Below, in pieces: positions 1 to 64,000 of a DNA stretch of 64,000 bases (positions are counted from its first letter, which is position 1; each line of letters starts with the position of its first letter). Both the position numbers and the translations under genes were made by a program. Source of the stretch: Aureibaculum flavum (GTDB taxonomy: Bacteria > Bacteroidota > Bacteroidia > Flavobacteriales > Flavobacteriaceae); NCBI RefSeq assembly GCF_016406085.1, contig NZ_JAEHFJ010000013.1:1-64000 (forward strand). Reading direction: 5' to 3'. The notes beneath the pieces were generated by a model. It saw only the letters and a list, made by a program, of their open reading frames with translations. It was not told where the DNA came from and did not search any database.

Positions 1-124
1 ACGATATTAGTATCGTTAAGCTTTAAGTTATAAATTTAATCCTTTAATAATCTGTATCGGTTATTTAGGACTAGACAAAATTTTTTTATTCTTAGATAAC
101 ATTACACCCAAATCGAAATTAATT
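1..124. other. Left-edge non-coding stretch
   Basis: No gene is visible here. Bases 1-16 can fold as a 6-bp hairpin (ACGATA/TATCGT, loop TTAG), which may be the end of a terminator cut by the window edge. This lies downstream of the exchanger gene that follows on the minus strand. Confidence 0.3.
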
Positions 125-1078
125 TTAGGACGCAGCAAATGAAAAATAAATAAAAGTTAGATATGCTACTAAAAGTATCAACCCTTTATATCTAGAAATT
201 TCCAATTTCTTAGGTATAAATACTAATGGTAATAACAATATAGCTATCGCCAACATCCAAATAATATCATTCGATAAAAGTGCTGTATCATTCACATGTA
301 TTGGTGTAATTATTGCTGTTAAGCCCAACACCGATGCTATATTAAAAATGTTAGAACCTATTAAATTTCCTATAGAAATTGCTTTTTCTTTACGAAGTGC
401 TGCTATTACTGAAGCTGCTAATTCAGGAACACTTGTACCCAAAGCGACCATACTAACTCCTATTACGCGTTCACTTACGCCTAACTTTGTTGCAATATCA
501 ACAGCTCCTTTCACTAAAAGTTCAGAGCCAAAGTACAATGCGGCACCTCCAATGAGTAACCATACCGCTATTTTGAATCCTGATGTTTCACTAAGTGATT
601 CGTCAACTTCTTCAACAGCTATATTTTTATTATCTTTTCTTGATATTTTAATCATGAAATAAATAAAAACTATTAAGGAAACGAATAAAATTCCACCTTC
701 AATCTGGGTTAAAACACTATCATTTATTAGAAAAAAATAAAGTGCTAATGATGTAATAACCATCATTGGCCAATTCATTTTATAAAAATCTTTATCGACA
801 GTTAAAGGAGAAATAATTGCAGTTATACCCAAAACCAAAGCTATATTAGCAATATTAGAACCGACCACATTACTCAAAGACAGATCTGGATGACCGTCTA
901 AGGCAGCTTGTAAACTCACCAATAATTCTGGAGCGGATGTAGCAAACGAAACAACCGTCATACCAATAACTAGTTTGGAGAGCTTCAATTTAAATGATAG
1001 GCCTACTGAAGATCTGACCAAAAACTCACCACCAATTACTAATAAAATTAACCCTGCTATTAAATAAAATATACTCAT
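125..1078 (-). CDS. CaCA-family Ca2+/Na+ exchanger (YrbG-like)
   Basis: A 317-residue polytopic inner-membrane protein of the calcium/cation antiporter superfamily, expected to exchange Ca2+ for Na+ or H+. Two internally homologous halves are visible. The first carries FATSAPELLVS and VGSNIANIALVLG, the second LGTSVPELAAS and IGSNIFNIASVLG. These are the two alpha-repeats whose acidic residues bind Ca2+ in the family. A charged loop (ISRKDNKNIAVEEVDESLSE) separates the halves, as expected for the cytoplasmic hinge. Length is normal for bacterial YrbG-type exchangers. It is transcribed away from the blaI-like operon and has no visible link to the polysaccharide genes. Family assignment is firm; the ion preference is inferred from the family. 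Confidence 0.9.
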   Translation of the reverse strand: MSIFYLIAGLILLVIGGEFLVRSSVGLSFKLKLSKLVIGMTVVSFATSAPELLVSLQAALDGHPDLSLSNVVGSNIANIALVLGITAIISPLTVDKDFYKMNWPMMVITSLALYFFLINDSVLTQIEGGILFVSLIVFIYFMIKISRKDNKNIAVEEVDESLSETSGFKIAVWLLIGGAALYFGSELLVKGAVDIATKLGVSERVIGVSMVALGTSVPELAASVIAALRKEKAISIGNLIGSNIFNIASVLGLTAIITPIHVNDTALLSNDIIWMLAIAILLLPLVFIPKKLEISRYKGLILLVAYLTFIYFSFAAS

Positions 1079-1169
1079 CGATATCGTTTCCGCAAATATA
1101 CTATATGATTTGATAATTTAAGTTGCATAATGTATGCGTGATTAAATATTTCTTAAATAACTACTTTTA

Positions 1170-1202
1170 TAGTTATATAACTAAAATAATAGTTTATGTT
1201 TG
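1170..1202 (+). promoter_or_regulatory. BlaI-type operator and promoter of the blaI/M56 operon
   Basis: A perfect 14-bp palindrome TAGTTATATAACTA spans 1170-1183. It is followed by a flavobacterial -7 box TATGTTTG at 1195-1202 (consensus TAnnTTTG). No good -33 TTTG is seen. The palindrome fits an autorepressor operator for the BlaI-like gene directly downstream; that assignment is inference. The -7 box covers the first in-frame ATG (1196), so that codon is probably not transcribed. Confidence 0.5.
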
Positions 1203-1219
1203 TAGAAATATTACATGAA

Positions 1220-1582
1220 ATGGAAAAACTTACCACCAAAGAAGAAGAATTAATGCAAATTTTATGGAAGCTGAAAAAGGCTTTTGTCAAAGAACTTGTA
1301 GTTGAGATGCCTGAACCCAAACCCCATTACAATACCGTTTCTACGGTAATACGAAAAATGGAAGAAAAAGGCTTTATAGCACATGAGGCTTTTGGTAATA
1401 CACACAGGTATTATCCAAAAATATCAAAAGAAGACTATAGAAAAGGTTATTTTTCTAATGCTATTGATAATTATTTTGGTAATTCTTATAAAAATGTAGT
1501 CTCCTTTTTTGCGAATGAAGAAAAAATTAGTGCTGATGAATTGCGAGAAATCATAAAAATTATTGAATCCAAAAAAGACTAA
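1220..1582 (+). CDS. BlaI/MecI-family transcriptional repressor
   Basis: A winged-helix repressor of about 120 residues. The start at 1220 (MEKLTTKEEE) is preferred over the in-frame ATG at 1196, because family members begin at this point and a -7 promoter box overlaps 1196. The N-terminal half holds the DNA-binding winged helix (KEEELMQILW through YNTVSTVIRKMEEKGFI); the C-terminal half is the dimerisation and protease-cleavage region. Four bases separate it from the M56 peptidase gene, the usual BlaI-BlaR1 arrangement in which the membrane protease inactivates the repressor. A palindromic operator sits just upstream, so autoregulation is likely. In Bacteroidota these pairs are often not tied to beta-lactamases, and no beta-lactamase gene is nearby. 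Confidence 0.9.
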   Translation: MEKLTTKEEELMQILWKLKKAFVKELVVEMPEPKPHYNTVSTVIRKMEEKGFIAHEAFGNTHRYYPKISKEDYRKGYFSNAIDNYFGNSYKNVVSFFANEEKISADELREIIKIIESKKD

Positions 1583-1586
1583 CATT

Positions 1587-3668
1587 ATGGACTACTTTTT
1601 AAAGGCAAATGGACTCGTTATTTTATGGATTGTTTTTTATTACTTATTTCTAAGGAATGAAACCTTTTTTAATTCGATAAGAACCTATTTTTTGGTGGGA
1701 TTACTATTTATACTTTACATTCCATTTATTGAAATCCCCATCTATATTGAAAAAACAGTTTCGAATATTAACTATGTTATAATTGAAGGCTCAACAACAA
1801 TGCAAACACCTATTGAGCAATCATTTGATTGGTTGCAAATAATGACAATTATTTACCTAGTTGGCGTTGTCTTTTTTACTGCTAAATTTATGATGCAATT
1901 ATTTTCTTTAAGTAAACTAATTTCAAGGCATAAAATAATTAATAAAGGCAACTATAAATTAATTGAAACTGAGAAGGATATCTCACCATTTTCATTTTTT
2001 AAATATATAATTTACAACAAAAGCCAATTCACTCAAAATGAACTAAAGCAAATCATTACGCACGAAAAAACACATGTAAAGCAATGGCACTCTATTGATA
2101 CTTTACTTATTTATATTTTACAAATTGTCTTTTGGTTTAACCCTTTTGCATGGCTTTACAAAAGAGGAGCTCAACAAAACTTAGAATTTTTGGCAGATGT
2201 ATCAGCAAGTGAACAATCATTCAATTTAAAACAATATCAATTTACTTTACTTAAAGCAAGTAATACGTATCATTACGAAGCTATTACTAATAATTTTTAC
2301 AACTCATTAATTAAAAAACGTATCGTTATGTTAAACAAATCAAAATCGAAAAAAATAAATTATTTAAAATATGCATTAGTTCTACCAATATTAGCAACAT
2401 TTCTATTTGCTTTTAATACAAAAACTATTGCTCAAGAAAAAGACAAAAAACAATCTCAATGGACAGTTTCTGCAGGCATAACAATCGATAAGAACACAAC
2501 GGACTTAAAACTTAAAGCTATAAAAAATGATTTTAAGAAAAGAGATGTGGAATTCTCATATAAAACAAAGCGTAATACAAATGATGAAATAATTAAAATT
2601 GACATCACTCTAAAGGACGAAATAGGCAAAATTACATGGGCCGAGAATAACAATGGTCCTATAAAACCATTTGAAGTATTGTACAGTCCAAAAACAAAAG
2701 AAAAATCAATTAGAGCAGTAAACAGTTTAAAAACAACATCAGTTGTTGGCTATGCTCAAAGTAATAATGAAGCAGAACCTTTGTATATTGTTAATGGTAA
2801 AAAAAGCTCAAAAGAAGTATCCGAATTGATTAATCCAGATGAAATTAAGAGTGTAAATGTTTTAAAAGATAAAAGTGCCATAGATAAATATGGAGAAAAA
2901 GGTAAAAATGGTGTTGTTGAAATTTCAATTAAGAAAATTAACAAATCAAATGAAAAATCCAATAGCAAAAGTGAATGGAAAATCAATTCTGAGAATAGTA
3001 ATGAGAAAAAAACTGATAGTCTAAGTAAGTGGAAAGTATCGGCGATTAGCACAAATGATATTATCATTGCAGACAAACCCTACAGCAATTCAATGTTTAA
3101 TACCTATGAAGATGCATTGTATATCATAGATAATAAAGAAAGTACAAAATCGATCTTTGAATATTTAGATAAAAACAGCATTAATTCAATTTCAATTATT
3201 AAAGATAGTGGGACTTTAGCTTACGGTAATAAAGGAAAAAACGGGGTAATAATAGTTACGACCAAGAAAATAAGTTATAAATCAAGTACGGATGAATTGA
3301 TCAATAAAGCTTTATATATTATAAATGGTAAAGAAACTACAAAAGAAGCAATAGAGCTTATTTTACCAGATGACATCGAAAGTATGAATGTTCTTAAAAA
3401 TGAAAGTGCCATTACTAAATATGGAGAAAAAGGTAAAAATGGAGTTGTGGAAATAAATACCAAATCAAACAATAATAGTACAATATCTTTTCAAGGTAAA
3501 GACCCCTTAATTATATTGGATGGCAAGGAGATTTCTAAAAAAGAAATGAAAAAAATAGCCTCTGATAATATCAAAAGTATGAATGTTTTAAAAGGTAAAA
3601 AGGCTATTAAAAAATACGGCGATAAAGGTAAAAATGGAGTTATTGAAATTACTTTAAAAAAGGAATAA
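1587..3668 (+). CDS. M56-family (BlaR1-like) membrane metallopeptidase with four TonB-plug-like repeats
   Basis: A 693-residue membrane protease. The ATG at 1587 is preferred over an in-frame TTG at 1563 that lies inside blaI. The N-terminal third has membrane segments and the zinc motif HEKTH at about 159-163, characteristic of M56 peptidases, followed by a further hydrophobic segment near 265-285. The C-terminal part is not a penicillin-binding domain. Instead it carries four diverged copies of a 55-residue unit with the pattern (Y/L)I(V/I)(N/D)(G/N)K ... I.S..(V/I)(L/I)K ... YG.KGKNGV(I/V). This strongly resembles the TonB-dependent receptor plug segment (IVVDG ... IESMEVLKDASA ... YGSRGSNGVV) seen in the SusC protein at 5547-8600. 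Its cognate repressor is the BlaI gene just upstream. The signal sensed is unknown. Confidence 0.85.
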   Translation: MDYFLKANGLVILWIVFYYLFLRNETFFNSIRTYFLVGLLFILYIPFIEIPIYIEKTVSNINYVIIEGSTTMQTPIEQSFDWLQIMTIIYLVGVVFFTAKFMMQLFSLSKLISRHKIINKGNYKLIETEKDISPFSFFKYIIYNKSQFTQNELKQIITHEKTHVKQWHSIDTLLIYILQIVFWFNPFAWLYKRGAQQNLEFLADVSASEQSFNLKQYQFTLLKASNTYHYEAITNNFYNSLIKKRIVMLNKSKSKKINYLKYALVLPILATFLFAFNTKTIAQEKDKKQSQWTVSAGITIDKNTTDLKLKAIKNDFKKRDVEFSYKTKRNTNDEIIKIDITLKDEIGKITWAENNNGPIKPFEVLYSPKTKEKSIRAVNSLKTTSVVGYAQSNNEAEPLYIVNGKKSSKEVSELINPDEIKSVNVLKDKSAIDKYGEKGKNGVVEISIKKINKSNEKSNSKSEWKINSENSNEKKTDSLSKWKVSAISTNDIIIADKPYSNSMFNTYEDALYIIDNKESTKSIFEYLDKNSINSISIIKDSGTLAYGNKGKNGVIIVTTKKISYKSSTDELINKALYIINGKETTKEAIELILPDDIESMNVLKNESAITKYGEKGKNGVVEINTKSNNNSTISFQGKDPLIILDGKEISKKEMKKIASDNIKSMNVLKGKKAIKKYGDKGKNGVIEITLKKE
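2775..3665 (+). repeat. Four plug-like coding repeats within the M56 peptidase gene
   Basis: Unit positions are about 2775-2936, 3110-3270, 3305-3465 and 3501-3665. Units 1, 3 and 4 share NVLK and KGKNGV blocks and are the closest to each other; unit 2 is more diverged (SIIKDSGTLAYGNKGKNGV). Units 1 and 2 are separated by a Ser/Lys/Asn-rich linker. Confidence 0.8.
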
Positions 3669-3691
3669 CCCAAATTACTTCTTAATTATGA

Positions 3692-3719
3692 AGCTCTCTT
3701 ATTTAAGAGAGCTTTTTTT
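3692..3719 (+). terminator. Rho-independent terminator after the blaI/M56 operon
   Basis: Perfect 9-bp stem AGCTCTCTT/AAGAGAGCT (3692-3700 and 3705-3713), loop ATTT, followed by a run of seven T. It lies 24 bases past the M56 stop codon. Confidence 0.9.
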
Positions 3720-3734
3720 GTCTAATTTTGAATT

Positions 3735-3890
3735 ATGAAAAAACATATTTTCAAAATAGTAGCAAAATTGAACAAATCGCTATTACCAAGTTTATCAAAA
3801 AAAGAGGTTTACCTAAGCAAAGCAAGTAAAATGCAATTAGCTCTCATTGGTTGGCGATATTATATCACCAAAAACAGTTTAGGTTCATAG
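3735..3890 (+). CDS. Small conserved flavobacterial protein, 51 residues
   Basis: An ATG at 3735 opens a 51-codon frame ending TAG at 3888-3890. The product starts MKKHIFKIVAKLNKSLLPSL and ends WRYYITKNSLGS. It is basic and resembles a short protein that I recall as conserved in Flavobacteriaceae, sometimes annotated (doubtfully) as an SsrA-binding protein. The pattern is K.L.K.NK.LLPS..K..L.L.KASK.QLA.IGWR..(V/I)T. That recollection needs a database check. The frame starts 16 bases after a strong terminator, so it would need its own promoter, which I could not place. The function is unknown. Confidence 0.6.
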   Translation: MKKHIFKIVAKLNKSLLPSLSKKEVYLSKASKMQLALIGWRYYITKNSLGS

Positions 3891-3963
3891 AAATCGTTAC
3901 AATTTAGATTTTGAAGAGCTTTCTTAAAGTAAACTTTTGTATCTTTATATAAAACAATTCATC

Positions 3964-4203
3964 ATGGACGATACTTCTAAACATATTAAATTTTTTACAG
4001 GCTCTTTAATTGAAATTCAACGTTTACAATTAGACTTGGATGACAAGGAAATTCCAACATTGGTAAAAAACAATTTTGAATCAGGATTACGTTCTGGTTT
4101 CTATGGAGGATCACCATCTCAAGTACAATTATTTATCTATCAAGAAGATTTTGATAAGGCGAAACCCATTCTTGAAAGTTTCAAAAAAGAAATGGGAATA
4201 TAA
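3964..4203 (+). CDS. DUF2007-family small protein
   Basis: A 79-residue protein starting at the ATG at 3964 (MDDTSKHIKFFTGSL). An upstream in-frame ATG at 3937 would add nine residues, but typical members start at the later one. The sequence (F.GS.IE.QRL...L.D..IPT.VKNNFESG...GF.GG...QVQLFIY..D..KA.PIL..F) fits DUF2007, a ferredoxin-like fold sometimes called a putative signal-transducing protein. No catalytic residues or membrane segments are visible. A near-consensus -7 box lies just upstream (TATCTTTA, around 3941-3948). The biological role is unknown. Confidence 0.75.
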   Translation: MDDTSKHIKFFTGSLIEIQRLQLDLDDKEIPTLVKNNFESGLRSGFYGGSPSQVQLFIYQEDFDKAKPILESFKKEMGI

Positions 4204-4242
4204 ATTAATTACACTTATTCTTTTATTTACTTAAAAAAGGAA

Positions 4243-4250
4243 TATATTTG
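4243..4250 (+). promoter_or_regulatory. -7 promoter box of the tRNA-Arg gene
   Basis: TATATTTG matches the Bacteroidota consensus TAnnTTTG and lies 18 bases before the mature tRNA 5' end. No clear -33 element is present. Confidence 0.55.
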
Positions 4251-4268
4251 CACTCCAAATAAATAATT

Positions 4269-4342
4269 GGCCTCGTAGCATAACTGAATAATGCACTTGA
4301 TTACGGCTCAAGAGATTATAGGTTTGAATCCTATCGAGGTCA
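4269..4342 (+). tRNA. tRNA-Arg (anticodon ACG)
   Basis: A full cloverleaf can be drawn. The acceptor stem pairs GGCCTCG with CGAGGTC (one G-T pair) with discriminator A at 4342. The D stem is GCAT/ATGC, the anticodon stem CTTGA/TCAAG with the 7-base loop TTACGGC (anticodon ACG), and the T stem ATAGG/CCTAT with loop TTTGAAT. CCA is not encoded. Anticodon ACG, read as ICG after deamination, decodes CGU/CGC/CGA arginine codons. Confidence 0.93.
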
Positions 4343-4352
4343 CATCACAAAC

Positions 4353-4382
4353 AAAATCACGTCCCAAAGGGCGTGATTTTTT
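4353..4382 (+). terminator. Terminator of the tRNA-Arg transcript
   Basis: The stem AAAATCACG-T-CCC / GGGCGTGATTTT has a one-base bulge, a loop of AAA and a trailing T-run. It starts ten bases after the tRNA. Confidence 0.85.
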
Positions 4383-4677
4383 ATTTTGTGTAGAAATCGA
4401 GCTCGCTCGAAATTTAGGAATAAAATAAAAAATTAGGGCGACAGCCCGTGGTTTTGTATTTGCAAAAGAGAGTTTATTCTGGCTATACAATCCTATTAAG
4501 GTCACTTTAAGCACAAAACAACGTCTCGAAAGGCGTGGTTCTTTTTTTATAGAAAAATGGAACCCGCTCGCATTTTTAATATAAAAAAACTAGAACGATA
4601 GCCTGTTGTTTTGAATTTACAAAAGAGCGTTTATTTAGGGTCATGAAAAAAAACCTATCGAAATCACTAATAAATGG

Positions 4678-4707
4678 AAAAGCAAGCAAAATCATTAAGC
4701 TTGCTTT
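4678..4707 (+). terminator. Terminator-like hairpin in the tRNA-flank repeat region
   Basis: AAAAGCAAGC pairs with GCTTGCTTTT across an 11-base loop, followed by further T residues. It has no gene directly upstream and lies between the second and third degenerate repeat copies. Confidence 0.5.
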
Positions 4708-4948
4708 TTTGATTTTGTAGCATTGTTATTTTAAGAGCAGAGCTTTGTTAGGTTGCCTTGGCAATCCTATTGAAGTTAGGTTACCCTAAACCTAAAATCA
4801 AGTTCCAAAGAACCTGGTTCTTTTTTATAAAAAAATCGAACCCGTTCGAAATTTCAATTAAAATAAGAACTAGGGCGACAGGCTGTGGTTTTACATTTGT
4901 AAAAGAGCGTTTATTCAAGATCATGTATTAATTCTATTAAGGTTAGAT

Positions 4949-5292
4949 TAAGCACAAAAACAAAATAACAATAATATCCTTTTACCTTTCTCTTCCTATA
5001 TTTACATTGTCTACCTTTTTTTTACAAACTATATTTTAATACTAAAATCCCACCAATTAAATACACCTATTGTAAAAGTCTTTATAATTTCTTTTAATAA
5101 AATTACAAGTTTATGGGTAATTCCTTTTAATCGAATAAGATACTATCGATTTGCATTTCGTTCTTATTCCTTAATTTTTAAGCTCATACATATTATATAT
5201 AAAATAAGTTAGCATAATTTGCTACCCAATTTTTAATTTTTCACCACGGCTACTCTTTTTTAATTTGTATTCTAAATAAATATTGAAATTAT
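4949..5292. other. Non-coding stretch before the SusC1 promoter
   Basis: Very A+T-rich sequence with no open frame of note, no RNA gene and no clear repeat that I can see. Confidence 0.5.
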
Positions 5293-5323
5293 TTTGTATT
5301 ACTAATTAAAAAGAATATATTTG
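5293..5323 (+). promoter_or_regulatory. Promoter of SusC1 (-33 and -7 boxes)
   Basis: TTTG at 5293-5296 and TATATTTG at 5316-5323 are separated by 19 bases, an exact match to the Bacteroidota TTTG/TAnnTTTG promoter. The -7 box runs into the first TTGG of the operator array, so a bound repressor would block it. The predicted leader before SusC1 is about 215 bases. Confidence 0.8.
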
Positions 5324-5371
5324 GCAAACCAATCTGGTAAACCAATTTGGAGAACCAATTTGGAGAACCAA
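5321..5371 (+). promoter_or_regulatory. Phased operator array A: four TTGG-N4-CCAA units
   Basis: Four 12-bp units start at 5321, 5334, 5347 and 5360, exactly 13 bp apart: TTGGCAAACCAA, CTGGTAAACCAA, TTGGAGAACCAA (twice). The same unit and spacing recur at the promoters of the GntR gene, SusC2 and PL6. The TTGG...CCAA symmetry resembles operators of FadR-subfamily GntR regulators, so binding by the GntR protein at 18821-19531 is inferred. Confidence 0.75.
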
Positions 5372-5546
5372 ATTTTTCTTTGAAATTTAAATACCATTAC
5401 TAAAAATTAATCTATTTAAAAGGTTGATGTATACCTAAAGTAAAGCCACAATATTATTTTGATTTGGAGCAAACTTCAAACTAAAAGATACTTTACCATA
5501 AATGCAATATTTAAAATTATCAAATACTAACTTAAGTTAAATAATT

Positions 5547-8500
5547 ATGATGAAAAACAAAGTAAAATTAGTGAGGGCTTACCTTTTGACTTTCCTGCTT
5601 TTTACAGCAGCTATGGCCAACGCCCAACAAAAAAGCGTTACTGGAAAGGTAACCGCTGCTGATGACGGAATGCCATTACCGGGAGTTAATATTTCCGTAA
5701 AAGGAAGTACTACAGGAGCCTCAACAGATTTTGATGGTTTATATTCAATCGATGTATCTGGTAACGATGCAGTACTTATCTATAGCTTCATCGGTTTTGT
5801 AACCCAAGAAGTGCCAGTGGGTTCACAATCTGAAATTAATGTAATTCTTCAAGCTGACAATAATGAGCTGGATGAAGTTGTTGTGGTTGGATATGGAACT
5901 CGAAAAAAGAGTGATATTACTGGAGCTGTATCTTCAGTTAAGTCTGAAGAATTAACTGCATTTCCCGTAGCTAGTGCAGAACAAGCACTTCAAGGACGTG
6001 CAGCCGGTGTTGTTGTGCAATCTAATAATGGTGGTGAACCTGGAGCTCCTATCAACATAAAAATTAGAGGAAATACTTCTATTAATGCAAGTAGCTCACC
6101 TCTAATTGTTGTAGATGGTTTTGTAGGTGCAAGTATGCCACAAGCGAACGACATTGAATCTATGGAAGTGTTGAAAGATGCGTCTGCAACAGCCATATAT
6201 GGTTCTAGAGGTTCAAATGGTGTGGTTTTAGTAACTACTAAAAAAGGTAAAAGTGGTAGATTAAACGTTGAGCTTAACACTTCTTATGCAGTTCAAAATG
6301 TTTCTAACAGATTGGATTTACTTAATGCAAATGAATTTACTGATTATCAAAACCAGGTTAGAGCTAACAATGGTGTTTCTTCAAGTTACCCACAAGGTAC
6401 TGCTGATACTGACTGGCAAGACTTAATTTATTCTACAGGTAGTACTCAGAATCACCAACTTTCTTTTTCAGGTGGTAGTGATAAAATTAATTTTTATGCT
6501 TCTACCAATTATTTTAAACAAGATGGGATTATTATAAATTCTGATTATATCAAACTATCATTCTTGTCAAATATTGATGCACAAGTTACAGATAAGTTAA
6601 AATTAGGTATGAACCTTTCAGGAAATAGATCAACTAAAAATGGTGCCTCTACTAAATCAGACGGTTCTGTTTCTGCGGGTGGAGATGACATCATTACATT
6701 AGCAATGAGATATGCACCAGACCAACCAGTATATAATGATGATGGTAGTTATAATTTCGGTAATACTGTAGGAGATCCAGTTGATAATCCATATGCAATT
6801 GCTAAAGAAAGAATAGACGAAACTAAAGCTGATAACTTTAGAGCGAATTTTTATGCAAATTATGATATTATAGAAAATCTTACTTTTAAGACTACATTTG
6901 GCTTTAGTACTGATAATTCTACTAATGGAATTTACTTACCAAAAGTATTGACGCAGACTGCAGGTGGAGACGGAGGAAGAGCTATAGTTGAAACTGATAA
7001 AAAAACTAGTGTTTTGAGCGAAAACTACTTAACCTATAATACAGAGTTGGGAAAAGGAAATTTAACTTTATTAGCTGGTTACTCTTATCAAAAAACTGTT
7101 TCAGAAAATTTTTATTCAGAAGCAACAGGCTTTATTACAGATGCTTTTTCTTATTACGGTCTAGGCTCTGCTACAAATGTATTACAGCCTGATTCTTCAA
7201 TTTCAACAGTAGAAATTCAATCTCAATTCGGTAGGGTTAACTACGATTATGATGATAAATATTTACTAACGGCTACTGTAAGACGAGATGGAGCTTCTAA
7301 TTTTGCAGCAAATGAAAAATACGCAATTTTTCCTTCAGCAGCTATTGGTTGGAAAATGTCGAATGAAAGTTTTCTAAAAGATAGTGAAACTATATCTAAC
7401 TTAAAATTAAGAGCTAGTTATGGTGTAACTGGTAACCCATCTATTGGTGCTTACGAATCTTTAGCTAGATTTGAAACACTATATGCTTCTAGCAATGGAG
7501 AAACCGTCAGTGCAATTACACCAGAACAACCTGAAAACCCAGATTTAAAATGGGAATCTTCTTACCAAACAAATATCGGTGTAGACTTAGGTTTCTTAAA
7601 TAATAGATTTACACTTTCGTTAGATTATTATAATATTGATACTAAAGATTTAATTTTAACTGACAATAGTATAACTGAATATTTAGGATATACAGGAGAT
7701 GACATTTTAGCGAATGTAGGTGAGATTAATAATAAAGGATTTGAAATTGCTTTAAGTACTAGAAATATATCTACTGATAATTTTAGATGGACTACAGATT
7801 TCAATTGGGCAACTAATAAAAACGAAGTGGTACAATTAGTTAACAATGCAGATTTATTTTACAATGCTGCTCCAAGCTACTTTAGTCATGATAGAAGTTA
7901 TGTTTTAAGAGTTGGTGAAGAAGTTGGACTTTTCTGGGGCTATGACTACGCTGGTGTTTTTCAAGGCGGATCAGCACCAACAGGTACTGCAACTTTATCA
8001 GGTGGTGTAGCAGGTGACCCATTGTTCGTAGATCAAGATAGTAGTGGTGATATTACTGAAGCTGATAGAACAACTATAGGTAACCCTAATGCAGATTACA
8101 CTTTTGGTATCACGAATAACTTTACTTACAAGAATTTTGACATGAGTATCTTTTTTCAAGGTTCACAAGGTGGAGATATTTTCAATATGACTAATGTACA
8201 GTTGACTAACGGAGATGCAAATACTACTAGAGACTATTTTAATAGTGCTTGGACATCTTCTAATACTGACACTAACACTCCTCGCGTTGGAAACAATAGT
8301 AATAGAGAAATTTCTTCTCGTTTTGTTGAGGACGGAAGTTATGTTAGATTAAAAAATATAGCAGTTGGTTATAATCTACCTTCAGATGTTATAGAAAAAT
8401 TAGGAATGGAAAATATAAGATTGTCTTTTAGTGCACAAAACTTATTGACTTTCACAAATTATTCAGGCTTAGATCCAGAAGTGAGCTACTTTGGTAGAGG

Positions 8501-8600
8501 TGGAAATAACAACACATCGCAGAATACAGCTCAAGGGTTTGATTTTGGGAATTATCCAACAGTTAAGTCTTTTAATTTTAGTCTTAATATTAAATTTTAA
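5547..8600 (+). CDS. SusC-family TonB-dependent outer-membrane transporter (pair 1)
   Basis: A 1017-residue SusC/RagA-type transporter. In order: signal peptide (cleavage near AMANAQQ), carboxypeptidase-D-like regulatory domain (VTGKVTAADDGMPLPGVNISVKG), a TonB-box-like segment (DEVVVVGYGTRKK), plug domain (about 115-235, with VVDGF and IESMEVLKDASATAIYGSRGSNG) and a 22-strand beta-barrel ending in aromatic F (SLNIKF). It works with the SusD lipoprotein encoded 27 bases downstream to take up oligosaccharides. The operator array upstream suggests co-regulation with the alginate operons. The GH88 hydrolase downstream suggests a ligand carrying an unsaturated uronate. The exact glycan cannot be read from sequence. 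Confidence 0.93.
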   Translation: MMKNKVKLVRAYLLTFLLFTAAMANAQQKSVTGKVTAADDGMPLPGVNISVKGSTTGASTDFDGLYSIDVSGNDAVLIYSFIGFVTQEVPVGSQSEINVILQADNNELDEVVVVGYGTRKKSDITGAVSSVKSEELTAFPVASAEQALQGRAAGVVVQSNNGGEPGAPINIKIRGNTSINASSSPLIVVDGFVGASMPQANDIESMEVLKDASATAIYGSRGSNGVVLVTTKKGKSGRLNVELNTSYAVQNVSNRLDLLNANEFTDYQNQVRANNGVSSSYPQGTADTDWQDLIYSTGSTQNHQLSFSGGSDKINFYASTNYFKQDGIIINSDYIKLSFLSNIDAQVTDKLKLGMNLSGNRSTKNGASTKSDGSVSAGGDDIITLAMRYAPDQPVYNDDGSYNFGNTVGDPVDNPYAIAKERIDETKADNFRANFYANYDIIENLTFKTTFGFSTDNSTNGIYLPKVLTQTAGGDGGRAIVETDKKTSVLSENYLTYNTELGKGNLTLLAGYSYQKTVSENFYSEATGFITDAFSYYGLGSATNVLQPDSSISTVEIQSQFGRVNYDYDDKYLLTATVRRDGASNFAANEKYAIFPSAAIGWKMSNESFLKDSETISNLKLRASYGVTGNPSIGAYESLARFETLYASSNGETVSAITPEQPENPDLKWESSYQTNIGVDLGFLNNRFTLSLDYYNIDTKDLILTDNSITEYLGYTGDDILANVGEINNKGFEIALSTRNISTDNFRWTTDFNWATNKNEVVQLVNNADLFYNAAPSYFSHDRSYVLRVGEEVGLFWGYDYAGVFQGGSAPTGTATLSGGVAGDPLFVDQDSSGDITEADRTTIGNPNADYTFGITNNFTYKNFDMSIFFQGSQGGDIFNMTNVQLTNGDANTTRDYFNSAWTSSNTDTNTPRVGNNSNREISSRFVEDGSYVRLKNIAVGYNLPSDVIEKLGMENIRLSFSAQNLLTFTNYSGLDPEVSYFGRGGNNNTSQNTAQGFDFGNYPTVKSFNFSLNIKF

Positions 8601-8627
8601 TTATAACTCAAAAAAACAATATATAAT

Positions 8628-10166
8628 ATGAAAACATATAAATATTTATTCTTATTGATAGGTCTATCAATAATAAGTTGCTCAGACTTAGAAGAAGAGC
8701 CTATAGGGTTATTAGCTCCAGATGGTTTCTTTAAAAACACAACGAACATACAAACAGCCGTAGATGGTTCTTTAACACATGCTATTAATGAAAAATTTTG
8801 GGGAAGAAAACTCTCTATAGCTTTAATGTTAAGATCTGATATGGTAAGTCTTGCTTCTAACGAAACAAGAAGAGTTGAGATGAATGAGTTCACTACTTTA
8901 GGTAGTAATGGAATGATTAGTGAATTTTGGCCAAAAACTTATGAAGGAATTGCCGCCGCTAATCAAGCCATTGCAGGAGCAGAAGATGTTGATGTAGCTG
9001 ATGATATTAAAAACCCGATAACTGCACAAGCTTATTTTTCAAGGGCATTTTATTATTTTCATTTGGTTAGATTATTTGGAGACGTTCCTTACATTGATGC
9101 ACCAATTACAGATGTAGACGCAGCTACTTCTATAAGCAGAACACCTAAAGCTGAAGTTTATGCGAATATTATTGCAGATTTAGAGTATGCGAAAACATGG
9201 TTACCAAATACACAAACATCAAGAGCCACACCTTCTAAAGCAGCTGCAAGTGCTTATTTAGCTTTAGTGTATTTAACAATGGAAAATTGGCAAAAAGCTT
9301 ATGACGAAGCTAAAGAAGTTATTGACAATGCAGGTACATATGACTTAGCATTAGATTCAAATTTTCAAAATTTATTTAATGCAGAAGTAATCGATGGTTC
9401 GAAAGAACCAATATTTGCATTGGATTATAATAATTTTGAAGCTCCTGATAATGCTTACGATCAAATTGCTCCAATGGCAGGTATAAGAGGTGATGATAGA
9501 AATTTAGGTGGTGGATGGTCTGTTGCAGTTCCTACACTAGAGGTTTACACTACATGGGATGCGGGCGATTACAGAAGAGCAGTAAGTATGGATGATGAAG
9601 CTTCTATAAATGGTACAATTGTACCTTATACTCAATTTGACGTTAGTGGACATCAGTTTGCAAAAAACAATCCATATGTTGGAAAATACGCACGTTATCC
9701 TGGTCTTTTTGCTCGTGCAAATGCAAGAGCAACAAGTCATAATTATTCTATGATTCGTTATGCAGAAGTGTTGTTGATTGCGGCAGAAGCGGCAGTAGAA
9801 TTAGGAGATAATGCCTCTGCACTTACCTATATCAATAAAGTAAGAGAAAGAGCAAGAATGGGTGGTGCAACTAAAACTGGTGCAGATTCAGAGTACACTT
9901 TTGCTCCTAGTGCAACGCCAGCAGACCTTACAGGAACTGTTACTGTTGCCGATGTGTTAGAAGAACGTAAATTAGAGTTTGCTTTTGAAGGCATAAGATG
10001 GTATGATATTGCTAGAAGAAAAATGGGAGGGGCACCATACAATGTATTTGATGCTTCTGGTTTAGAAGGAGCCAAACCAGATTTTTCTGCAGATGATTAT
10101 TTATTACCCTTACCTGAAGATGAGTTAGAGAGAAATCCTAATTTAACTCAGAATCCAGGGTACTAA
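8628..10166 (+). CDS. SusD/RagB-family surface glycan-binding lipoprotein (pair 1)
   Basis: A 512-residue SusD homologue with a lipoprotein signal (LSIISCSD, Cys at about 19). It has helical TPR-type repeats, an N-terminal SusD-like region and the usual C-terminal end with LPLPEDELERNPNLTQNPGY. The motifs RAEVLLIAAEA-like (IRYAEVLLIAAEA) and ERKLEFAFEGIRWYDIARR are typical of the family. It caps the SusC partner encoded immediately upstream. A strong terminator at 10204-10243 ends the pair. Family certain; the ligand is unknown, with a uronate-containing glycan being the best guess from context. Confidence 0.93.
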   Translation: MKTYKYLFLLIGLSIISCSDLEEEPIGLLAPDGFFKNTTNIQTAVDGSLTHAINEKFWGRKLSIALMLRSDMVSLASNETRRVEMNEFTTLGSNGMISEFWPKTYEGIAAANQAIAGAEDVDVADDIKNPITAQAYFSRAFYYFHLVRLFGDVPYIDAPITDVDAATSISRTPKAEVYANIIADLEYAKTWLPNTQTSRATPSKAAASAYLALVYLTMENWQKAYDEAKEVIDNAGTYDLALDSNFQNLFNAEVIDGSKEPIFALDYNNFEAPDNAYDQIAPMAGIRGDDRNLGGGWSVAVPTLEVYTTWDAGDYRRAVSMDDEASINGTIVPYTQFDVSGHQFAKNNPYVGKYARYPGLFARANARATSHNYSMIRYAEVLLIAAEAAVELGDNASALTYINKVRERARMGGATKTGADSEYTFAPSATPADLTGTVTVADVLEERKLEFAFEGIRWYDIARRKMGGAPYNVFDASGLEGAKPDFSADDYLLPLPEDELERNPNLTQNPGY

Positions 10167-10203
10167 GATTAGAATAAAATATATTATTTGAGTTAGTTGA
10201 ATT

Positions 10204-10244
10204 AAAGGCGTATTTACTTGAAAAAGTAATACGCCTTTTTTTAT
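10204..10244 (+). terminator. Terminator after SusCD pair 1
   Basis: A long stem pairs AAAGGCGTA..TTACTT with AAGTAATACGCCTTT around a GAAA loop, followed by a T-run. It separates susCD1 from the GH88 gene, so the latter is either read through or has its own promoter. Confidence 0.88.
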
Positions 10245-10325
10245 TGCCTAAAATTTAGTTACATTTATTTGAAATTTCTACAGAAATCAGCTCTTTAATC
10301 TAATAATTTACAAATCAATTAATAT

Positions 10326-11528
10326 ATGAACATGCCCCTAAAGAAAGCTAAATTTTTAATAATTATAAAATTATTGATCTGTACAACCTTACTATTTACC
10401 TCTTGTAAAAATCCCACAAAAGAGAAAAATAATGAACAGATAACTACAGACTCATTATTAACCCTACGTTATCAAAAAATAGTAAACTATCCTGTTAAAG
10501 ACGATGCATTTCCTAGAAGCATGGATACTACTTCCAAAGAAGTTAGACTAGTGAAATCTAATGATTGGACGAGTGGATTTTATCCTGGAAACTTATGGCA
10601 ACTTTATAAATTAACAAATCAAAATGTCTTTAAAGAAAAAGCCAGTGAATGGACTACCTATATGGAAGACCAAAAAATGAATGCAGGGACCCATGATATG
10701 GGGTTTAAAATGTATTGCAGCTTTGGTGAAGGATATGAAGTAACCAACAATGAGCATTACAAAGATATTCTCATTACAAGTGCTAAAACACTAGCAACAC
10801 GCTTCAATAAAAACGTTGGTGCATTACGATCATGGGATTTCAACAAAGACATTTGGGAGTTTCCGGTAATCATAGATAATATGATGAACTTAGAATTGCT
10901 ATTTGAAGCTACTAAAATGTCTGGTGATAGCATATACCACAAAATAGCAGTAAAACATGCTAATACTACCTTAAAAAATCAATTTAGAGCAGACAATAGT
11001 GTTAATCACGTAGTTGTTTATGATACCATTAATGGCAATGTGAAAATGAAAGTTACGCACCAAGGTTTCAACGATGACTCATCTTGGGCAAGAGGTCAAA
11101 GTTGGGCAATTTATGGATTTACTATGGCATATAGATACACTAAAGATCCAGCCTATTTGGCACAGGCAGAAGCTACAGCAACGTTTTTTATGGAACATCC
11201 TAATTTACCCGAAGATGGTATCCCATATTGGGATTTTAACCATCCTGATATACCAAATGTTCCTAGAGATGCTTCTGCAGCAACTATTTTTGCATCGGCC
11301 CTATTTGAAATGTATAATTTTACTAAGAATGAGGTCTATCTCGATTTTTCGAATAAAATTTTAGCTAATTTACAGACTTCTAATTATATTTTAGATAAAG
11401 ATATTGAGGCACCATTTATTCTAAATCACAGCACTGGAAACGGCCCAAAAAATGATGAAATGGATGTCCCTATAAATTATGCCGACTATTATTTCTTAGA
11501 AGCTCTTTTACGAAAAAATGAATTTTAA
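10326..11528 (+). CDS. GH88 unsaturated uronyl hydrolase, lipoprotein
   Basis: A 400-residue glycoside hydrolase family 88 protein that would remove a terminal 4,5-unsaturated uronate left by a polysaccharide lyase. It has a lipobox with Cys at 27 (LFTSCK). Two aspartates match the family's catalytic pair: D124 in HDMGF and D184 in IIDNMMNLELL. The DDSSWARGQSWAIYG, GIPYWDF and PRDASAA motifs are typical of the alpha/alpha-barrel. It follows susCD1 with a terminator in between. GH88 enzymes normally act on glycosaminoglycan, ulvan or similar unsaturated oligomers; alginate degradation usually uses PL15/PL17 exolyases instead. Its position behind an alginate-type operator is therefore noteworthy. 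GH105 is a less likely alternative. Confidence 0.88.
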   Translation: MNMPLKKAKFLIIIKLLICTTLLFTSCKNPTKEKNNEQITTDSLLTLRYQKIVNYPVKDDAFPRSMDTTSKEVRLVKSNDWTSGFYPGNLWQLYKLTNQNVFKEKASEWTTYMEDQKMNAGTHDMGFKMYCSFGEGYEVTNNEHYKDILITSAKTLATRFNKNVGALRSWDFNKDIWEFPVIIDNMMNLELLFEATKMSGDSIYHKIAVKHANTTLKNQFRADNSVNHVVVYDTINGNVKMKVTHQGFNDDSSWARGQSWAIYGFTMAYRYTKDPAYLAQAEATATFFMEHPNLPEDGIPYWDFNHPDIPNVPRDASAATIFASALFEMYNFTKNEVYLDFSNKILANLQTSNYILDKDIEAPFILNHSTGNGPKNDEMDVPINYADYYFLEALLRKNEF

Positions 11529-11549
11529 TTGGAACTTTAGAACAAAATA

Positions 11550-11584
11550 AAGACCTCACAAGTTTATAACTCATGAGGTCTTTT
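11550..11584. terminator. Bidirectional terminator between GH88 and KDPG aldolase
   Basis: AAGACCTCA pairs with TGAGGTCTT, flanked by A and T runs. It lies between two convergent genes and can serve both. Confidence 0.8.
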
Positions 11585-11608
11585 ATATTCTATCTATGGT
11601 AAATAAAA

Positions 11609-12277
11609 CTATTTTCTTATTTTTTTAATAAGTGCTAAAGCTGCTTTTACATCTTTCTCTAATTTTGCATAATCTTTATTTGCTATAATGTCCTTTGAAA
11701 TTAACTGAGACCCCATACCAACACAAGTTACACCTGCATTAAACCATCCAGACAAATTCTCTTCCGTTGGAGACACTCCACCTGTAGGCATAACACTTGT
11801 CCAAGGTTGAGGACCTTTTACACCCTTAACAAATTGAGGACCGTAAATATCGCCAGGGAATAATTTAACAATCTCACAACCTAATTCTTCCGCTCTAGTA
11901 ATTTCAGTTAACGTACCACAACCTGGTGACCATAATACTTTTCTTCTATTACACACAATCGCGATATCCTCTCTTAAAACTGGAGTAACTATAAAATTAG
12001 CTCCTAATTGCATATACAATGAGGCTGCTCCGGCATCAGTTACTGACCCCACACCCATTATCATTCCAGGAAGTTCCTTGATAGCGTATTTCGTTAATTC
12101 ACCAAAAACTTCATGAGCAAAATCACCTCTTGATGTAAATTCCATCAGTCTTGCACCACCATCATAACATGCTTTTAATACTTTTTTACTTAATTCAATG
12201 TCGTTATGAAAAAATAAAGGAATCATTCCTGTTTCTTTCATCGCTTGAGCTACTTCTAATCTTGAAAATTGTGCCAT
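11609..12277 (-). CDS. eda: 2-dehydro-3-deoxy-phosphogluconate (KDPG) aldolase
   Basis: A 222-residue class I aldolase splitting KDPG into pyruvate and glyceraldehyde-3-phosphate, the last step of the alginate and hexuronate route. Key residues are visible: Glu46 in MEFTSRG, the PVLRED segment, SPGCGTLTEI and the Schiff-base lysine K138 in EIVKLFPG. It is the distal gene of the minus-strand KDG operon (kdgK, YhcH-like, phosphofructokinase, aldolase). A 127-base gap with a repeat-type hairpin separates it from the phosphofructokinase gene. It is probably controlled with the operon by the divergent LacI regulator. Confidence 0.92.
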   Translation of the reverse strand: MAQFSRLEVAQAMKETGMIPLFFHNDIELSKKVLKACYDGGARLMEFTSRGDFAHEVFGELTKYAIKELPGMIMGVGSVTDAGAASLYMQLGANFIVTPVLREDIAIVCNRRKVLWSPGCGTLTEITRAEELGCEIVKLFPGDIYGPQFVKGVKGPQPWTSVMPTGGVSPTEENLSGWFNAGVTCVGMGSQLISKDIIANKDYAKLEKDVKAALALIKKIRK

Positions 12278-12300
12278 TTTATTTGATATTTAATCGTTTG

Positions 12301-12336
12301 TTCTCGATACACCATACCGCTGGCATGGCTCTCGAA
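12301..12336. repeat. REP-like intergenic hairpin
   Basis: TTCTCGATACACCATACC can pair imperfectly with GGCATGGCTCTCGAA around a short loop. On the minus strand this reads as the TTCGAG...TCGAGAA type of interspersed hairpin that I recall as common in flavobacterial intergenic regions. It lies inside the KDG operon, where it could stabilise or trim the transcript; that effect is speculation. Confidence 0.5.
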
Positions 12337-12404
12337 CTGACGATGATTGTTAATTTATGTAATTTTATGTTTTATTTTTATTGCAATTTATACTTTACAG
12401 TTCT

Positions 12405-13622
12405 TTACTTCCAGTTTAATATTTTCTTAAAATCATACGCTTCTGGATTAGATACATATTTTTTTGCTTTTTTATAATCCCTTTCATGAATATAGAAAAG
12501 GTTATTAATAAATAGTTGTGCCATATCAGAATCAATATTGACCAACCTTGGAGGAATTTTACCATTTTCATCTTCAAAATCTTTCAAAAATAAGGGTGTA
12601 ATATCTCCTCTAGAATTTGCACTTACAATACAACCAGTTATCCCCTGATCAAATAATTTTTTTACGCCAATTCCTAACAAGGAACAAAGCGTTAAATCAA
12701 ATGCAATAGGATTACAACATCGTAATTCATAACCCAGTTCAACAGGTCTTGACTTCACTTCCAACCCAATCTCTTTCAGTTTAACTTGTAATAGATAATT
12801 GAATATATGTGACTTACTTACATTACCCAATTCTGGATGTCCATGAGCATCATAGGTAAAGTTAATTCCTGAGTTAATGATTTCTTTTTCATCCATAAAA
12901 TGAAAAACACCTTCACTAACCAGTGCAACACCATATTCAACTCCCTTTATTTTAGATTTCACAATTGATGAAATAATCATATTGATTATCTTATCGAACG
13001 TAATAGTTGTTTTATTAAACATTTCCGGAATAATCATCATTGGAAAATGGCATGCTGAAGCAATACCAAAAGCCAAATGACCCGCTGAACGTCCCATTGT
13101 CGAAAGTACAAACCAATTTTGACTTGTTCTTGCATCTTCATAAACCGTATTTCCAATCCGAACCCCTTCATCTTTTGCTGTATGAAACCCAAATGTTGGA
13201 TTTCTATCAGGAAGTGGTAAATCGTTATCTATTGTTTTAGGAACGTGAATATGAGCAACTGTTAAATTTTGTGTTTGAAGATATTTGGTTAATCTATTGG
13301 CGGTAGATGCTGTGTCATCACCACCAATAGTAACCAATAATTTTACATTATTCTTTTCAAAAAAATCTGCTTTAAAATCGCTGTCTTTAGGTTTAAATCT
13401 ACTCATTATTAAAGTAGAACCACCACGACTAAAAATGCGATCAGCATGATGAAAATCAAAAACTTTTACCTCTGGATTTTCAGACAATAGGCCTTGATAA
13501 CCATGATGTACACCAATAACCTTATATCCGTCTTTTAAAAACGTTTTGGCTAAAGTACTTATTACCGTATTTATACCAGGAGCCGGACCACCACCACAAA
13601 TAATTGCTATTGATTTTTCCAT
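12405..13622 (-). CDS. 6-phosphofructokinase, PPi-type signature
   Basis: A 405-residue phosphofructokinase-superfamily enzyme, longer than the 320-residue E. coli PfkA. The N-terminus has the GGGPAPGIN phosphate loop. Two positions diagnose the phosphoryl donor: GGDD at 100-103 (Asp where ATP enzymes have Gly) and PKTIDND at 128-134 (Lys where ATP enzymes have Gly). Both are the pyrophosphate-dependent state, implying a reversible fructose-6-phosphate/fructose-1,6-bisphosphate reaction. It sits between the YhcH-like protein and KDPG aldolase. Growth on alginate yields triose-phosphate and pyruvate, so a reversible enzyme could run in the gluconeogenic direction. The donor is inferred from these residues only. 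Confidence 0.85.
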   Translation of the reverse strand: MEKSIAIICGGGPAPGINTVISTLAKTFLKDGYKVIGVHHGYQGLLSENPEVKVFDFHHADRIFSRGGSTLIMSRFKPKDSDFKADFFEKNNVKLLVTIGGDDTASTANRLTKYLQTQNLTVAHIHVPKTIDNDLPLPDRNPTFGFHTAKDEGVRIGNTVYEDARTSQNWFVLSTMGRSAGHLAFGIASACHFPMMIIPEMFNKTTITFDKIINMIISSIVKSKIKGVEYGVALVSEGVFHFMDEKEIINSGINFTYDAHGHPELGNVSKSHIFNYLLQVKLKEIGLEVKSRPVELGYELRCCNPIAFDLTLCSLLGIGVKKLFDQGITGCIVSANSRGDITPLFLKDFEDENGKIPPRLVNIDSDMAQLFINNLFYIHERDYKKAKKYVSNPEAYDFKKILNWK

Positions 13623-13649
13623 TTTATAATTTCATAAAACTATAAAGAT

Positions 13650-14099
13650 TTAAATTTTGACTTTAAAAATCAGCTTTTTTATTTCACCATTTCCTATCAT
13701 GGGTGCGTGAACATCTTCAGGATAAAAAATTGCAAACTGATTATTTGTCAATTGAAAAGACATATCAGGTTCATCTTTAAAAAAACGTACATCCTTCTCT
13801 GGGTTATATTCTCCATTTGGAATTACACATTTCTCTCTTGGTTTCCAAGCAATAGTTTCTAAACCATTTACACAGATTTGGATGTCGATATTTGCATCAT
13901 GACACTCAAATTTTTCTAAACTGGTCTCTTTGGTTTTTCCATTACCATTACTCACAATGAGTTTTAAACCTTCTGCTATTTCGAATTTTCCTTCTTCAAG
14001 ATTTACTAAATCTTTTTGGTTGATATAATCAAATGCCTTTGCAAATAAGGGATGTAAACCACTATATTTATCAGCATTTTTAAGGGTATCTATGATCAT
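13650..14099 (-). CDS. YhcH/YjgK/YiaL-family protein (DUF386)
   Basis: A 149-residue cupin-like protein of the YhcH/YjgK/YiaL family (related to EbgC). Family features visible are the H-AN-D motif region (CHDANIDIQICVNGLE), a FFKDEPDM segment and the C-terminal FAIFYPEDVHAPMIG, with conserved His and Glu residues likely to bind a metal. Members occur in sialate, gulonate and other sugar-acid operons and are thought to help sugar isomerisation or ring opening, but the reaction is not settled. It lies 6 bases after kdgK and 27 bases before the phosphofructokinase, so it is part of the KDG operon. It is distinct from the KdgF cupin at 30046-30429. Confidence 0.82.
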   Translation of the reverse strand: MIIDTLKNADKYSGLHPLFAKAFDYINQKDLVNLEEGKFEIAEGLKLIVSNGNGKTKETSLEKFECHDANIDIQICVNGLETIAWKPREKCVIPNGEYNPEKDVRFFKDEPDMSFQLTNNQFAIFYPEDVHAPMIGNGEIKKLIFKVKI

Positions 14100-14105
14100 A
14101 ATTAG

Positions 14106-15146
14106 TTATCTAGCTACTCTACCTGAAGAATCTCCACCCATTAATTTCTTAACTTCATCAATACTTGATAAATTAGCATCTCCTTTTATGGTATGTTTTA
14201 AACAAGAAGCTGCAACAGCAAAATTCAATGCTTTTTGATCGTCTCCTTTATATTCTAATAAACCATAAATTAAACCTCCCATAAATGAATCACCTCCACC
14301 TACTCTATCAACAATATCAGTTATTTGATACTGTGGCGATTCAAACAATGTTGTGCCATCATATAAAACACCAGCCCATGTATTGTGTGAAGCAGAAATA
14401 GAACCTCTTAAGGTAGTAATTACCTTTTTAGCACGTGGGAATTTTTTTAACATTTGATCACAAACAGATAAAAATGCTTCACCTTTTACATGCTCTCCTT
14501 GAGTAGTAATATCAAGACCTTCTGGTTTAATACCAAAATGTTTTTCAGCATCTTCTTCATTACCTAAAATAATATCACAATATGAAGTTAATTCTGTCAT
14601 TATCGCCTCACGATCACCTCCATATTTCCATAATTTTTGACGATAATTTAAATCTGTTGAAATGGTAAGTCCCATTTCACTGGCAACTTTTACAGCTTCT
14701 AAACAAGCATCAGCAGCTCCTTGAGAAATTGCTGGCGTAATACCTGTCCAATGAAACCAATCTGACCCTTCAAAAACCTTGTGCCAATCAATCATACCAG
14801 GCTCAATTTCAGCTATTGCCGAATGTTGACGGTCATAAACCACTTTACTTCCTCTATTTACAGCACCAGTTTCTAAAAAGTAAATACCTAAACGATCACC
14901 ACCCCAAATAATATTCTCACAATTCACACCTCTTTTACGCATTTCCATCATGGCACATTCGCCAATATCATTTTTAGGTAAACGAGTAACAAAATCTACA
15001 GGCACACCATAATTAGCTAAGGAAACAGCTACGTTTGATTCACCACCTCCATAAATAACATCAAAAGAGTTTGCTTGTGAAAATCTTAAAAATCCGTGTG
15101 GAGCCAATCTTAACATGATTTCTCCAAAGGTTACAACTTTTTTCAT
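14106..15146 (-). CDS. kdgK: 2-dehydro-3-deoxygluconate (KDG) kinase
   Basis: A 346-residue PfkB-family sugar kinase that phosphorylates KDG to KDPG. N-terminal FGEIMLRLAPHG and GGGESNVAVSLA are typical of KDG kinases, and the C-terminal DRVGGGDSFMGGLIYGL carries the catalytic Asp and anion hole. It is the first gene of the operon, reading away from the LacI gene. Two LacI-type operator palindromes occupy the shared 155-base intergenic region, so repression by LacI and release by KDG or KDPG is the likely control. KDG reaches it from both the DEH branch and the glucuronate branch encoded in this window. Confidence 0.92.
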   Translation of the reverse strand: MKKVVTFGEIMLRLAPHGFLRFSQANSFDVIYGGGESNVAVSLANYGVPVDFVTRLPKNDIGECAMMEMRKRGVNCENIIWGGDRLGIYFLETGAVNRGSKVVYDRQHSAIAEIEPGMIDWHKVFEGSDWFHWTGITPAISQGAADACLEAVKVASEMGLTISTDLNYRQKLWKYGGDREAIMTELTSYCDIILGNEEDAEKHFGIKPEGLDITTQGEHVKGEAFLSVCDQMLKKFPRAKKVITTLRGSISASHNTWAGVLYDGTTLFESPQYQITDIVDRVGGGDSFMGGLIYGLLEYKGDDQKALNFAVAASCLKHTIKGDANLSSIDEVKKLMGGDSSGRVAR

Positions 15147-15176
15147 TTTTTTAAATTTAATTAGTATAATTTGAAC

Positions 15177-15196
15177 TTGCTTAAACGTTTAACCAA
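15177..15196. promoter_or_regulatory. LacI operator O1 (kdgK side)
   Basis: TTGCTTAAACGTTTAACCAA is a near-perfect palindrome centred on CG (15186/15187), 40 bases before the kdgK start codon. It is the imperfect twin of O2. Confidence 0.8.
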
Positions 15197-15237
15197 ATAT
15201 TTAAAATAAAATCAAAACCCTAGCAGTGACTAAAAAT

Positions 15238-15269
15238 TTTGATTATATAAACAAAAGGTATTACATTTG
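15238..15269 (+). promoter_or_regulatory. Promoter of the LacI gene
   Basis: TTTG at 15238-15241 and TACATTTG at 15262-15269 are separated by 20 bases, a full Bacteroidota promoter. Its -7 box overlaps operator O2, which fits autorepression. Confidence 0.75.
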
Positions 15270-15288
15270 CTTAAACGTTTAAGCAAAT
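15265..15288. promoter_or_regulatory. LacI operator O2 (lacI side)
   Basis: A perfect 24-bp palindrome with core GCTTAAACGTTTAAGC, centred on CG at 15276/15277. The centre-to-centre distance to O1 is exactly 90 bp. Confidence 0.85.
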
Positions 15289-15301
15289 ATATAAAATATT
15301 A

Positions 15302-16336
15302 ATGAAAAAAAAGAAAACCACGATAAAAGATATTGCTAACGTTTTAAATATATCTGCTGCTGCAGTTTCTAAAGCTTTACATGATGATACTCGTATTAGT
15401 GATAAAACAAAAAAAGCAGTTAAACAAGTTGCTGAAAATCTAAATTATCAACCCAATCATCTAGCAAGTGCATTAAGAAGTGGTAAAAGTAAATTGGTTG
15501 GCGTTATTGTTCCCAGAACAAACAGTAATTTCTTTTCATCAGTACTACAAAACATTGAGGAAGTATTAAATAAAAAAGGATATAATATTATTATAACACA
15601 ATCTAATGAATCTTACAAAAAAGAATGTGATAATATAGATACCTTACTTTTCACACAAGTTGATGGTATTATTGCATCTATGGCAAATGAAACTGTTGAT
15701 TTAAGTTATTACGAAAAGGTAAAATCAAAAGGAATTCCCTTAATATTATTTGATCGTGGTGAGAATGATTTAAATGTTGATTATATTGGTATTAATGATT
15801 ATGAAAGTAGCCATTCTATTGTTGAACATCTTGTAAATAATGGCTGTAAAAGAATTGCTCATATTGGTGGATATAAACGTACAAGAATCTTTAATAATAG
15901 AATTAGAGGTTATATTGATGCTCTTAAAAAATACAATTTACCTTTAGATACTGAATTACTTACCGAAAGTGGTTTAACCATTAAAGACGGTAGAGAAATG
16001 ATGCAGCAATTGCTGAATTTAAAAGAAAGGCCAGATGCCGTTTATGTTGCCGGAGACTATGCTGCTTTAGGTGCTTTACAAGTTTTAAATGAAAACAACA
16101 TAAAGATACCAGAAGAAATTGCTTTAGTGGGTTTTGGTAACGAACCCTTTACAGATATGGTTACTCCAAGAATAACAAGTGTAAAACAACATAGTGAAGA
16201 AATAGGAAAACAGGCTGCACTTGCATTTTTAAAATACAACAAAGACGAAGTTGTACACCAAACATTAAACAAAATTATTTTAAATGCAGAATTAATTGTT
16301 AGAGATTCTTCAAATAAAAAAGCCCTTCTTAACTAA
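15302..16336 (+). CDS. LacI-family transcriptional regulator of the KDG operon
   Basis: A 344-residue LacI/GalR regulator. The N-terminal helix-turn-helix and hinge are clear (TIKDIANVLNISAAAVSKALHDDTRISDKTKKAVKQVAENLNYQPNHLASALRSGKS), followed by a periplasmic-binding-protein-like effector domain (VGVIVPRTNSNFF ... DGIIASMANET ... FDRGENDLNVDYIGIND). It is divergent from kdgK, with two CG-centred palindromes in between, so it very likely controls itself and the kdgK operon. The inducer is presumably a KDG-pathway intermediate (inference). It ends just before a terminator shared with the convergent DEH reductase gene. Confidence 0.92.
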   Translation: MKKKKTTIKDIANVLNISAAAVSKALHDDTRISDKTKKAVKQVAENLNYQPNHLASALRSGKSKLVGVIVPRTNSNFFSSVLQNIEEVLNKKGYNIIITQSNESYKKECDNIDTLLFTQVDGIIASMANETVDLSYYEKVKSKGIPLILFDRGENDLNVDYIGINDYESSHSIVEHLVNNGCKRIAHIGGYKRTRIFNNRIRGYIDALKKYNLPLDTELLTESGLTIKDGREMMQQLLNLKERPDAVYVAGDYAALGALQVLNENNIKIPEEIALVGFGNEPFTDMVTPRITSVKQHSEEIGKQAALAFLKYNKDEVVHQTLNKIILNAELIVRDSSNKKALLN

Positions 16337-16350
16337 AAGAAAGGCTTTTT
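16316..16350. terminator. Bidirectional terminator between lacI and the DEH reductase
   Basis: AAAAAGCC.TTCTT pairs with AAGAA.GGCTTTTT around an AACTAA loop, with A and T runs on the two sides. The hairpin begins within the last codons of the LacI gene and lies between convergent genes. Confidence 0.8.
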
Positions 16351-16375
16351 AAAATTCTAATTTAACAATGTTACG

Positions 16376-17140
16376 TTATATTCCTAAAGCTTGACCTCCA
16401 CCAATTTGGATAGTTTCTGCTGTTAAAAAAGAGGCATCATCACTCGCTAAGAACGAAACAACTGATGCTACTTCTTCTGGCTGACCTAATCTTCCTAATA
16501 AAATACTATTTTTCCATGTTGCAAAAACTTCTGGCTTAGTAGATTTTATTTGAGCATGGAAAGGCGTATCAATTGTACCTGGAGATACTGCATTTACTCT
16601 AATTCCATATTCTGCCAAATCTTTAGCTAATGCTCTAGTTATTGCATGTACGCCTGCTTTTGAAGTACCATAAATACCTGCACCTGGTCCACCAGCATTC
16701 CAACCCGCATTAGATGTATAGTTAATTATTGAAGCATTCTCTCCTTTTTTAAGGAAAGGAATAGCTGCTCTTGAAGCAAAAAATACTGAATCAAGGTTTA
16801 AAGCCATAACAAATCTATAAAACTCAGTTGTCATTTCTTCAAATCTAGATCTTCCACCTAAACCACCTGCATTATTAACAAGTACATCAATTCTACCGTA
16901 CTTTTCTCCAATTTTGTTGATGTTTGAAGTTACTTCATCTTCATTAGTAACGTCAAAGCCATAATATTCTGCCGTAATTCCTGCAGAAGTCAACTCTTCA
17001 ACACATTTAGCTCCTGCCTCATCTTCAATACCGTTTAAAATTACGATATAGCCATCTTTTCCTAATCTTTTTGCTACTTGAAAACCAATTCCACCTGTCG
17101 CTCCTGTTATTACAGCAACTTTTTTGTTTAAATTACTCAT
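16376..17140 (-). CDS. SDR-family 4-deoxy-L-erythro-5-hexoseulose uronate (DEH) reductase
   Basis: A 254-residue classical short-chain dehydrogenase. It has the cofactor motif TGATGGIG near the N-terminus, NNAGG, a catalytic Ser in YTSNAG, YGTSKAG (Tyr and Lys of the active site) and the C-terminal IQIGGGQ. Such enzymes reduce DEH, the monomer released from alginate, to KDG with NADH or NADPH. Substrate assignment rests on context: it follows the hexuronate-type MFS importer by 28 bases and shares a GntR-led operon inside an alginate locus. Residue NGIEDE after the second beta strand does not settle NADH versus NADPH. SDR fold certain; DEH as substrate is likely. Confidence 0.83.
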   Translation of the reverse strand: MSNLNKKVAVITGATGGIGFQVAKRLGKDGYIVILNGIEDEAGAKCVEELTSAGITAEYYGFDVTNEDEVTSNINKIGEKYGRIDVLVNNAGGLGGRSRFEEMTTEFYRFVMALNLDSVFFASRAAIPFLKKGENASIINYTSNAGWNAGGPGAGIYGTSKAGVHAITRALAKDLAEYGIRVNAVSPGTIDTPFHAQIKSTKPEVFATWKNSILLGRLGQPEEVASVVSFLASDDASFLTAETIQIGGGQALGI

Positions 17141-17168
17141 TTTATAAAATTTTAAATTTTTAATATTT

Positions 17169-18755
17169 TTATTTTTCTACTGATTCAATATTTCTTGCGA
17201 AATAATAAATTGCTCCAACTCCAAGTGGTACAAATACTGCAATTGCAACAAACACTGGTGTATAAGAAAATTTTTCTACTACTATAGGAACTAAAAAGTT
17301 CATTATAATAACCGAAGATACCCCAATCATTCCTCCCAATCCCGCTAATGACCCTACAGATTTACCGCTAAAAAAATCACTTGGTAGAGTTTGTACGTTA
17401 CTAATTGCAAATTGAAATCCGAATAAAACAAAGAATACTATTGCAACAAATTTTTCAGCAGTATCACCAATAAGCACAGTTGCAATTAAACCTAATAACA
17501 TAATAATACCACCAATAAATATTGTTGTTTTTCTACCTTTATCTATTGAATTTGTTTTCGCAATAATTTTTCCAGAAACAAATCCTCCTGCAATACTGCC
17601 AATAGCAGCACCAACATAAGGTACCCATAAGAACATACCTACTTCTTTAACATTAAAACCATATACGTCAAAAAGATAAATAGGCATCCAACCTACGAAC
17701 AACCACCAGATTGGTTCTAAAAAGAAACGACCAACAACTACTGACCAAGACTCTTTAAAAGAAAGAATTTCCTTTAAACTTTTACCTTTGGTCTCTTCTG
17801 TTGCATTTTGATCTGCTAAACTTTGTCCTTCAGTAATATATTTTTGTTCTTCTTTAGTAATCCAAGGATGTTTTTTCGGGCCTGCTTTATTAATTAACAA
17901 CCATGGAATAATCCATAATAAACCAAATGAACCTACAACAATAAATGTAGTTCTCCATCCATAAGCAACAAACAACGTAGCAATCAGGAGTGGAGCAATT
18001 ACAGATCCTATAGAAGCACCTGCATTAAACAAACCTTGTGCAATTGCACGCTCTTTAATAGGAAACCATTCCGCATTACTCTTGACAGCTCCTGGCCAGT
18101 TACCTGCCTCAGAAATTCCTAAAGTACTACGAAAGAATAATAAACCACCTAAACCCCGTACTGTAGAATGCAGTAATGATGATAAGCCCCAAATACCAAT
18201 GGAAAGTACATAACCTATTCTCGTTCCTACTTTGTCAAATAATTTTCCTGAGAAAAGTTGCCCTAAAGCATAGAATACCATAAAGATATTTAAGATAAAA
18301 GCATAATCTTTTTTGGTCAAACCTAAATCTCTTGAAATAGAGTGTTCTTCAACTCTCAAAACTTCAAATACATTTATTTTCTGAGTAATGACACTATTTT
18401 TTATTGCAGCAACTAGCTGCTTGGCCGCATCATCCTGATCTATCTTTCCTCCACCTTTAATTGCCAAGAGGTTTTGCTCAATAGTATTATTTTCAATCTT
18501 TGTAAGTGCACTTAAATGTTTTACGATACTATCTTGATCAAAAGATTCTTTTTTAAGTTGATTACTCAAATAACTAACAATACTATCCTGATCTACAGTA
18601 GAATCTTCAACTGCTTTAACTAGGTTAATAACTGTTTCTTTCTCTTCTGTACCCCCTCCCCACATAATTGCGAGTGCACTTCTATCAATATAGTTTACTA
18701 CTGTAGCCAAAAATATTAGCCCAATAATTACCCATCTTAAACCTTTTACTTTCAT
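17169..18755 (-). CDS. MFS hexuronate/DEH transporter with a large TM1-TM2 insertion
   Basis: A 528-residue major facilitator of the anion:cation symporter (hexuronate ExuT-like) type, expected to import DEH or a related uronate across the inner membrane. Typical motifs are VNYIDRSALAI at TM1, YALGQLFSGKLFDKVGTR at TM2-TM3 and LGISEAGNWPGAVK. Family members are about 420-430 residues; the excess is a hydrophilic insert of roughly 105 residues (about 32-138) in the TM1-TM2 loop, predicted periplasmic. The insert contains DQDSIV twice 18 residues apart and further related segments (IEQNLLA, IDQDDAAKQLV), suggesting helical repeats. The reading frame is continuous, so this is not a frameshift artefact. 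It lies between the GntR and DEH reductase genes. Confidence 0.87.
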   Translation of the reverse strand: MKVKGLRWVIIGLIFLATVVNYIDRSALAIMWGGGTEEKETVINLVKAVEDSTVDQDSIVSYLSNQLKKESFDQDSIVKHLSALTKIENNTIEQNLLAIKGGGKIDQDDAAKQLVAAIKNSVITQKINVFEVLRVEEHSISRDLGLTKKDYAFILNIFMVFYALGQLFSGKLFDKVGTRIGYVLSIGIWGLSSLLHSTVRGLGGLLFFRSTLGISEAGNWPGAVKSNAEWFPIKERAIAQGLFNAGASIGSVIAPLLIATLFVAYGWRTTFIVVGSFGLLWIIPWLLINKAGPKKHPWITKEEQKYITEGQSLADQNATEETKGKSLKEILSFKESWSVVVGRFFLEPIWWLFVGWMPIYLFDVYGFNVKEVGMFLWVPYVGAAIGSIAGGFVSGKIIAKTNSIDKGRKTTIFIGGIIMLLGLIATVLIGDTAEKFVAIVFFVLFGFQFAISNVQTLPSDFFSGKSVGSLAGLGGMIGVSSVIIMNFLVPIVVEKFSYTPVFVAIAVFVPLGVGAIYYFARNIESVEK

Positions 18756-18820
18756 GTGTGTACTTTTTAGTTTGAATTCCGTAAATCTATATTAAAATCA
18801 GGCCAATATGTGCCTCACTT

Positions 18821-19531
18821 TTATTCCTCTTTACCATTGTAACAATACTGATACAATGCCTTAAAATGATCTTTCATTTTTTGTTTTGCAAATTTCGGGT
18901 TTTGACTTTCAATAGCCTTATAAACATCAAGATGTTCTTGAATTGCTAAATGAGCTTGATTTTCATCACAAACATGATATTTTGCAAAGTTTGTAATAAT
19001 CTCTGGTGTTATAATTAACATTAATGTATTTAAAGTGCTATTACCACTCGCTTTAGCAATTGATAAATGAAATAACAAATCTTCTTGAACAGCATTTTTA
19101 CCTTCTAAAACTTTCTTACTGTATGCATCCAGTGCCTCTTTTATTTGCTCTAAATCCTTCTTTGATCTTCTAGTTGCCGCTAATCCTGCCGTTTTCAATT
19201 CTAACAAAATTCTCGTTTCCACTAACGATTTGAAATCTGGTTTTTCTAAGCTCACAATATCATCGATCATTCCATTCATAGCAGTTACACCAATGTTTGC
19301 CACGAATGTTCCACTTTGCGGAATTGATTTTAACAAACCATAAAACTCTAATTTCTGTATGGCTTCGCGAACATTACTTCTTGTAACTTCAAATTTTTCA
19401 GACAACATACGCTCAGAAGGCAATTTTTCCCCTGGCTCTAGGTTCTTTAAATTTATAAAATCTCTTATTTTAGAAATAATAGAATTCTGTATCTCTTTAT
19501 TTTCAATTTGTGTAATAACTTCTAACTTCAT
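18821..19531 (-). CDS. GntR/FadR-family regulator of the alginate regulon
   Basis: A 236-residue FadR-subfamily regulator. The winged helix lies at about 15-80 (LEPGEKLPSERMLSEKFEVTRSNVREAIQKLEFYGLL...GTFV). It is followed by an all-helical FCD effector domain with metal-binding residues typical of the family (ETRILLE, LLFHLSIAKASGN, IQEHLDVYKAI). FCD regulators often sense sugar acids; UxuR and ExuR of enterobacteria recognise TTGG-type palindromes. An array of such palindromes lies upstream of this gene and of SusC1, SusC2 and PL6. Autoregulation and control of those units are inferred. The gene leads the operon gntR - MFS - DEH reductase. Confidence 0.9.
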   Translation of the reverse strand: MKLEVITQIENKEIQNSIISKIRDFINLKNLEPGEKLPSERMLSEKFEVTRSNVREAIQKLEFYGLLKSIPQSGTFVANIGVTAMNGMIDDIVSLEKPDFKSLVETRILLELKTAGLAATRRSKKDLEQIKEALDAYSKKVLEGKNAVQEDLLFHLSIAKASGNSTLNTLMLIITPEIITNFAKYHVCDENQAHLAIQEHLDVYKAIESQNPKFAKQKMKDHFKALYQYCYNGKEE

Positions 19532-19544
19532 TTTAAACTTTTAA

Positions 19545-19556
19545 TTGGTTAACCTC
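19545..19556. promoter_or_regulatory. Possible extra GntR half-operator next to the GntR start
   Basis: TTGGTTAACCTC matches ten of twelve positions of the operator unit and lies 14 bases before the GntR start codon. As a single degenerate copy it could be chance. Confidence 0.3.
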
Positions 19557-19808
19557 ATTCAATCATTAAATATAAAAAAAACGTTGTAATAGGTTAAATT
19601 TAATTTTCTATTTAATGTTTTGACTATGCTAAGAACATTTCTTGACTGAATCTAAACACTGTTAACTCAAATAAATACTCTAATAATTTTTATTCATCCG
19701 AAGAAAAATAGAGCGAAAGATATTTTTGCACTCTTTTTTCTTTTACTATTAGTCACTTTCTTTTTTAATTGACTTCCTTTTTTAAGTACCTAATATTAAT
19801 TGGTTATT

Positions 19809-19846
19809 TTGGTTTTCCAAACTGGTTAACCAGTTTGGAAAACCAA
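19809..19846. promoter_or_regulatory. Phased operator array B: three units forming a 40-bp palindrome, upstream of GntR
   Basis: Units TTGGTTTTCCAA, CTGGTTAACCAG and TTGGAAAACCAA start at 19809, 19822 and 19835 (13-bp period). Together with one flanking base each side they form a perfect 40-bp palindrome (19808-19847). The right-hand CCAA is part of CAAATATA (19844-19851), which on the minus strand reads TATATTTG, the -7 box for the GntR operon. Confidence 0.8.
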
Positions 19847-19851
19847 ATATA
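19844..19851 (-). promoter_or_regulatory. -7 box of the GntR-MFS-SDR operon
   Basis: On the minus strand the bases read TATATTTG, overlapping operator array B. No good -33 TTTG is found at 19-21 bases; the matching positions are A/T-only. The predicted leader is about 300 bases. Confidence 0.6.
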
Positions 19852-20023
19852 TGCTATTTTATGGTCTTAAAAAAGAAAAATATAAATTTTACTCTCTTAT
19901 ACAATCAAATCTTCTATAATAAGAGGGACTACAACCTTTAAAACATCTATTCATCAATTATAGCAGGATGAAAAGCATAAGGTGGAATATTTAACGAATC
20001 TTCACAAATTAATTACTTCCACT

Positions 20024-20114
20024 ACATGACTAATTGAAAATTCAACTACTCCGAGTTCTGCATAGCTTACGATTTCGGGTGTTGTATATAATTATATATA
20101 ACAATTAGTCATGT
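20024..20114. repeat. Inverted-repeat element, 91 bp
   Basis: ACATGACTAATTG at 20024-20036 is exactly repeated in inverse at 20102-20114. Between them is a GC-richer segment (CTCCGAGTTCTGCATAGC) and an inner A/T palindrome (TATATAATTATATA). The whole can fold as one long structure. It could be a small mobile or palindromic repeat unit; no open frame is present. Confidence 0.5.
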
Positions 20115-20141
20115 TACTTTCCACTTATCAAATTTTGTCCA

Positions 20142-20161
20142 AATAAGACCTTCGTCTTATT
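20142..20161 (-). terminator. Possible terminator of the SusC2-PL7 operon
   Basis: A perfect 8-bp stem AATAAGAC/GTCTTATT with a 4-base loop (GAAG on the minus strand), 38 bases past the PL7 stop codon. The T-run after it is short, so termination strength is uncertain. Confidence 0.4.
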
Positions 20162-20198
20162 CTATGACCTATTACTTTTATTTATAAATTTTTGAGTA

Positions 20199-21119
20199 CT
20201 AATGACTCACGGTTAAATCGTAATAATTGACTTTAGAAAAAGAACCTGCATCTTTTGTCACCAAATAATTACCTGCTTTAAAGTAATTTTCAAAAACACT
20301 CCATTTCTGAATGTGAATATCATCATAAACAACTGATTCAGTAGCATTCAATATTACTTCCATTTTGCCTTCAGTAACTTTTATTTCTAAGGTAAACTTT
20401 TTGAACCCCACATTCTCCTCAAATGTATAACCGTCATCATCTCCCCAAGCGTCTGTTTCTAATAACTCAGTATCAGAAGCATTTAAATCTTTCAATATTT
20501 TCGTTTTCACCCTAACTTTACCATCTGTCCAATAAATTTTTAGCATTGGCGGTGCATTATTATCTTTTTGGCCAATCAAATCGCGTTGTGTATTTGTTAG
20601 TCTACCATGAATTTGCATGATTATAACCCTATGATAATCTCCATCAGCGTCTTTTGATATTTCAGCTATAGACAAAGTTCCCTTCATACTACCACCTTGT
20701 TTGAAGGTCCAATTTGTATTATTACTACCTGGTACCATTTGTTCTCTTAACTCCGTTCTAGAATAAGATGAATTGGCTGTAGATGCTCCAGGGTATGTAT
20801 AAAATACCAAAGCTCCATTTACCGAATCATTATAGAAAAACGGTTTTAAAACTTCATTAGTAGCATAATTCAAAATTTCAGGTGGTTTAACCTCCGTCGG
20901 GTTGCCAATGGGCAACGTTACTTTCCAATTATTTAAATCTATTCCTGGTAATACATAGGTGTCATCTACTGGTTCTTCAACTACAACTATAACCTCGTCT
21001 TCAACTATCTCTTCTATTGGATCGTCGTTTTGCTGACAACCAACTGCAATTACAAAAAGCAATACAATCACAGTTACTACTTTAAGATATTCTATTTTAA
21101 ATTGTTTTGACATGAACAT
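20199..21119 (-). CDS. PL7 alginate lyase, lipoprotein (copy a, acidic linker)
   Basis: A 306-residue polysaccharide lyase family 7 enzyme cutting alginate by beta-elimination. It has a lipoprotein signal with Cys at 28 (VIAVGCQQ). A highly acidic linker (about 33-53, with EEIVEDE and EEPVDD) precedes a beta-jelly-roll catalytic domain with the three PL7 motifs: RTELRE at 121-126, QIH at 169-171 and YFKAGNY at 279-285. QIH rather than QVH is associated in the family with G or MG preference. The usual Gln after YFKAG.Y is absent here (LVT). It starts 2 bases after its paralogue ends. It is the last gene of the SusC2 operon and probably a surface endolyase. Confidence 0.9.
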   Translation of the reverse strand: MFMSKQFKIEYLKVVTVIVLLFVIAVGCQQNDDPIEEIVEDEVIVVVEEPVDDTYVLPGIDLNNWKVTLPIGNPTEVKPPEILNYATNEVLKPFFYNDSVNGALVFYTYPGASTANSSYSRTELREQMVPGSNNTNWTFKQGGSMKGTLSIAEISKDADGDYHRVIIMQIHGRLTNTQRDLIGQKDNNAPPMLKIYWTDGKVRVKTKILKDLNASDTELLETDAWGDDDGYTFEENVGFKKFTLEIKVTEGKMEVILNATESVVYDDIHIQKWSVFENYFKAGNYLVTKDAGSFSKVNYYDLTVSH

Positions 21120-21121
21120 AT

Positions 21122-22033
21122 TTAATGACTTACCTCAAGTTCGTAATACCTAACTTTAGAAAACGACCCTTCATCTCTAGATTGAAAGTAGTTACCTGCT
21201 TTAAAATAGTTTTCAAAAATACCCCAGCGTTTCATATGAATACTTTCGTAAACCTTATATTCATTACCATTTAAAATGATTACCATTTTACCATCTGACA
21301 CTTGAACCTCCAATGTAAACTTTTTAAAATCTACTTTTTGATCAAAATTGAAACCTTCATCATCACCCCATGCATCTTCATGCAAAATCTCTTCGTCAGT
21401 TGCGTTTAAATTTTTAAGCACTTTAGTTTTAACTCTAACTTTTCCTTTATCCCAATATATTTTTAACATAGGGGGAGCGTTATTATCATCTTCACCTATT
21501 AAATCACGCTGTTCATTGGTTAAACGCCCATGTATTTGCATAATAATGGTTCTATGATACTTACCGTCAGAATCCTTTGTGGTCTGCTCCATAGAAAGCT
21601 TACCTTTCATATTAGCACCTTGCTTAAATGTCCAATTGGTATTATTATCACCAGGCACCATTTGCTCTCGAAGCTCAGACCTAGTGTATTTAGTATTTGC
21701 CGTTTTTGATGCTGTAGGCATAGCATGAAATACAATTGCCCCTCTAGTAGAATCTATATACATAAAAGGCTTTGCAATCTCATTTGATGCAAAATCAATG
21801 ATTTCTGGTGGCTCTATTTCATAAGGCTTTCCTTTTTCATTAGTTACTGGCAAAGTTACCTTCCAGTGACTTAAATCAATGTCTGGTAACCTGACTTTCT
21901 TTTTCTTCTTCTTTTTCTTTTCAACTTTTACATCCGAATCTGAAACATTGTTTTTCTGTGCTTGACAAGCTACGTTTACAGACAATAATGCTATTAGAAT
22001 CATGCTTACTATACCTATTCGGAGGTTTTTCAT
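21122..22033 (-). CDS. PL7 alginate lyase, lipoprotein (copy b, poly-lysine linker)
   Basis: A 303-residue PL7 enzyme closely similar to the neighbouring copy throughout the catalytic domain. It has a lipobox with Cys at 23 (NVACQAQ) and a linker with eight consecutive lysines (39-46). PL7 motifs are RSELRE at 118-123, QIH at 166-168 and YFKAGNYFQ at 276-284, the last being fully canonical. QIH suggests activity on G-containing blocks. The two copies form a tandem duplication within the SusC2-SusD2-PKD operon. Their linkers carry opposite charge, which may place them differently at the cell surface or on the polymer. Confidence 0.9.
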   Translation of the reverse strand: MKNLRIGIVSMILIALLSVNVACQAQKNNVSDSDVKVEKKKKKKKKVRLPDIDLSHWKVTLPVTNEKGKPYEIEPPEIIDFASNEIAKPFMYIDSTRGAIVFHAMPTASKTANTKYTRSELREQMVPGDNNTNWTFKQGANMKGKLSMEQTTKDSDGKYHRTIIMQIHGRLTNEQRDLIGEDDNNAPPMLKIYWDKGKVRVKTKVLKNLNATDEEILHEDAWGDDEGFNFDQKVDFKKFTLEVQVSDGKMVIILNGNEYKVYESIHMKRWGIFENYFKAGNYFQSRDEGSFSKVRYYELEVSH

Positions 22034-22078
22034 ATTATTATTAATTTATTCTACTGGATCTATTTTAATAATTTTTTA

Positions 22079-23572
22079 TTAAAATCCCGGAGTAATAATA
22101 TCTATATTATCAAAGAACACTTCATTGCTACCATCAACAGCATTTAACGCTCTAACATAAATTACAACTTTATTTGATGTTGCCTCAAATGTAAACGTAC
22201 TCGTTGTAAATGTATCCTTCGTACTTGAAGCTTTAGAACTATTAAAGTCATTATCAATTACAAAATAAGCATCTGCATTGGCATTTCGACCAGCTTCTGT
22301 ATTAATAACATCTTCACCTGCAATTTCATTATTTAAAATAAATACTTCAGAATTAATACCTACTGCTTCAGAGCGAGAATCAATTGTAAAAGTATATTCT
22401 ACGCCTGCCTCAACTGCTACAACTTGATAGAGACGACGACATTTTTCATTTAACTTTACGCCTCGATCTCCTAAACCTGCAAATTTATTACCATCACCTG
22501 AAGAGCCCGGTTGCTCACTATCATCACCACAATTATCTTTAAGCCAACCATCTAAATCTGAATTAGACCAAATTGCTTTATAAGGACTATCTACAGTTTC
22601 ACCAGCATTATTTTTTACAGTACTATTCGGCGTCATATCCCAAGCATCAGCATTATCATTTGTTTCGACCGTAAAATCATCGGCAGTACCATTTTGAACT
22701 ATAGCCTTAAATGTAGCCTCTACACCACCAACTGGAACCTGTATTGTAATACTTTTAGATACACCTGCATCATTTGTAGTTGTTAAGGTAACATCATAAG
22801 TACCATTAGTTGCAAACGTATGTGAAGGATTAACCTCTGTAGAAGTATTTCCATCTCCAAAAGCCCAACTATGTGAAACTGCCAAAATTGAAGCATCCGT
22901 AAAATCTACAGTTAAATCAGTAGTAGAAAATGTAAAATCAGGAACTGTCGACAATACCAAACCTTCTATATTTTTAATTACAGAAACTTTAACACCCAAA
23001 TAATTTGTTGCAGTTAGTGTTGCTTGATATGTATCAGCTGTAGCGTATATATGAACGGGATTAAAATCAGGATCATCTTCTGTATCCTCAGCGTCCCAGC
23101 CAATAGTATCTCCATCGCCAAAAGCCCATTCTAATGCACTAGCACCAGAGGTTAAATTTTCAAAAGTCACTTCAGAATCTATCATGGTAAAATTAAAGTC
23201 AACAAAAATTGGAGCTACCGAAGATGAGTCTACAGCTACCAAACCATCAGAACTTGTTGTGGTCAATTTAACATTATATAAACCCCCTTTTGCATAGGTA
23301 TAATCTGGATTTGCATCAGTTGAAGTATTACCATCTCCAAAATCCCATAGGTACGAAGCTGCATCTGTCGAATAACTTCTGAATACTATGGACAAATTAT
23401 CACTAGCTTTTGTACTTGTTGTAAAGAGTGTATTTGGCTGTATATTATTTACATTTCCTGTTGGAGGTACAAACTCTTCATAGCCACTATCGTAACATGA
23501 CACAAGACCTAAAAACATAACAAAGAGTACAAAAACACTTGTATTGAATTTTTTAAATATTTTATAATTCAT
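22079..23572 (-). CDS. PKD-repeat surface lipoprotein, probable glycan-binding protein
   Basis: A 497-residue lipoprotein (Cys at 26 in GLVSCYDS). Three PKD domains can be recognised by WDFGDGNTST, WAFGDGDTIG and WAFGDGNTST, ending near residue 290. The remaining 200 residues form a beta-rich domain (AWDMTPNSTV ... GVKLNEKCRRLYQVVAVEAGVEYTFTIDSRS ... NEVFFDNIDIITPGF) that resembles a carbohydrate-binding module. No catalytic motif is seen. It lies between SusD2 and the PL7 enzymes, the place where alginate loci of flavobacteria carry PKD proteins, so binding of alginate outside the cell is the likely role. The ligand is inferred from context. Confidence 0.8.
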   Translation of the reverse strand: MNYKIFKKFNTSVFVLFVMFLGLVSCYDSGYEEFVPPTGNVNNIQPNTLFTTSTKASDNLSIVFRSYSTDAASYLWDFGDGNTSTDANPDYTYAKGGLYNVKLTTTSSDGLVAVDSSSVAPIFVDFNFTMIDSEVTFENLTSGASALEWAFGDGDTIGWDAEDTEDDPDFNPVHIYATADTYQATLTATNYLGVKVSVIKNIEGLVLSTVPDFTFSTTDLTVDFTDASILAVSHSWAFGDGNTSTEVNPSHTFATNGTYDVTLTTTNDAGVSKSITIQVPVGGVEATFKAIVQNGTADDFTVETNDNADAWDMTPNSTVKNNAGETVDSPYKAIWSNSDLDGWLKDNCGDDSEQPGSSGDGNKFAGLGDRGVKLNEKCRRLYQVVAVEAGVEYTFTIDSRSEAVGINSEVFILNNEIAGEDVINTEAGRNANADAYFVIDNDFNSSKASSTKDTFTTSTFTFEATSNKVVIYVRALNAVDGSNEVFFDNIDIITPGF

Positions 23573-23593
23573 AATTCTAAATTTTAAACTTTA

Positions 23594-24766
23594 TTATTGT
23601 TTCACTGATATATCAAATGCATCCAATCTACTCTCAACACCTGAGTTAGTTAATAAAATGATAACCGATTCATTATCCCCTGCTTCAAAGGTTATGGCAT
23701 GCTTTTTAAACACATCAACTACTCTTCCTACATTGTTATCTGTTCTAGAGGCTATTATATTTGCTTCTAACTTCGCTTCTGCTAGCGTTGTAGCATTGGT
23801 ACTCACTATAGATACGGTTACATCTCCAAAAGAATCTAAATTTAGAGCACTGAAATAAGTCAACACATACGTTGCCCCAGGCGTCACTTCAATTTCTTGA
23901 TAACCAACTCTTGTACCATCTCCAGGAAATTTCGAAGCTTGTGTACCTTCAGGTAAAACGCCTTCAGATTTTGTATTAATCTGAAAAACGGATCCCCAAT
24001 TAGCACTACTAGGTGCTCTCCAAGAATCTCTACCATCTCCTGACCCATCAAACAAAGTACCATCCTCAAAACCAGGCTCTCCTATTTCTGGTACTGGAAT
24101 TGTTGGTATTACTTGATTAACTGTAATTGTTTTTTCAGTGTAAGCTGATTTACCAAGGTTATCAGTTACCGTTAAACCCACCGAATATTCTCCTGGGCCT
24201 GGAAAAGAAAAAACTAATTCTCGATCTTGTAGCGTTGCAGGTGGTAATGCAGCAATTTGATTTTCTAAATCAGATACATTTTGTAGTGTTTCATCTGAGA
24301 GACCTGCTTCAGCGGCGTCTAACTGTACTTGCAAATCAGCCATTTGAGCCTCTAATGCATCCACTTTAGCTTGATCACTTTCACATGGTATTTTAAATTC
24401 TAACTTCGAAATTGCATTTTCTAATGCCACAACCGCAGCCAATTCCCCATCAATAGATTGCTCTAAAATAGATACATCTTTATTAATTAAAGAAACGCCT
24501 TCTGCAGGAGTAATAGTCCATTCATAATTGGTACCATTTACAGCTAAATTAGAACCTGCTTGAAAGTTATAATCGTATTTAGCCCATAATTCAACATCAT
24601 TACAGTCAAATTCTGAAGACACAACGTTCGTTACACTGTAAAATGGTGTTGGACCTGTAATATCTTCCAAATCGCCAATATTAGCTAAATCGTCGTTGAT
24701 ACAAGAAGTTAAAGATACCAATGCACCTAAAACTATATATTTTAAATTAAACAAATATTTATTCAT
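23594..24766 (-). CDS. PKD-like surface lipoprotein with a coiled-coil insertion
   Basis: A 390-residue lipoprotein (Cys at about 22 in LTSCINDD). A PKD-like domain begins near residue 40 (YEWTITPAEGVSL) and finishes with FPGPGEYSVGLTVTDNLGKSAYTEKTITV. It is interrupted by about 80 residues rich in Glu, Ala and Leu (for example KVDALEAQMADLQVQLDAAE), predicted to form a helical hairpin or coiled coil. The C-terminal part (FEDGTLFDGSGDGRDSW ... DAFDISVKQ) looks like a carbohydrate-binding module. It sits directly after SusD2 by 12 bases and is a likely surface glycan-binding protein of the alginate system. No enzymatic motif is visible. Confidence 0.75.
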   Translation of the reverse strand: MNKYLFNLKYIVLGALVSLTSCINDDLANIGDLEDITGPTPFYSVTNVVSSEFDCNDVELWAKYDYNFQAGSNLAVNGTNYEWTITPAEGVSLINKDVSILEQSIDGELAAVVALENAISKLEFKIPCESDQAKVDALEAQMADLQVQLDAAEAGLSDETLQNVSDLENQIAALPPATLQDRELVFSFPGPGEYSVGLTVTDNLGKSAYTEKTITVNQVIPTIPVPEIGEPGFEDGTLFDGSGDGRDSWRAPSSANWGSVFQINTKSEGVLPEGTQASKFPGDGTRVGYQEIEVTPGATYVLTYFSALNLDSFGDVTVSIVSTNATTLAEAKLEANIIASRTDNNVGRVVDVFKKHAITFEAGDNESVIILLTNSGVESRLDAFDISVKQ

Positions 24767-24778
24767 AATTATTAGATT

Positions 24779-26374
24779 TTAGTAACCGCTGTTCTGCGTA
24801 TAAAAATTAGGTAAATTGTCCATTTCTCTTTGTGGAAAAGGAAGATATTTCTTTTCATTTGTATAAAACAAACTGTTTTGTTGCGAAAATCTTGTTAAAA
24901 CATCATCAGCTTCACCAAATCTTATTAAATCATACAAACGTTGATTTTCGTATACAAATTCAACTCTTCGCTCATCTAATAATTGTTGCTTGGTTAAATT
25001 TGCCACCTCTTCAAGACCTGCTCTTAATCTTACTTGGTTGAAAGCATCGATAGCTCTAGAATCTGTAGTACTATCATCACCTCCTAAAATTGCTTCTGCA
25101 TACAATAATAACACATCTGCATATCTTAAAACCACCCAGTCATTATCTCCAATCTCTCCTTCTGTTGGGAATTTAGCATTAAAAGTATCATTTGTTTCAA
25201 CTGTTGGATTATAAGATAAAGCATCAATACTAGCATAGAATCTCACCGGTTGTAATTCTGGATTCATAACCTCTAAAAAATCTAGTGTCGCAATATTAAT
25301 ACCGTTAGATGGTCCTTGTAAAGTCATCGCAAAACTATGCGATTCTGAATCTGTTTCTACTTGATCGTTTAAACCACTATCACTAGTAACATAATTATCA
25401 CTACTTACCAAATCATAAGCAATTGAAAAAACGACTTCATCATTAATTTCAAGAGCCGGACTATTTGACCATGAACCATCAAGTACCCCATCTGTGTACC
25501 CATCAGAAATTGCATTACCTAGTACATGACCATAATCTATAACTAAATTGGCATAGTATTCCGCATCTGTTAAAAGATCAACTGAATTATCCAAAGGGTC
25601 TGCATTGAATTCAAACTGTTCAGCATTACTTCTTTCTGTATAAATTAAATCATAATTATAAGCACCATTATTTTCCACAACCGAAGCTAATAAAAGTTCG
25701 GCTTCAGAATAATTAGGACTCGGCTGACTTAAATATGCTTTTGCAGCTAAACAAATAGCGGCTCCTTCAGACGGACGATATCTATTTTGATCTACACCAT
25801 TTAAATATGCAATTGAAGTTTTAAAATCGGCTATAATTTTCTCGTAAACATTAGCCTCTGGTAATTGAGGATACTCTAAAGCTTCATCCTTTGTGATGTC
25901 TAAAACTTTATCTATATAAGGAATGTTCTGATAAGCTCTCACCAAATTAAAATGACATAAAGCTCTCATAAAATAAGCTTCCCCAACCGTATACTGTTGA
26001 TTTTCTGGAGCTAAAAAACGATTATCAATAATTGTGTTTGCATGCTTAATAGTCGCCATGTTGTTCGAATAATAGGTGGCTACATCTCCATTATTTGGAT
26101 CTACATTATAAGCATTAATTGCTGGGAAATTTCCATTTTCAGAATTCGCCCTTACATTATCAGATCTTAATTCTGTTAGTAGAAATTCGTTCGCCGGAAC
26201 CTTTTGATACGCATCTAAAACTCCATTGGCCAACAATTCAAATCCGTTATCAGTTTGTAGTAACTCCTCTATTGAAAGAGCTGTAGGGTTACTAAGATCT
26301 AGTTCTTCCTCACAGCTTGCAAATAAAGCTACAAAAGAAAAACAAACTATTATATTTTTATATCTATTCTTCAT
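24779..26374 (-). CDS. SusD/RagB-family lipoprotein (pair 2, alginate)
   Basis: A 531-residue SusD homologue with a lipoprotein signal (FASCEEEL, Cys about 21). Family features include YTVGEAYFMRALCHFNLVRAYQNIPY, VVLRYADVLLLYAEA, LLDERRVEFVYENQRLYDLIRFG and the ending LPFPQREMDNLPNFYTQNSGY. It caps the SusC2 transporter, whose gene ends 6 bases upstream in the same operon. Downstream genes are two PKD lipoproteins and two PL7 alginate lyases, so alginate oligosaccharides are the expected ligand. Confidence 0.93.
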   Translation of the reverse strand: MKNRYKNIIVCFSFVALFASCEEELDLSNPTALSIEELLQTDNGFELLANGVLDAYQKVPANEFLLTELRSDNVRANSENGNFPAINAYNVDPNNGDVATYYSNNMATIKHANTIIDNRFLAPENQQYTVGEAYFMRALCHFNLVRAYQNIPYIDKVLDITKDEALEYPQLPEANVYEKIIADFKTSIAYLNGVDQNRYRPSEGAAICLAAKAYLSQPSPNYSEAELLLASVVENNGAYNYDLIYTERSNAEQFEFNADPLDNSVDLLTDAEYYANLVIDYGHVLGNAISDGYTDGVLDGSWSNSPALEINDEVVFSIAYDLVSSDNYVTSDSGLNDQVETDSESHSFAMTLQGPSNGINIATLDFLEVMNPELQPVRFYASIDALSYNPTVETNDTFNAKFPTEGEIGDNDWVVLRYADVLLLYAEAILGGDDSTTDSRAIDAFNQVRLRAGLEEVANLTKQQLLDERRVEFVYENQRLYDLIRFGEADDVLTRFSQQNSLFYTNEKKYLPFPQREMDNLPNFYTQNSGY

Positions 26375-26380
26375 AATTAA

Positions 26381-29300
26381 TTAAAATTGAAAGTTAATCC
26401 CTGCTGATATTGTTCTTACTACTGGGCCATCTCCTCTTTGATAGCCTGCTGTTAGTGGTGTATTAGCATTATCTGATGTTTGCCCGGCTGCTTCTGGGTT
26501 AAATCCTTCATAACCTTTAGCTGTAAAGTAAAGTAAATTTTCACCCGTAATATATATTCTAAGTCTATCTATATTATTCCTTGACGTAAATGATTCTGGT
26601 AAAGAAAAACCAAGTGTTATATTTCTTAAAGTTACATAAGAAGCATCCTGTATATGATCATTAGTAAATCTTCTATGGACCGTTAAATCTCTATCCGGAA
26701 AATTAGCAACCTCATTTACAGCAGACTCACTAGCGTAATACAACTGATCTAAATCGGCAACTCTTACTTCAGCACCATGAGACCCTTGCCATTGAAATGA
26801 AAAATCAAATTCTTTTAGTCTAAAATCTGAATTGATTCCCCAAGTAAAGTCAGGATATGGACTCCCTAACTCCGTTCTATCTTCATCATCAATAATACCA
26901 TCATTATTCAAATCTTTTACATAAACATCTGCAAAATCATTATTAAACCTATTAAATGGATTGTCTACCCACTCTAACGGAATCTCTTTTTCGTAAACCC
27001 AACCATAAAAAGAAGTTATGGGCTGTCCTACTCTAGCTATAAACTCTGTAGGTCTTGTATCTTGATCAATTCTAGAAATAATTTGGTCATTATTACCTAA
27101 ACTTTGAACGGTATTTCTATTTAAAGAAAATTGTCCTGAAGCTAACCAGCTGAACTTTTCAGTAGAGATTATTCTAGAATTTAATTCTATTTCGACCCCT
27201 TCATTTTTAACCTCACCTATATTTTGCAACCAATTATCCGTTCCATAAACGCCAGGCACTGGGGCAAAAAGAATTAAATCTTTACTTGTTCTGGTATAAT
27301 AATCTACTGCTAGATTTAAAAGGCCTCTACCAAAGGTAACATCTATACCAGGGTTAAATTCTATTAGTTTTTCCCAACCTAAATTTTGATTTGCCAAAGT
27401 CACCCCTTTAACTCCGGTCTGACCATTATACCCAATCGTACTGTAAGCCTCTTCAAATCTATAAAGTGATTCAAATATATTGTTAGATATTTCATTAGAT
27501 CCAGAAATACCATAACTGGCTCTTAACTTTAAAAAGGTTACAAATTCACTTTCGGATAAGAAATTCTCTTTTGACAAAATCCAACCTACAGAAGCAGCAG
27601 GAAAGAAACCAAATCTCGAATTAGAACCAAATCTAGTACTACCATCTGTACGAGCAGATAATTGTACTAAGTACTTTTCATCAAAATTATAATCTAATCT
27701 TCCAAAATAGGAGACTAACTTATCAGTTCCATTGTCGGTATATGTAGTGCCTCCATCTGCAAGGGCAATATTATTATTGAAATCATTGGTATACCCTACG
27801 GCCTCAGATTCTTGTGTATAAAAATCTCTTTGTGTAAACTCAAACCCTAGTATGGTATTAAAATTATGTTTACCAAAGTCTTTCTTGTATTTAAGAAGTG
27901 ATTCGAAAGCATATTGATTTAATTCATCTCTACCTTCTAATCTATATGACTCTTGTTCTCTATTTTCTTGTCCATATAAATAGTCCGCTTCATTTGCTTT
28001 ATTATGTCTAAAAACAGTTGAAATCGTTTGTCTAAAATTAAGACCTTTTGCTAATTCAAAATCAAGATAAGAAGATGCGTTTAAACTCAATTTCTTTTTT
28101 GTTCTAGATCTTTCAAGAAAGTGTACTAATGGATGCACATTTTTTGTAGTTGATAACGTTAAACCACCAGAGGTTAAATTACTAACCAATGGAAGCCCTG
28201 TATTAGGGTCTCTAGCTATTGCTCTCGGATCATTAGGATCAACTGTAAACACATGATCAAAAGCTCTTGAAAACCCGTAACTACCAACACCTATATTTTC
28301 AAATTGAGCTCCCGCATCTCCAGGATCTGACTGTGTAATGTAGTTTAAATGATCTTCATTTAAGTAAAGAGGTACATGACCTAATTGTCTTAATGGATCT
28401 GTAAATCTTGCTGGTAGTTTGTCTTGATCGTTATAATTAACACGTATACTTGCACCGTACTTTATTTTTTTGTTTTTCGATTTACTATCAACCTTTATTC
28501 TAGCATTGTATTTCTTAAAATTATCGGTTAATGCAATACCTTCATCTTCAAGATACCCCAAAGATGCGGTGTAACTTGTTAATTCAGACCCACCTCTTAC
28601 GGCAAATGAGTGACTTGTTATTACACCTCCATTAAAAATTTCATCTTGCCAATTTTTTTCACCACCTCCCAATGAAGCTATAAAATCCATGGCTTCAAGT
28701 TCTGCATAAGCTGAATTATAATCACCATTAATCCTATCATAGTTTTGACTGTCGGACGAAATTGAACTTACCACATCTTGTAAACCATCTAACCTTGACC
28801 TTTCATCACTTATTGAGGTATTAAAGTTATCGTTTTTATTAGCAAATTTGTAACCTGTAAATGTGTTGTAAGAAAATTTAGTTTGCCCAGAAACACCTTT
28901 TTTAAGTGTCACCAAAATAACACCATTCGCACCACGCGAACCGTATATTGCTACCGATGAAGCATCTTTTAAAACACTGATTGATTCAATATTATTATTA
29001 TCAATAGAACCTAAAATATCAGCTTCTGTACCTAAAACAACACCATCAACAACAATTAAAGGTGATGATGAACCCGTAATAGAACCAGGCCCTCTTAACG
29101 TAATTTTAGGGTCTCCACCAGCTTCCGATGACGCTACTTGAATTCTTAATCCCGCTACTTTCCCTTGTAATGCATCTTCCACACGAGACACCGCAACATC
29201 CTGAAGGTCAGCACCAGAAACTTTGGTTAAAGCACTGGTTATATTTTTCTTTTTTTGATCTCCGTAGGCCACAATAACAACCTCATCCAATTGATTATTA

Positions 29301-29596
29301 TCTTGAACTAAGGATACATTAATTGTTTTATTATCTGATACGGTAATTGTTTGAGAGACGTACCCAATAAATGAAAATTGAAGAATATCACCTTTTTTAG
29401 CTTCAATGGAATATAACCCATCAAAATCTGTAACAACACCTTTAACAGTGCTCACAATTAAAACCGTTGCTCCGGGGATTGGCAACTGATCTTTCGCATC
29501 TATAACTGTACCGGAAATTGTGTAATTTTCTTGTGCAAATAAGGTAACACCTACAAGCAAAGCTACAAACAGAGATAGTTTAGTTTTAAATTTCAT
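26381..29596 (-). CDS. SusC-family TonB-dependent transporter (pair 2, alginate)
   Basis: A 1071-residue SusC/RagA transporter: signal peptide ending near LFAQENY, carboxypeptidase-D-like domain (ISGTVIDAKDQLPIPGATVLI), TonB-box region (LDEVVIVAYGDQKKK), plug (about 115-230, with VVDGVVLG and IESISVLKDASSVAIYGSRGANG) and C-terminal barrel ending SAGINFQF. It imports alginate oligomers into the periplasm with SusD2, by context. It heads the operon susC2 - susD2 - PKD - PKD - PL7 - PL7. The promoter upstream carries a three-unit operator array of the GntR type, 264 bases before the start codon. Confidence 0.93.
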   Translation of the reverse strand: MKFKTKLSLFVALLVGVTLFAQENYTISGTVIDAKDQLPIPGATVLIVSTVKGVVTDFDGLYSIEAKKGDILQFSFIGYVSQTITVSDNKTINVSLVQDNNQLDEVVIVAYGDQKKKNITSALTKVSGADLQDVAVSRVEDALQGKVAGLRIQVASSEAGGDPKITLRGPGSITGSSSPLIVVDGVVLGTEADILGSIDNNNIESISVLKDASSVAIYGSRGANGVILVTLKKGVSGQTKFSYNTFTGYKFANKNDNFNTSISDERSRLDGLQDVVSSISSDSQNYDRINGDYNSAYAELEAMDFIASLGGGEKNWQDEIFNGGVITSHSFAVRGGSELTSYTASLGYLEDEGIALTDNFKKYNARIKVDSKSKNKKIKYGASIRVNYNDQDKLPARFTDPLRQLGHVPLYLNEDHLNYITQSDPGDAGAQFENIGVGSYGFSRAFDHVFTVDPNDPRAIARDPNTGLPLVSNLTSGGLTLSTTKNVHPLVHFLERSRTKKKLSLNASSYLDFELAKGLNFRQTISTVFRHNKANEADYLYGQENREQESYRLEGRDELNQYAFESLLKYKKDFGKHNFNTILGFEFTQRDFYTQESEAVGYTNDFNNNIALADGGTTYTDNGTDKLVSYFGRLDYNFDEKYLVQLSARTDGSTRFGSNSRFGFFPAASVGWILSKENFLSESEFVTFLKLRASYGISGSNEISNNIFESLYRFEEAYSTIGYNGQTGVKGVTLANQNLGWEKLIEFNPGIDVTFGRGLLNLAVDYYTRTSKDLILFAPVPGVYGTDNWLQNIGEVKNEGVEIELNSRIISTEKFSWLASGQFSLNRNTVQSLGNNDQIISRIDQDTRPTEFIARVGQPITSFYGWVYEKEIPLEWVDNPFNRFNNDFADVYVKDLNNDGIIDDEDRTELGSPYPDFTWGINSDFRLKEFDFSFQWQGSHGAEVRVADLDQLYYASESAVNEVANFPDRDLTVHRRFTNDHIQDASYVTLRNITLGFSLPESFTSRNNIDRLRIYITGENLLYFTAKGYEGFNPEAAGQTSDNANTPLTAGYQRGDGPVVRTISAGINFQF

Positions 29597-29859
29597 ATTG
29601 ATTCTTATTATGTTCGTAATTATTTGATTAGTTAATTTTAAAAACCAATGAATAACTTTAAACTTTTACTTCAATACAAAAAAAACAATCTCTCTTTAGA
29701 TAAATCAAAATTCTACATATCTTAATTTTAAAGTGGTTTTACACCAATTAAAAATAATTAGAAATAAAACAAAAATTAAATCTATGTTTTATTTAATTGT
29801 AAAATTGTTCTTTTAATAATAGGCTTCAAATTACTTGCTGTTAAGTAACTGTAGTTATT

Positions 29860-29897
29860 TTGGTTTACCAAACTGACTAACCAGATTGGTAAACCAA
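29860..29897. promoter_or_regulatory. Phased operator array C: three units upstream of SusC2
   Basis: Units TTGGTTTACCAA, CTGACTAACCAG and TTGGTAAACCAA start at 29860, 29873 and 29886 (13-bp period). The arrangement matches array B, with a central unit beginning CTG and ending CAG. The distal CCAA overlaps CAAATATA at 29895-29902. Confidence 0.8.
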
Positions 29898-29902
29898 ATA
29901 TA
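29895..29902 (-). promoter_or_regulatory. -7 box of the SusC2 operon
   Basis: Minus-strand TATATTTG, overlapping operator array C. The -33 region is A/T-only without TTTG. The predicted leader is nearly 300 bases. Confidence 0.6.
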
Positions 29903-30045
29903 TGTTAAATTTTTGTTATAAAAAAATAATTCAAAATTTTAACATTATTATTTTATGTAGTAGACAAAATGTTTTTATGGACAAAATCATCATCATAAAA
30001 TAAAACTGTTTTAAATACTACCGAAGTTAGCAGCATATTTTCTTA
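29903..30045. other. Non-coding stretch downstream of KdgF
   Basis: This completes the 449-base gap between SusC2 and KdgF. A 10-bp inverted repeat (TTATTTTATG near 29949 and CATAAAATAA near 29993) is the only structure seen; it is A/T-rich and may be chance. No clear terminator is found for the PL6-PL17-KdgF transcript. Confidence 0.4.
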
Positions 30046-30429
30046 TTACTTTTTATCTCCAAAATAAGAAGGTCCATCACCTGTTAAGAAATCTTCTCTT
30101 ACCGGGCTAAATGTATCAATGAGCTGTCCTTCTTCTAAACAAACTGCACTATGCAATAAATTAGGTTCAATATACACTCCATCTCCAGCTTCTACTATTT
30201 GCTTTACTCCATCAATTTCAAATTCAAATTTACCTGAAACACAATAAGTAGCTTGCGTATGAAAATGTTGATGTGGGGCACCTAATGCTCCTTTGTCAAA
30301 TTTCACGCTTACCATCATGATTTGATTATCATAACCTAAGAATTTTCTTGATACTCCTCCTCCAAGCTCTTCCCATTGTAAGTCTTTTGCAATAACGTAT
30401 TTTTCACTAACTCGATTCATTTTTGCCAT
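30046..30429 (-). CDS. kdgF: KdgF cupin, unsaturated uronate linearising protein
   Basis: A cupin of 127 residues starting at the ATG at 30429 (MAKMNRVSEKY). A longer in-frame start at 30474 would overlap PL17 and lacks a family match. The metal-binding cupin motifs are PHQHFHTQATYCVSGKFEF (two His and a Gln) and LLHSAV. KdgF converts the 4,5-unsaturated monouronates released by exolyases into the linear ketone form (DEH), speeding the path to KDG. It follows the PL17 exolyase gene by 17 bases, which fits this role. It may act in the periplasm or cytoplasm; no signal peptide is visible, favouring the cytoplasm. Confidence 0.85.
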   Translation of the reverse strand: MAKMNRVSEKYVIAKDLQWEELGGGVSRKFLGYDNQIMMVSVKFDKGALGAPHQHFHTQATYCVSGKFEFEIDGVKQIVEAGDGVYIEPNLLHSAVCLEEGQLIDTFSPVREDFLTGDGPSYFGDKK

Positions 30430-30446
30430 TTCTTTTATATTTAAGT

Positions 30447-32738
30447 TTATTTGTAATAATAAGAACCTACCCAAGTATAGCTCTTATCGTTTATTTTTAA
30501 TATATGTTTAGCTTCTTTTGAAGCGTTTGTATTTGCTGTTATAAACAGTTTAGTATTTCCTCTAATAGTTGTTATTGAAATAGCTGTATACTCAGCTGTA
30601 TCTAAGACCACTTTTAGTGCTATAATACTACTTTTTGAATTCACAGCAGATTCTGAAACTGGACTATAACTCCCATGTGCTTCAATAGTAGAAACAAAAA
30701 GTGTGTTTTTCGTATTTTTTCGTCTGAGCATTATTGCAGCTTCTCTACGTAAGTTAAATTCTGGATCATTTGCTCCAATTCTGGTAAAAAGTATTTCATC
30801 ATTAACATTGGTTGCAGCTGTTAAGGTGTAAAATTTACCTTCGTTCAACCAAGAAAATTTAGTATCATTTTGATTCGCTTTTGCTGAACCTTCCACATAT
30901 AAATGTTGGTATCCATTTTTATTTCCTAGAGGTTTTAAAGTAGTAGGTATTTTATATTCGAAATTTGAATTTAATACCTGACCTAAAAAATAATACGGAA
31001 AATCATATTGATTCGCTTTATTAGAAACCACTTTCATAATATCTAATACATATGGTTTTTCTAATTCATCATCTTTAATAATTGCCATAGTACGCAACAT
31101 TTCAGTCCCAGGATATGCATTGACTTCTTTTGCACTTACAACTTTTACAAACTCATTATCTGAAGAAAAATAATTTAGTTCAGGATTATGCTTACTTCCA
31201 ATTTCAAACTCGCCATTATAATGCGAATTTTCATTTTGCGTTACTGTATTATGAGCAATAGTTTGTTTTGCCCATGTTTTGTTTTCTTTCAGATAATTTC
31301 CGCCACCTTTTTGTTCAATATTTACAAAACGTGCTAAACCATAATCTTGAATTATTTCTTCACCATTTTCGTACAATGAATACGATAATTTATCATAATG
31401 ACCATGACTAGAACCTTGAGCAGCATATTTAAAAACAAGTTCTATATCTTCATTTCTTAAAATACCAACACCTCCTTGTTTTCCATCAGGCCCATCAGAT
31501 AAATTAATCGATTTTTTTAAGAAAGGTTTTGTCTTTCCATTTTTTATACCCAGTGCTACCGCCAAACCAGAATCATCTAGCAATACTTTATTTTGTTTTT
31601 CTGCAATACTTAATAATCCCGGATCTTGTGCTCCAAAATGATATGAAATATCTACTGCAGTAACTAAAGCATCGTTATAATAGGACATTCCTTTTTGACC
31701 ATCGTTAAGTGGAAAAAATTCTCCATCTGCATCTGATAAATTTAAAAGTGCATTAATAGATTTTAAAAGGACACCTTCTTTATATTCAAAAATCTTTAAT
31801 TCTGGTTTAACATTATGTAATCCTTCAGCAAAAACTAAAAAAGGATACATGGCATAACGTTGATAATATGGACCTTCATTATAATATCCATCTGGAGAAA
31901 AAGGTTCTTCTATATTCGCTAAAAAACCAGCCGTACCGTCTTTATTAATAAACCCACCATCATCATCTTTAGCTGTTTTATCCATTTCAGCTCCTTTAAT
32001 ACCATACAATGCACGATCTATTAATACTTCATCATTCATTACTAGACCAATCATTCCCACTGCTGCATTCCCCCATGTACTATGATTGTGGACTCTCTGG
32101 TAAAACTGTGGATTACCAACAGAAATGAAATCTGCAAAGGGTTTAAAAAGATTTGTTTCTAGTTTGTTACGCTCTTCTTCGGTTAAATAGTTATAGATAC
32201 AATCATAAGCTTGACTCACATAAACCAACCAATTAGAATCGTTTAAACATTGCCAAAATAATTTACCTCTTGCATAAGATCTTGTTTTTGGATGTACAGG
32301 TAATGTTTTATACATCGCTTCATATTGCATCAACATATCTTTTACATACTTCGCATATTTTTCATCATTTAAAATTTGATATAAGACACCTGCTTTTTGT
32401 AATACAATCATGTTACGTTTATGACGAACATGTGTATAACCACCAGAGTAATCTTTTGGAATTGGCGTATCTATTCCTAATGCAATTTCCGCATCTATTT
32501 CTTCTTGAACCGCTTTTAAGGTATTGTCAAAAATGGGAATATTACCTAATTGCTTTCTGATACTTTCTACTCCTGCTTTAGTTAAAATAAGTTTGGGATG
32601 ATCGCCATCATTTAATGTAGTTTTATCGACTTTTTCACCACCCTGTTCATTCGTTGACGATTCTTTACATCCAACTATAGCAACAATTATAAGTAGTGTT
32701 ATAATTCGAAATAATTGGGTTTTACTATTTGATCTCAT
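30447..32738 (-). CDS. PL17 oligoalginate exolyase, lipoprotein
   Basis: A 763-residue protein with an N-terminal alginate-lyase (alpha/alpha toroid) domain and a C-terminal heparinase II/III-like beta-sandwich domain, the PL17 architecture. It has a lipobox IVAIVGCKESS (Cys about 24). Residues matching the PL17 catalytic set are Asn-His in VHNHSTWGNA (about 216-219), Tyr in EGPYYQRY (about 287) and His/Tyr in GSSHGHYDKL (about 445). It releases unsaturated monouronate from alginate oligomers, probably in the periplasm. KdgF follows directly and PL6 precedes it by 41 bases, forming a saccharification unit. PL15 is unlikely given the motif spacing. Confidence 0.9.
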   Translation of the reverse strand: MRSNSKTQLFRIITLLIIVAIVGCKESSTNEQGGEKVDKTTLNDGDHPKLILTKAGVESIRKQLGNIPIFDNTLKAVQEEIDAEIALGIDTPIPKDYSGGYTHVRHKRNMIVLQKAGVLYQILNDEKYAKYVKDMLMQYEAMYKTLPVHPKTRSYARGKLFWQCLNDSNWLVYVSQAYDCIYNYLTEEERNKLETNLFKPFADFISVGNPQFYQRVHNHSTWGNAAVGMIGLVMNDEVLIDRALYGIKGAEMDKTAKDDDGGFINKDGTAGFLANIEEPFSPDGYYNEGPYYQRYAMYPFLVFAEGLHNVKPELKIFEYKEGVLLKSINALLNLSDADGEFFPLNDGQKGMSYYNDALVTAVDISYHFGAQDPGLLSIAEKQNKVLLDDSGLAVALGIKNGKTKPFLKKSINLSDGPDGKQGGVGILRNEDIELVFKYAAQGSSHGHYDKLSYSLYENGEEIIQDYGLARFVNIEQKGGGNYLKENKTWAKQTIAHNTVTQNENSHYNGEFEIGSKHNPELNYFSSDNEFVKVVSAKEVNAYPGTEMLRTMAIIKDDELEKPYVLDIMKVVSNKANQYDFPYYFLGQVLNSNFEYKIPTTLKPLGNKNGYQHLYVEGSAKANQNDTKFSWLNEGKFYTLTAATNVNDEILFTRIGANDPEFNLRREAAIMLRRKNTKNTLFVSTIEAHGSYSPVSESAVNSKSSIIALKVVLDTAEYTAISITTIRGNTKLFITANTNASKEAKHILKINDKSYTWVGSYYYK

Positions 32739-32779
32739 AATTAGTTTTATATATTTTATAAAGCAATTAACGTATGAAG

Positions 32780-35128
32780 TTAATACATAAGTTTCATTAC
32801 TAAATTCTCTTCTGTTTTTATTTTCCCAGAATTTGAAAAGCTATTTTCAGATGCTACATTATTTTTTGCTCCCCATAAAATAGAAACAAATTGAACACTA
32901 TTATTAGTAAATGTATTTTTATTAATAGTTACATTCACAATCCCTCTATGATTTAATAAAATTCTATTCTTTTCTTGAGCTCCACAGTTAGTGAACGTAC
33001 TGTTGGTTACTAATAAATTACCACCAATAGTTGATTCATCATAACCACCACGATAATAATCAATCACATTTTGTTTTACGTTTGTAAATTGACAATTATC
33101 TATTGTTAAGTACTCCGTATTATAATCTCCTCTGTCATTTGTTTCTTCCGATAATTCAATTCCGTTTTCACAATCAGAAATAGCCGTGTTTTTAAAAGTT
33201 ATTTCCTCAGCAAATGTCTGCTTATATGCCTTTAAGACATAATTAAAGTTGTTAATTTCACAACCAGAAACGGTCAATCCAAAATGATTTGACATATTTT
33301 CTTTAAGGTTAGAAAAAGCTTGTTGCTTATCATTTCCCGTTAGTATTACATTCTTAATAGTTAAGATTCCGTAAGGATTTAATTCAAATACTGGCGTATT
33401 GTCTGCTCCTGTAAAAACAATTTCAGCTTTCTCGCTATCTTTTGATTGAATTGTAATTATTTTATTAATTACTATTGATTTTGAAACGTTATATGTTCCT
33501 GGACTTAAAGAGATCACATCTCCTGCTTTTGCTGCGGCTATTTTAGTTTCTAACTCCCCATTAGTTGCCGTAACCTCAATAACATTAGGTACAGCAGTTT
33601 CTACAACATTAGAATACCAATCGGCTCCATATTTCGTTTTATCTAAAATAGCTGGATCTTTAAACTCCCCTTGAACTGCTGCTCCAATTGAATTTTTATC
33701 TTCTCTAGAATTTCCAAAAAGATCTTTTGTTATTTTTTCAAATCCAAAACCTTTATAAATTTCAAATTCGCTCGTTAATTTAGGTAAAAATATGTTTTCA
33801 CTAACTTTAGTCAATTCAAATTCAGTTGCCCCAATCCTTTCTGGATTATCAAAAGCGACACCTTGGTTATTAACAATGTTACTTTTAAAGGTAACACCAT
33901 CAGCCTTATCATGTTCAATAATTATATTTTTATCTCCAATTTTATTATAAATAATATTATTGACAACCTCTGTTCTAAGTGCCCTAGCAGAACGTATTTC
34001 TGATTTAGGCAGTACATCTGCTTGAGCGATATTTGTTCCTACTCCAAATTGCCATGGCGATTTACAATTAACATAGGTATTATATGCAACCACAACATCA
34101 GTAACTTGATTATATCTATTTAATGGTGATTTTGGAATTCCATTCATAACCGCTAGCGGGCTTCTAAAATTTTCTCCGATAATATTATAAAAATAGTTAT
34201 TGATAATCCAATGACCAGTGTTCACAATTCTAATTCCTCCAAATTGTTTGTTTTTACCGTCACCAATAAAATAATTACCATCTATTGTGGCATAATTTCC
34301 ATGACGAGTAACCACAGAACCTTCACTTTTATAAAAGACATTATTTTTAATTAGATTGAAATTTGTTTTACTTGAAATGATTTCAACTTCCCCATTACAT
34401 TCTTCAAATAAATTATTTGCAATAGTGGTATTGCTTGGACTCATAGAAGTAAAACTACTTCCTAATTGAATGGTTTCTCCTCTAGCACCTCCTTTTCTGG
34501 GTCTTGGTCCGAAATGATTATTGACAATTTGATGATAATTTCTAATACTTTGATTTCCTTTTAAATCTACCCTAACTGTTGGACCACCATTCGTTTTACC
34601 AGCAATATAACAATGATCTAGTTTGTTATGTGTACCATAAAACTGAACCCAAAGATTATCTTGATCTCGTTCGAGGTTATTAAAATCAAGAATTACACAA
34701 TTAGAAACACTACTGTAATTAGCAACACTATCTTTACTAGTTCTAAATGCAATTACATTTTCAGTAGGAGAATGTCCGTTTCTAAAAAACAATCCATTTA
34801 CTTTTAAATAATCTCCACTCATTTCTAAATTAGAAACACCTTCAATAAAAACCTTACCTGGCGTTTCTGCTCTTAATGTAATTGGAGCTTTTTCAGTACC
34901 CTCACCTAAAAATTTAATTTGAACATCTTTCCAAACACCATTTGCTAAAACAATATTATCACCTGGCCCTGCATTTGAAATGGCCTCATCTAATTCCGCT
35001 ATATTCTTTACGACACCAACGGTAACATCTGTCTTTAGATCGCCCTTACAGCTAATCATCATAATTATTAAACTAAAAAAAAGTAAGCCTTTTCTAATAT
35101 TTAATTGGGAGTTTAAAATTGTATTCAT
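32780..35128 (-). CDS. PL6 alginate lyase, two parallel beta-helices, lipoprotein
   Basis: A 782-residue PL6 enzyme from the ATG at 35128 (MNTILNSQLN). The longer in-frame start at 35179 would add 17 residues ahead of the signal peptide. It has a lipobox MMISCKGD. The N-terminal parallel beta-helix contains a lysine in SSKTNFN (about 254) and an arginine in VVTRHGN (about 276), the pair expected to act as base and acid in PL6. A second beta-helix fills the C-terminal third (about 510-782), as in two-domain exo-type or MG-specific PL6 enzymes. It heads the PL6 - PL17 - KdgF operon, with an operator array 150 bases upstream. Confidence 0.9.
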   Translation of the reverse strand: MNTILNSQLNIRKGLLFFSLIIMMISCKGDLKTDVTVGVVKNIAELDEAISNAGPGDNIVLANGVWKDVQIKFLGEGTEKAPITLRAETPGKVFIEGVSNLEMSGDYLKVNGLFFRNGHSPTENVIAFRTSKDSVANYSSVSNCVILDFNNLERDQDNLWVQFYGTHNKLDHCYIAGKTNGGPTVRVDLKGNQSIRNYHQIVNNHFGPRPRKGGARGETIQLGSSFTSMSPSNTTIANNLFEECNGEVEIISSKTNFNLIKNNVFYKSEGSVVTRHGNYATIDGNYFIGDGKNKQFGGIRIVNTGHWIINNYFYNIIGENFRSPLAVMNGIPKSPLNRYNQVTDVVVAYNTYVNCKSPWQFGVGTNIAQADVLPKSEIRSARALRTEVVNNIIYNKIGDKNIIIEHDKADGVTFKSNIVNNQGVAFDNPERIGATEFELTKVSENIFLPKLTSEFEIYKGFGFEKITKDLFGNSREDKNSIGAAVQGEFKDPAILDKTKYGADWYSNVVETAVPNVIEVTATNGELETKIAAAKAGDVISLSPGTYNVSKSIVINKIITIQSKDSEKAEIVFTGADNTPVFELNPYGILTIKNVILTGNDKQQAFSNLKENMSNHFGLTVSGCEINNFNYVLKAYKQTFAEEITFKNTAISDCENGIELSEETNDRGDYNTEYLTIDNCQFTNVKQNVIDYYRGGYDESTIGGNLLVTNSTFTNCGAQEKNRILLNHRGIVNVTINKNTFTNNSVQFVSILWGAKNNVASENSFSNSGKIKTEENLVMKLMY

Positions 35129-35278
35129 TGTAGTGAAATCATTAAGTTTAATAGTTAGTTTGGTTATGATTTTACCCATATTTCAAAAGGGAAAATTGAT
35201 AAAATATATTAATTTTTAAGAAATTAAAACTTTAGTATTAAATCACTTTTAGTTCAAAGTTTTAGATCAAAACACAAA

Positions 35279-35303
35279 TTGGTTAACCAGTTTGGTTTAC
35301 CAA
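35279..35303. promoter_or_regulatory. Phased operator array D: two units upstream of PL6
   Basis: TTGGTTAACCAG starts at 35279 and TTGGTTTACCAA at 35292, again 13 bp apart. The second unit overlaps CAAATATA (35301-35308), the minus-strand -7 box TATATTTG. No third unit is seen on the proximal side. Confidence 0.78.
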
Positions 35304-35331
35304 ATATATAGATATTTATTTATTGAACAAT
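35301..35331 (-). promoter_or_regulatory. Promoter of the PL6-PL17-KdgF operon
   Basis: The minus strand reads ATTG at 35331-35328 (three of four -33 positions), 19 bases, then TATATTTG at 35308-35301. The -7 box overlaps operator array D. Confidence 0.65.
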
Positions 35332-35549
35332 GGCTTTCATTCGATAATTTAAAACATTACTAAATTATGATAAAAAATCAACTGCTTCTTTTAACTACTA
35401 AAATCAAGTAAAAGATCTTTTGAATTCAAAAATTAGCTTTTGAAATTAAAACTATTTTTCAGAATCGTTAACGTTCACAATAATTATTTTAAATTTGTTA
35501 ATAACGAAGGGCTATCGCCCTTATCATTGAACACTGTTCTAAATACAAT
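35309..35549. other. Non-coding stretch between PL6 and the second LacI gene
   Basis: No gene is seen. An 8-bp palindrome CGTTAACG with weakly symmetrical flanks lies near 35466-35473, 75-85 bases before the LacI start. It could be an operator but is too weak to claim firmly. Confidence 0.35.
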
Positions 35550-36581
35550 ATGGGAATAAAACGTATAGCAAAATTAGCCAATGTTTCAATTGGAACAGTA
35601 GATAGAGTGCTGAATAAAAGGTCTGGTGTATCTAAAGAAACAGAGAAAAAAGTTTTAAAAATTATCGAGGAAATTGGCTACTCCAAAAACACCACGGCAA
35701 GTCGACTAAAACTGGCTGCTACTAAAAAAATAAAGATTGCCATATTAACACCGAAAAGCAGTACAAAATGGAGCTATTGGAAACTACCCAAAAAAGGAAT
35801 TACAAAAGCAATTGATGAGCTCACAGAACTCGGTGTTATGGCCGATTTTTACGATTTTACGGATTCATCAACATATAAAACACAAGTCAAAAATATTTTC
35901 CTTAAAAATTATGACGCCATAGTTACCGTTCCTTTTTTCAAGAACGCGAGCAATTCTTTATTAAATCTTGCCGAATCAATAAACATTCCAGTTGTTTTTT
36001 TAGACACAGAAATACCATTACATGCTACTGCAAATTTTATTCGTCAAAACTCAGAAAAAGCGGGTATGGTTGCAGGTAGATTACTACACGGCTTAGTGGG
36101 AAACGATGGTCACTATTTTATAGTTAATATTAGTAACGACAAAGGAATACACGCCAATGGAAAACAAAGAGAAAACGGCTTTAGAACCTTTTTAAAATCC
36201 ATCGATACAGACATAAATATTAAAACGATAACCCACGCTGTAGATAGTAATTTTACATTTACGGAAGAATTGGAAAAGTTATTTAAAAACAACAACACTA
36301 AAGGGATTTTTGTAACAAACTCTAGATCTCATATGATTCCCCCAATTCTTAAAAAACACAATATTAAAAATACATTTGTAATTGGTTTTGACATGAATAA
36401 AGAGAACATTGAGTGTTTAAAAAATGATAAAATAAACTTTATTCTTGATCAAAATCCAAAATACCAAGGTTATGCTGCCATAAAAGGGTTGTATAAATAC
36501 ATTACAGAACAAGATGCTTCAGATTTAAATATTGAAATACCAATAGACATCATCGTAAAGGAAAATATTATTGAAGTGTAA
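35550..36581 (+). CDS. LacI-family regulator, probably of the TRAP/uronate genes
   Basis: A 343-residue LacI/GalR regulator with helix-turn-helix and hinge (IKRIAKLANVSIGTVDRVLNKRSGVSKETEKKVLKIIEEIGY) and a periplasmic-binding-like effector domain (IAILTPKSSTKWSYWKLPKKG ... IVTVPFFKNASN ... VIGFDMNKEN). The TVDRVLNKRSGV recognition region belongs to the subgroup whose domain resembles ribose-binding proteins. It is convergent with the TRAP transporter genes, ending 18 bases away. Control of the TRAP and uronate genes is inferred from position and from CG-centred palindromes at their promoters. The inducer is unknown. Confidence 0.88.
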   Translation: MGIKRIAKLANVSIGTVDRVLNKRSGVSKETEKKVLKIIEEIGYSKNTTASRLKLAATKKIKIAILTPKSSTKWSYWKLPKKGITKAIDELTELGVMADFYDFTDSSTYKTQVKNIFLKNYDAIVTVPFFKNASNSLLNLAESINIPVVFLDTEIPLHATANFIRQNSEKAGMVAGRLLHGLVGNDGHYFIVNISNDKGIHANGKQRENGFRTFLKSIDTDINIKTITHAVDSNFTFTEELEKLFKNNNTKGIFVTNSRSHMIPPILKKHNIKNTFVIGFDMNKENIECLKNDKINFILDQNPKYQGYAAIKGLYKYITEQDASDLNIEIPIDIIVKENIIEV

Positions 36582-36599
36582 ACAAAGAAAATCAGCTTT

Positions 36600-37904
36600 T
36601 TACAAACCAAATAATCTAGGTAAAAACATTGATATTTCAGGAATGTAACTAATCAACATTAATACAGCTACCATTATCGCTAAAAACGGCAATAGCGGTT
36701 TTATTACTTGCGTGACTGAAACTTTTGCGACACCACTACCTACAAAGAGCAAGGTACCCACAGGAGGTGTACAAATACCTATACAAAGGTTTAACACAAT
36801 CACTATTCCAAAATGCACTGGATCCATCCCTAATGCAGTAACTACTGGTAAAAATATTGGCGTAAATATTAGAACAGCAGGGGTCATATCCATAAATGTT
36901 CCAACAACAAGTAGAATAATATTAATTGCTAAAAAGATGGCAAATTTATTATTTAAAGAATCTAATAAAAACGTGCTTATCATTTCAGGAATTCCTTCAA
37001 AAGAAAACAACCAAGACATAGCCATAGAAGTACAGATTAAAAACATAACCACAGCAGTTGTTTTTGCACTCGTTAGTAATACATCAGGAAAGTCCTTTGT
37101 TTTCATATCTCCATAAATCAGAGACAAGACTGCGGCATATAACACAGCAATTACTGACGCTTCTGTTGCTGTAAAAATACCAGCCACAATTCCGCCAACT
37201 ACAATTACCAATAATAATAAACTAAAAAAGGCTTTTCTAAAGAAAGTCCAAACTTCAAAAAGAGTTGCTCGCTTCCCTCTAGCGTACCCTTTACTTATGG
37301 CGATAAAAGCAACATAACCCATAATAGCAAAACCTAACAAAATTCCCGGAATGTATCCAGCAATAAATAATGCTGCAACAGAAGCTGTTCCTCCACTTGC
37401 TAAAGCATAAACGATAAGAATATTACTCGGTGGAATTAATAAGCCTGTTGTTGATGCTGTAATATTAATTGAAGCACTTAATGTTCTTGGGTATCCTTCT
37501 TCTTCCATCCTATCCGTCATAATAGATCCAATAGCAGAAGCAGCAGCTAGTGCAGAACCTGATATAGCCCCAAACAGCATTGATGCCAATATGTTTACAT
37601 AAGCCAAACCGCCTGGAAGACTAGACACTAAAGATTTTGCAAAATTTATTAATCTATTGGCTATTCCACCACGTTTCATTATTTCACCAGCAAGTACAAA
37701 AAACGGAATGGCAAGTAGAGCAAAGCTGTCAATACCTGTCGTCATTCGTTGAGCAATTGTTGTTATGCCAGGCATTTTATCTATATTCAATAAAAGACTT
37801 AAGGTTGTTGCAATACCAATACTATATGCTACAGGGACTTTTAATAATAAAAGCCCAAAGAAACTAACAAACAAAACGATAATACTAATAACTTCTATGC
37901 TCAT
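36600..37904 (-). CDS. TRAP transporter large permease (DctM/SiaM-type)
   Basis: A 434-residue inner-membrane protein with about twelve hydrophobic segments, the TRAP large subunit that couples Na+ flow to uptake. Signature regions include IPFFVLAGEIMKRGGIANRL, GAISGSALAAASAIGSIM, ITASTTGLLIPPSN and LNLCIGICTPPVGTLLF. It lies 3 bases after the small permease gene, and the three subunits are in the order P-Q-M. Substrate specificity comes from the binding protein; context (glucuronate isomerase and mannonate dehydratase next door) suggests a hexuronate. Confidence 0.93.
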   Translation of the reverse strand: MSIEVISIIVLFVSFFGLLLLKVPVAYSIGIATTLSLLLNIDKMPGITTIAQRMTTGIDSFALLAIPFFVLAGEIMKRGGIANRLINFAKSLVSSLPGGLAYVNILASMLFGAISGSALAAASAIGSIMTDRMEEEGYPRTLSASINITASTTGLLIPPSNILIVYALASGGTASVAALFIAGYIPGILLGFAIMGYVAFIAISKGYARGKRATLFEVWTFFRKAFFSLLLLVIVVGGIVAGIFTATEASVIAVLYAAVLSLIYGDMKTKDFPDVLLTSAKTTAVVMFLICTSMAMSWLFSFEGIPEMISTFLLDSLNNKFAIFLAINIILLVVGTFMDMTPAVLIFTPIFLPVVTALGMDPVHFGIVIVLNLCIGICTPPVGTLLFVGSGVAKVSVTQVIKPLLPFLAIMVAVLMLISYIPEISMFLPRLFGL

Positions 37905-37906
37905 AA

Positions 37907-38398
37907 TTAACTACTTATTTTGTTTGTATAAATTCTTGTGATATGATATATCGAAAAGATCATGATTAACAATCCGCTAAAAGGCATAATTGCATATACA
38001 TACCCTAAAGGAATTCTAAGCGTACCTGACAATTGTTCTAAGTGTAAGGTTGTATATACCAAATTACCACCACCAACAACCATTACAATTAATGCAAAAA
38101 GAAAAATAAATAATTCAATAAGAATAGATGCTTTTCTTTTATTGGCTGGTGAAAGTTTTTCATACACAAAATCCATTGATAAATGCTCTCTTTTAGCATT
38201 GAGATATGCTGCTCCTAAAACGGTCATCCAAATTAATGAAAAGCGAGCAAATTCTTCTGTCCAAGTAAAAGACCTTCCTATTATATATCTAGAAAACACT
38301 TGAAACAAAACATCTAATACTAAAAGGGCAAAAATTAATATTAAGAACCATTCTAGAATTCGATTAACTTTATTAAAAACAAGCTCAGATTTACTCAT
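37907..38398 (-). CDS. TRAP transporter small permease (DctQ-type)
   Basis: A 163-residue membrane protein with four predicted transmembrane helices (LEWFLILIFALLVLDVLFQVF, WMTVLGAAYLNA and two further C-terminal segments). The EEFARFSLIWMTVLGAA motif is typical of DctQ subunits. Spacing to both neighbours is 2-3 bases, so the three TRAP genes are one translation-coupled unit. Confidence 0.9.
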   Translation of the reverse strand: MSKSELVFNKVNRILEWFLILIFALLVLDVLFQVFSRYIIGRSFTWTEEFARFSLIWMTVLGAAYLNAKREHLSMDFVYEKLSPANKRKASILIELFIFLFALIVMVVGGGNLVYTTLHLEQLSGTLRIPLGYVYAIMPFSGLLIMIFSIYHITRIYTNKISS

Positions 38399-38400
38399 AA

Positions 38401-39375
38401 TTATTGATTTTTAATTTGTTCTACAATTGAAGCCATTTCTGGATGTTCTTTTACAAATTCTTCAACAACAGATTTAGATTTTTCAGCAAATAAAGATTTG
38501 TCTGGAATGATAATTTCCACTCCAGCTTCTTTTGCAATTTTCATAGACTCTTCAACAGAATTGTTCCAAAATACTTTTTCAGCTTGTGCAGATTCATCAG
38601 CTGCTTCTTGTACCCATATTTTTTCCTCATCAGATAACTTATCCCAGTATTTAGTACCGATTAAAAGTACATCTGGCACAGAAGAATGTTGATCTAACGT
38701 ATAATATTTACTAATTTCGTAATGATTAGAAGACACAAATGATGGAGGATTATTTTCTGCACCATCCACAACACCTTGCTGAATAGCAGTATACAATTCT
38801 CCATAAGCCAATGGTGTGGCTGAGCCTCCCATAGAATTAACCATATTAATTGCCATTTGATTGTTCATTACCCTAATTTTAAGCCCCTTTAAATCCTCAG
38901 GAGTTCTAATAGCCTTAGTACTCGTATAAAAACTTCTACTTCCAGCATCGTAATAGCAAAGACCTCGTAACCAAAATTTAGACCCTTTTTCTAAAATTGA
39001 TTTACCTATCGGCCCTTCCAACACATCAAATTGATGTTGTTTATCTCTAAATAAATAAGGTATTCCTAGAATATGATATTCAGGGACAAAATTAGAAAGT
39101 GTGGCTGCACTTACTTTAGTGGCTGCTACACTACCAATTTGTAACAATTCTAGCACTTCTCTTTCTGAACCCAATTGGGCATCTGGAAAAATTTTAACTT
39201 TTAGAGTTCCACCTGATTTTATTTCTAGTGCTTTTTTAAATTCTAAGATCCCTTTGTGCACAGGATGTGTTTGCGGTAAACCATGTGCTAAATACAACAT
39301 CTTTGTGTCATCTACTTTTTCACATGATATAATACTAGCAAAAAGAATTGCGATAAGTATTAATTTATAATTCAT
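38401..39375 (-). CDS. TRAP transporter substrate-binding protein (DctP-type), lipoprotein
   Basis: A 324-residue DctP-family binding protein. The N-terminus has a lipobox (FASIISCEK, Cys about 18), so it is tethered rather than freely periplasmic. GLKIRVMNNQ supplies the conserved arginine that grips the substrate carboxylate, and GELYTAIQQGVVDGAENNP is the family signature. With DctQ and DctM it would import a sugar acid; the downstream-acting UxaC/UxuA/reductase genes suggest glucuronate or galacturonate. A 16-bp palindrome lies within its promoter. Confidence 0.9.
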   Translation of the reverse strand: MNYKLILIAILFASIISCEKVDDTKMLYLAHGLPQTHPVHKGILEFKKALEIKSGGTLKVKIFPDAQLGSEREVLELLQIGSVAATKVSAATLSNFVPEYHILGIPYLFRDKQHQFDVLEGPIGKSILEKGSKFWLRGLCYYDAGSRSFYTSTKAIRTPEDLKGLKIRVMNNQMAINMVNSMGGSATPLAYGELYTAIQQGVVDGAENNPPSFVSSNHYEISKYYTLDQHSSVPDVLLIGTKYWDKLSDEEKIWVQEAADESAQAEKVFWNNSVEESMKIAKEAGVEIIIPDKSLFAEKSKSVVEEFVKEHPEMASIVEQIKNQ

Positions 39376-39521
39376 CGGTAACTTTTTATTGTTATTTAAG
39401 GGTCAGATGGAATATCATAATTAATAATTTGTAGGTATCCAAATCTGGGTTGTTGTATTACTTTATTCTATATTCTTTACGTTAAAATCATAAATTCTAT
39501 AATTTAACGTGTGAAACTTTA

Positions 39522-39554
39522 CAAATATAACAAAATACAATCGATTGTATCAAT
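39522..39554 (-). promoter_or_regulatory. Promoter of the TRAP operon with internal palindrome
   Basis: The minus strand reads ATTG (39554-39551), 21 bases, then TATATTTG (39529-39522). A perfect 16-bp palindrome ATACAATCGATTGTAT (39535-39550), centred on CG, fills the spacer between the two boxes. This is where a repressor of LacI type would bind; the LacI gene at 35550 is the nearest candidate. Confidence 0.7.
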
Positions 39555-39570
39555 TTATGTAATCTTAATT

Positions 39571-40983
39571 CTATTTATTAAATTTAAAATAGTCTACGGC
39601 ATTATGATAACATATGTCTTGTATCATTTTCCCCACAAAGGGAAGATCATTTGGAATTAATCCCTTTCTCATATCTTCTGCCATTAAGTTAGATAAAATC
39701 CTTCTAAAATACTCATGTCTCGGATAAGACAATAAACTACGACTGTCTGTTAACATCCCTACAAATCGACTTAAAAGTCCCATATTTGAAAGTGTATTTA
39801 TTTGCTTTTCCATTCCATCTTTCTGATCTAAAAACCACCAGCCTGACCCCCATTGCATCTTACCAATAACACCACCTTCACTATAATTACCCATCATAGT
39901 TGCAAAAACTTCATTTTGAGATGGATTCAGATTATAAGTAATGGTCTTACTTAAACAATTTTCCGAATCAAGGTTATTAAACAATGTTGACATCGCTTCT
40001 GCTTGACTAAAATCTCCAATAGAGTCACAACCAACATCTGCACCAACCTCTTTCAATAGGCGACTATTATTGTTACGTAAAGCACCTAAATGAAACTGTT
40101 GCACCCACCCTTTAGCATGATACATTTTACACAATTTATATAAGATAAAAGACATATATAAATTAGATTCATCGGTTGTAATTTCTTTATTTACCAATCG
40201 CTTTTTCAATATAGAATCAGCTTCTTTTTCAGTAAAGTCATAGGCGTAAATTTGCTCTAATCCATAATCTGAAAGCCTACAACCATGTGCATCAAAAAAG
40301 TCAATTCTACTTTGAATTGCTTTTAACAATTCATTCATATTGTTAATGGAATGCCCAACACAAGTACTTAATTTTTTAATATAATCTGAAAAATTTTCAC
40401 CTTCAATTTGAAGTAACCCATCTGGTCTGAAAGTAGGTAACACCTTGGTAAATATATTTCTATTAGCGATAGTTATATGATATTCTAAATTATCAATTGG
40501 ATCATCAGTAGTACAAATCACCTCTACATTCATATCTTCTAATAAGTCCGCAGGTGTCTTTGTTGCCAAAATGGAATTTGCTTTTTTATATATTTCAGAT
40601 GCTGTTGAGGGTTGCAAAATATCATCAACATCAAAATACCTTTTTAACTCTAATTGGGTCCAATGAAATAAAGGATTTCTCAAGGTGTACGGAACTGTTT
40701 CTGCCCACTTATTAAACTTATCTTCCTTTAAAGTATTTCCAGTGATGTATTTTTCATCAACACCATTGGCTCGCATACCTCGCCACTTATAATGATCGCC
40801 ACCCAACCATGCGTCTGTAATATTACCTATTGGTAAATTCTCTGCTATTTGCTTTGGCGATAAATGATTGTGATAATCAATTATCGGCATATCTTTAGCA
40901 TAGTCGTGATACAAAATTTCAGCTTCTTTTGAATTTAAAAGAAAATTTTCGGTAATAAATGTTTTACAATTTATTTGATGCAT
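39571..40983 (-). CDS. uxaC: Glucuronate isomerase
   Basis: A 470-residue amidohydrolase-fold isomerase converting D-glucuronate to D-fructuronate (or galacturonate to tagaturonate). The HxH metal motif is in IIDYHNHLSP, and further family blocks are WLGGDHYKWRGMRANG, CTTDDP, HLGALRNNNSR and MLTDSRSLLSYPRHEYFRR. Its start codon overlaps the uxuA stop by one base (TAATG), indicating translational coupling. With UxuA and the SDR it completes the glucuronate-to-KDG route, feeding KdgK encoded at 14106-15146. Confidence 0.94.
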   Translation of the reverse strand: MHQINCKTFITENFLLNSKEAEILYHDYAKDMPIIDYHNHLSPKQIAENLPIGNITDAWLGGDHYKWRGMRANGVDEKYITGNTLKEDKFNKWAETVPYTLRNPLFHWTQLELKRYFDVDDILQPSTASEIYKKANSILATKTPADLLEDMNVEVICTTDDPIDNLEYHITIANRNIFTKVLPTFRPDGLLQIEGENFSDYIKKLSTCVGHSINNMNELLKAIQSRIDFFDAHGCRLSDYGLEQIYAYDFTEKEADSILKKRLVNKEITTDESNLYMSFILYKLCKMYHAKGWVQQFHLGALRNNNSRLLKEVGADVGCDSIGDFSQAEAMSTLFNNLDSENCLSKTITYNLNPSQNEVFATMMGNYSEGGVIGKMQWGSGWWFLDQKDGMEKQINTLSNMGLLSRFVGMLTDSRSLLSYPRHEYFRRILSNLMAEDMRKGLIPNDLPFVGKMIQDICYHNAVDYFKFNK

Positions 40984-42173
40984 TAGTTTAAACTTTTAGA
41001 AATTCCAAATTCCAATCCTCTTAATTCAGCCAAACCTCTTAATCGTCCGATACCTGAATAACCGGGGTTTGTTTTTTTACTTAGATCATCTAACATTTGA
41101 TGACCATGATCAGGACGCATTGGCATTCTCAGATCAGCTCTTCCTGCTGCTTTTCTTTTTCTTTGCTCTAGAATAAGAGCTTTCATTACTCCGTACATGT
41201 CTACATCACCTTCTAAATGATTAGCTTCATAAAAATTACCTAATTCGTCACGTTGCGTTGCTCTTAAATGGATAAAATGAATTCTATCTCCCAAACGTTC
41301 CACCATTCCTGGCAAGTCATTATCAGAACGAACTCCAAATGACCCCGTACAAAAGGTTAATCCGTTGTTGGGACTATCCACTGCCTTATACAAATCGAGA
41401 ATATCTTGTTCTGTACTGACAACTCTTGGTAAGCCTAAAATTGGAAATGGAGGATCGTCTGGATGAATACACATTAACACCCCTGCCTTTTCGGCTGCCG
41501 GTATAATTTGTTCAAGAAAATAAAAAAGATGCTTTTTTAATTCTTTTGGACCAATACTGTTGTATGTTGCAAGTATGGCATTAAATTCTTCTAATGTATA
41601 TCCCTCTTCAGCTCCAGGCAAACCTGCAATAATATTTTTAATCAATAACTTTTTATCTGCAGCACTCATTCGGGCATGCATAGCTTCGGCATTGGCAATT
41701 TGCTCAGTGGTATAACTTTCTTTCGCTCCTGGTCTTTGTAATAAAAAGACTTCAAAAACAGTAAATGCCGTAGCATCAAATCGTAAGGCTCTAGAGCCAT
41801 CTGACACTTCATAATCTAAACTAGTTCTCGTCCAATCTAGCACTGGCATAAAATTATAACATACGATATCAATACCACAAGCACCTAAATTAGTAAGTGT
41901 TTGTTTGTAATTATTGATATAGATTTGAAAATCACCATTCTGAGTTTTTATATCTTCATGAATAGGAACACTTTCTACTACTGACCAAGTTAGCCCAGTA
42001 TTTTCAATGATTGTCTTTCTTTTCTTTATTTCTTCGACTGACCAGACTTCACCATTTGGAATTTGATGTAATGCCGAAACAACGCCTGTTGCACCTGCTT
42101 GTTTTATATCTGTAAGAGAAACGGGATCATTTGGTCCATACCATCTCCATGTTTGTTCTAATTTTAAGCTCAT
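40983..42173 (-). CDS. uxuA: Mannonate dehydratase
   Basis: A 396-residue TIM-barrel enzyme that dehydrates D-mannonate to KDG. Family blocks visible are [13 protein letters not shown], the N-terminal [31 protein letters not shown] and [14 protein letters not shown], with His, Asp and Cys (FCTGSFGVR) metal ligands. It follows the reductase gene by 11 bases and overlaps uxaC by one base. The C-terminal [17 protein letters not shown] is typical. Confidence 0.95.
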
Positions 42174-42184
42174 ATCTATTTATT

Positions 42185-43012
42185 TTAAACGCCACTATAT
42201 GCGGCAAATCCACCATCAATTGGCACAACTACTCCAGTAACAAATTTTGACCCTTCTCCACACAACCAAAGTGTAGTTCCTACCAAATCTTCAGGTTCTC
42301 CATAACGCCCCATCGGAGTCTGATCTATAATTTGCTGACCTCTTTGCGTTAAACTCCCATCAGTTTCAGTTAATAACGTTCTATTTTGGTCTGTTAAGAA
42401 AAACCCAGGTGCCAATGCATTAACGCGAATACCGACTTTAGAAAAATGTACGGCCAGCCACTGCGTGAAATTTGATACTGCTGCTTTTGCACCACTGTAA
42501 GCAGGAATTTTCGTTAAAGGTGTGAAAGCATTCATTGATGAAATATTTAACACACTACAACCTGTTTTTCCAACCATATCTTTAGCAAATACCTGTGTAG
42601 GAAGTAAAGTACCTATAAAGTTTAAATCAAATACAAATTTAATACCCTCTGGATCTAATTCGAAAAATGTTTTAAATCCTTCCGTTTTGTTTAAAAGATC
42701 TTCCTCTTGTAAAAAAGGGTTAGAAGTAGTACCTAATGGATGATTTCCTCCAGCACCATTAATTAATATATCGCACGTTCCTAACTTTTCATTCACTACT
42801 TTTCTTGCGGCCTCTAACGATTCTTTTTCAAGCACATTGGCTGCAATACCAATTGCTATTCCTCCATCTGCATTTATCTCATTTGCAACTTTATTTGCGG
42901 CATCGATTCGTAAATCTAATACAGCTATCTTATTCCCTTGTTTAGCAAGTGCTTTTGCCAAGGTGCTACAAAGCACCCCTCCTGCACCAGTTAATACGAT
43001 TACCTTATTCAT
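42185..43012 (-). CDS. SDR-family fructuronate/mannonate oxidoreductase (UxuB-type function)
   Basis: A 275-residue short-chain dehydrogenase expected to reduce D-fructuronate to D-mannonate. It has the cofactor motif TGAGGVLCS, NGAGGNHP, catalytic Ser in NISSMNAF and YSGAKAA, and a C-terminal VPIDGGFAAYSGV typical of this subgroup. In Bacteroidota and some Gram-positives this SDR replaces the long-chain UxuB. It is the first gene of the reductase - uxuA - uxaC operon. The promoter upstream has a perfect 20-bp palindrome. Substrate is inferred from operon context plus subgroup similarity. Confidence 0.87.
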   Translation of the reverse strand: MNKVIVLTGAGGVLCSTLAKALAKQGNKIAVLDLRIDAANKVANEINADGGIAIGIAANVLEKESLEAARKVVNEKLGTCDILINGAGGNHPLGTTSNPFLQEEDLLNKTEGFKTFFELDPEGIKFVFDLNFIGTLLPTQVFAKDMVGKTGCSVLNISSMNAFTPLTKIPAYSGAKAAVSNFTQWLAVHFSKVGIRVNALAPGFFLTDQNRTLLTETDGSLTQRGQQIIDQTPMGRYGEPEDLVGTTLWLCGEGSKFVTGVVVPIDGGFAAYSGV

Positions 43013-43082
43013 TGTTTATGTAAATTTTGCGTTTGTAAATCTATTTCAGATTGATTTATTACGTAATCAACCTATTGAATTC

Positions 43083-43090
43083 CAAATATA
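43083..43090 (-). promoter_or_regulatory. -7 box of the uronate operon
   Basis: Minus-strand TATATTTG, 71 bases before the reductase start codon. No clear TTTG lies 19-21 bases further upstream; that region is occupied by the palindrome at 43100-43119. Confidence 0.6.
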
Positions 43091-43099
43091 ATCAAAAAA

Positions 43100-43119
43100 T
43101 TCCGTGTACGTACACGGAA
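43100..43119. promoter_or_regulatory. Perfect 20-bp palindrome at the uronate operon promoter
   Basis: TTCCGTGTACGTACACGGAA is identical to its reverse complement and is centred on CG, as LacI-family operators are. It sits 10 bases upstream of the -7 box. The sequence differs from the operators at the LacI/kdgK and TRAP promoters, so a further regulator may be involved. Confidence 0.7.
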
Positions 43120-43242
43120 AATAATATATTTTGAGAATAAAAGAATCAAATTATATTATTTATGCTTGTTATAAGTAATAAGAAAGTTTTCTTTTCAATT
43201 TAATTTTAGTGTATCGCTATTTCAAGACGGTACATACAAAAC

Positions 43243-43269
43243 AAAAAAAAGCCCACTCTTCAGTGGGCT
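43243..43269 (-). terminator. Strong minus-strand terminator with no annotated gene upstream
   Basis: A perfect 8-bp stem AGCCCACT/AGTGGGCT with loop GAAG (minus strand), followed by eight T. The nearest upstream element on that strand is an ECF-type promoter motif at about 43581, so it may end an untranslated RNA. Confidence 0.85.
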
Positions 43270-43341
43270 ACTTTCTTCTAACTAAACTATCAACTTAAAC
43301 TCATTTTATACTCTTTTAATGAGTGTTTTCTTTAGGGAAGC

Positions 43342-43370
43342 GAATTTGCCTAAACCAGTCAGGCAAATTC
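43342..43370. other. Perfect 10-bp hairpin in the sigma-gene upstream region
   Basis: GAATTTGCCT (43342-43351) pairs perfectly with AGGCAAATTC (43361-43370), loop of nine bases. It is not followed by a T-run on the minus strand and so is more likely a structural element than a terminator. Confidence 0.55.
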
Positions 43371-43554
43371 ACAAAAAAATTATAGCAATTTTCCCATTTC
43401 GCTTTTATACACTACTTTACTTCAATTACTGTAATAAATGTTTCTTTTTAGGGACTACTAAAAGTTTACTTTATGTTTCACTTATTAAATTTCAGTCAAG
43501 AGTATTAAAAGTTATATTTCTTTTTACTAATTAGTTTCGACTCTTCATGTATAA

Positions 43555-43581
43555 AACAACAACCGTGCTAGAATTCCTACC
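43555..43581 (-). promoter_or_regulatory. ECF-type promoter motif, copy 3 (outward)
   Basis: The minus strand reads GGTAGGAA (43581-43574), 16 bases, then GTTTTATAC starting at 43557. It shares the exact layout of the two copies in front of the FecR gene. Confidence 0.5.
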
Positions 43582-43927
43582 CTAAAAAATAAAAAATATT
43601 AATAAATATATAACACTCTTATTTTCAACACAATAAAAGCAGAAAAAAAATTAACTTTTTTTTATTTCATAATTATTATGAATAATATTCTTATTTAGAA
43701 TGAATTGATATTATAAAAAAATGCGAGTCATTTCAACCTCTTACCAATTACCACAAGGTTTAATTCATATATTTCTAGCACCTAAAAACAATAATTTATA
43801 CCAATTTGCAGTTATTATGATGATTATAAATGGATATACTTTAAGAATTCACAAAACTAATTGTAGCTCCATTTGCTATTTAAAAGAACCATAAATAAAC
43901 CTATACTAAATAAATTTTATCAACTAT
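43582..43927. other. Non-coding stretch before the ECF sigma gene
   Basis: Very A+T-rich; no gene, RNA or repeat is seen. It presumably holds the sigma gene promoter, which I could not assign with confidence. Confidence 0.45.
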
Positions 43928-44443
43928 ATGGTACAATCTTTAAATTCAAATGTTTGCGAAGAGCGTGTATTTTCAAATATATTTCAAACTCTTTCTAAAG
44001 ATGTGCATAATTTTTTACGTTATAAATACGGAGATAATTTAAACCCAAAAGATAAAGTTCAAGAAGCTTTTATTAAACTTTGGGATAATTGTAAAAATGT
44101 TTCACCGGAAAAAGCGAAATCTTTTTTATTTACAACGGCAAATAACATGATGCTTAATGAAGTAAAACATCAAAAGGTAGTTTTAAAACATCAACAAGTT
44201 AAACCTAAACACTATACGAATGAGACTCCTGAATTTATTATGGAAGAATCTGAGTATATGAAAAAATACCAACGAGCATTAGGTAATTTGACTGAAGCAC
44301 AGCGTGAAGCTTTTCTTATGAATAGAATAGAAGGTAAAAAACATAAAGAGATTGCTGAAGAGTTAGGCATCTCTAGAAAGGGTGTAGAAAAGCGAATTTA
44401 TGGTGCTTTAGAAAAATTAAGAAAAGAAATTGACGGAATTTAG
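43928..44443 (+). CDS. ECF RNA polymerase sigma factor (FecI-like)
   Basis: A 171-residue ECF sigma factor. Region 2 is at about 15-80 (DVHNFLRYKYGDNLNPKDKVQEAFIKLWDN) and region 4 at about 115-168, with a helix-turn-helix (LTEAQREAFLMNRIEGKKHKEIAEELGISRKGVEKRIYGALEKLRKEI). It is followed by an anti-sigma FecR gene and a FecA-type receptor, the surface-signalling arrangement in which an outer-membrane receptor reports ligand to the sigma factor. The two GGTAGGAA-N16-GTT motifs just after it are likely promoters it recognises (inference). Confidence 0.93.
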   Translation: MVQSLNSNVCEERVFSNIFQTLSKDVHNFLRYKYGDNLNPKDKVQEAFIKLWDNCKNVSPEKAKSFLFTTANNMMLNEVKHQKVVLKHQQVKPKHYTNETPEFIMEESEYMKKYQRALGNLTEAQREAFLMNRIEGKKHKEIAEELGISRKGVEKRIYGALEKLRKEIDGI

Positions 44444-44451
44444 CATATATT

Positions 44452-44485
44452 GGTAGGAATTTATGAGTTGTAATTGTTACATAAG
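44452..44485 (+). promoter_or_regulatory. ECF-type promoter motif, copy 1
   Basis: GGTAGGAA at 44452-44459, 16-base spacer, then GTTACATAAG at 44476-44485. It starts 8 bases after the sigma gene stop codon and points at the FecR gene. Confidence 0.55.
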
Positions 44486-44527
44486 TGAAGTACCTCTAAA
44501 AAGAATTAAAAAAAATTCTATACTTAG

Positions 44528-44561
44528 GGTAGGAAAAACCAAACTTCAATTGTTATGTAAT
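44528..44561 (+). promoter_or_regulatory. ECF-type promoter motif, copy 2
   Basis: GGTAGGAA at 44528-44535, 16-base spacer, then GTTATGTAAT from 44552. It ends about 14 bases before the FecR start codon and is preceded by TTAGG, shared with copy 3. Confidence 0.6.
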
Positions 44562-44574
44562 AAGAAACATTGAT

Positions 44575-45495
44575 ATGAAAAAAGAACTTTTAATACAAAA
44601 ATGGTTAGATGGCGAGATAAACGATGCCGAGCTTAGTGCCTTTAAGGCCTTGCCCGAGTATGCGTCTTACGCTAAGCTATCTGAAAAGGCCAAGCTTTTT
44701 GAAGACACATCTTATGATGTTGATTTTGAATATGGTAAATTAAATGCCATAATTAGTGAGCGTCGACAAAAAACAGCAACCCCTGTAAAAACATTAAATT
44801 GGTTTAAACCGTTAATGAGAGTAGCGGCTATCCTTTTAGTTGGATTAGCTATTTATTATGCTCCTTTATATGGTGATACCACAACGGTTAAAACATTAGC
44901 TAGTAATCAAACAACAATTCAATTACCAGACAATTCTAATGTGAAATTAAACGCATCTTCTTCTTTACAATACAAAAAAGGAGATTGGGAAAACAACAGA
45001 GAAGTAAATTTAGTTGGTGAAGCATATTTTGATGTTGCCAAGGGATCTCAGTTTGATGTAAACACTTGGTTAGGTAAGGTAAGTGTTCTAGGTACACAAT
45101 TTAACGTAAAACAACGCGTTAATTATTTTGAAGTTACTTGTTATGAAGGCTTAGTAAGTCTTAAATATAAAGGGAAGGAAATAAAACTTCCTGCTGGTAA
45201 ATCATTCAAAGTAATTGGAAATGAAATTATTGAAGACGAAACTAAGGACTCATTACCTTCATGGTCAAATAAAAACATGAGTAGTTTTAAAAGTGTTCCA
45301 TATAGTGAAGTGATCCAAGAGTTTGAGAGACAATATAATATTAAGGTAGAAACAAATAATGTAGACATGACCCAATTATTTACTGGTAGTTTTGCATTAA
45401 ATGATCAAGAATTAGCTTTAAAAGCAATAACAATACCATTAGAATTGAAATACAACAAAGAAAATAAAACCAAAATAGTTTTAACCAAAGAGTGA
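44575..45495 (+). CDS. FecR-family anti-sigma factor
   Basis: A 306-residue inner-membrane signal transducer. A short cytoplasmic N-terminal part (LIQKWLDGEINDAELSAFKALPEY) would bind the sigma factor. One transmembrane helix follows (MRVAAILLVGLAIYYAPL, about 80-97). The periplasmic FecR domain comes next (TLASNQTTIQLPDNSNVKLNASS ... VNLVGEAYFDVAKGS), and a C-terminal DUF4974-type domain (FKSVPYSEVIQEFERQYNIKVE) contacts the receptor's N-terminal signalling domain. The stop codon overlaps the receptor start (GTGA). Confidence 0.93.
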   Translation: MKKELLIQKWLDGEINDAELSAFKALPEYASYAKLSEKAKLFEDTSYDVDFEYGKLNAIISERRQKTATPVKTLNWFKPLMRVAAILLVGLAIYYAPLYGDTTTVKTLASNQTTIQLPDNSNVKLNASSSLQYKKGDWENNREVNLVGEAYFDVAKGSQFDVNTWLGKVSVLGTQFNVKQRVNYFEVTCYEGLVSLKYKGKEIKLPAGKSFKVIGNEIIEDETKDSLPSWSNKNMSSFKSVPYSEVIQEFERQYNIKVETNNVDMTQLFTGSFALNDQELALKAITIPLELKYNKENKTKIVLTKE

Positions 45496-48017
45496 TAAAA
45501 AAGCAATTACTTCTATGTATATTCTTTTTATCTTTTATTTGTTTAACTTCAATTACAGCACAAACCAAAAAAGATAAGCAATCACTTATCAAAATTTTAG
45601 AAAAATTAGAGTCACGTTTTGACTCTAATTTTTCGTTTATAGATAAAGACATAAGAAACGTCTCTATTGAACCTCCTGCAGATTCGCTTACGCTAAAAGC
45701 GACAATTTCTTATTTACAAAATAGCACCCCATTAGTATTTACAATAATTGGTAGTAATTACATTACCATTACAAAAAACAAAGCCAATCTATTTTCTATT
45801 TGCGGCTATTTAATGGACGGTACTACAAACTTTCCAATTGAGGGAGCTGTAGTACAAACAGATGGCGTATCTATTATAAGTAATGATAATGGCTACTTTA
45901 TGCTAGAAGATTTATCGGAACACGATATTATAACGATTCGACATATTAGCTATGATGTGTTTACTGATTATGCAAAAAATTTAAACCCGAACGATTGTGA
46001 TGTGATTTTTCTAGACTCTAAAATAGAAAACTTATCTGAAATAATTCTGAAGGATTATATTACCGAAGGTATTAATAAAGTGATAGATGGAAGCATTAGT
46101 GTAAACTATAAGAATTTTGGTATTGTACCGGGTCTTATAGAAACCGATGTCCTACAAACTATACAAGTAATTCCCGGTATACAAAGTATTGATGAAACTG
46201 TATCGAACATTAACGTGAGAGGTGGCACCCATGATCAAAATTTAATTCAATGGGATGGTATTAAACTCTATCAATCTGGACATTTTTTCGGATTAATCTC
46301 CGCTGTAAATCCACGTATTACAAAAAAAGTCAAACTCTATAAAAACGGAACCCCATCAAATTACGCTGATGGAATTTCAGGTACGATTGACATGGAATCC
46401 GATCGTATTGTGAATAAAATTTTAAATGCCGAAGTTGGATTGAATTTTATAAATTTAGATGCCTTTGTTGACATCCCTATTCATAAAAGTTCATCATTAC
46501 AAATAGCCTCAAGAACTTCAGTAAATGAATTTTTAAATACACCTACTTACACTCAGTATTTCGATAGAGCTTTTCAAAATACGGATGTTGTCTCAAGCAC
46601 AAACAACACCAATAGTACAAATGAAAAATTCGATTTTTATGATGTAAGCCTTAGATGGATTTATAAGATATCTAAAAAAGATAATTTTAGGCTCAATTTT
46701 TTACATTTAAAAAATAACTTAACCATTAGCGAAAATGCTTTCGGTGGTGGTCAATCGGCTTCACGAGAAAGCTCTTTAGATCAAAGTAATATTGCAGGTG
46801 GTTTAGAATACAAAAGAAGATGGAATGAGAAATTTCAGACTACCGCACAAATTTACACTACTGCCTACGAACTGAAAGGAACCAACTTTGACGTTATTAA
46901 TGAACTGATTTTAAATCAAAAAAATAAAATTGTAGAAGTGGGGATAGATTTAAATTCAAGGCTAGAACTAAATGATTTTTTCACATTGCATAACGGTTAT
47001 CATTTTAAACAAACCGAAATAACAAATGCCGATAAATTAAATGCTCCTGTATTAGATACTATAGACAAAAGAATGGTTCAATCTCACGCCATCTCATCAA
47101 CTGCAGCATATAGATCTGAAGATGGAAATACCAATGTTAACGTTGGTGTCCGTGTCAACTATCTAACTACTTTTGATAAATTTATCATTGAACCTCGACT
47201 AAATTTTAATTACAGAATAAATGACAAGATCACTTTTGAAGTTTTGGGAGAGTTTAAAAGTCAAACTACCACGCTAGTAAACGATTTTAGAAATAATTTT
47301 TTAGGTATTGAAAGTAGAAGGTGGAACTTAGCAAATGACAATTCCATTCCTATTTTAAAAAGTAAACAACTGTCTTTCGGATCCAATTATAGCTATGATG
47401 GACTTTTAATAAATGCTGAAGTTTACTACAAATATGTTAATGGAATTACTACTCAGAGTCAGGGATTTCGTAATCAATATGAATTTATAAATTCAATTGG
47501 TACTTACGATGTGAAAGGTTTTGATTTTATGGTAAACAATAAAATTGGAAAATTAAACACTTGGTTAGGCTATTCTTTCGCGGATAACAATTATAAATTT
47601 AAGGAATTAGATAACAATCATTTTCCTAGTAATTATGATATAAGCCATACTGTTTCTGTAGCTGGTGGTTATACCTTCGATAATTTAAAACTTTCTTTAG
47701 GCGGTAATTGGCGTACAGGAAAACCAATAACAAAACCTATTGCTGGTAATGAAATAACAAGTAATGAAATAAATTATGAATCGGCAAATAGCAGTAATTT
47801 AAAATCTTATTTCCGAGTAGATGCCTCAGCAATTTATGATTTTAAATTCTCTAAACGCATTAAAGCTCAAGCTGGAGTATCGGTATTAAACTTATTAGAT
47901 AAAAAGAACATCATAAACACCTATTATTATATCAATCAAAACAACAGTGCGGTTAAAGAAATAAATACCTATTCGTTGGGTTTCACCCCAAACGTAGCAT
48001 TTAGAGTATTTTTTTAA
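45492..48017 (+). CDS. FecA-type TonB-dependent receptor with STN signalling domain
   Basis: An 841-residue outer-membrane receptor with a GTG start overlapping the FecR stop by four bases. In order: signal peptide (ending near TSITAQ), an STN (secretin/TonB N-terminal) domain that signals to FecR (about 30-95, SIEPPADSLTLKATISYLQ), a carboxypeptidase-D-like domain (ICGYLMDGTTNFPIEGAVV), plug (about 200-300) and a barrel ending VAFRVFF. It lacks the SusC length and has no SusD partner. The plug motif VDG...LKDASA of SusC proteins is replaced by VIPGIQSIDETVSNINVRGG. The ligand is unknown: a siderophore, metal complex or small glycan are all possible. Confidence 0.9.
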   Translation: MIKKQLLLCIFFLSFICLTSITAQTKKDKQSLIKILEKLESRFDSNFSFIDKDIRNVSIEPPADSLTLKATISYLQNSTPLVFTIIGSNYITITKNKANLFSICGYLMDGTTNFPIEGAVVQTDGVSIISNDNGYFMLEDLSEHDIITIRHISYDVFTDYAKNLNPNDCDVIFLDSKIENLSEIILKDYITEGINKVIDGSISVNYKNFGIVPGLIETDVLQTIQVIPGIQSIDETVSNINVRGGTHDQNLIQWDGIKLYQSGHFFGLISAVNPRITKKVKLYKNGTPSNYADGISGTIDMESDRIVNKILNAEVGLNFINLDAFVDIPIHKSSSLQIASRTSVNEFLNTPTYTQYFDRAFQNTDVVSSTNNTNSTNEKFDFYDVSLRWIYKISKKDNFRLNFLHLKNNLTISENAFGGGQSASRESSLDQSNIAGGLEYKRRWNEKFQTTAQIYTTAYELKGTNFDVINELILNQKNKIVEVGIDLNSRLELNDFFTLHNGYHFKQTEITNADKLNAPVLDTIDKRMVQSHAISSTAAYRSEDGNTNVNVGVRVNYLTTFDKFIIEPRLNFNYRINDKITFEVLGEFKSQTTTLVNDFRNNFLGIESRRWNLANDNSIPILKSKQLSFGSNYSYDGLLINAEVYYKYVNGITTQSQGFRNQYEFINSIGTYDVKGFDFMVNNKIGKLNTWLGYSFADNNYKFKELDNNHFPSNYDISHTVSVAGGYTFDNLKLSLGGNWRTGKPITKPIAGNEITSNEINYESANSSNLKSYFRVDASAIYDFKFSKRIKAQAGVSVLNLLDKKNIINTYYYINQNNSAVKEINTYSLGFTPNVAFRVFF

Positions 48018-48694
48018 TAGATATTTAACTGATCAATACGATTACCAATTGTAAAATTTTTCATTTCAGCTTCAAGCGATGAAAATTCTTCTTTTAGCAC
48101 TTTTCTTACAAATTGACCATTTTTCAATACATGAATTTCATCGCAAGTTTCGGCTAACGTAGAAAAAATATGCGAAGAAATAACAATCGTTTTATCAGCT
48201 GCCTTTAATTTCTTAATAAGTTCCGAAATAATCATATTACTCTGAATATCAACACCATTAAAGGGTTCATCTAGAATAAAGCACTCATTTTTCTGCAATA
48301 ATATAGCCGTCAATGCCAATTTCTTTTTCATTCCAGTAGAATAGGTAGAAGCATATTGTTTTAATGGTAAATCAAAAATGTTTTGAGTATCTAAGTATTC
48401 CAATTGCACATTTCTAGCATTACACATCAATTGCAAATATTCTCTTGCGGTAATTTTATCAAAAAAGTAAGGCTCCGTTAATAATAATCCTATATGGTTT
48501 TTAAGCACCTTAAGATCTGACGTAATTTTTCCGTTATACTTCTCTAGTCCAGCAATACATCTAAAAAGAGTGGTTTTACCTGAACCATTGTCACCTACAA
48601 TACCATAAACTTTTCCTTTTTCAAAAGAAAGATCTATGTCATTTAACACCTGACGTTTACCATAAAATTTAGAAAGTTTTTGAATCTTGATCAT
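48014..48694 (-). CDS. ABC transporter ATP-binding protein
   Basis: A 226-residue ABC ATPase. Walker A GDNGSGKTTL, signature YSTGMKKKLALTAILL and Walker B CFILDEPFNGVD are all present, followed by the switch His in VISSHIF. The start codon overlaps the permease stop by four bases, so the two are coupled. It resembles exporter-type or CcmA-like ATPases. The stop codon overlaps that of the convergent receptor gene by four bases. The substrate cannot be told. Confidence 0.9.
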   Translation of the reverse strand: MIKIQKLSKFYGKRQVLNDIDLSFEKGKVYGIVGDNGSGKTTLFRCIAGLEKYNGKITSDLKVLKNHIGLLLTEPYFFDKITAREYLQLMCNARNVQLEYLDTQNIFDLPLKQYASTYSTGMKKKLALTAILLQKNECFILDEPFNGVDIQSNMIISELIKKLKAADKTIVISSHIFSTLAETCDEIHVLKNGQFVRKVLKEEFSSLEAEMKNFTIGNRIDQLNIY

Positions 48695-49608
48695 TCTAAA
48701 ATAGCTTTTAACCGTTTAAAAGATTGTGAATAAAAATAAGGAATTATACCAATTAATAATGGTGGAAAAACGAAACTCATTGCAATTAAAACAACTTGCG
48801 GAATATTCATTTCATAAGGATAGATTGAATATTTGGCCAAAATCACAGTTACCAAATAAGCATAACCTAAGCCCCAGAAAACTAAAATCGTTTCTAATTC
48901 TGAATGAAAAAATAGCATTAAAAAAATTACAATCGGCAAACTTAAAAAAGTTGAAAATAGGAGTGCTGTTCTTATTTTCTTGATTAAAAATGTCTTTGAA
49001 GAATTACTAAAAGACCAAACATAATATTCATTTTCAAGCTTAGCATAATAAGAGAATGTCACAATAAAAATTAGTAACATTGAAAAAACACCAAGATTAA
49101 AATTATTGACATCAACAGAAATAAAGGTTAGACCATAGGCCATAGGAAATACAAAAAAGGTGTTTCTAAATCCACTTGAAAATTCAAAAGGTCTTTTTCC
49201 AAAAGGAGTTGGAACGGTAAAGATCGTTGTCGTTTTTAAATTAAAAAAAACAAATAGATTCACCAATAAGAATAGGACTATAGCGAAAAAAAAATGTTTT
49301 TCCACAATCAAATAAATTACAAAGGGTAGTGCTATTAAACTATTTTCCACCACTCTAATTTTATAATAGTCTGTGGTTTTAAAACACATTTTTAAAAAAT
49401 CGACTCGCTTTTTTTCACTGAATTTTATTGATAACCCTAGAGCAATTACAATATATAAATAGGGTGCATATTCAGATTTAGAAAATAAATAGTTAGACAA
49501 CCCAACAAAAGCTATTATGAGTAAAATGTAGGCTAGCAATGGGTGCAATCCGAAGGCATCAAGCTTCCTGTTAGCCATTTTTAACTGAAGTGGAAAATAG
49601 GCTAACAT
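48691..49608 (-). CDS. ABC transporter membrane subunit
   Basis: A 305-residue hydrophobic protein with about eight predicted transmembrane segments and few charged loops. It matches no family I can name with certainty, but lies directly before and overlaps the ABC ATPase gene, so it is very probably its membrane partner. This two-gene ATPase/permease layout is common in Bacteroidota for uncharacterised exporters. Confidence 0.7.
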   Translation of the reverse strand: MLAYFPLQLKMANRKLDAFGLHPLLAYILLIIAFVGLSNYLFSKSEYAPYLYIVIALGLSIKFSEKKRVDFLKMCFKTTDYYKIRVVENSLIALPFVIYLIVEKHFFFAIVLFLLVNLFVFFNLKTTTIFTVPTPFGKRPFEFSSGFRNTFFVFPMAYGLTFISVDVNNFNLGVFSMLLIFIVTFSYYAKLENEYYVWSFSNSSKTFLIKKIRTALLFSTFLSLPIVIFLMLFFHSELETILVFWGLGYAYLVTVILAKYSIYPYEMNIPQVVLIAMSFVFPPLLIGIIPYFYSQSFKRLKAILE

Positions 49609-49711
49609 TTACAAGCTATGGTTATAAAATTTATAAACATTTTACGTATTCAATACTATCACTTTTTAAATGAATAGGTTTAAGATTTATTTAGTGACCA
49701 ATTTAATTAAA

Positions 49712-49744
49712 AAACCCTACAAATCTTAACGACTTGTAGGGTTT
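49712..49744 (-). terminator. Terminator after aconitase
   Basis: AAACCCTACAA pairs with TTGTAGGGTTT (49712-49722 and 49734-49744), with a T-run following on the minus strand. It lies 43 bases past the aconitase stop codon. Confidence 0.85.
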
Positions 49745-49786
49745 GTTGTTATAGATCTGACGAAATATTACAAATCGTCTAAAATC

Positions 49787-52057
49787 TTATTTTACGTTCT
49801 CTTTTTTAATTAAGTTTAATGCAGAACCTTCATTATACCAATCAATTTGAGATTTATTATATGTGTGATTCAATTTGATAGAATCTGTAGACCCATCCGC
49901 ATGAACAACATCTAATGTTAACTGTTTTCCTGGAGCAAAATCTGCCAAATCAGAGAAAGTGAACGTATCATCTTCTTGAATTAAATCATAATCAGCTTCA
50001 TTTGCAAAAGTCAACCCTAACATCCCTTGTTTCTTAAGGTTTGTTTCATGAATTCTTGCAAAAGATTTCACTATGACTGCAGCTACGCCTAAATGACGTG
50101 GCTCCATTGCAGCATGCTCTCTTGAAGAACCTTCTCCATAATTGTGATCACCCACAACTATAGAAGGAATACCTGCTGCTTTATAAGCTCTTGCCGTTTT
50201 AGGCACAGGACCATACTCACCAGTTAATTGATTCTTAACTTTGTCAGTCTCTTTATTAAAAGCATTAACCGCTCCTATTAAACAGTTATTTGAAATATTA
50301 TCTAAATGCCCTCTAAAACGCAACCATGGTCCAGCCATTGAAATATGGTCAGTAGTACATTTACCAAAAGCTTTTATCAATAATTTAGCTCCTTTTATAT
50401 CACTTCCAAGTGGCGTAAATGGAGTTAACAATTCTAACCTCTCAGAATCAGGAGAAACAACAACATCAACACCTGAGCCATCTACTATTGGAGCTTGATA
50501 TCCTGCATCCTCAACATCAAAGCCTCTTTTTGGCAACTCATCTCCAGTTGGCTCATCAAACATTACTTCCACTCCATCTTTATTGGTAAGCGTATCCTTA
50601 GTAGGGTCAAAATCTAATCGACCTGCAATTGCAACTGCGGCTACCATTTCTGGTGAAGCTACAAAGGCATGTGTATTTGGATTACCATCCGCACGTTTCG
50701 CAAAATTTCTATTAAACGAATGAATTATAGAATTTTTAGGTGCATTTTTAGGATCTGAATAACGAGCCCATTGACCAATACATGGTCCACAAGCGTTTGT
50801 AAAAATCTTAGCTCCCAAAGCTTCAAAAGTGGCCAATAAACCATCTCTATCAGCAGTGTAACGTACTTGTTCAGAACCTGGATTAATTCCAAATTCTGCT
50901 TTTGTTTCTAATCCCTTATCAACAGCTTGTTTTGCAATAGAAGCTGCTCTTGATAAATCTTCGTAAGAAGAGTTAGTACAAGATCCTATTAATCCCCACT
51001 CAACATCTAAAGGCCAGCCATTAGCTGTAGCTTTTTCAGTAACGTCAGATCCTGCAATAGTTGCTAAATCTGGAGAAAAAGGTCCGTTAATATGTGGTTT
51101 CAACTCATCTAAGTTGATTTCAATTACTTGATCAAAATATTGTTCTGGATTTGCATAAACCTCATCATCTCCAGTTAAATATGGGGCAATTTTATTAGCT
51201 TCATCAGCTACTTCGCTACGATCAGTTGCACGTAAATAACGCTCCATAGATGCATCATAACCAAAAGTTGAAGTTGTTGCTCCAATTTCAGCTCCCATAT
51301 TACAGATTGTACCTTTACCAGTACAAGATAAATTTTTAGCTCCATCACCAAAATACTCAACGATAGCACCTGTACCACCTTTTACAGTTAAAATACCTGC
51401 TACTTCTAAAATAACATCTTTAGGGGCAGTCCAACCAGATAATTTACCCGTTAGTTTTACTCCTATTAATTTAGGGAATTTTAACTCCCATGCCATACCA
51501 GCCATTACATCAACAGCATCAGCACCACCAACTCCAATAGCTACCATACCCAATCCACCAGCATTTACTGTATGTGAATCTGTACCAATCATCATTCCTC
51601 CAGGGAATGCATAATTTTCTAACACTACTTGGTGAATAATACCAGCACCTGGTTTCCAAAACCCTATACCATATTTATTAGATACAGAAGATAAAAAGTC
51701 AAATACTTCTGCACTTGTTTTATTTGCAAATTTTAAATCTTTTGCCGCTCCTTCTTTTGCTTGTATAAGATGATCACAATGTACCGTGGTGGGTACAGCA
51801 ACTCTTTTCTTACCTGCTTGCATAAACTGCAACAACGCCATTTGAGCTGTTGCATCTTGACAAGCAATTCTATCTGGAGCAAAATCTACATAATCTTCAC
51901 CTCTTTTAAATGCTGTGGTAGCATTTCCTTCCCAAAGGTGATTGTATAAAATTTTCTCAGCTAATGTTAATGGTTTACCTACTACTTTTCTTGCAACATC
52001 AACGCGTTCCGTCATGCGAGCGTAAACCTCTTTAATCATTTCTATATCAAATGCCAT
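49787..52057 (-). CDS. Aconitate hydratase
   Basis: A 756-residue aconitase interconverting citrate and isocitrate in the TCA cycle. The [4Fe-4S] cysteines lie in SCTNSSY and [10 protein letters not shown]. Active-site blocks include [13 protein letters not shown] and [15 protein letters not shown] in the C-terminal swivel domain. Length and order ([14 protein letters not shown], then [11 protein letters not shown]) match the mitochondrial-type aconitase A group of Bacteroidota. It is a single-gene unit with its own terminator. Housekeeping, with no sign of a link to the alginate genes. Confidence 0.95.
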
Positions 52058-52257
52058 AATAATATCAGTTTCTTAAAATTAATGCTTACAAATGTAATTA
52101 ATAATTAAAACTTTTTAAAATATTCCCAATATAAAATAGAGTAAATCAGCTCGTATTAGTGAATACTCAATAAAATTGATTATTAATTACAGAAAAGAGG
52201 AAATCTACGAAGTATTTTTACGATTTAAAAGAAGGATTTAACACAAAAACGTCCATT

Positions 52258-52533
52258 TCAAACGATTTCGGCAGACAGTCCTAAATTTAACAATCTGGTA
52301 CAACGTGGTTTCAGCTCGTCGTATTCTCCAGTTTTAACAGCACATTTACCTTTATAATGTACTAAAAAGGCACATTGTTCTGCCTGAACAGATGAATGGT
52401 TACAAACATCCACCAATGATTCAATAACGTGTTCAAAAGTATTAACATCGTCATTAAAAAGGATAATTTCATGTAGATTTAGTTCTTGTTCAAGAACGTC
52501 AAAATCTTCCTGTTTTTTATGTTGTTCGCTCAT
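52258..52533 (-). CDS. clpS: ATP-dependent Clp protease adaptor ClpS
   Basis: A 91-residue adaptor delivering N-degron proteins to ClpAP or ClpCP. The conserved ligand-binding core ILFNDDVNTFEHVIESLV, HSSVQAEQCAFLVHYKGKCAVKTG and the C-terminal end are typical. It lies 51 bases after the prmA gene on the same strand, a conserved pairing in Bacteroidota. Confidence 0.93.
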   Translation of the reverse strand: MSEQHKKQEDFDVLEQELNLHEIILFNDDVNTFEHVIESLVDVCNHSSVQAEQCAFLVHYKGKCAVKTGEYDELKPRCTRLLNLGLSAEIV

Positions 52534-52584
52534 AATGGGTATAAAAATAAAGAAAAGATTCTTATTTTAAAATAATTTAACAGT

Positions 52585-53421
52585 TTAGCTTTTTAAATAT
52601 TTTAAAGCCACCCAATTATTTCTTTCTATAAACTCTTCTAATTTCAATCCGTATTTAGAAGTCTCAGCATCAATAATTGGTATATCTTCCTCATAAAAAC
52701 CACTCAATAACAAAACACCATTATCATTTAAACAATCAGCATATATTTTAATATCATTCAGTAAAATATTCCTATTGATATTGGCAATAATAACGTCATA
52801 TTTTTTATTGATTAACAATGAAGCGTCCCCTTCATAAACATTTATATGCGTACAATTGTTTCGTTCAACATTTTCTAATGAATTTTCATAGCACCAAGCA
52901 TCAATATCAATAGCGTCTAACGGAGTGGCTCCCTTCATTTCAGCTAGAATTGCTAAAATACCAGTACCACAACCCATATCTAACACTTTCTTCCCTTGTA
53001 AATCCAGTTTAAGAATATGTTGTACCATCATGTGTGTAGTTTCATGATGACCTGTGCCAAAACTCATTTTTGGCTCAATAACTATATCGTATTTCAGATT
53101 AGGATTGGGATGAAAAGGAGCTCTTATACTTACCAAATCATCCACTTGAATAGGATTAAAATTTTTCTCCCACTCACTATTCCAATTGACTTGCTCTATT
53201 TCTTCTTTTGTATATGAAATTTCAAATTCTTCATTTTGTAGAATATAAATTTCATCTAAAATATTATTAGCATCCTCCTCTTTCTGAATGTAAGCTATAA
53301 AACCATTTTCGTTTTCTACAAAACTTTCAAAACCCACATACCCAAGTTCTGCAATTAGTATCTCAGTTGCAGGTTGTAATGGCGAGACCACAAAATTATA
53401 ACCGATATATATATTTGACAT
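52585..53421 (-). CDS. prmA: Ribosomal protein L11 methyltransferase
   Basis: A 278-residue SAM-dependent methyltransferase. An N-terminal substrate-binding domain precedes the Rossmann-fold catalytic domain with PKMSFGTGHHETT, VLDMGCGTGILAI (motif I) and IIANINRNILL (motif IV). It methylates ribosomal protein L11. The tpiA gene precedes it by 8 bases. Confidence 0.93.
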   Translation of the reverse strand: MSNIYIGYNFVVSPLQPATEILIAELGYVGFESFVENENGFIAYIQKEEDANNILDEIYILQNEEFEISYTKEEIEQVNWNSEWEKNFNPIQVDDLVSIRAPFHPNPNLKYDIVIEPKMSFGTGHHETTHMMVQHILKLDLQGKKVLDMGCGTGILAILAEMKGATPLDAIDIDAWCYENSLENVERNNCTHINVYEGDASLLINKKYDVIIANINRNILLNDIKIYADCLNDNGVLLLSGFYEEDIPIIDAETSKYGLKLEEFIERNNWVALKYLKS

Positions 53422-53429
53422 TCCTTAAC

Positions 53430-54188
53430 TTAAATAGCGTCAATTAATGCTACAAAATCTTCAGTTTTTAATGCTGCACCACCAATAAGACCACCATCAA
53501 CATCTTGCTTAGAGAAAATTTCTTTTGCATTAGCAGGTTTAACACTACCACCATATAAAATAGAAACATTGTCAGCTACTTTAGCATCATATTTATCAGC
53601 AACCAATTTTCTAATAAAAGCATGCATTTCTTGAGCTTGTTCTGGACTTGCAGTTTCACCCGTACCTATTGCCCAAACAGGCTCATAGGCTAAAACTATA
53701 TTTTTCCAAGGCTTAGCTTCTAAATGAAATAATGCATTTTTTATTTGAGACTCCACAACTTTAAAATGGTTATCATTTTTTCTATCTTCTAAAACTTCAC
53801 CAAAACAAAAAATAATTTCTAATTTGTTTTTTAAAGCTTGGTCTACTTTTTCAGCCAATAAAGCATCTGTTTCACCAAAATACTCTCTACGTTCTGAATG
53901 TCCTAAAATAACTATTTTAACACCAACACTTTTTAACATATCTGCAGAAATCTCACCCGTGTAAGCTCCACTATCCGCTTGATGCATATTTTGTGCAGCC
54001 ACTTCTATTGCAGATTTTTTTGCTTTTTTAACCACAGCATTTAAACTAACATAAGTTGGAGAAACAATTACCCTTGTATTCTTCAGTTCTTTCTTTTTAA
54101 TTGCTTTTTTTATTCCTTTAACTAACTTTTTAGACTCTGAAAGGTCATTGTTCATTTTCCAGTTTCCAGCAACTATATTTTTTCTCAT
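53430..54188 (-). CDS. tpiA: Triosephosphate isomerase
   Basis: A 252-residue TIM-barrel enzyme. Visible motifs are the N-terminal AGNWKMNN with catalytic Lys, HSERREYFG with catalytic His, AYEPVWAIGTGE with catalytic Glu, and LYGGSVKPANA and GGLIGGAALK for phosphate binding. It interconverts the two triose phosphates and so also handles the glyceraldehyde-3-phosphate made from KDPG. It leads the tpiA - prmA - clpS run. Confidence 0.96.
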   Translation of the reverse strand: MRKNIVAGNWKMNNDLSESKKLVKGIKKAIKKKELKNTRVIVSPTYVSLNAVVKKAKKSAIEVAAQNMHQADSGAYTGEISADMLKSVGVKIVILGHSERREYFGETDALLAEKVDQALKNKLEIIFCFGEVLEDRKNDNHFKVVESQIKNALFHLEAKPWKNIVLAYEPVWAIGTGETASPEQAQEMHAFIRKLVADKYDAKVADNVSILYGGSVKPANAKEIFSKQDVDGGLIGGAALKTEDFVALIDAI

Positions 54189-54288
54189 TTTGTGGTATTT
54201 AATGTTAACATTATTTAAAGTACAAATATAAGAACTCCTAGTGACATTTTGTTTTATAAACGGAAAAGAATAATCTATTATTAATCCT

Positions 54289-54296
54289 TATTTTTG
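54289..54296 (+). promoter_or_regulatory. -7 box of pyrF
   Basis: TATTTTTG matches TAnnTTTG, 19 bases before the ATG at 54316. The -33 element is not obvious. Confidence 0.45.
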
Positions 54297-54315
54297 TAAA
54301 AATTTATTGATTTTT

Positions 54316-55134
54316 ATGACAAAAGAGCAACTTATTAAGCAGATTAGATTAAAAAAGTCTTTTTTATGTATTGGTTTAGATGTGGATTTGGACAAAATTC
54401 CAGAACATTTAAAAGAGTTAGATGACCCTATATTTGAATTTAACAAACAAATTATTGACGCTACTCATCATTTAACTGTTGCTTATAAGCCCAATATTGC
54501 TTTCTACGAAGCTTATGGAATCAAAGGATGGCAATCTCTTGAAAAAACGATACATTATTTAAACCAAAATTATCCCGAAATATTTACAATTGCTGATGCC
54601 AAACGCGGTGATATCGGAAATACATCAACACGTTATGCTAAAGCTTATTTTGAAGATTTAAGTTTCGACTCTATAACCGTTGCTCCATATATGGGCAGAG
54701 ATTCCGTAGAGCCTTTTTTAGCGTTTAAAGATAAATTTACAATACTTCTAGCCTTAACGTCTAATGCTGGTGGATTAGACTTTCAAACCTTAGAATATGA
54801 TGATGCACAGCTTTACCAACGTGTTTTAAAAACTTCTTTAAACTATAAAAATTCAGAAAACTTAATGTACGTGGTTGGTGCAACACGGCCTGAATATTTT
54901 CAAAAAATCAGAAAAATTGTTCCCAATCACTTTTTACTTGTGCCTGGTGTTGGTGCACAAGGAGGAAGCTTACAAGATGTTTGTAAATATGGCTTAACGA
55001 AAGAAATTGGCTTGTTGGTAAATTCTAGTCGTGGAATTATATACGCATCTAAAGGGACTGACTTTGCTGAAAAAGCAAGTGAAAAAGCCTTGGAATTACA
55101 ACAAGAAATGAAAACAATACTTGATACTCAATAA
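54316..55134 (+). CDS. pyrF: Orotidine-5'-phosphate decarboxylase
   Basis: A 272-residue enzyme making UMP. The ATG at 54316 ([10 protein letters not shown]) is preferred over an upstream in-frame TTG at 54307. The family-2 type PyrF motif [15 protein letters not shown] provides the catalytic Lys-Asp. [12 protein letters not shown] at the N-terminus and [14 protein letters not shown] near the C-terminus complete the assignment. The longer type-2 length fits Bacteroidota. Confidence 0.95.
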
Positions 55135-55169
55135 ACAGTCACCAGAAGTAAACTCAAACTGAAAAAAAA

Positions 55170-55691
55170 TTACCGAATACTATTACCTAATATGGATTTT
55201 ACATATTCATCTAATTCTACCATTTGACTGTAGCCTTTCTTTTTTCCTAATTGCCCAAAAACGTAAAAAAGAATCCAAAGTATAGGCATAGCAATGCACA
55301 TATACATAGAAAATTGATACTCTTGCTTTAAACTATATTGGGTATATGCCATAATTAAAAACACTATAAAAGCGAATGCAACTGCAAAATGAAAAAACAT
55401 GAACATGGTCCAAACTTGAGGTTTTGGACCAAACAAACCCTTTAATATCGTTTTATCATCTTCAGTAATAATTTCGATTTGTAGTTGAGGAGACCAAAAA
55501 TGATCTTCATCCTTAGGAACATCAATAACGATATGATTATCAGCTGTTTTTGTTCTGAACCTTGAACTATCTTGCTTAAAATGATCTTCAAACTTTTTTA
55601 AAATAGCACTTTTATCTTCTAATAACTCCTCCTTAAAACGAGGTTTTAATAGGATTTTATTAAGATTATCTTCAAGAATTGGTTCGCTCAT
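55170..55691 (-). CDS. Two-helix membrane protein of unknown function
   Basis: A 173-residue protein from the ATG at 55691 (MSEPILEDNLNK); a further in-frame ATG at 55706 is less likely. A soluble N-terminal half of about 95 residues (with KPRFKEELLEDKSAILKKFEDHF and DVPKDEDHFWSPQLQIEI) is followed by two transmembrane helices (MFFHFAVAFAFIVFLIMAY and MCIAMPILWILFYVFGQLG). It is not recognised; it resembles small membrane proteins annotated near der in flavobacteria. It is convergent with pyrF and divergent from der. Confidence 0.65.
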   Translation of the reverse strand: MSEPILEDNLNKILLKPRFKEELLEDKSAILKKFEDHFKQDSSRFRTKTADNHIVIDVPKDEDHFWSPQLQIEIITEDDKTILKGLFGPKPQVWTMFMFFHFAVAFAFIVFLIMAYTQYSLKQEYQFSMYMCIAMPILWILFYVFGQLGKKKGYSQMVELDEYVKSILGNSIR

Positions 55692-55823
55692 AGGTAGAAA
55701 ATACAAAGATAAAATTACTGTTTTTTCACTTATAATTTTTAACTTTTGATACTTTTAATTTCTGAAATCACTAACAGGCTCTTAACTTATAACCTCTTAC
55801 ACGTGTCTTCCGACTATTTAACT

Positions 55824-55831
55824 TATCTTTG
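55824..55831 (+). promoter_or_regulatory. -7 box of der
   Basis: TATCTTTG matches TAnnTTTG, 17 bases before the der start codon. Confidence 0.5.
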
Positions 55832-55848
55832 CAAACAATTTTGAAGTT

Positions 55849-57150
55849 ATGAGTATAGTTGCTATTGTAGGAAGACCTAATGTAGGAAAATCCACTTTTT
55901 TTAATCGTTTAATTCAACGTCGTGAGGCTATTGTTGACGCCACTAGTGGTGTTACACGCGATAGACATTATGGAAAAAGTGAATGGAACGGGCGTGAATT
56001 TACCTTAATTGATACCGGTGGTTATGTTAAGGGTTCTGATGATGTTTTTGAAGCTGAAATCGATAAACAAGTTGAATTGGCCATTGATGAGGCTGATGTT
56101 ATTCTATTTATGGTTGATGTAGAAACTGGTGTTACCGGGATGGATGAAGATGTATCAAAATTACTACGAAAAGTCAAAAAACCAGTATTATTAGTTATTA
56201 ATAAGGTTGACAATAGTAAGCGAAATGCTGATGCCGTAGAGTTCTATGCCTTAGGATTAGGAGAATATTATACGATTGCGAGTATAAATGGTAGTGGTAC
56301 GGGTGACTTGCTAGATGCTATAGTAAAAGTTTTACCTGAAAGAGAAGAAGAAAACAATGAAGACTTACCTCGTTTTGCGGTAGTAGGTAGACCTAATGCA
56401 GGAAAATCATCTTTTATTAATGCTTTAATTGGAGAAGATAGATATATTGTAACTGATATTGCAGGGACCACAAGAGATTCCATAGATACAAAATACAATC
56501 GTTTTGGATTTGAATTTAACTTGGTTGACACTGCTGGAATTAGACGTAAAAGCAAAGTAAAAGAAGATTTGGAATTTTACTCTGTAATGCGTTCCGTTAG
56601 AGCTATAGAACATTCTGATGTTATTATTTTAGTGCTAGATGCTACACGTGGCTTTGAAGGACAAGATCAGAACATTTTCTGGCTAGCCGAAAAAAACAAA
56701 AAAGGCGTCATTATTCTTGTTAATAAATGGGATTTGGTTGAGAAAGAAACCAAAACTACTAAAGAGTATGAAGCTAAAATAAGAAGAGAAATTGAACCAT
56801 TTACTGATGTACCCATTCTCTTTGTTTCCGTGCTTACAAAACAACGTATTTTTAAAGCTATTGAAACTGCGGTTGAAGTTTTTGAAAGACGTAAAAACAG
56901 AATATCTACAAGTAAATTAAATGATACAATGTTAGATATTATCGAGCGAAACCCACCACCTGCAAATAAAGGTAAATTTGTAAAAATTAAGTATTGTATG
57001 CAATTGCCAACACCAACACCGCAATTTGTGTTTTTCTGTAATTTACCTCAATATGTTAAGGAAGCTTATAAGCGATTTTTAGAAAATAAAATGCGAGATA
57101 TTTTCGACTTCCATGGTGTACCTATTATAATTTATTTTAGACAGAAATAA
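55849..57150 (+). CDS. der: Ribosome biogenesis GTPase Der
   Basis: A 433-residue protein with two tandem GTPase domains and a C-terminal KH-like domain. G1 motifs are [10 protein letters not shown] (about 8-17) and [10 protein letters not shown] (about 179-188); DTGGY and DTAGI are the G3 motifs, NKVD and NKWD the G4 motifs. The KH-like end has [15 protein letters not shown]. It is essential for assembly of the 50S ribosomal subunit. Single-gene unit with its own -7 box. Confidence 0.96.
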
Positions 57151-57239
57151 GCAAATTAGTGATATTCTATGGTTAACACTATGGATTATCACATATCAAA
57201 AATCTAAATTCAATTTGGTTTCTTCATAAAACTCGAAGT

Positions 57240-57827
57240 ATGAATAATAATTTATATCCGGTATTTTTAAAAGTTAAAAACCTGAATGTACTCATTGTTG
57301 GAGGAGGTAATGTTGCAGAAGAAAAATTAACATTCTTACTAAAATCTAGTCCAGATGCCAATGTAACCATGGTTTCCACTATGTTTAGAGAGCCAACCAT
57401 TGCGTTGGCAAATAAATTTGGCGTAGAAATGATTACTGAAAAGTATCATAAACGTTTTTTAAAAAAGAAACATATTGTTATCGCTACAACTGATAATCCT
57501 AAAGTAAATATTAAAGTCTATAATGATTGTCGTAAAAAAAGCAAATTAGTAAATGTAGCGGATAACCCACCATATTGCGATTTTTATATGGGAGGAATTG
57601 TTACAAAAGGAAATGTAAAAATAGCCATTTCCACAAATGGAAAGTCACCTACAACTGCAAAACGTCTTCGTCAATTTTTTGAAGAAGTGATACCAGAAGA
57701 TGTAAACATATTTATTGATAATTTGAACACCTATAGAAAAACTATTAAAGGTGATTTTGAAGAAAAAGTAAATGTACTTAACGAACTTACAAAGTCACTT
57801 GTTGAAAAAAAAGATCCTAAAAATTAA
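57240..57827 (+). CDS. Siroheme-synthase-type precorrin-2 dehydrogenase (CysG N-terminal-like)
   Basis: A 195-residue NAD-binding protein like the dehydrogenase/ferrochelatase part of siroheme synthase. The Rossmann motif VLIVGGGNVAEEKL is at the N-terminus; ATTDNPKVN, NVADNPPYCDFYMGGIV and ISTNGKSPTTAKRLRQFFEE follow. It would oxidise precorrin-2 to sirohydrochlorin and possibly insert iron. It lacks the methyltransferase domain of full CysG. It is convergent with the nitrate/nitrite reductase genes, its stop overlapping the next gene's stop by four bases, in keeping with a role in nitrite or sulfite reduction. Confidence 0.88.
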   Translation: MNNNLYPVFLKVKNLNVLIVGGGNVAEEKLTFLLKSSPDANVTMVSTMFREPTIALANKFGVEMITEKYHKRFLKKKHIVIATTDNPKVNIKVYNDCRKKSKLVNVADNPPYCDFYMGGIVTKGNVKIAISTNGKSPTTAKRLRQFFEEVIPEDVNIFIDNLNTYRKTIKGDFEEKVNVLNELTKSLVEKKDPKN

Positions 57828-59245
57828 ATTTCAATCAATTTAAAAGCAGTTTTGGGCGAATCGCATACAGAACACTTATAGGTATTGTTTAAATCTTCAA
57901 AAGCTGTTCCAGGATCAACATTAGCCTTTTCATCACCACATACGGCACTATAAACTGAAAGACAATCTATACATTGATATGCGGCTTCCTTCTCTTTTAT
58001 ATCAATTTTTTCATTATCGTCATTTATTATTTCATTACCAAAGCCTTCAAAATACTTCTTACTTAATTCCATAAGCAGACCTGATAACTCAATTTTATCA
58101 ACATCTTGAGCATATACATTATACTTTTGAGTATTAGGATCAAAATTATCGCAATACAGAACATTATAAGTTGGTCTAATATCAAATGCCTTCACAATAC
58201 TTGGTAAAATATTTTTCTCAATAACTATTGAAGTAAAATAAATAGTATCAGCACCACGATTTGCTATTGAAAAGGTTAAACCATAGGTACTAATATCATT
58301 TTGGTCAAAATCCATTACAATGAACTTTTTAAGCGATAACGCTTCTTCATCATTTACAGGAATATGCCAATTCAGTTCTAACAAAGAATGCCTAACATTA
58401 ATTCCTGATTTACCTAAAAGCTTCTCCAGCATTAATTTACTTGCTTTTGGTATACCTTTTACAATAATTGATTTCCATGGAGTAATACATAATTTACCCA
58501 CCTTATTATCTAGACAAAAATCACAAAATTCTCTTAGAAAATCTAAGTAGTATTTATTATTTCTCCAATACAAACCAAGCCAATAGTGCGATGTACCTAT
58601 TTTATTCATACCTTCATAATAAGGAAAAGGATGAAATTCTAATTCTAATTTAGAGTCAATAGTTCTGCTATTAGTTTCAAGGCTATCATTTACAAGTTCA
58701 AAAAGTTCATCTACATTTTCTGCCTTTAAGTACACTTCTTCAATGATTTCAGAAATACTAGGAATATCCCAGCTATTGATTAAAACCTTATAATAAACTG
58801 ACTCCGTCCAATTTGGCAATTTAAGATTTAGATACCAGTAATCTTCATGTTCAGATGCAATGAAATTTAATTGACCACTAAATAATGGAACTAATTGCTG
58901 TTTTGGGTCGGTAATATTAATTTTTAACGATGGCTTATACTTAAATGCCTCTAAAATGTATAGGTAAGTTACCCCACTCAACCATCTTGTTGATGGAAAA
59001 ATATCTGCAGAAACATAAGAGCAAACAATATTCTGACAAGCATCATCAGAAATAATGGTCGAATTTAAACCTAATGCATCATCATCAAAATTTACATCCG
59101 AAACATTTTCTGGAAATATAATATCTTGCCGTGAACCTAAATGTATGGTATCTAACCCTAGAGTTTCAGCATAATTAATAATCTGCTTTAGCTCACTAGG
59201 AGATATAATTCCACCTTTTATTGACACTCCTTTTAAATCTTTCAT
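57824..59245 (-). CDS. Nitrite/sulfite-reductase-like protein with C-terminal rubredoxin
   Basis: A 473-residue protein. The first 400 residues resemble the ferredoxin-like half-domains of nitrite/sulfite reductases (GISPSELKQIINYAETLGLDTIHLGSRQDI is a typical start). I cannot find the Cys-x5-Cys and Cys-x3-Cys pairs that ligate the siroheme/[4Fe-4S] centre; CQNIVC is the only nearby pair. The last 60 residues form a rubredoxin (YQCIDCLSVYS ... YKCSVCDSPKTAF, two CxxC). It follows the NasA fusion gene by 53 bases. It may be an electron carrier for nitrate reduction rather than an active siroheme enzyme. The assignment is moderate. Confidence 0.65.
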   Translation of the reverse strand: MKDLKGVSIKGGIISPSELKQIINYAETLGLDTIHLGSRQDIIFPENVSDVNFDDDALGLNSTIISDDACQNIVCSYVSADIFPSTRWLSGVTYLYILEAFKYKPSLKINITDPKQQLVPLFSGQLNFIASEHEDYWYLNLKLPNWTESVYYKVLINSWDIPSISEIIEEVYLKAENVDELFELVNDSLETNSRTIDSKLELEFHPFPYYEGMNKIGTSHYWLGLYWRNNKYYLDFLREFCDFCLDNKVGKLCITPWKSIIVKGIPKASKLMLEKLLGKSGINVRHSLLELNWHIPVNDEEALSLKKFIVMDFDQNDISTYGLTFSIANRGADTIYFTSIVIEKNILPSIVKAFDIRPTYNVLYCDNFDPNTQKYNVYAQDVDKIELSGLLMELSKKYFEGFGNEIINDDNEKIDIKEKEAAYQCIDCLSVYSAVCGDEKANVDPGTAFEDLNNTYKCSVCDSPKTAFKLIEI

Positions 59246-59298
59246 CTCCTAAATTCTATTTTTAAATGCTATAATTTTGATTTTCTTCTTTTTCAGTA

Positions 59299-62200
59299 TC
59301 AAACCTTAACTGTATTTAGTTTTAAAGTTTCTGAAAGAAAATGTTTAACCTCTGGCTTACAGCTCCCACATCCCATACCTGCTCCAGTGGTTTTACATAA
59401 TTCTGCAAAATCTGTACATCCTTCTAAGATGGTATCCTCTAAATTACCTGTTCCTATTTGGCTACATGAACATACTAACTTCCCTTTTACAGGCACAGAC
59501 GCACTATTTGACCTCAGAATTTCGGATCTTTTATCTGATAATTCTATTTCATCCTCAATTAAAACTTTAAACTCAGCAAATTCGTTTTTATCGCCCATCA
59601 ATATAACCCCTACTAATTTATCATCTTTAATGATACACTTTTTATAATATCGCTGAGAGATATCCATAAAAATTACTTCTTCATAAGACTGATCATTAAC
59701 TGGAGCTTTTACCATACCGATACTGCATAAATCTAAATCTTCAAATTTTAGAATATTCATAAGCACTGAGCCTGAATAAATACTACTTAAATCTCCAAGT
59801 AAATATTTAACAACAACATCTGCTTGTTGTTCAGCAGCTGATGTTATACCATATAAATTATTGTTAAATTCTGCAATTTCGCCAATGGCATAAATATGTT
59901 CATTACTAGTTTGTAAATATTGATTTACAATTACACCTCTTCTAGATTCTAATTTAGCTTGTTTGGCTAATTCTATATTTGGCAACGTACCAATAGCATA
60001 AACTAGAGCATTACAATTAATAACCTTACCTGTCTTTAAAGTTACCGACAACCCATCGCCAACTTCATCATCAAAAACAGTACTTACTTCATTATCAAAA
60101 TAAATTTGAATTCCACGTTCAGAAACGTCATCCGCTAAAAGTCTACTTGCTGTATTATCCAATTGACGTTCCATCAACCTTGAAGCTCTTTGAATTATGG
60201 TAACTGGAATATTCTTTTTATTTAAAGTTGCCGCAAGCTCTAGGCCTAATAAACCACCACCAACAACTACGACATGTTTCTCTTCATCAGGAAGCTGTGT
60301 TTTATCTAAATGTCGTTTTAAATTATCTGCATCTTGTCTACTTCGTAATGTAAACCTACCTGGCAATCCTAAATTGGCATTCGTTGGAACAAAAGCCCTA
60401 CTACCAGTTGCCATTATAAGGACATCATAAGAATGCTTATCACCATTGCTATCAGTAATAACTTTATTCTCCTTATCTAGCTTATCAATTAACACACCAG
60501 GATACAACTGTAATTTAAGTTTCGCTACTTCTCCCTTTTTTAGCTTTTCTAATTCTTTCCAAGTAAGTTCATCACTTACATATTCTGGAAGCAAAACCCT
60601 ATTATAAAAAATATCATCTTCCTTTGAAAAAACTAAAATTTCATCATCTAAATTCCTTTCTCTATAACTTTGAATAAACCTGTAGGCCGCTGCTCCCGCC
60701 CCAACAATACAAATTTTTTGTTTTTCTTTTTTGTATTTAGAGACCTCAACAGCACTATATTTATAATCGGGTTCTTTTGAGACAGGATCAATTAAATTAC
60801 TCGTTAAATTATTTGCTCTACCAAAGTCTTCTCCTAGAATACGCCCCCAATGCATTGGCATAAAAACTACACCTTTTCTGATATCAAAACTCAACTTAAC
60901 TTTAACTCTAACTTCTCCTCTGTTATTTTTTATTATGGCTACATCTCCATCTTTTATCTTTCTCAAATAAGCATCCACATTATTCATTTCTAAGTAAGGT
61001 GAAGGAATATGCGTATTCAATCTATTAACTGTACCCGTTTTTGTTCTTGTATGCCATTGATCTCTTATACGACCTGTTGTTAAGATAAGTGGGTGCTCTT
61101 CTGATAATTTCTCCGATTGATTTAAGGTATGAACTGGAACATTAAACTGAGCATTACCTGATTGCGTAAAAAACTTCTTATCAATAAAAAGTCTTGGCGT
61201 ACCATTATGAGTACTGTTAGGAACTGGCCACTGAAAACTACCTTCTCCTTTTAATCTTTGATATGACAGGCCTGAAATATCTATCGCAGTACCCTTTGTC
61301 ATTAAACTATATTCATCAAAAACCTCACTTGCATTTTCATAATCAAAACCATTAAAGCCCATTTTTTGAGCAAATTTCAATAGAATTTCAAGATCAGGTA
61401 ATGCTTCTCCGGGCGGATCAATAACTTTATTTAAGTAACTAATTCTTCTCTCCGAATTAGTCATTGTTCCTTCTTTTTCTGCCCAACCAGCTGCTGGCAG
61501 CAACAAGTCTGCATATTTTGTGGTATCAGAGTTATGAGAAATATCTTGAACAACCACAAAATTTGCTTTTTTAAGAGCTTCCTCTACTTTTAAAGAGTCA
61601 GGTAAACTCACAACGGGATTAGTACATACAATCCAAATCGCCTTCAATTTTCCTGAATTTAACCCATCAAACATTTCTGTTGCTGTTAAACCCGGATTTT
61701 CTGAAATCTCTTTACTTCCCCAAAAATTCGAGACTTCTTTTCTATGCACGGGATTTGCCAAATCTTTATGAGCTGCTAACAAGTTAGCCATTCCTCCAAC
61801 TTCTCTTCCACCCATTGCATTTGGCTGACCTGTTAAAGAAAACGGTCCCGCACCAGGCTTACCAATCTGACCTGTTAACAAAGATATATTAATTAACGAA
61901 ACATTTTTATCTACACCAATAACGCTCTGATTTAACCCCATGGTCCACATACTAATAAAGGCCTTAGATAAGCCTATATATTGTGAAGCTTTTTTAATAT
62001 CATTCACAGAAACACCACATATTTTAGCGGCCTCTGACATAGAAGTTTTACATGCTTTCTCTTTAAGCTCTTCGAAATTATCAGTATGATTTTTAATAAA
62101 TTTTTTATCGATTAACTTTTTTTCTATTAATCTTTTTGCAATGGCATTGTACAATACAACATCAGTACCGGGAATAATTTGTAAATGCAAATCAGCGATT

Positions 62201-62835
62201 GCACAGGACTGTGTTTTACGCGGATCAACTACGACAATTTTTACGTTTGGATTTTCTTCTTTATGCTTCTCTAAGCGTCTAAATAATATTGGATGACACC
62301 AAGCCGGATTAGCTCCGGCAATAAGAAAACAATCTGCCAATTCAATATCTTCATATGAAATAGGAACAGCATCATCTCCAACAGATTTCTTATAACCCAC
62401 CACAGCAGAACTCATACACAAACGAGAGTTTGTATCTATATTATTGGTTCCTAAAAACCCTTTAGTAAGTTTATTGGCTATATAATATTCTTCCGTTAAA
62501 CACTGACCAGAAACGTAAAAACCAACACTATCGGGTCCATGTTTTTTTATTATGGATTTGAAAACCGCGGCAGCTCTTTCCATTGCCACATCCCATGTTG
62601 TTTTTTGTAATGGCAAACCTCTACTCCAACGCATTTCGGGGTGCAAAATTCTAGCAGAAGTATCTTGAACTACGTAATTAAGATTCATGCCTTTTGAACA
62701 AAGCATGCCTTTATTTACAGAATACTCTTTATCTCCCTCTACTTTAAGTCCTCCTTTTGAATCTTTATGGACAACAATACCACAGCCTACACCGCAATAT
62801 GAACAAATTGTTTTATATGAATTACTGATAGCCAT
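59299..62835 (-). CDS. nasA: Assimilatory nitrate reductase fused to an FAD oxidoreductase and a BFD-like [2Fe-2S] domain
   Basis: An 1178-residue fusion. Residues 1-700 are a molybdopterin oxidoreductase: N-terminal [4Fe-4S] cysteines CSYCGVGCG and CSKGMNL, molybdopterin segments such as DTNSRLCMSSAV, FLIAGANPAWCHP and TGQPNAMGGREVGG, and a C-terminal TGRIRDQWHTRTKTG. Residues about 705-1050 are a pyridine-nucleotide-disulfide oxidoreductase (IVGAGAAAYRF; VVVGGGLLGLELA; YAIGTLPN), like the N-terminal part of NirB. Residues about 1115-1170 are a BFD-like [2Fe-2S] domain (VCSCSQIG ... CKTTGAGMGCGSCKPEV). The design suggests NAD(P)H-driven nitrate reduction in one chain. A perfect palindrome and -7 box lie just upstream. 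Confidence 0.88.
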   Translation of the reverse strand: MAISNSYKTICSYCGVGCGIVVHKDSKGGLKVEGDKEYSVNKGMLCSKGMNLNYVVQDTSARILHPEMRWSRGLPLQKTTWDVAMERAAAVFKSIIKKHGPDSVGFYVSGQCLTEEYYIANKLTKGFLGTNNIDTNSRLCMSSAVVGYKKSVGDDAVPISYEDIELADCFLIAGANPAWCHPILFRRLEKHKEENPNVKIVVVDPRKTQSCAIADLHLQIIPGTDVVLYNAIAKRLIEKKLIDKKFIKNHTDNFEELKEKACKTSMSEAAKICGVSVNDIKKASQYIGLSKAFISMWTMGLNQSVIGVDKNVSLINISLLTGQIGKPGAGPFSLTGQPNAMGGREVGGMANLLAAHKDLANPVHRKEVSNFWGSKEISENPGLTATEMFDGLNSGKLKAIWIVCTNPVVSLPDSLKVEEALKKANFVVVQDISHNSDTTKYADLLLPAAGWAEKEGTMTNSERRISYLNKVIDPPGEALPDLEILLKFAQKMGFNGFDYENASEVFDEYSLMTKGTAIDISGLSYQRLKGEGSFQWPVPNSTHNGTPRLFIDKKFFTQSGNAQFNVPVHTLNQSEKLSEEHPLILTTGRIRDQWHTRTKTGTVNRLNTHIPSPYLEMNNVDAYLRKIKDGDVAIIKNNRGEVRVKVKLSFDIRKGVVFMPMHWGRILGEDFGRANNLTSNLIDPVSKEPDYKYSAVEVSKYKKEKQKICIVGAGAAAYRFIQSYRERNLDDEILVFSKEDDIFYNRVLLPEYVSDELTWKELEKLKKGEVAKLKLQLYPGVLIDKLDKENKVITDSNGDKHSYDVLIMATGSRAFVPTNANLGLPGRFTLRSRQDADNLKRHLDKTQLPDEEKHVVVVGGGLLGLELAATLNKKNIPVTIIQRASRLMERQLDNTASRLLADDVSERGIQIYFDNEVSTVFDDEVGDGLSVTLKTGKVINCNALVYAIGTLPNIELAKQAKLESRRGVIVNQYLQTSNEHIYAIGEIAEFNNNLYGITSAAEQQADVVVKYLLGDLSSIYSGSVLMNILKFEDLDLCSIGMVKAPVNDQSYEEVIFMDISQRYYKKCIIKDDKLVGVILMGDKNEFAEFKVLIEDEIELSDKRSEILRSNSASVPVKGKLVCSCSQIGTGNLEDTILEGCTDFAELCKTTGAGMGCGSCKPEVKHFLSETLKLNTVKV

Positions 62836-62868
62836 AAATAGTTAGCGTTAGTGTGAAATAATATTTAC

Positions 62869-62876
62869 CAAAGATA
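62869..62876 (-). promoter_or_regulatory. -7 box of the nasA operon
   Basis: Minus-strand TATCTTTG matches TAnnTTTG, 33 bases before the start codon. The palindrome at 62878-62903 lies just upstream of it. Confidence 0.6.
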
Positions 62877-62877
62877 A

Positions 62878-62903
62878 AAAATTACGTATTAATACGTAAT
62901 TTT
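62878..62903. promoter_or_regulatory. Perfect 26-bp palindrome at the nasA promoter
   Basis: The core ATTACGTATTAATACGTAAT with three further A/T pairs on each side is identical to its reverse complement. It lies directly against the -7 box, between it and the expected -33 region. Such a site fits a Crp/Fnr-type or other dimeric regulator of nitrogen genes; which one is unknown. Confidence 0.7.
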
Positions 62904-62992
62904 AATGGTGTTATATATCGCTAAAAATGAGCCTTTAATTTTGATGAATTACCAGAGAATAGCAATTTTTTAAACAGAATAAGTAATAAATA

Positions 62993-63673
62993 CTAGTTTA
63001 GACCTAATTTTGATGCTTTTACTGAAAGTTCTATTAAATTTTTAACATTCATTTTTTTCATCAAATTAAACCTGTGCGTCTCAACAGTTCTTTTACTTTT
63101 ATCTAGCTCTAATGAAATTTCTTTATTGGTTTTACCCAATAAAATTAGTCGTAGAATCTCAATTTCCTTTTTTGTTAAGTGAAATTCATCAGCGGCTACC
63201 GTAGAAGTGTTACTTGAAACTTCAGCTGAAATAATTGATGTAGATTTTTTGAGCAGATTATTTACAATTACAGTACTTATGTCTCCACTAAAGTATTTAC
63301 CACCATTACCAACAGTGTGAATAGCCTTTAGAACTTCCTCTTTACTGGCATCTTTGAGTAGATAACCCATAGCTTTTGCTTCAATAGATTTTAAAATATA
63401 CTCTTCAGAATCATGCATTGATAATACAATTGCTTTCGTTTTGGTTGGCTTTTCGTTTAATATACTAACAGCATCTATACCATTCATTTCTGGCATTCTG
63501 ACATCTATTATTAACAAATCTGGCATATACTTTTCAACCAATTGTAATGCTTCTTTACCATTAGCAGCCTCACCAACTACCTCTAAATCCTTTTCATCTT
63601 CTAATAAATATTTCACACCATCTCTAACAATTGCATGATCATCTGCTAAAACTATCCTGATTTTTTCCTTCAA
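62993..63673 (-). CDS. NarL/FixJ-family response regulator
   Basis: A 226-residue two-component regulator. The receiver domain has the acidic pair DD (11-12), phospho-acceptor D57 (LLIIDVRMPEMNG) and the switch Thr/Ser region SMHD, and the Lys of YLLKDASKEE. The C-terminal LuxR-type helix-turn-helix (about 165-226) reads LTKKEIEILRLILLGKTNKEISLELDKSKRTVETHRFNLMKKM. A partner histidine kinase is not inside the window. Its position beside nasA suggests nitrate or nitrogen control, but this is only context. Confidence 0.93.
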   Translation of the reverse strand: MKEKIRIVLADDHAIVRDGVKYLLEDEKDLEVVGEAANGKEALQLVEKYMPDLLIIDVRMPEMNGIDAVSILNEKPTKTKAIVLSMHDSEEYILKSIEAKAMGYLLKDASKEEVLKAIHTVGNGGKYFSGDISTVIVNNLLKKSTSIISAEVSSNTSTVAADEFHLTKKEIEILRLILLGKTNKEISLELDKSKRTVETHRFNLMKKMNVKNLIELSVKASKLGLN

Positions 63674-63693
63674 AATTATTCTGTTTGGGTCAC

Positions 63694-63701
63694 CAAATAT
63701 A
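63694..63701 (-). promoter_or_regulatory. -7 box of the response regulator
   Basis: Minus-strand TATATTTG, 20 bases before the start codon, with a partial -33 match 19 bases further up. Confidence 0.5.
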
Positions 63702-63822
63702 AGCTATTAATACTTAAATTTAAAAATAGTACTAAGTACATACACTCAATTAAATTTTAAGTATTTTATGAATCACCAAACCATTTAATAGTTTAGCTAT
63801 ATTTTGATTTTTAACAGATTTT

Positions 63823-64000
63823 TTACAAAAATTTTGGTTTAATTACCAACATTAGCCAAACCCAATTTTGACCATTTGCAGCCAATGATTCATCCAATCC
63901 TTTCAATTCATACATACCATCTGACGCGAACATTTGAGAGTAACCCGCCTTTAGTGCATATCCTTTAAATGATTGAGAAAAAACTAAATCCAATTCTGTT
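63823..64000 (-). CDS. C-terminal end of an outer-membrane beta-barrel protein (alginate-export family-like), partial
   Basis: An open minus-strand frame enters from the right edge and stops at 63823-63825. The visible 58 residues (with FSQSFKGYALKAGYSQMF and NGQNWVWLMLVIKPKFL at the end) have alternating beta-strand character and finish in F-L, like a porin. The ending resembles the alginate-export-family barrel proteins often seen beside nitrate reductase genes in flavobacteria. That is from memory and the family name does not prove a role in alginate. The start lies outside the window. Confidence 0.55.
   Translation of the reverse strand, partial: TELDLVFSQSFKGYALKAGYSQMFASDGMYELKGLDESLAANGQNWVWLMLVIKPKFL

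Follow-up and report, generated by a model that had tools for sequence, protein, structure and literature searches.

The window analysed here, a contiguous stretch of 64,000 nt from Aureibaculum flavum, contains an alginate cluster with two sets of SusC/SusD genes, several lyase genes and a gene for a GntR-type regulator, along with four arrays of a short inverted repeat, each located at a promoter. The features are as follows (the source of each assignment is in parentheses):

5316..5323, + strand, -7 box TATATTTG of the SusC1 promoter, its final bases forming the start of unit 1 (sequence)
5321..5371, + strand, predicted four-unit SusC1 operator array, units at 5321, 5334, 5347 and 5360 (sequence)
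5547..8600, + strand, SusC1, TonB-dependent receptor, first gene of an apparent SusC1-SusD1-GH88-like operon (Pfam)
8628..10166, + strand, SusD1 (Pfam)
10326..11528, + strand, GH88-like protein, perhaps an unsaturated uronyl hydrolase (Pfam)
16376..17140, - strand, SDR oxidoreductase encoded 3' of gntR and the MFS gene, likely a DEH reductase (Pfam; function inferred from the published alginate pathway)
17169..18755, - strand, MFS transporter, downstream of gntR (Pfam)
18821..19531, - strand, gntR, AusR-like GntR of the FCD/FadR subfamily, proposed binder of the four arrays (Pfam FCD and GntR; array co-occurrence; gene neighbourhood)
19545..19556, - strand, lone degenerate unit GAGGTTAACCAA, just 5' of the gntR start (sequence)
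19809..19846, - strand, three-unit array of the distal gntR promoter, units at 19809, 19822 and 19835 (sequence)
19844..19851, - strand, -7 box TATATTTG of the distal gntR promoter (sequence)
20199..21119, - strand, PL7 alginate lyase (a) (Pfam)
21122..22033, - strand, PL7 alginate lyase (b) (Pfam)
22079..23572, - strand, PKD-domain protein (Pfam)
24779..26374, - strand, SusD2 (Pfam)
26381..29596, - strand, SusC2, first gene of an apparent SusC2-SusD2-...-PL7 operon (Pfam)
29860..29897, - strand, three-unit array 5' of SusC2, units at 29860, 29873 and 29886 (sequence)
29895..29902, - strand, -7 box TATATTTG of the SusC2 promoter (sequence)
30447..32738, - strand, PL17-like oligoalginate lyase, apparently transcribed from the PL6 promoter (Pfam and NCBIfam, under the NCBIfam cut-off)
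32780..35179, - strand, PL6-type lyase (Pfam Chondroitinas_B)
35279..35303, - strand, two-unit PL6-PL17 array, units at 35279 and 35292 (sequence)
35301..35308, - strand, -7 box TATATTTG of the PL6 promoter (sequence)

An earlier note on this DNA had described the arrays as one and the same repeat in exact 13-bp steps at these four places, and all four are indeed found there with this spacing. When mismatches are counted against TTGGNNNNCCAA (the TTGG-N4-CCAA form), the units of the SusC1 array carry 0, 1, 0 and 0 (5321, 5334, 5347 and 5360), those of the gntR array 0, 2 and 0 (19809, 19822, which reads CTGGTTAACCAG, and 19835), those of the SusC2 array 0, 3 and 0 (29860, 29873, which reads CTGACTAACCAG, and 29886), and those of the PL6 array 1 and 0 (35279 and 35292). 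Eight of the twelve units are thus perfect, and each of the two three-unit arrays has a degenerate unit at its center. The distal gntR array forms a perfect 38-bp palindrome, positioned approximately 278 bp upstream of the gntR start codon. Within the window, four pairs of units lie 13 bp apart with at most one mismatch per unit, the SusC1 array holding three of them and the PL6 array the fourth, versus a mean of 0.017 and a maximum of 1 in 60 dinucleotide shuffles; with at most two mismatches per unit, 10 such pairs are found, versus a mean of 1.5 and a maximum of 8 in the shuffles. Sites with at most one mismatch that lie within 60 bp of each other are spaced by 13 bp (4), 26 bp (4) or 39 bp (1), and by no other distance. 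No fifth array was found anywhere in the 64,000 nt, only single units, at 63685-63701 and 19545-19556, in line with the claim that the arrays are confined to the four promoters. The latter unit appears to be a vestige of the operator that some relatives have proximal to gntR. The former is accompanied by a -7 box and lies 5' of a gene for a LuxR-type response regulator. No array accompanies the KDG-kinase/aldolase operon midway through the cluster, and Rfam models at gathering thresholds recognize one tRNA and nothing further in the whole window.

The note had also called for a genome-wide scan at 13-bp spacing. Across 4.75 Mb in 40 contigs, the two-unit pattern with at most three mismatches in total matches at 36 places, versus 17 for the pattern read backwards, and the four matches with at most one mismatch all fall inside the SusC1 and PL6 arrays. 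Another four have two mismatches: two belong to the gntR array, and the others are on contigs C1 and C35, while the SusC2 array falls in the three-mismatch class, which is mostly background. As a single site, TANATTTGGNNNNCCAA with at most one mismatch matches 30 times on the forward and 45 times on the reverse strand, versus 33 and 33 for the reversed control, and therefore no regulon members outside the window are claimed; its seven exact matches in the genome are the four arrays, 63685-63701 and two sites on other contigs.

As the note had also stated, each of the four promoters has a -7 box at its outermost unit, which the box abuts. With the box on the upstream side, the units extend from approximately the expected transcription start into the 5' leader. 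The same arrangement is seen in relatives, whose loci (the best 80 of 427) were selected by GntR similarity and therefore provide no test of co-occurrence. These contain 128 arrays in 76 loci, of which 8 in coding sequence were dropped, leaving 120, with orientation assigned by the better -7 box; in 6 of the 80 loci no non-coding array was found. In 109 of the 120 non-coding arrays, a TAnnT box adjoins unit 1 without a gap, and a T-rich element ends 19 bp upstream of the box. The arrays in these loci have 2-4 units, two-unit arrays being common, and their spacing is nearly invariant: of the site pairs up to 60 bp apart, 194 of 221 lie at 13, 26 or 39 bp (138, 53 and 3, respectively), and the 27 off-phase pairs number at most 4 at any one distance. 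A junction exclusivity rule, by which only one of two facing outer bases would deviate, was dropped, being too weak to support a claim and confounded by phylogeny; both facing bases deviate at 4 of 128 junctions. The targets of the 112 boxed arrays are 68 SusC-type genes, 20 gntR, 3 PL17, 3 PL6, 2 PL7, 1 PKD, 1 MFS and 12 other genes, with 2 arrays having none, and five of the ten proteins scanned from the "other" class are PL7-type lyases. Three or more units are present in 48 of 68 arrays at SusC-type promoters versus 4 of the 44 remaining arrays, counted in related species that are not independent. Of 70 relatives, 30 have a lone unit 5' of gntR and 34 have no unit with at most one mismatch within 75 bp of the gntR start, so autoregulation through a proximal site does not appear to be general.

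The connection between the arrays and the regulator is seen in the phylogenetic profile of 299 Flavobacteriaceae genomes, in which an array pair is defined by at most one mismatch per unit. Array pairs are present in 73 of the 74 GntR-positive genomes and in 21 of 225 GntR-negative genomes, 20 of these 21 holding a single pair; the reversed-pattern control is positive in 22 of 299, approximately the level of the latter group. Where at least two array pairs are present (71 genomes), the GntR is encoded in 70. The sole GntR genome lacking such a pair (G094) possesses two-mismatch arrays approximately 60 bp from its GntR gene. Arrays are also found in all 13 GntR genomes without a PL17 match, and therefore follow the regulator. 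In a sample of 296 genomes drawn from the phylum, the protein is present (E <= 1e-50) in 11, 8 of which belong to the family, and the three homologues from outside it (46-48% identity) have no array near the gene. Likewise, no array is present within the locus of a paralogue in A. luteum (L143), 73% identical and located beside a copy of SusC1-SusD1-GH88. The co-occurrence within the family, along with the nature of the target genes (SusC-type, alginate lyases, gntR), supports the proposal of an alginate regulon under the neighbouring GntR, while the array-free homologues and paralogue, the loci with no non-coding array and the KDG-kinase/aldolase operon count against it.

The regulator itself has the winged helix and FCD domains of the FadR subfamily (PF00392, 4e-17; PF07729, 2.5e-21). 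R41, R51 and R55, at the arginine positions known from FadR, are invariant in 10 of 10 aligned sequences. Equally invariant (10 of 10) are R107, D151, H155, H200 and H222, a candidate effector pocket. Among the matches listed, Maribacter and Kriegella, genera near Zobellia, carry the protein at 74-76% identity. FadR, UxuR/ExuR, LldR and PdhR share the winged helix, the FCD domain and the TKGT/ACMA half-sites, and these regulators typically have one palindrome per promoter, unlike the two to four phased units found here. The unit consensus TTGGTNNACCAA, with its core TGGT-N2-ACCA, conforms to the TKGT/ACMA rule for the subfamily as given in the available text of PMC4494728, so the earlier assignment to a FadR-type operator by symmetry and spelling stands. 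The notion that multi-copy arrays are foreign to the GntR family does not: in the portions available of the respective papers, E. coli NanR places three dimers on three tandem repeats (PMC8012715), and AusR of Zobellia represses alginate genes via single, double or triple operators (PMC7874173; also PMC8286568).

This kind of system is thus already known, from Zobellia. The AusR regulon of Zobellia galactanivorans is reportedly the subject of Dudek et al., 2020 (NAR 48:7786). By its published descriptions, as far as their available text goes (further in PMC8073546), the gene for the GntR repressor of Zobellia lies within an alginate cluster, alongside SusC/D, PKD, PL7, PL17 and KDG-pathway genes; the promoters have single to triple operators, and alginate breakdown products release the repressor. 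The A. flavum locus likewise has an FCD/GntR regulator inside an alginate cluster and multi-copy sites at several alginate promoters (4, 3, 3 and 2 units), and, judged by this likeness between the systems, its GntR is likely a relative of AusR. It differs in the four-unit SusC1 array and in the distal three-unit gntR promoter beside a degenerate proximal unit. The literature searched, available in part and with the original AusR study outside it, contains no report of the 13-bp phase, the fusion to the -7 box or the extra copies at SusC. NanR, also an FCD-type GntR, is similar in placing three dimers on tandem repeats, (GGTATA)3, at a close fixed spacing, and in having the same Arg/Asp/His3 site, in which Arg128, Asp172, His176, His222 and His244 bind Neu5Ac and zinc (PMC8012715, available text); the steps Arg-Asp (44), Asp-His (4) and between the last two His (22) are equal in the two proteins, and the middle step differs by one (45 here versus 46). 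However, the NanR repeats are short and direct, with dimers approximately half a turn apart, while here 12-bp palindromes follow each other at 13 bp, and the 32-residue N-terminal extension from which NanR derives its cooperativity is missing, the winged helix starting at residue 16. The NCBIfam NanR model scores 109.5 bits on the protein, versus a cut-off of 260.

We consider it highly probable (approximately 0.92) that the arrays are operators of the GntR encoded at 18821-19531, a predicted AusR-type repressor. One dimer would occupy each 12-bp palindrome, with dimers on adjacent units exactly 13 bp apart, and the bound repressor would block RNA polymerase, since the -7 box runs into unit 1 and the array extends across the expected start into the beginning of the leader. 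Alginate breakdown would then supply the cytoplasm with a 2-keto sugar acid (KDG, or DEH as its precursor, being the likeliest), which would bind the FCD domain and free the repressor, switching on SusC1-SusD1-GH88, SusC2-SusD2-PKD-PL7-PL7, PL6-PL17 and, in a putative autoregulation, gntR-MFS-SDR. Repression and its release by alginate metabolites are carried over from the Zobellia literature and so are proposed by analogy; both the predicted start-site position and the conserved ligand pocket agree with a metabolite-released repressor. The effector of NanR is a 2-keto-3-deoxy sugar acid, likewise the class proposed here.

How the dimers would be arranged is less certain. The near-invariant spacing suggests dimer contact and cooperative binding, which, with the NanR extension absent, would need another contact; both the cooperative stacking and a response graded by copy number are consistent with the data but unproved. 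A more novel reading, which we put at somewhat under even odds, is a short helical stack common to the Flavobacteriaceae, with a dimer every 13 bp from the -7 box (at 10.5 bp per turn, a twist of approximately 86 degrees for each step), and with unit number as an evolutionary dial, SusC operons usually having more units than lyase genes or gntR. The same repressor and operators could also function with dimers binding independently, the copies raising occupancy and 13 bp being the tightest packing of intact palindromes. The missing NanR-like extension fits this possibility, as does the single spacer base between 12-bp palindromes, near the tightest non-overlapping packing, but independent binding would allow looser spacing, and pairs at 14-25 bp total 7 versus 138 at 13 bp; longer spacers, moreover, weaken NanR binding (PMC8012715, available text). 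We regard independent binding as rather unlikely.

An additional role of the arrays in mRNA, with the three-unit arrays forming a 5' stem-loop in the first leader bases, appears improbable, despite folds of -26.5 kcal/mol for the distal gntR array (z -7.4) and -20.1 for the SusC2 array (z -6.9); those of the SusC1 (-14.2) and PL6 arrays (-9.5) are weaker (z -2.8 for both), and palindromic DNA folds as RNA regardless. Among 40 distinct three-unit arrays, complementary center bases in units 1 and 3 account for 102 of 160 cells versus 82 +/- 6 when shuffled (reached by 0 of 2000 shuffles), a count inflated by the kinship of the arrays. As a tree of 46 rows yields no more than 1-3 independent pairs on well-supported branches for each of the four position pairs, the proposal is kept as a weak rival. 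Exact center complementarity is present in 15 of 40, and two-unit arrays are common. That a different regulator from the cluster, for example either of its two LacI-family proteins, binds the arrays is very improbable. LacI2 (35550), divergent from the PL6 array, is rejected on its distribution, being present in 15 of 299 genomes, 9 of the 15 without arrays, and missing from 88 of the 94 array genomes. LacI1 is thought unlikely since it has candidate sites of its own, CG-centered palindromes (TTAAACGTTTAA; here at positions 15181 and 15271) that occur in 8 of the 20 loci encoding LacI1 versus 1 of the 60 lacking it (best 80 of 427 loci).

Overall, control of the arrays by the neighbouring GntR would extend the AusR model from Zobellia to 74 of the 299 family genomes, roughly one in four, and the TTGG-N4-CCAA repeats, phased at 13 bp and beginning at a -7 box, may serve as a signature for alginate regulons in unannotated genomes. 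The helical stack, if true, would represent a mode of contact unlike that of NanR, as the N-terminal extension is absent, and the near-invariant spacing makes the cooperative assembly of a GntR protein without this extension directly testable.

The alginate-utilisation cluster present in the window is arranged as follows.

SusC1-SusD1-GH88, + strand, start of the cluster
KDG-aldolase/PFK/YhcH/KDG-kinase, - strand, after SusC1-SusD1-GH88
LacI1, a LacI gene at 15302, between the KDG-aldolase/kinase genes and SDR
SDR, MFS and the GntR gene (18821-19531), - strand, after LacI1
Two PL7 lyases, PKD protein, SusD2 and SusC2, - strand, after the GntR gene
PL17 and PL6, - strand, after SusC2
Second LacI gene, then a TRAP transporter with uronate genes, after PL6

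A scaffold of Aureibaculum luteum (L075) matches the window at 99.99% identity over 20.7 kb.

The arrangement described in the earlier note, of TTGG-N4-CCAA units at 13-bp steps on four promoters, is confirmed, with four units at SusC1, three each at gntR and SusC2, and two at PL6. Eight of the 12 units are perfect, and the central units at gntR and SusC2 deviate by two and three bases, respectively. The window holds 4 pairs of units at 13 bp with at most one mismatch per unit (three at SusC1, one at PL6), against an average of 0.017 over 60 dinucleotide shuffles; with at most two mismatches per unit there are 10 pairs, against an average of 1.5 (maximum 8). Genome-wide, the two-unit pattern with a total of at most 3 mismatches occurs at 36 places, versus 17 for the reversed pattern; the four places with at most one mismatch lie in the SusC1 and PL6 arrays, and the four with two mismatches are two in the gntR array and two on other contigs. 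As the gntR array is found at 2 mismatches and the SusC2 array at 3, this pattern alone does not single them out, and what sets them apart is instead a pair of perfect units at a distance of 26 bp, along with a -7 box. The leaders between array and start codon are long, at 175 nt for SusC1 (5372-5546) and 263 nt for SusC2 (29597-29859); those of relatives span 4-505 nt, the majority falling within 100-331 and clustering around 190 and 290.

Among relatives, the loci considered were those of the best 80 out of 427 related GntR genes from named genomes, with up to 10 kb on each side. A non-coding array is present at 74 of these 80 loci, which, having been picked for their GntR, are no independent test of array/GntR co-occurrence, and it is absent at six (L078, L113, L142, L143, L144, L151). 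Across the 80 loci, site pairs with at most one mismatch within 60 bp fall 138 times at 13, 53 times at 26 and 3 times at 39, with 27 at all other distances, never more than 4 at one distance. The abutment of the -7 box on the outermost unit also holds in these loci: with each of the 120 non-coding arrays turned toward its better -7 box, TAnnT stands exactly at unit 1 in 109 (reading TAnnTTTG with the first bases of the unit) and at the far end in 3. The box is preceded by a T-rich TTT(T/G) element whose end lies 19 bp further upstream, which is the Bacteroidetes -33/-7 geometry. Behind the 112 boxed arrays of these loci are 68 SusC-type genes, 20 gntR, 3 PL17, 3 PL6, 2 PL7, 1 PKD, 1 MFS and 12 others, with no gene within reach in 2; ten of the other proteins, when scanned, comprised 5 PL7-type lyases, 3 with a secretion sorting domain, 1 with a lamin-tail domain and 1 aldehyde dehydrogenase. 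At least three units are present in 48 of 68 arrays at SusC-type promoters versus 4 of 44 elsewhere, in species that are related and thus not independent. Aureibaculum luteum SM1352 possesses two further GntR paralogues, L078 (78% identity) and L143 (73%); the latter adjoins a SusC1-SusD1-GH88 copy in a locus with no TTGG array, and thus its operator may have changed.

The promoter of gntR itself is more variable. A unit with at most one mismatch lies within 75 bp of the gene start in 36 of 70 relatives (two units in 6, one in 30) and in 34 there is none. In 21, a TAnnT box sits a further 13-bp step upstream, a pattern resembling decay of unit 1 or its retention at that position. The window's gntR has kept a degenerate unit at 19545-19556, plus the distal three-unit promoter. 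The distal array (19809-19846) is a perfect 38-bp palindrome, whose RNA would fold as a 17-bp hairpin of -26.5 kcal/mol; strong RNA hairpins are predicted for two of the four arrays, and an excess of covariation in array RNA is seen that is not separable from relatedness.

As to the probable binding protein, the GntR product combines a GntR winged helix with an FCD domain, its closest NCBIfam models being LldR and NanR, both far under cut-off. When array and protein (E <= 1e-30) were sought separately across an even sample of 299 family genomes, 94 had the array (the reversed-pattern control, 22), 74 the protein and 73 both, and the protein was found in 70 of the 71 genomes with at least two array pairs. 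The exceptional carrier (G094, 52% identity) has two-mismatch arrays some 60 bp from its GntR gene. The protein is present in each of the 61 genomes that have a PL17 hit, and the remaining 13 carriers, with no PL17 hit, have arrays nonetheless. The second LacI gene, next to PL6, turns up in 15 of the 299 genomes, 6 of them with arrays. The window's own genome encodes only one GntR protein at E <= 1e-30.

The arrays overlap the -7 box as well as the bases expected to be transcribed first, and a repressor bound there would block transcription. Neu5Ac and KDG of the alginate pathway are both 2-keto-3-deoxy sugar acids, and we infer KDG as the possible effector. Effectors of FCD regulators can be bound together with a metal. 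Neu5Ac and zinc are reported to be held in NanR by Arg128, Asp172, His176, His222 and His244 (PMC8012715). The corresponding R107, D151, H155, H200 and H222 of the window GntR are the same in all 10 aligned sequences, with the Arg-Asp (44), Asp-His (4) and last His-His (22) spacings equal to those of NanR, and one spacing differing (45 versus 46 in NanR). NanR binding is reported to be cooperative and weaker with lengthened spacers (PMC8012715); however, that cooperativity runs through an N-terminal extension, which the window GntR does not possess.

Other sites are also apparent. CG-centred palindromes TTAAACGTTTAA lie at 15181-15192 and 15271-15282, between LacI1 and the KDG-kinase operon, and the exact 12-mer is found at 8 of 20 loci with LacI1 versus 1 of 60 without (best 80 of 427), likely marking a second, LacI-type regulon inside the cluster. 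As a TATATTTG -7 box is joined to the 15271 palindrome in the manner of the TTGG arrays, operator/-7 fusion appears to be employed for two unrelated putative repressors in the cluster. A single TATATTTGGTGACCCAA at 63685-63701 (- strand), immediately preceding the gene for a LuxR-type response regulator (62993-63673) and near molybdopterin oxidoreductase genes, is probably due to chance or to another regulator.

Overall, alginate operators under a GntR-type repressor are a kind of system already known: AusR of Zobellia (described by Dudek et al. 2020) is reported to repress alginate genes by way of operators in single, double or triple copies (PMC7874173). What is documented here for the probable operators of this cluster and its relatives is the 13-bp spacing, the fusion with the -7 box and the distribution across the family.
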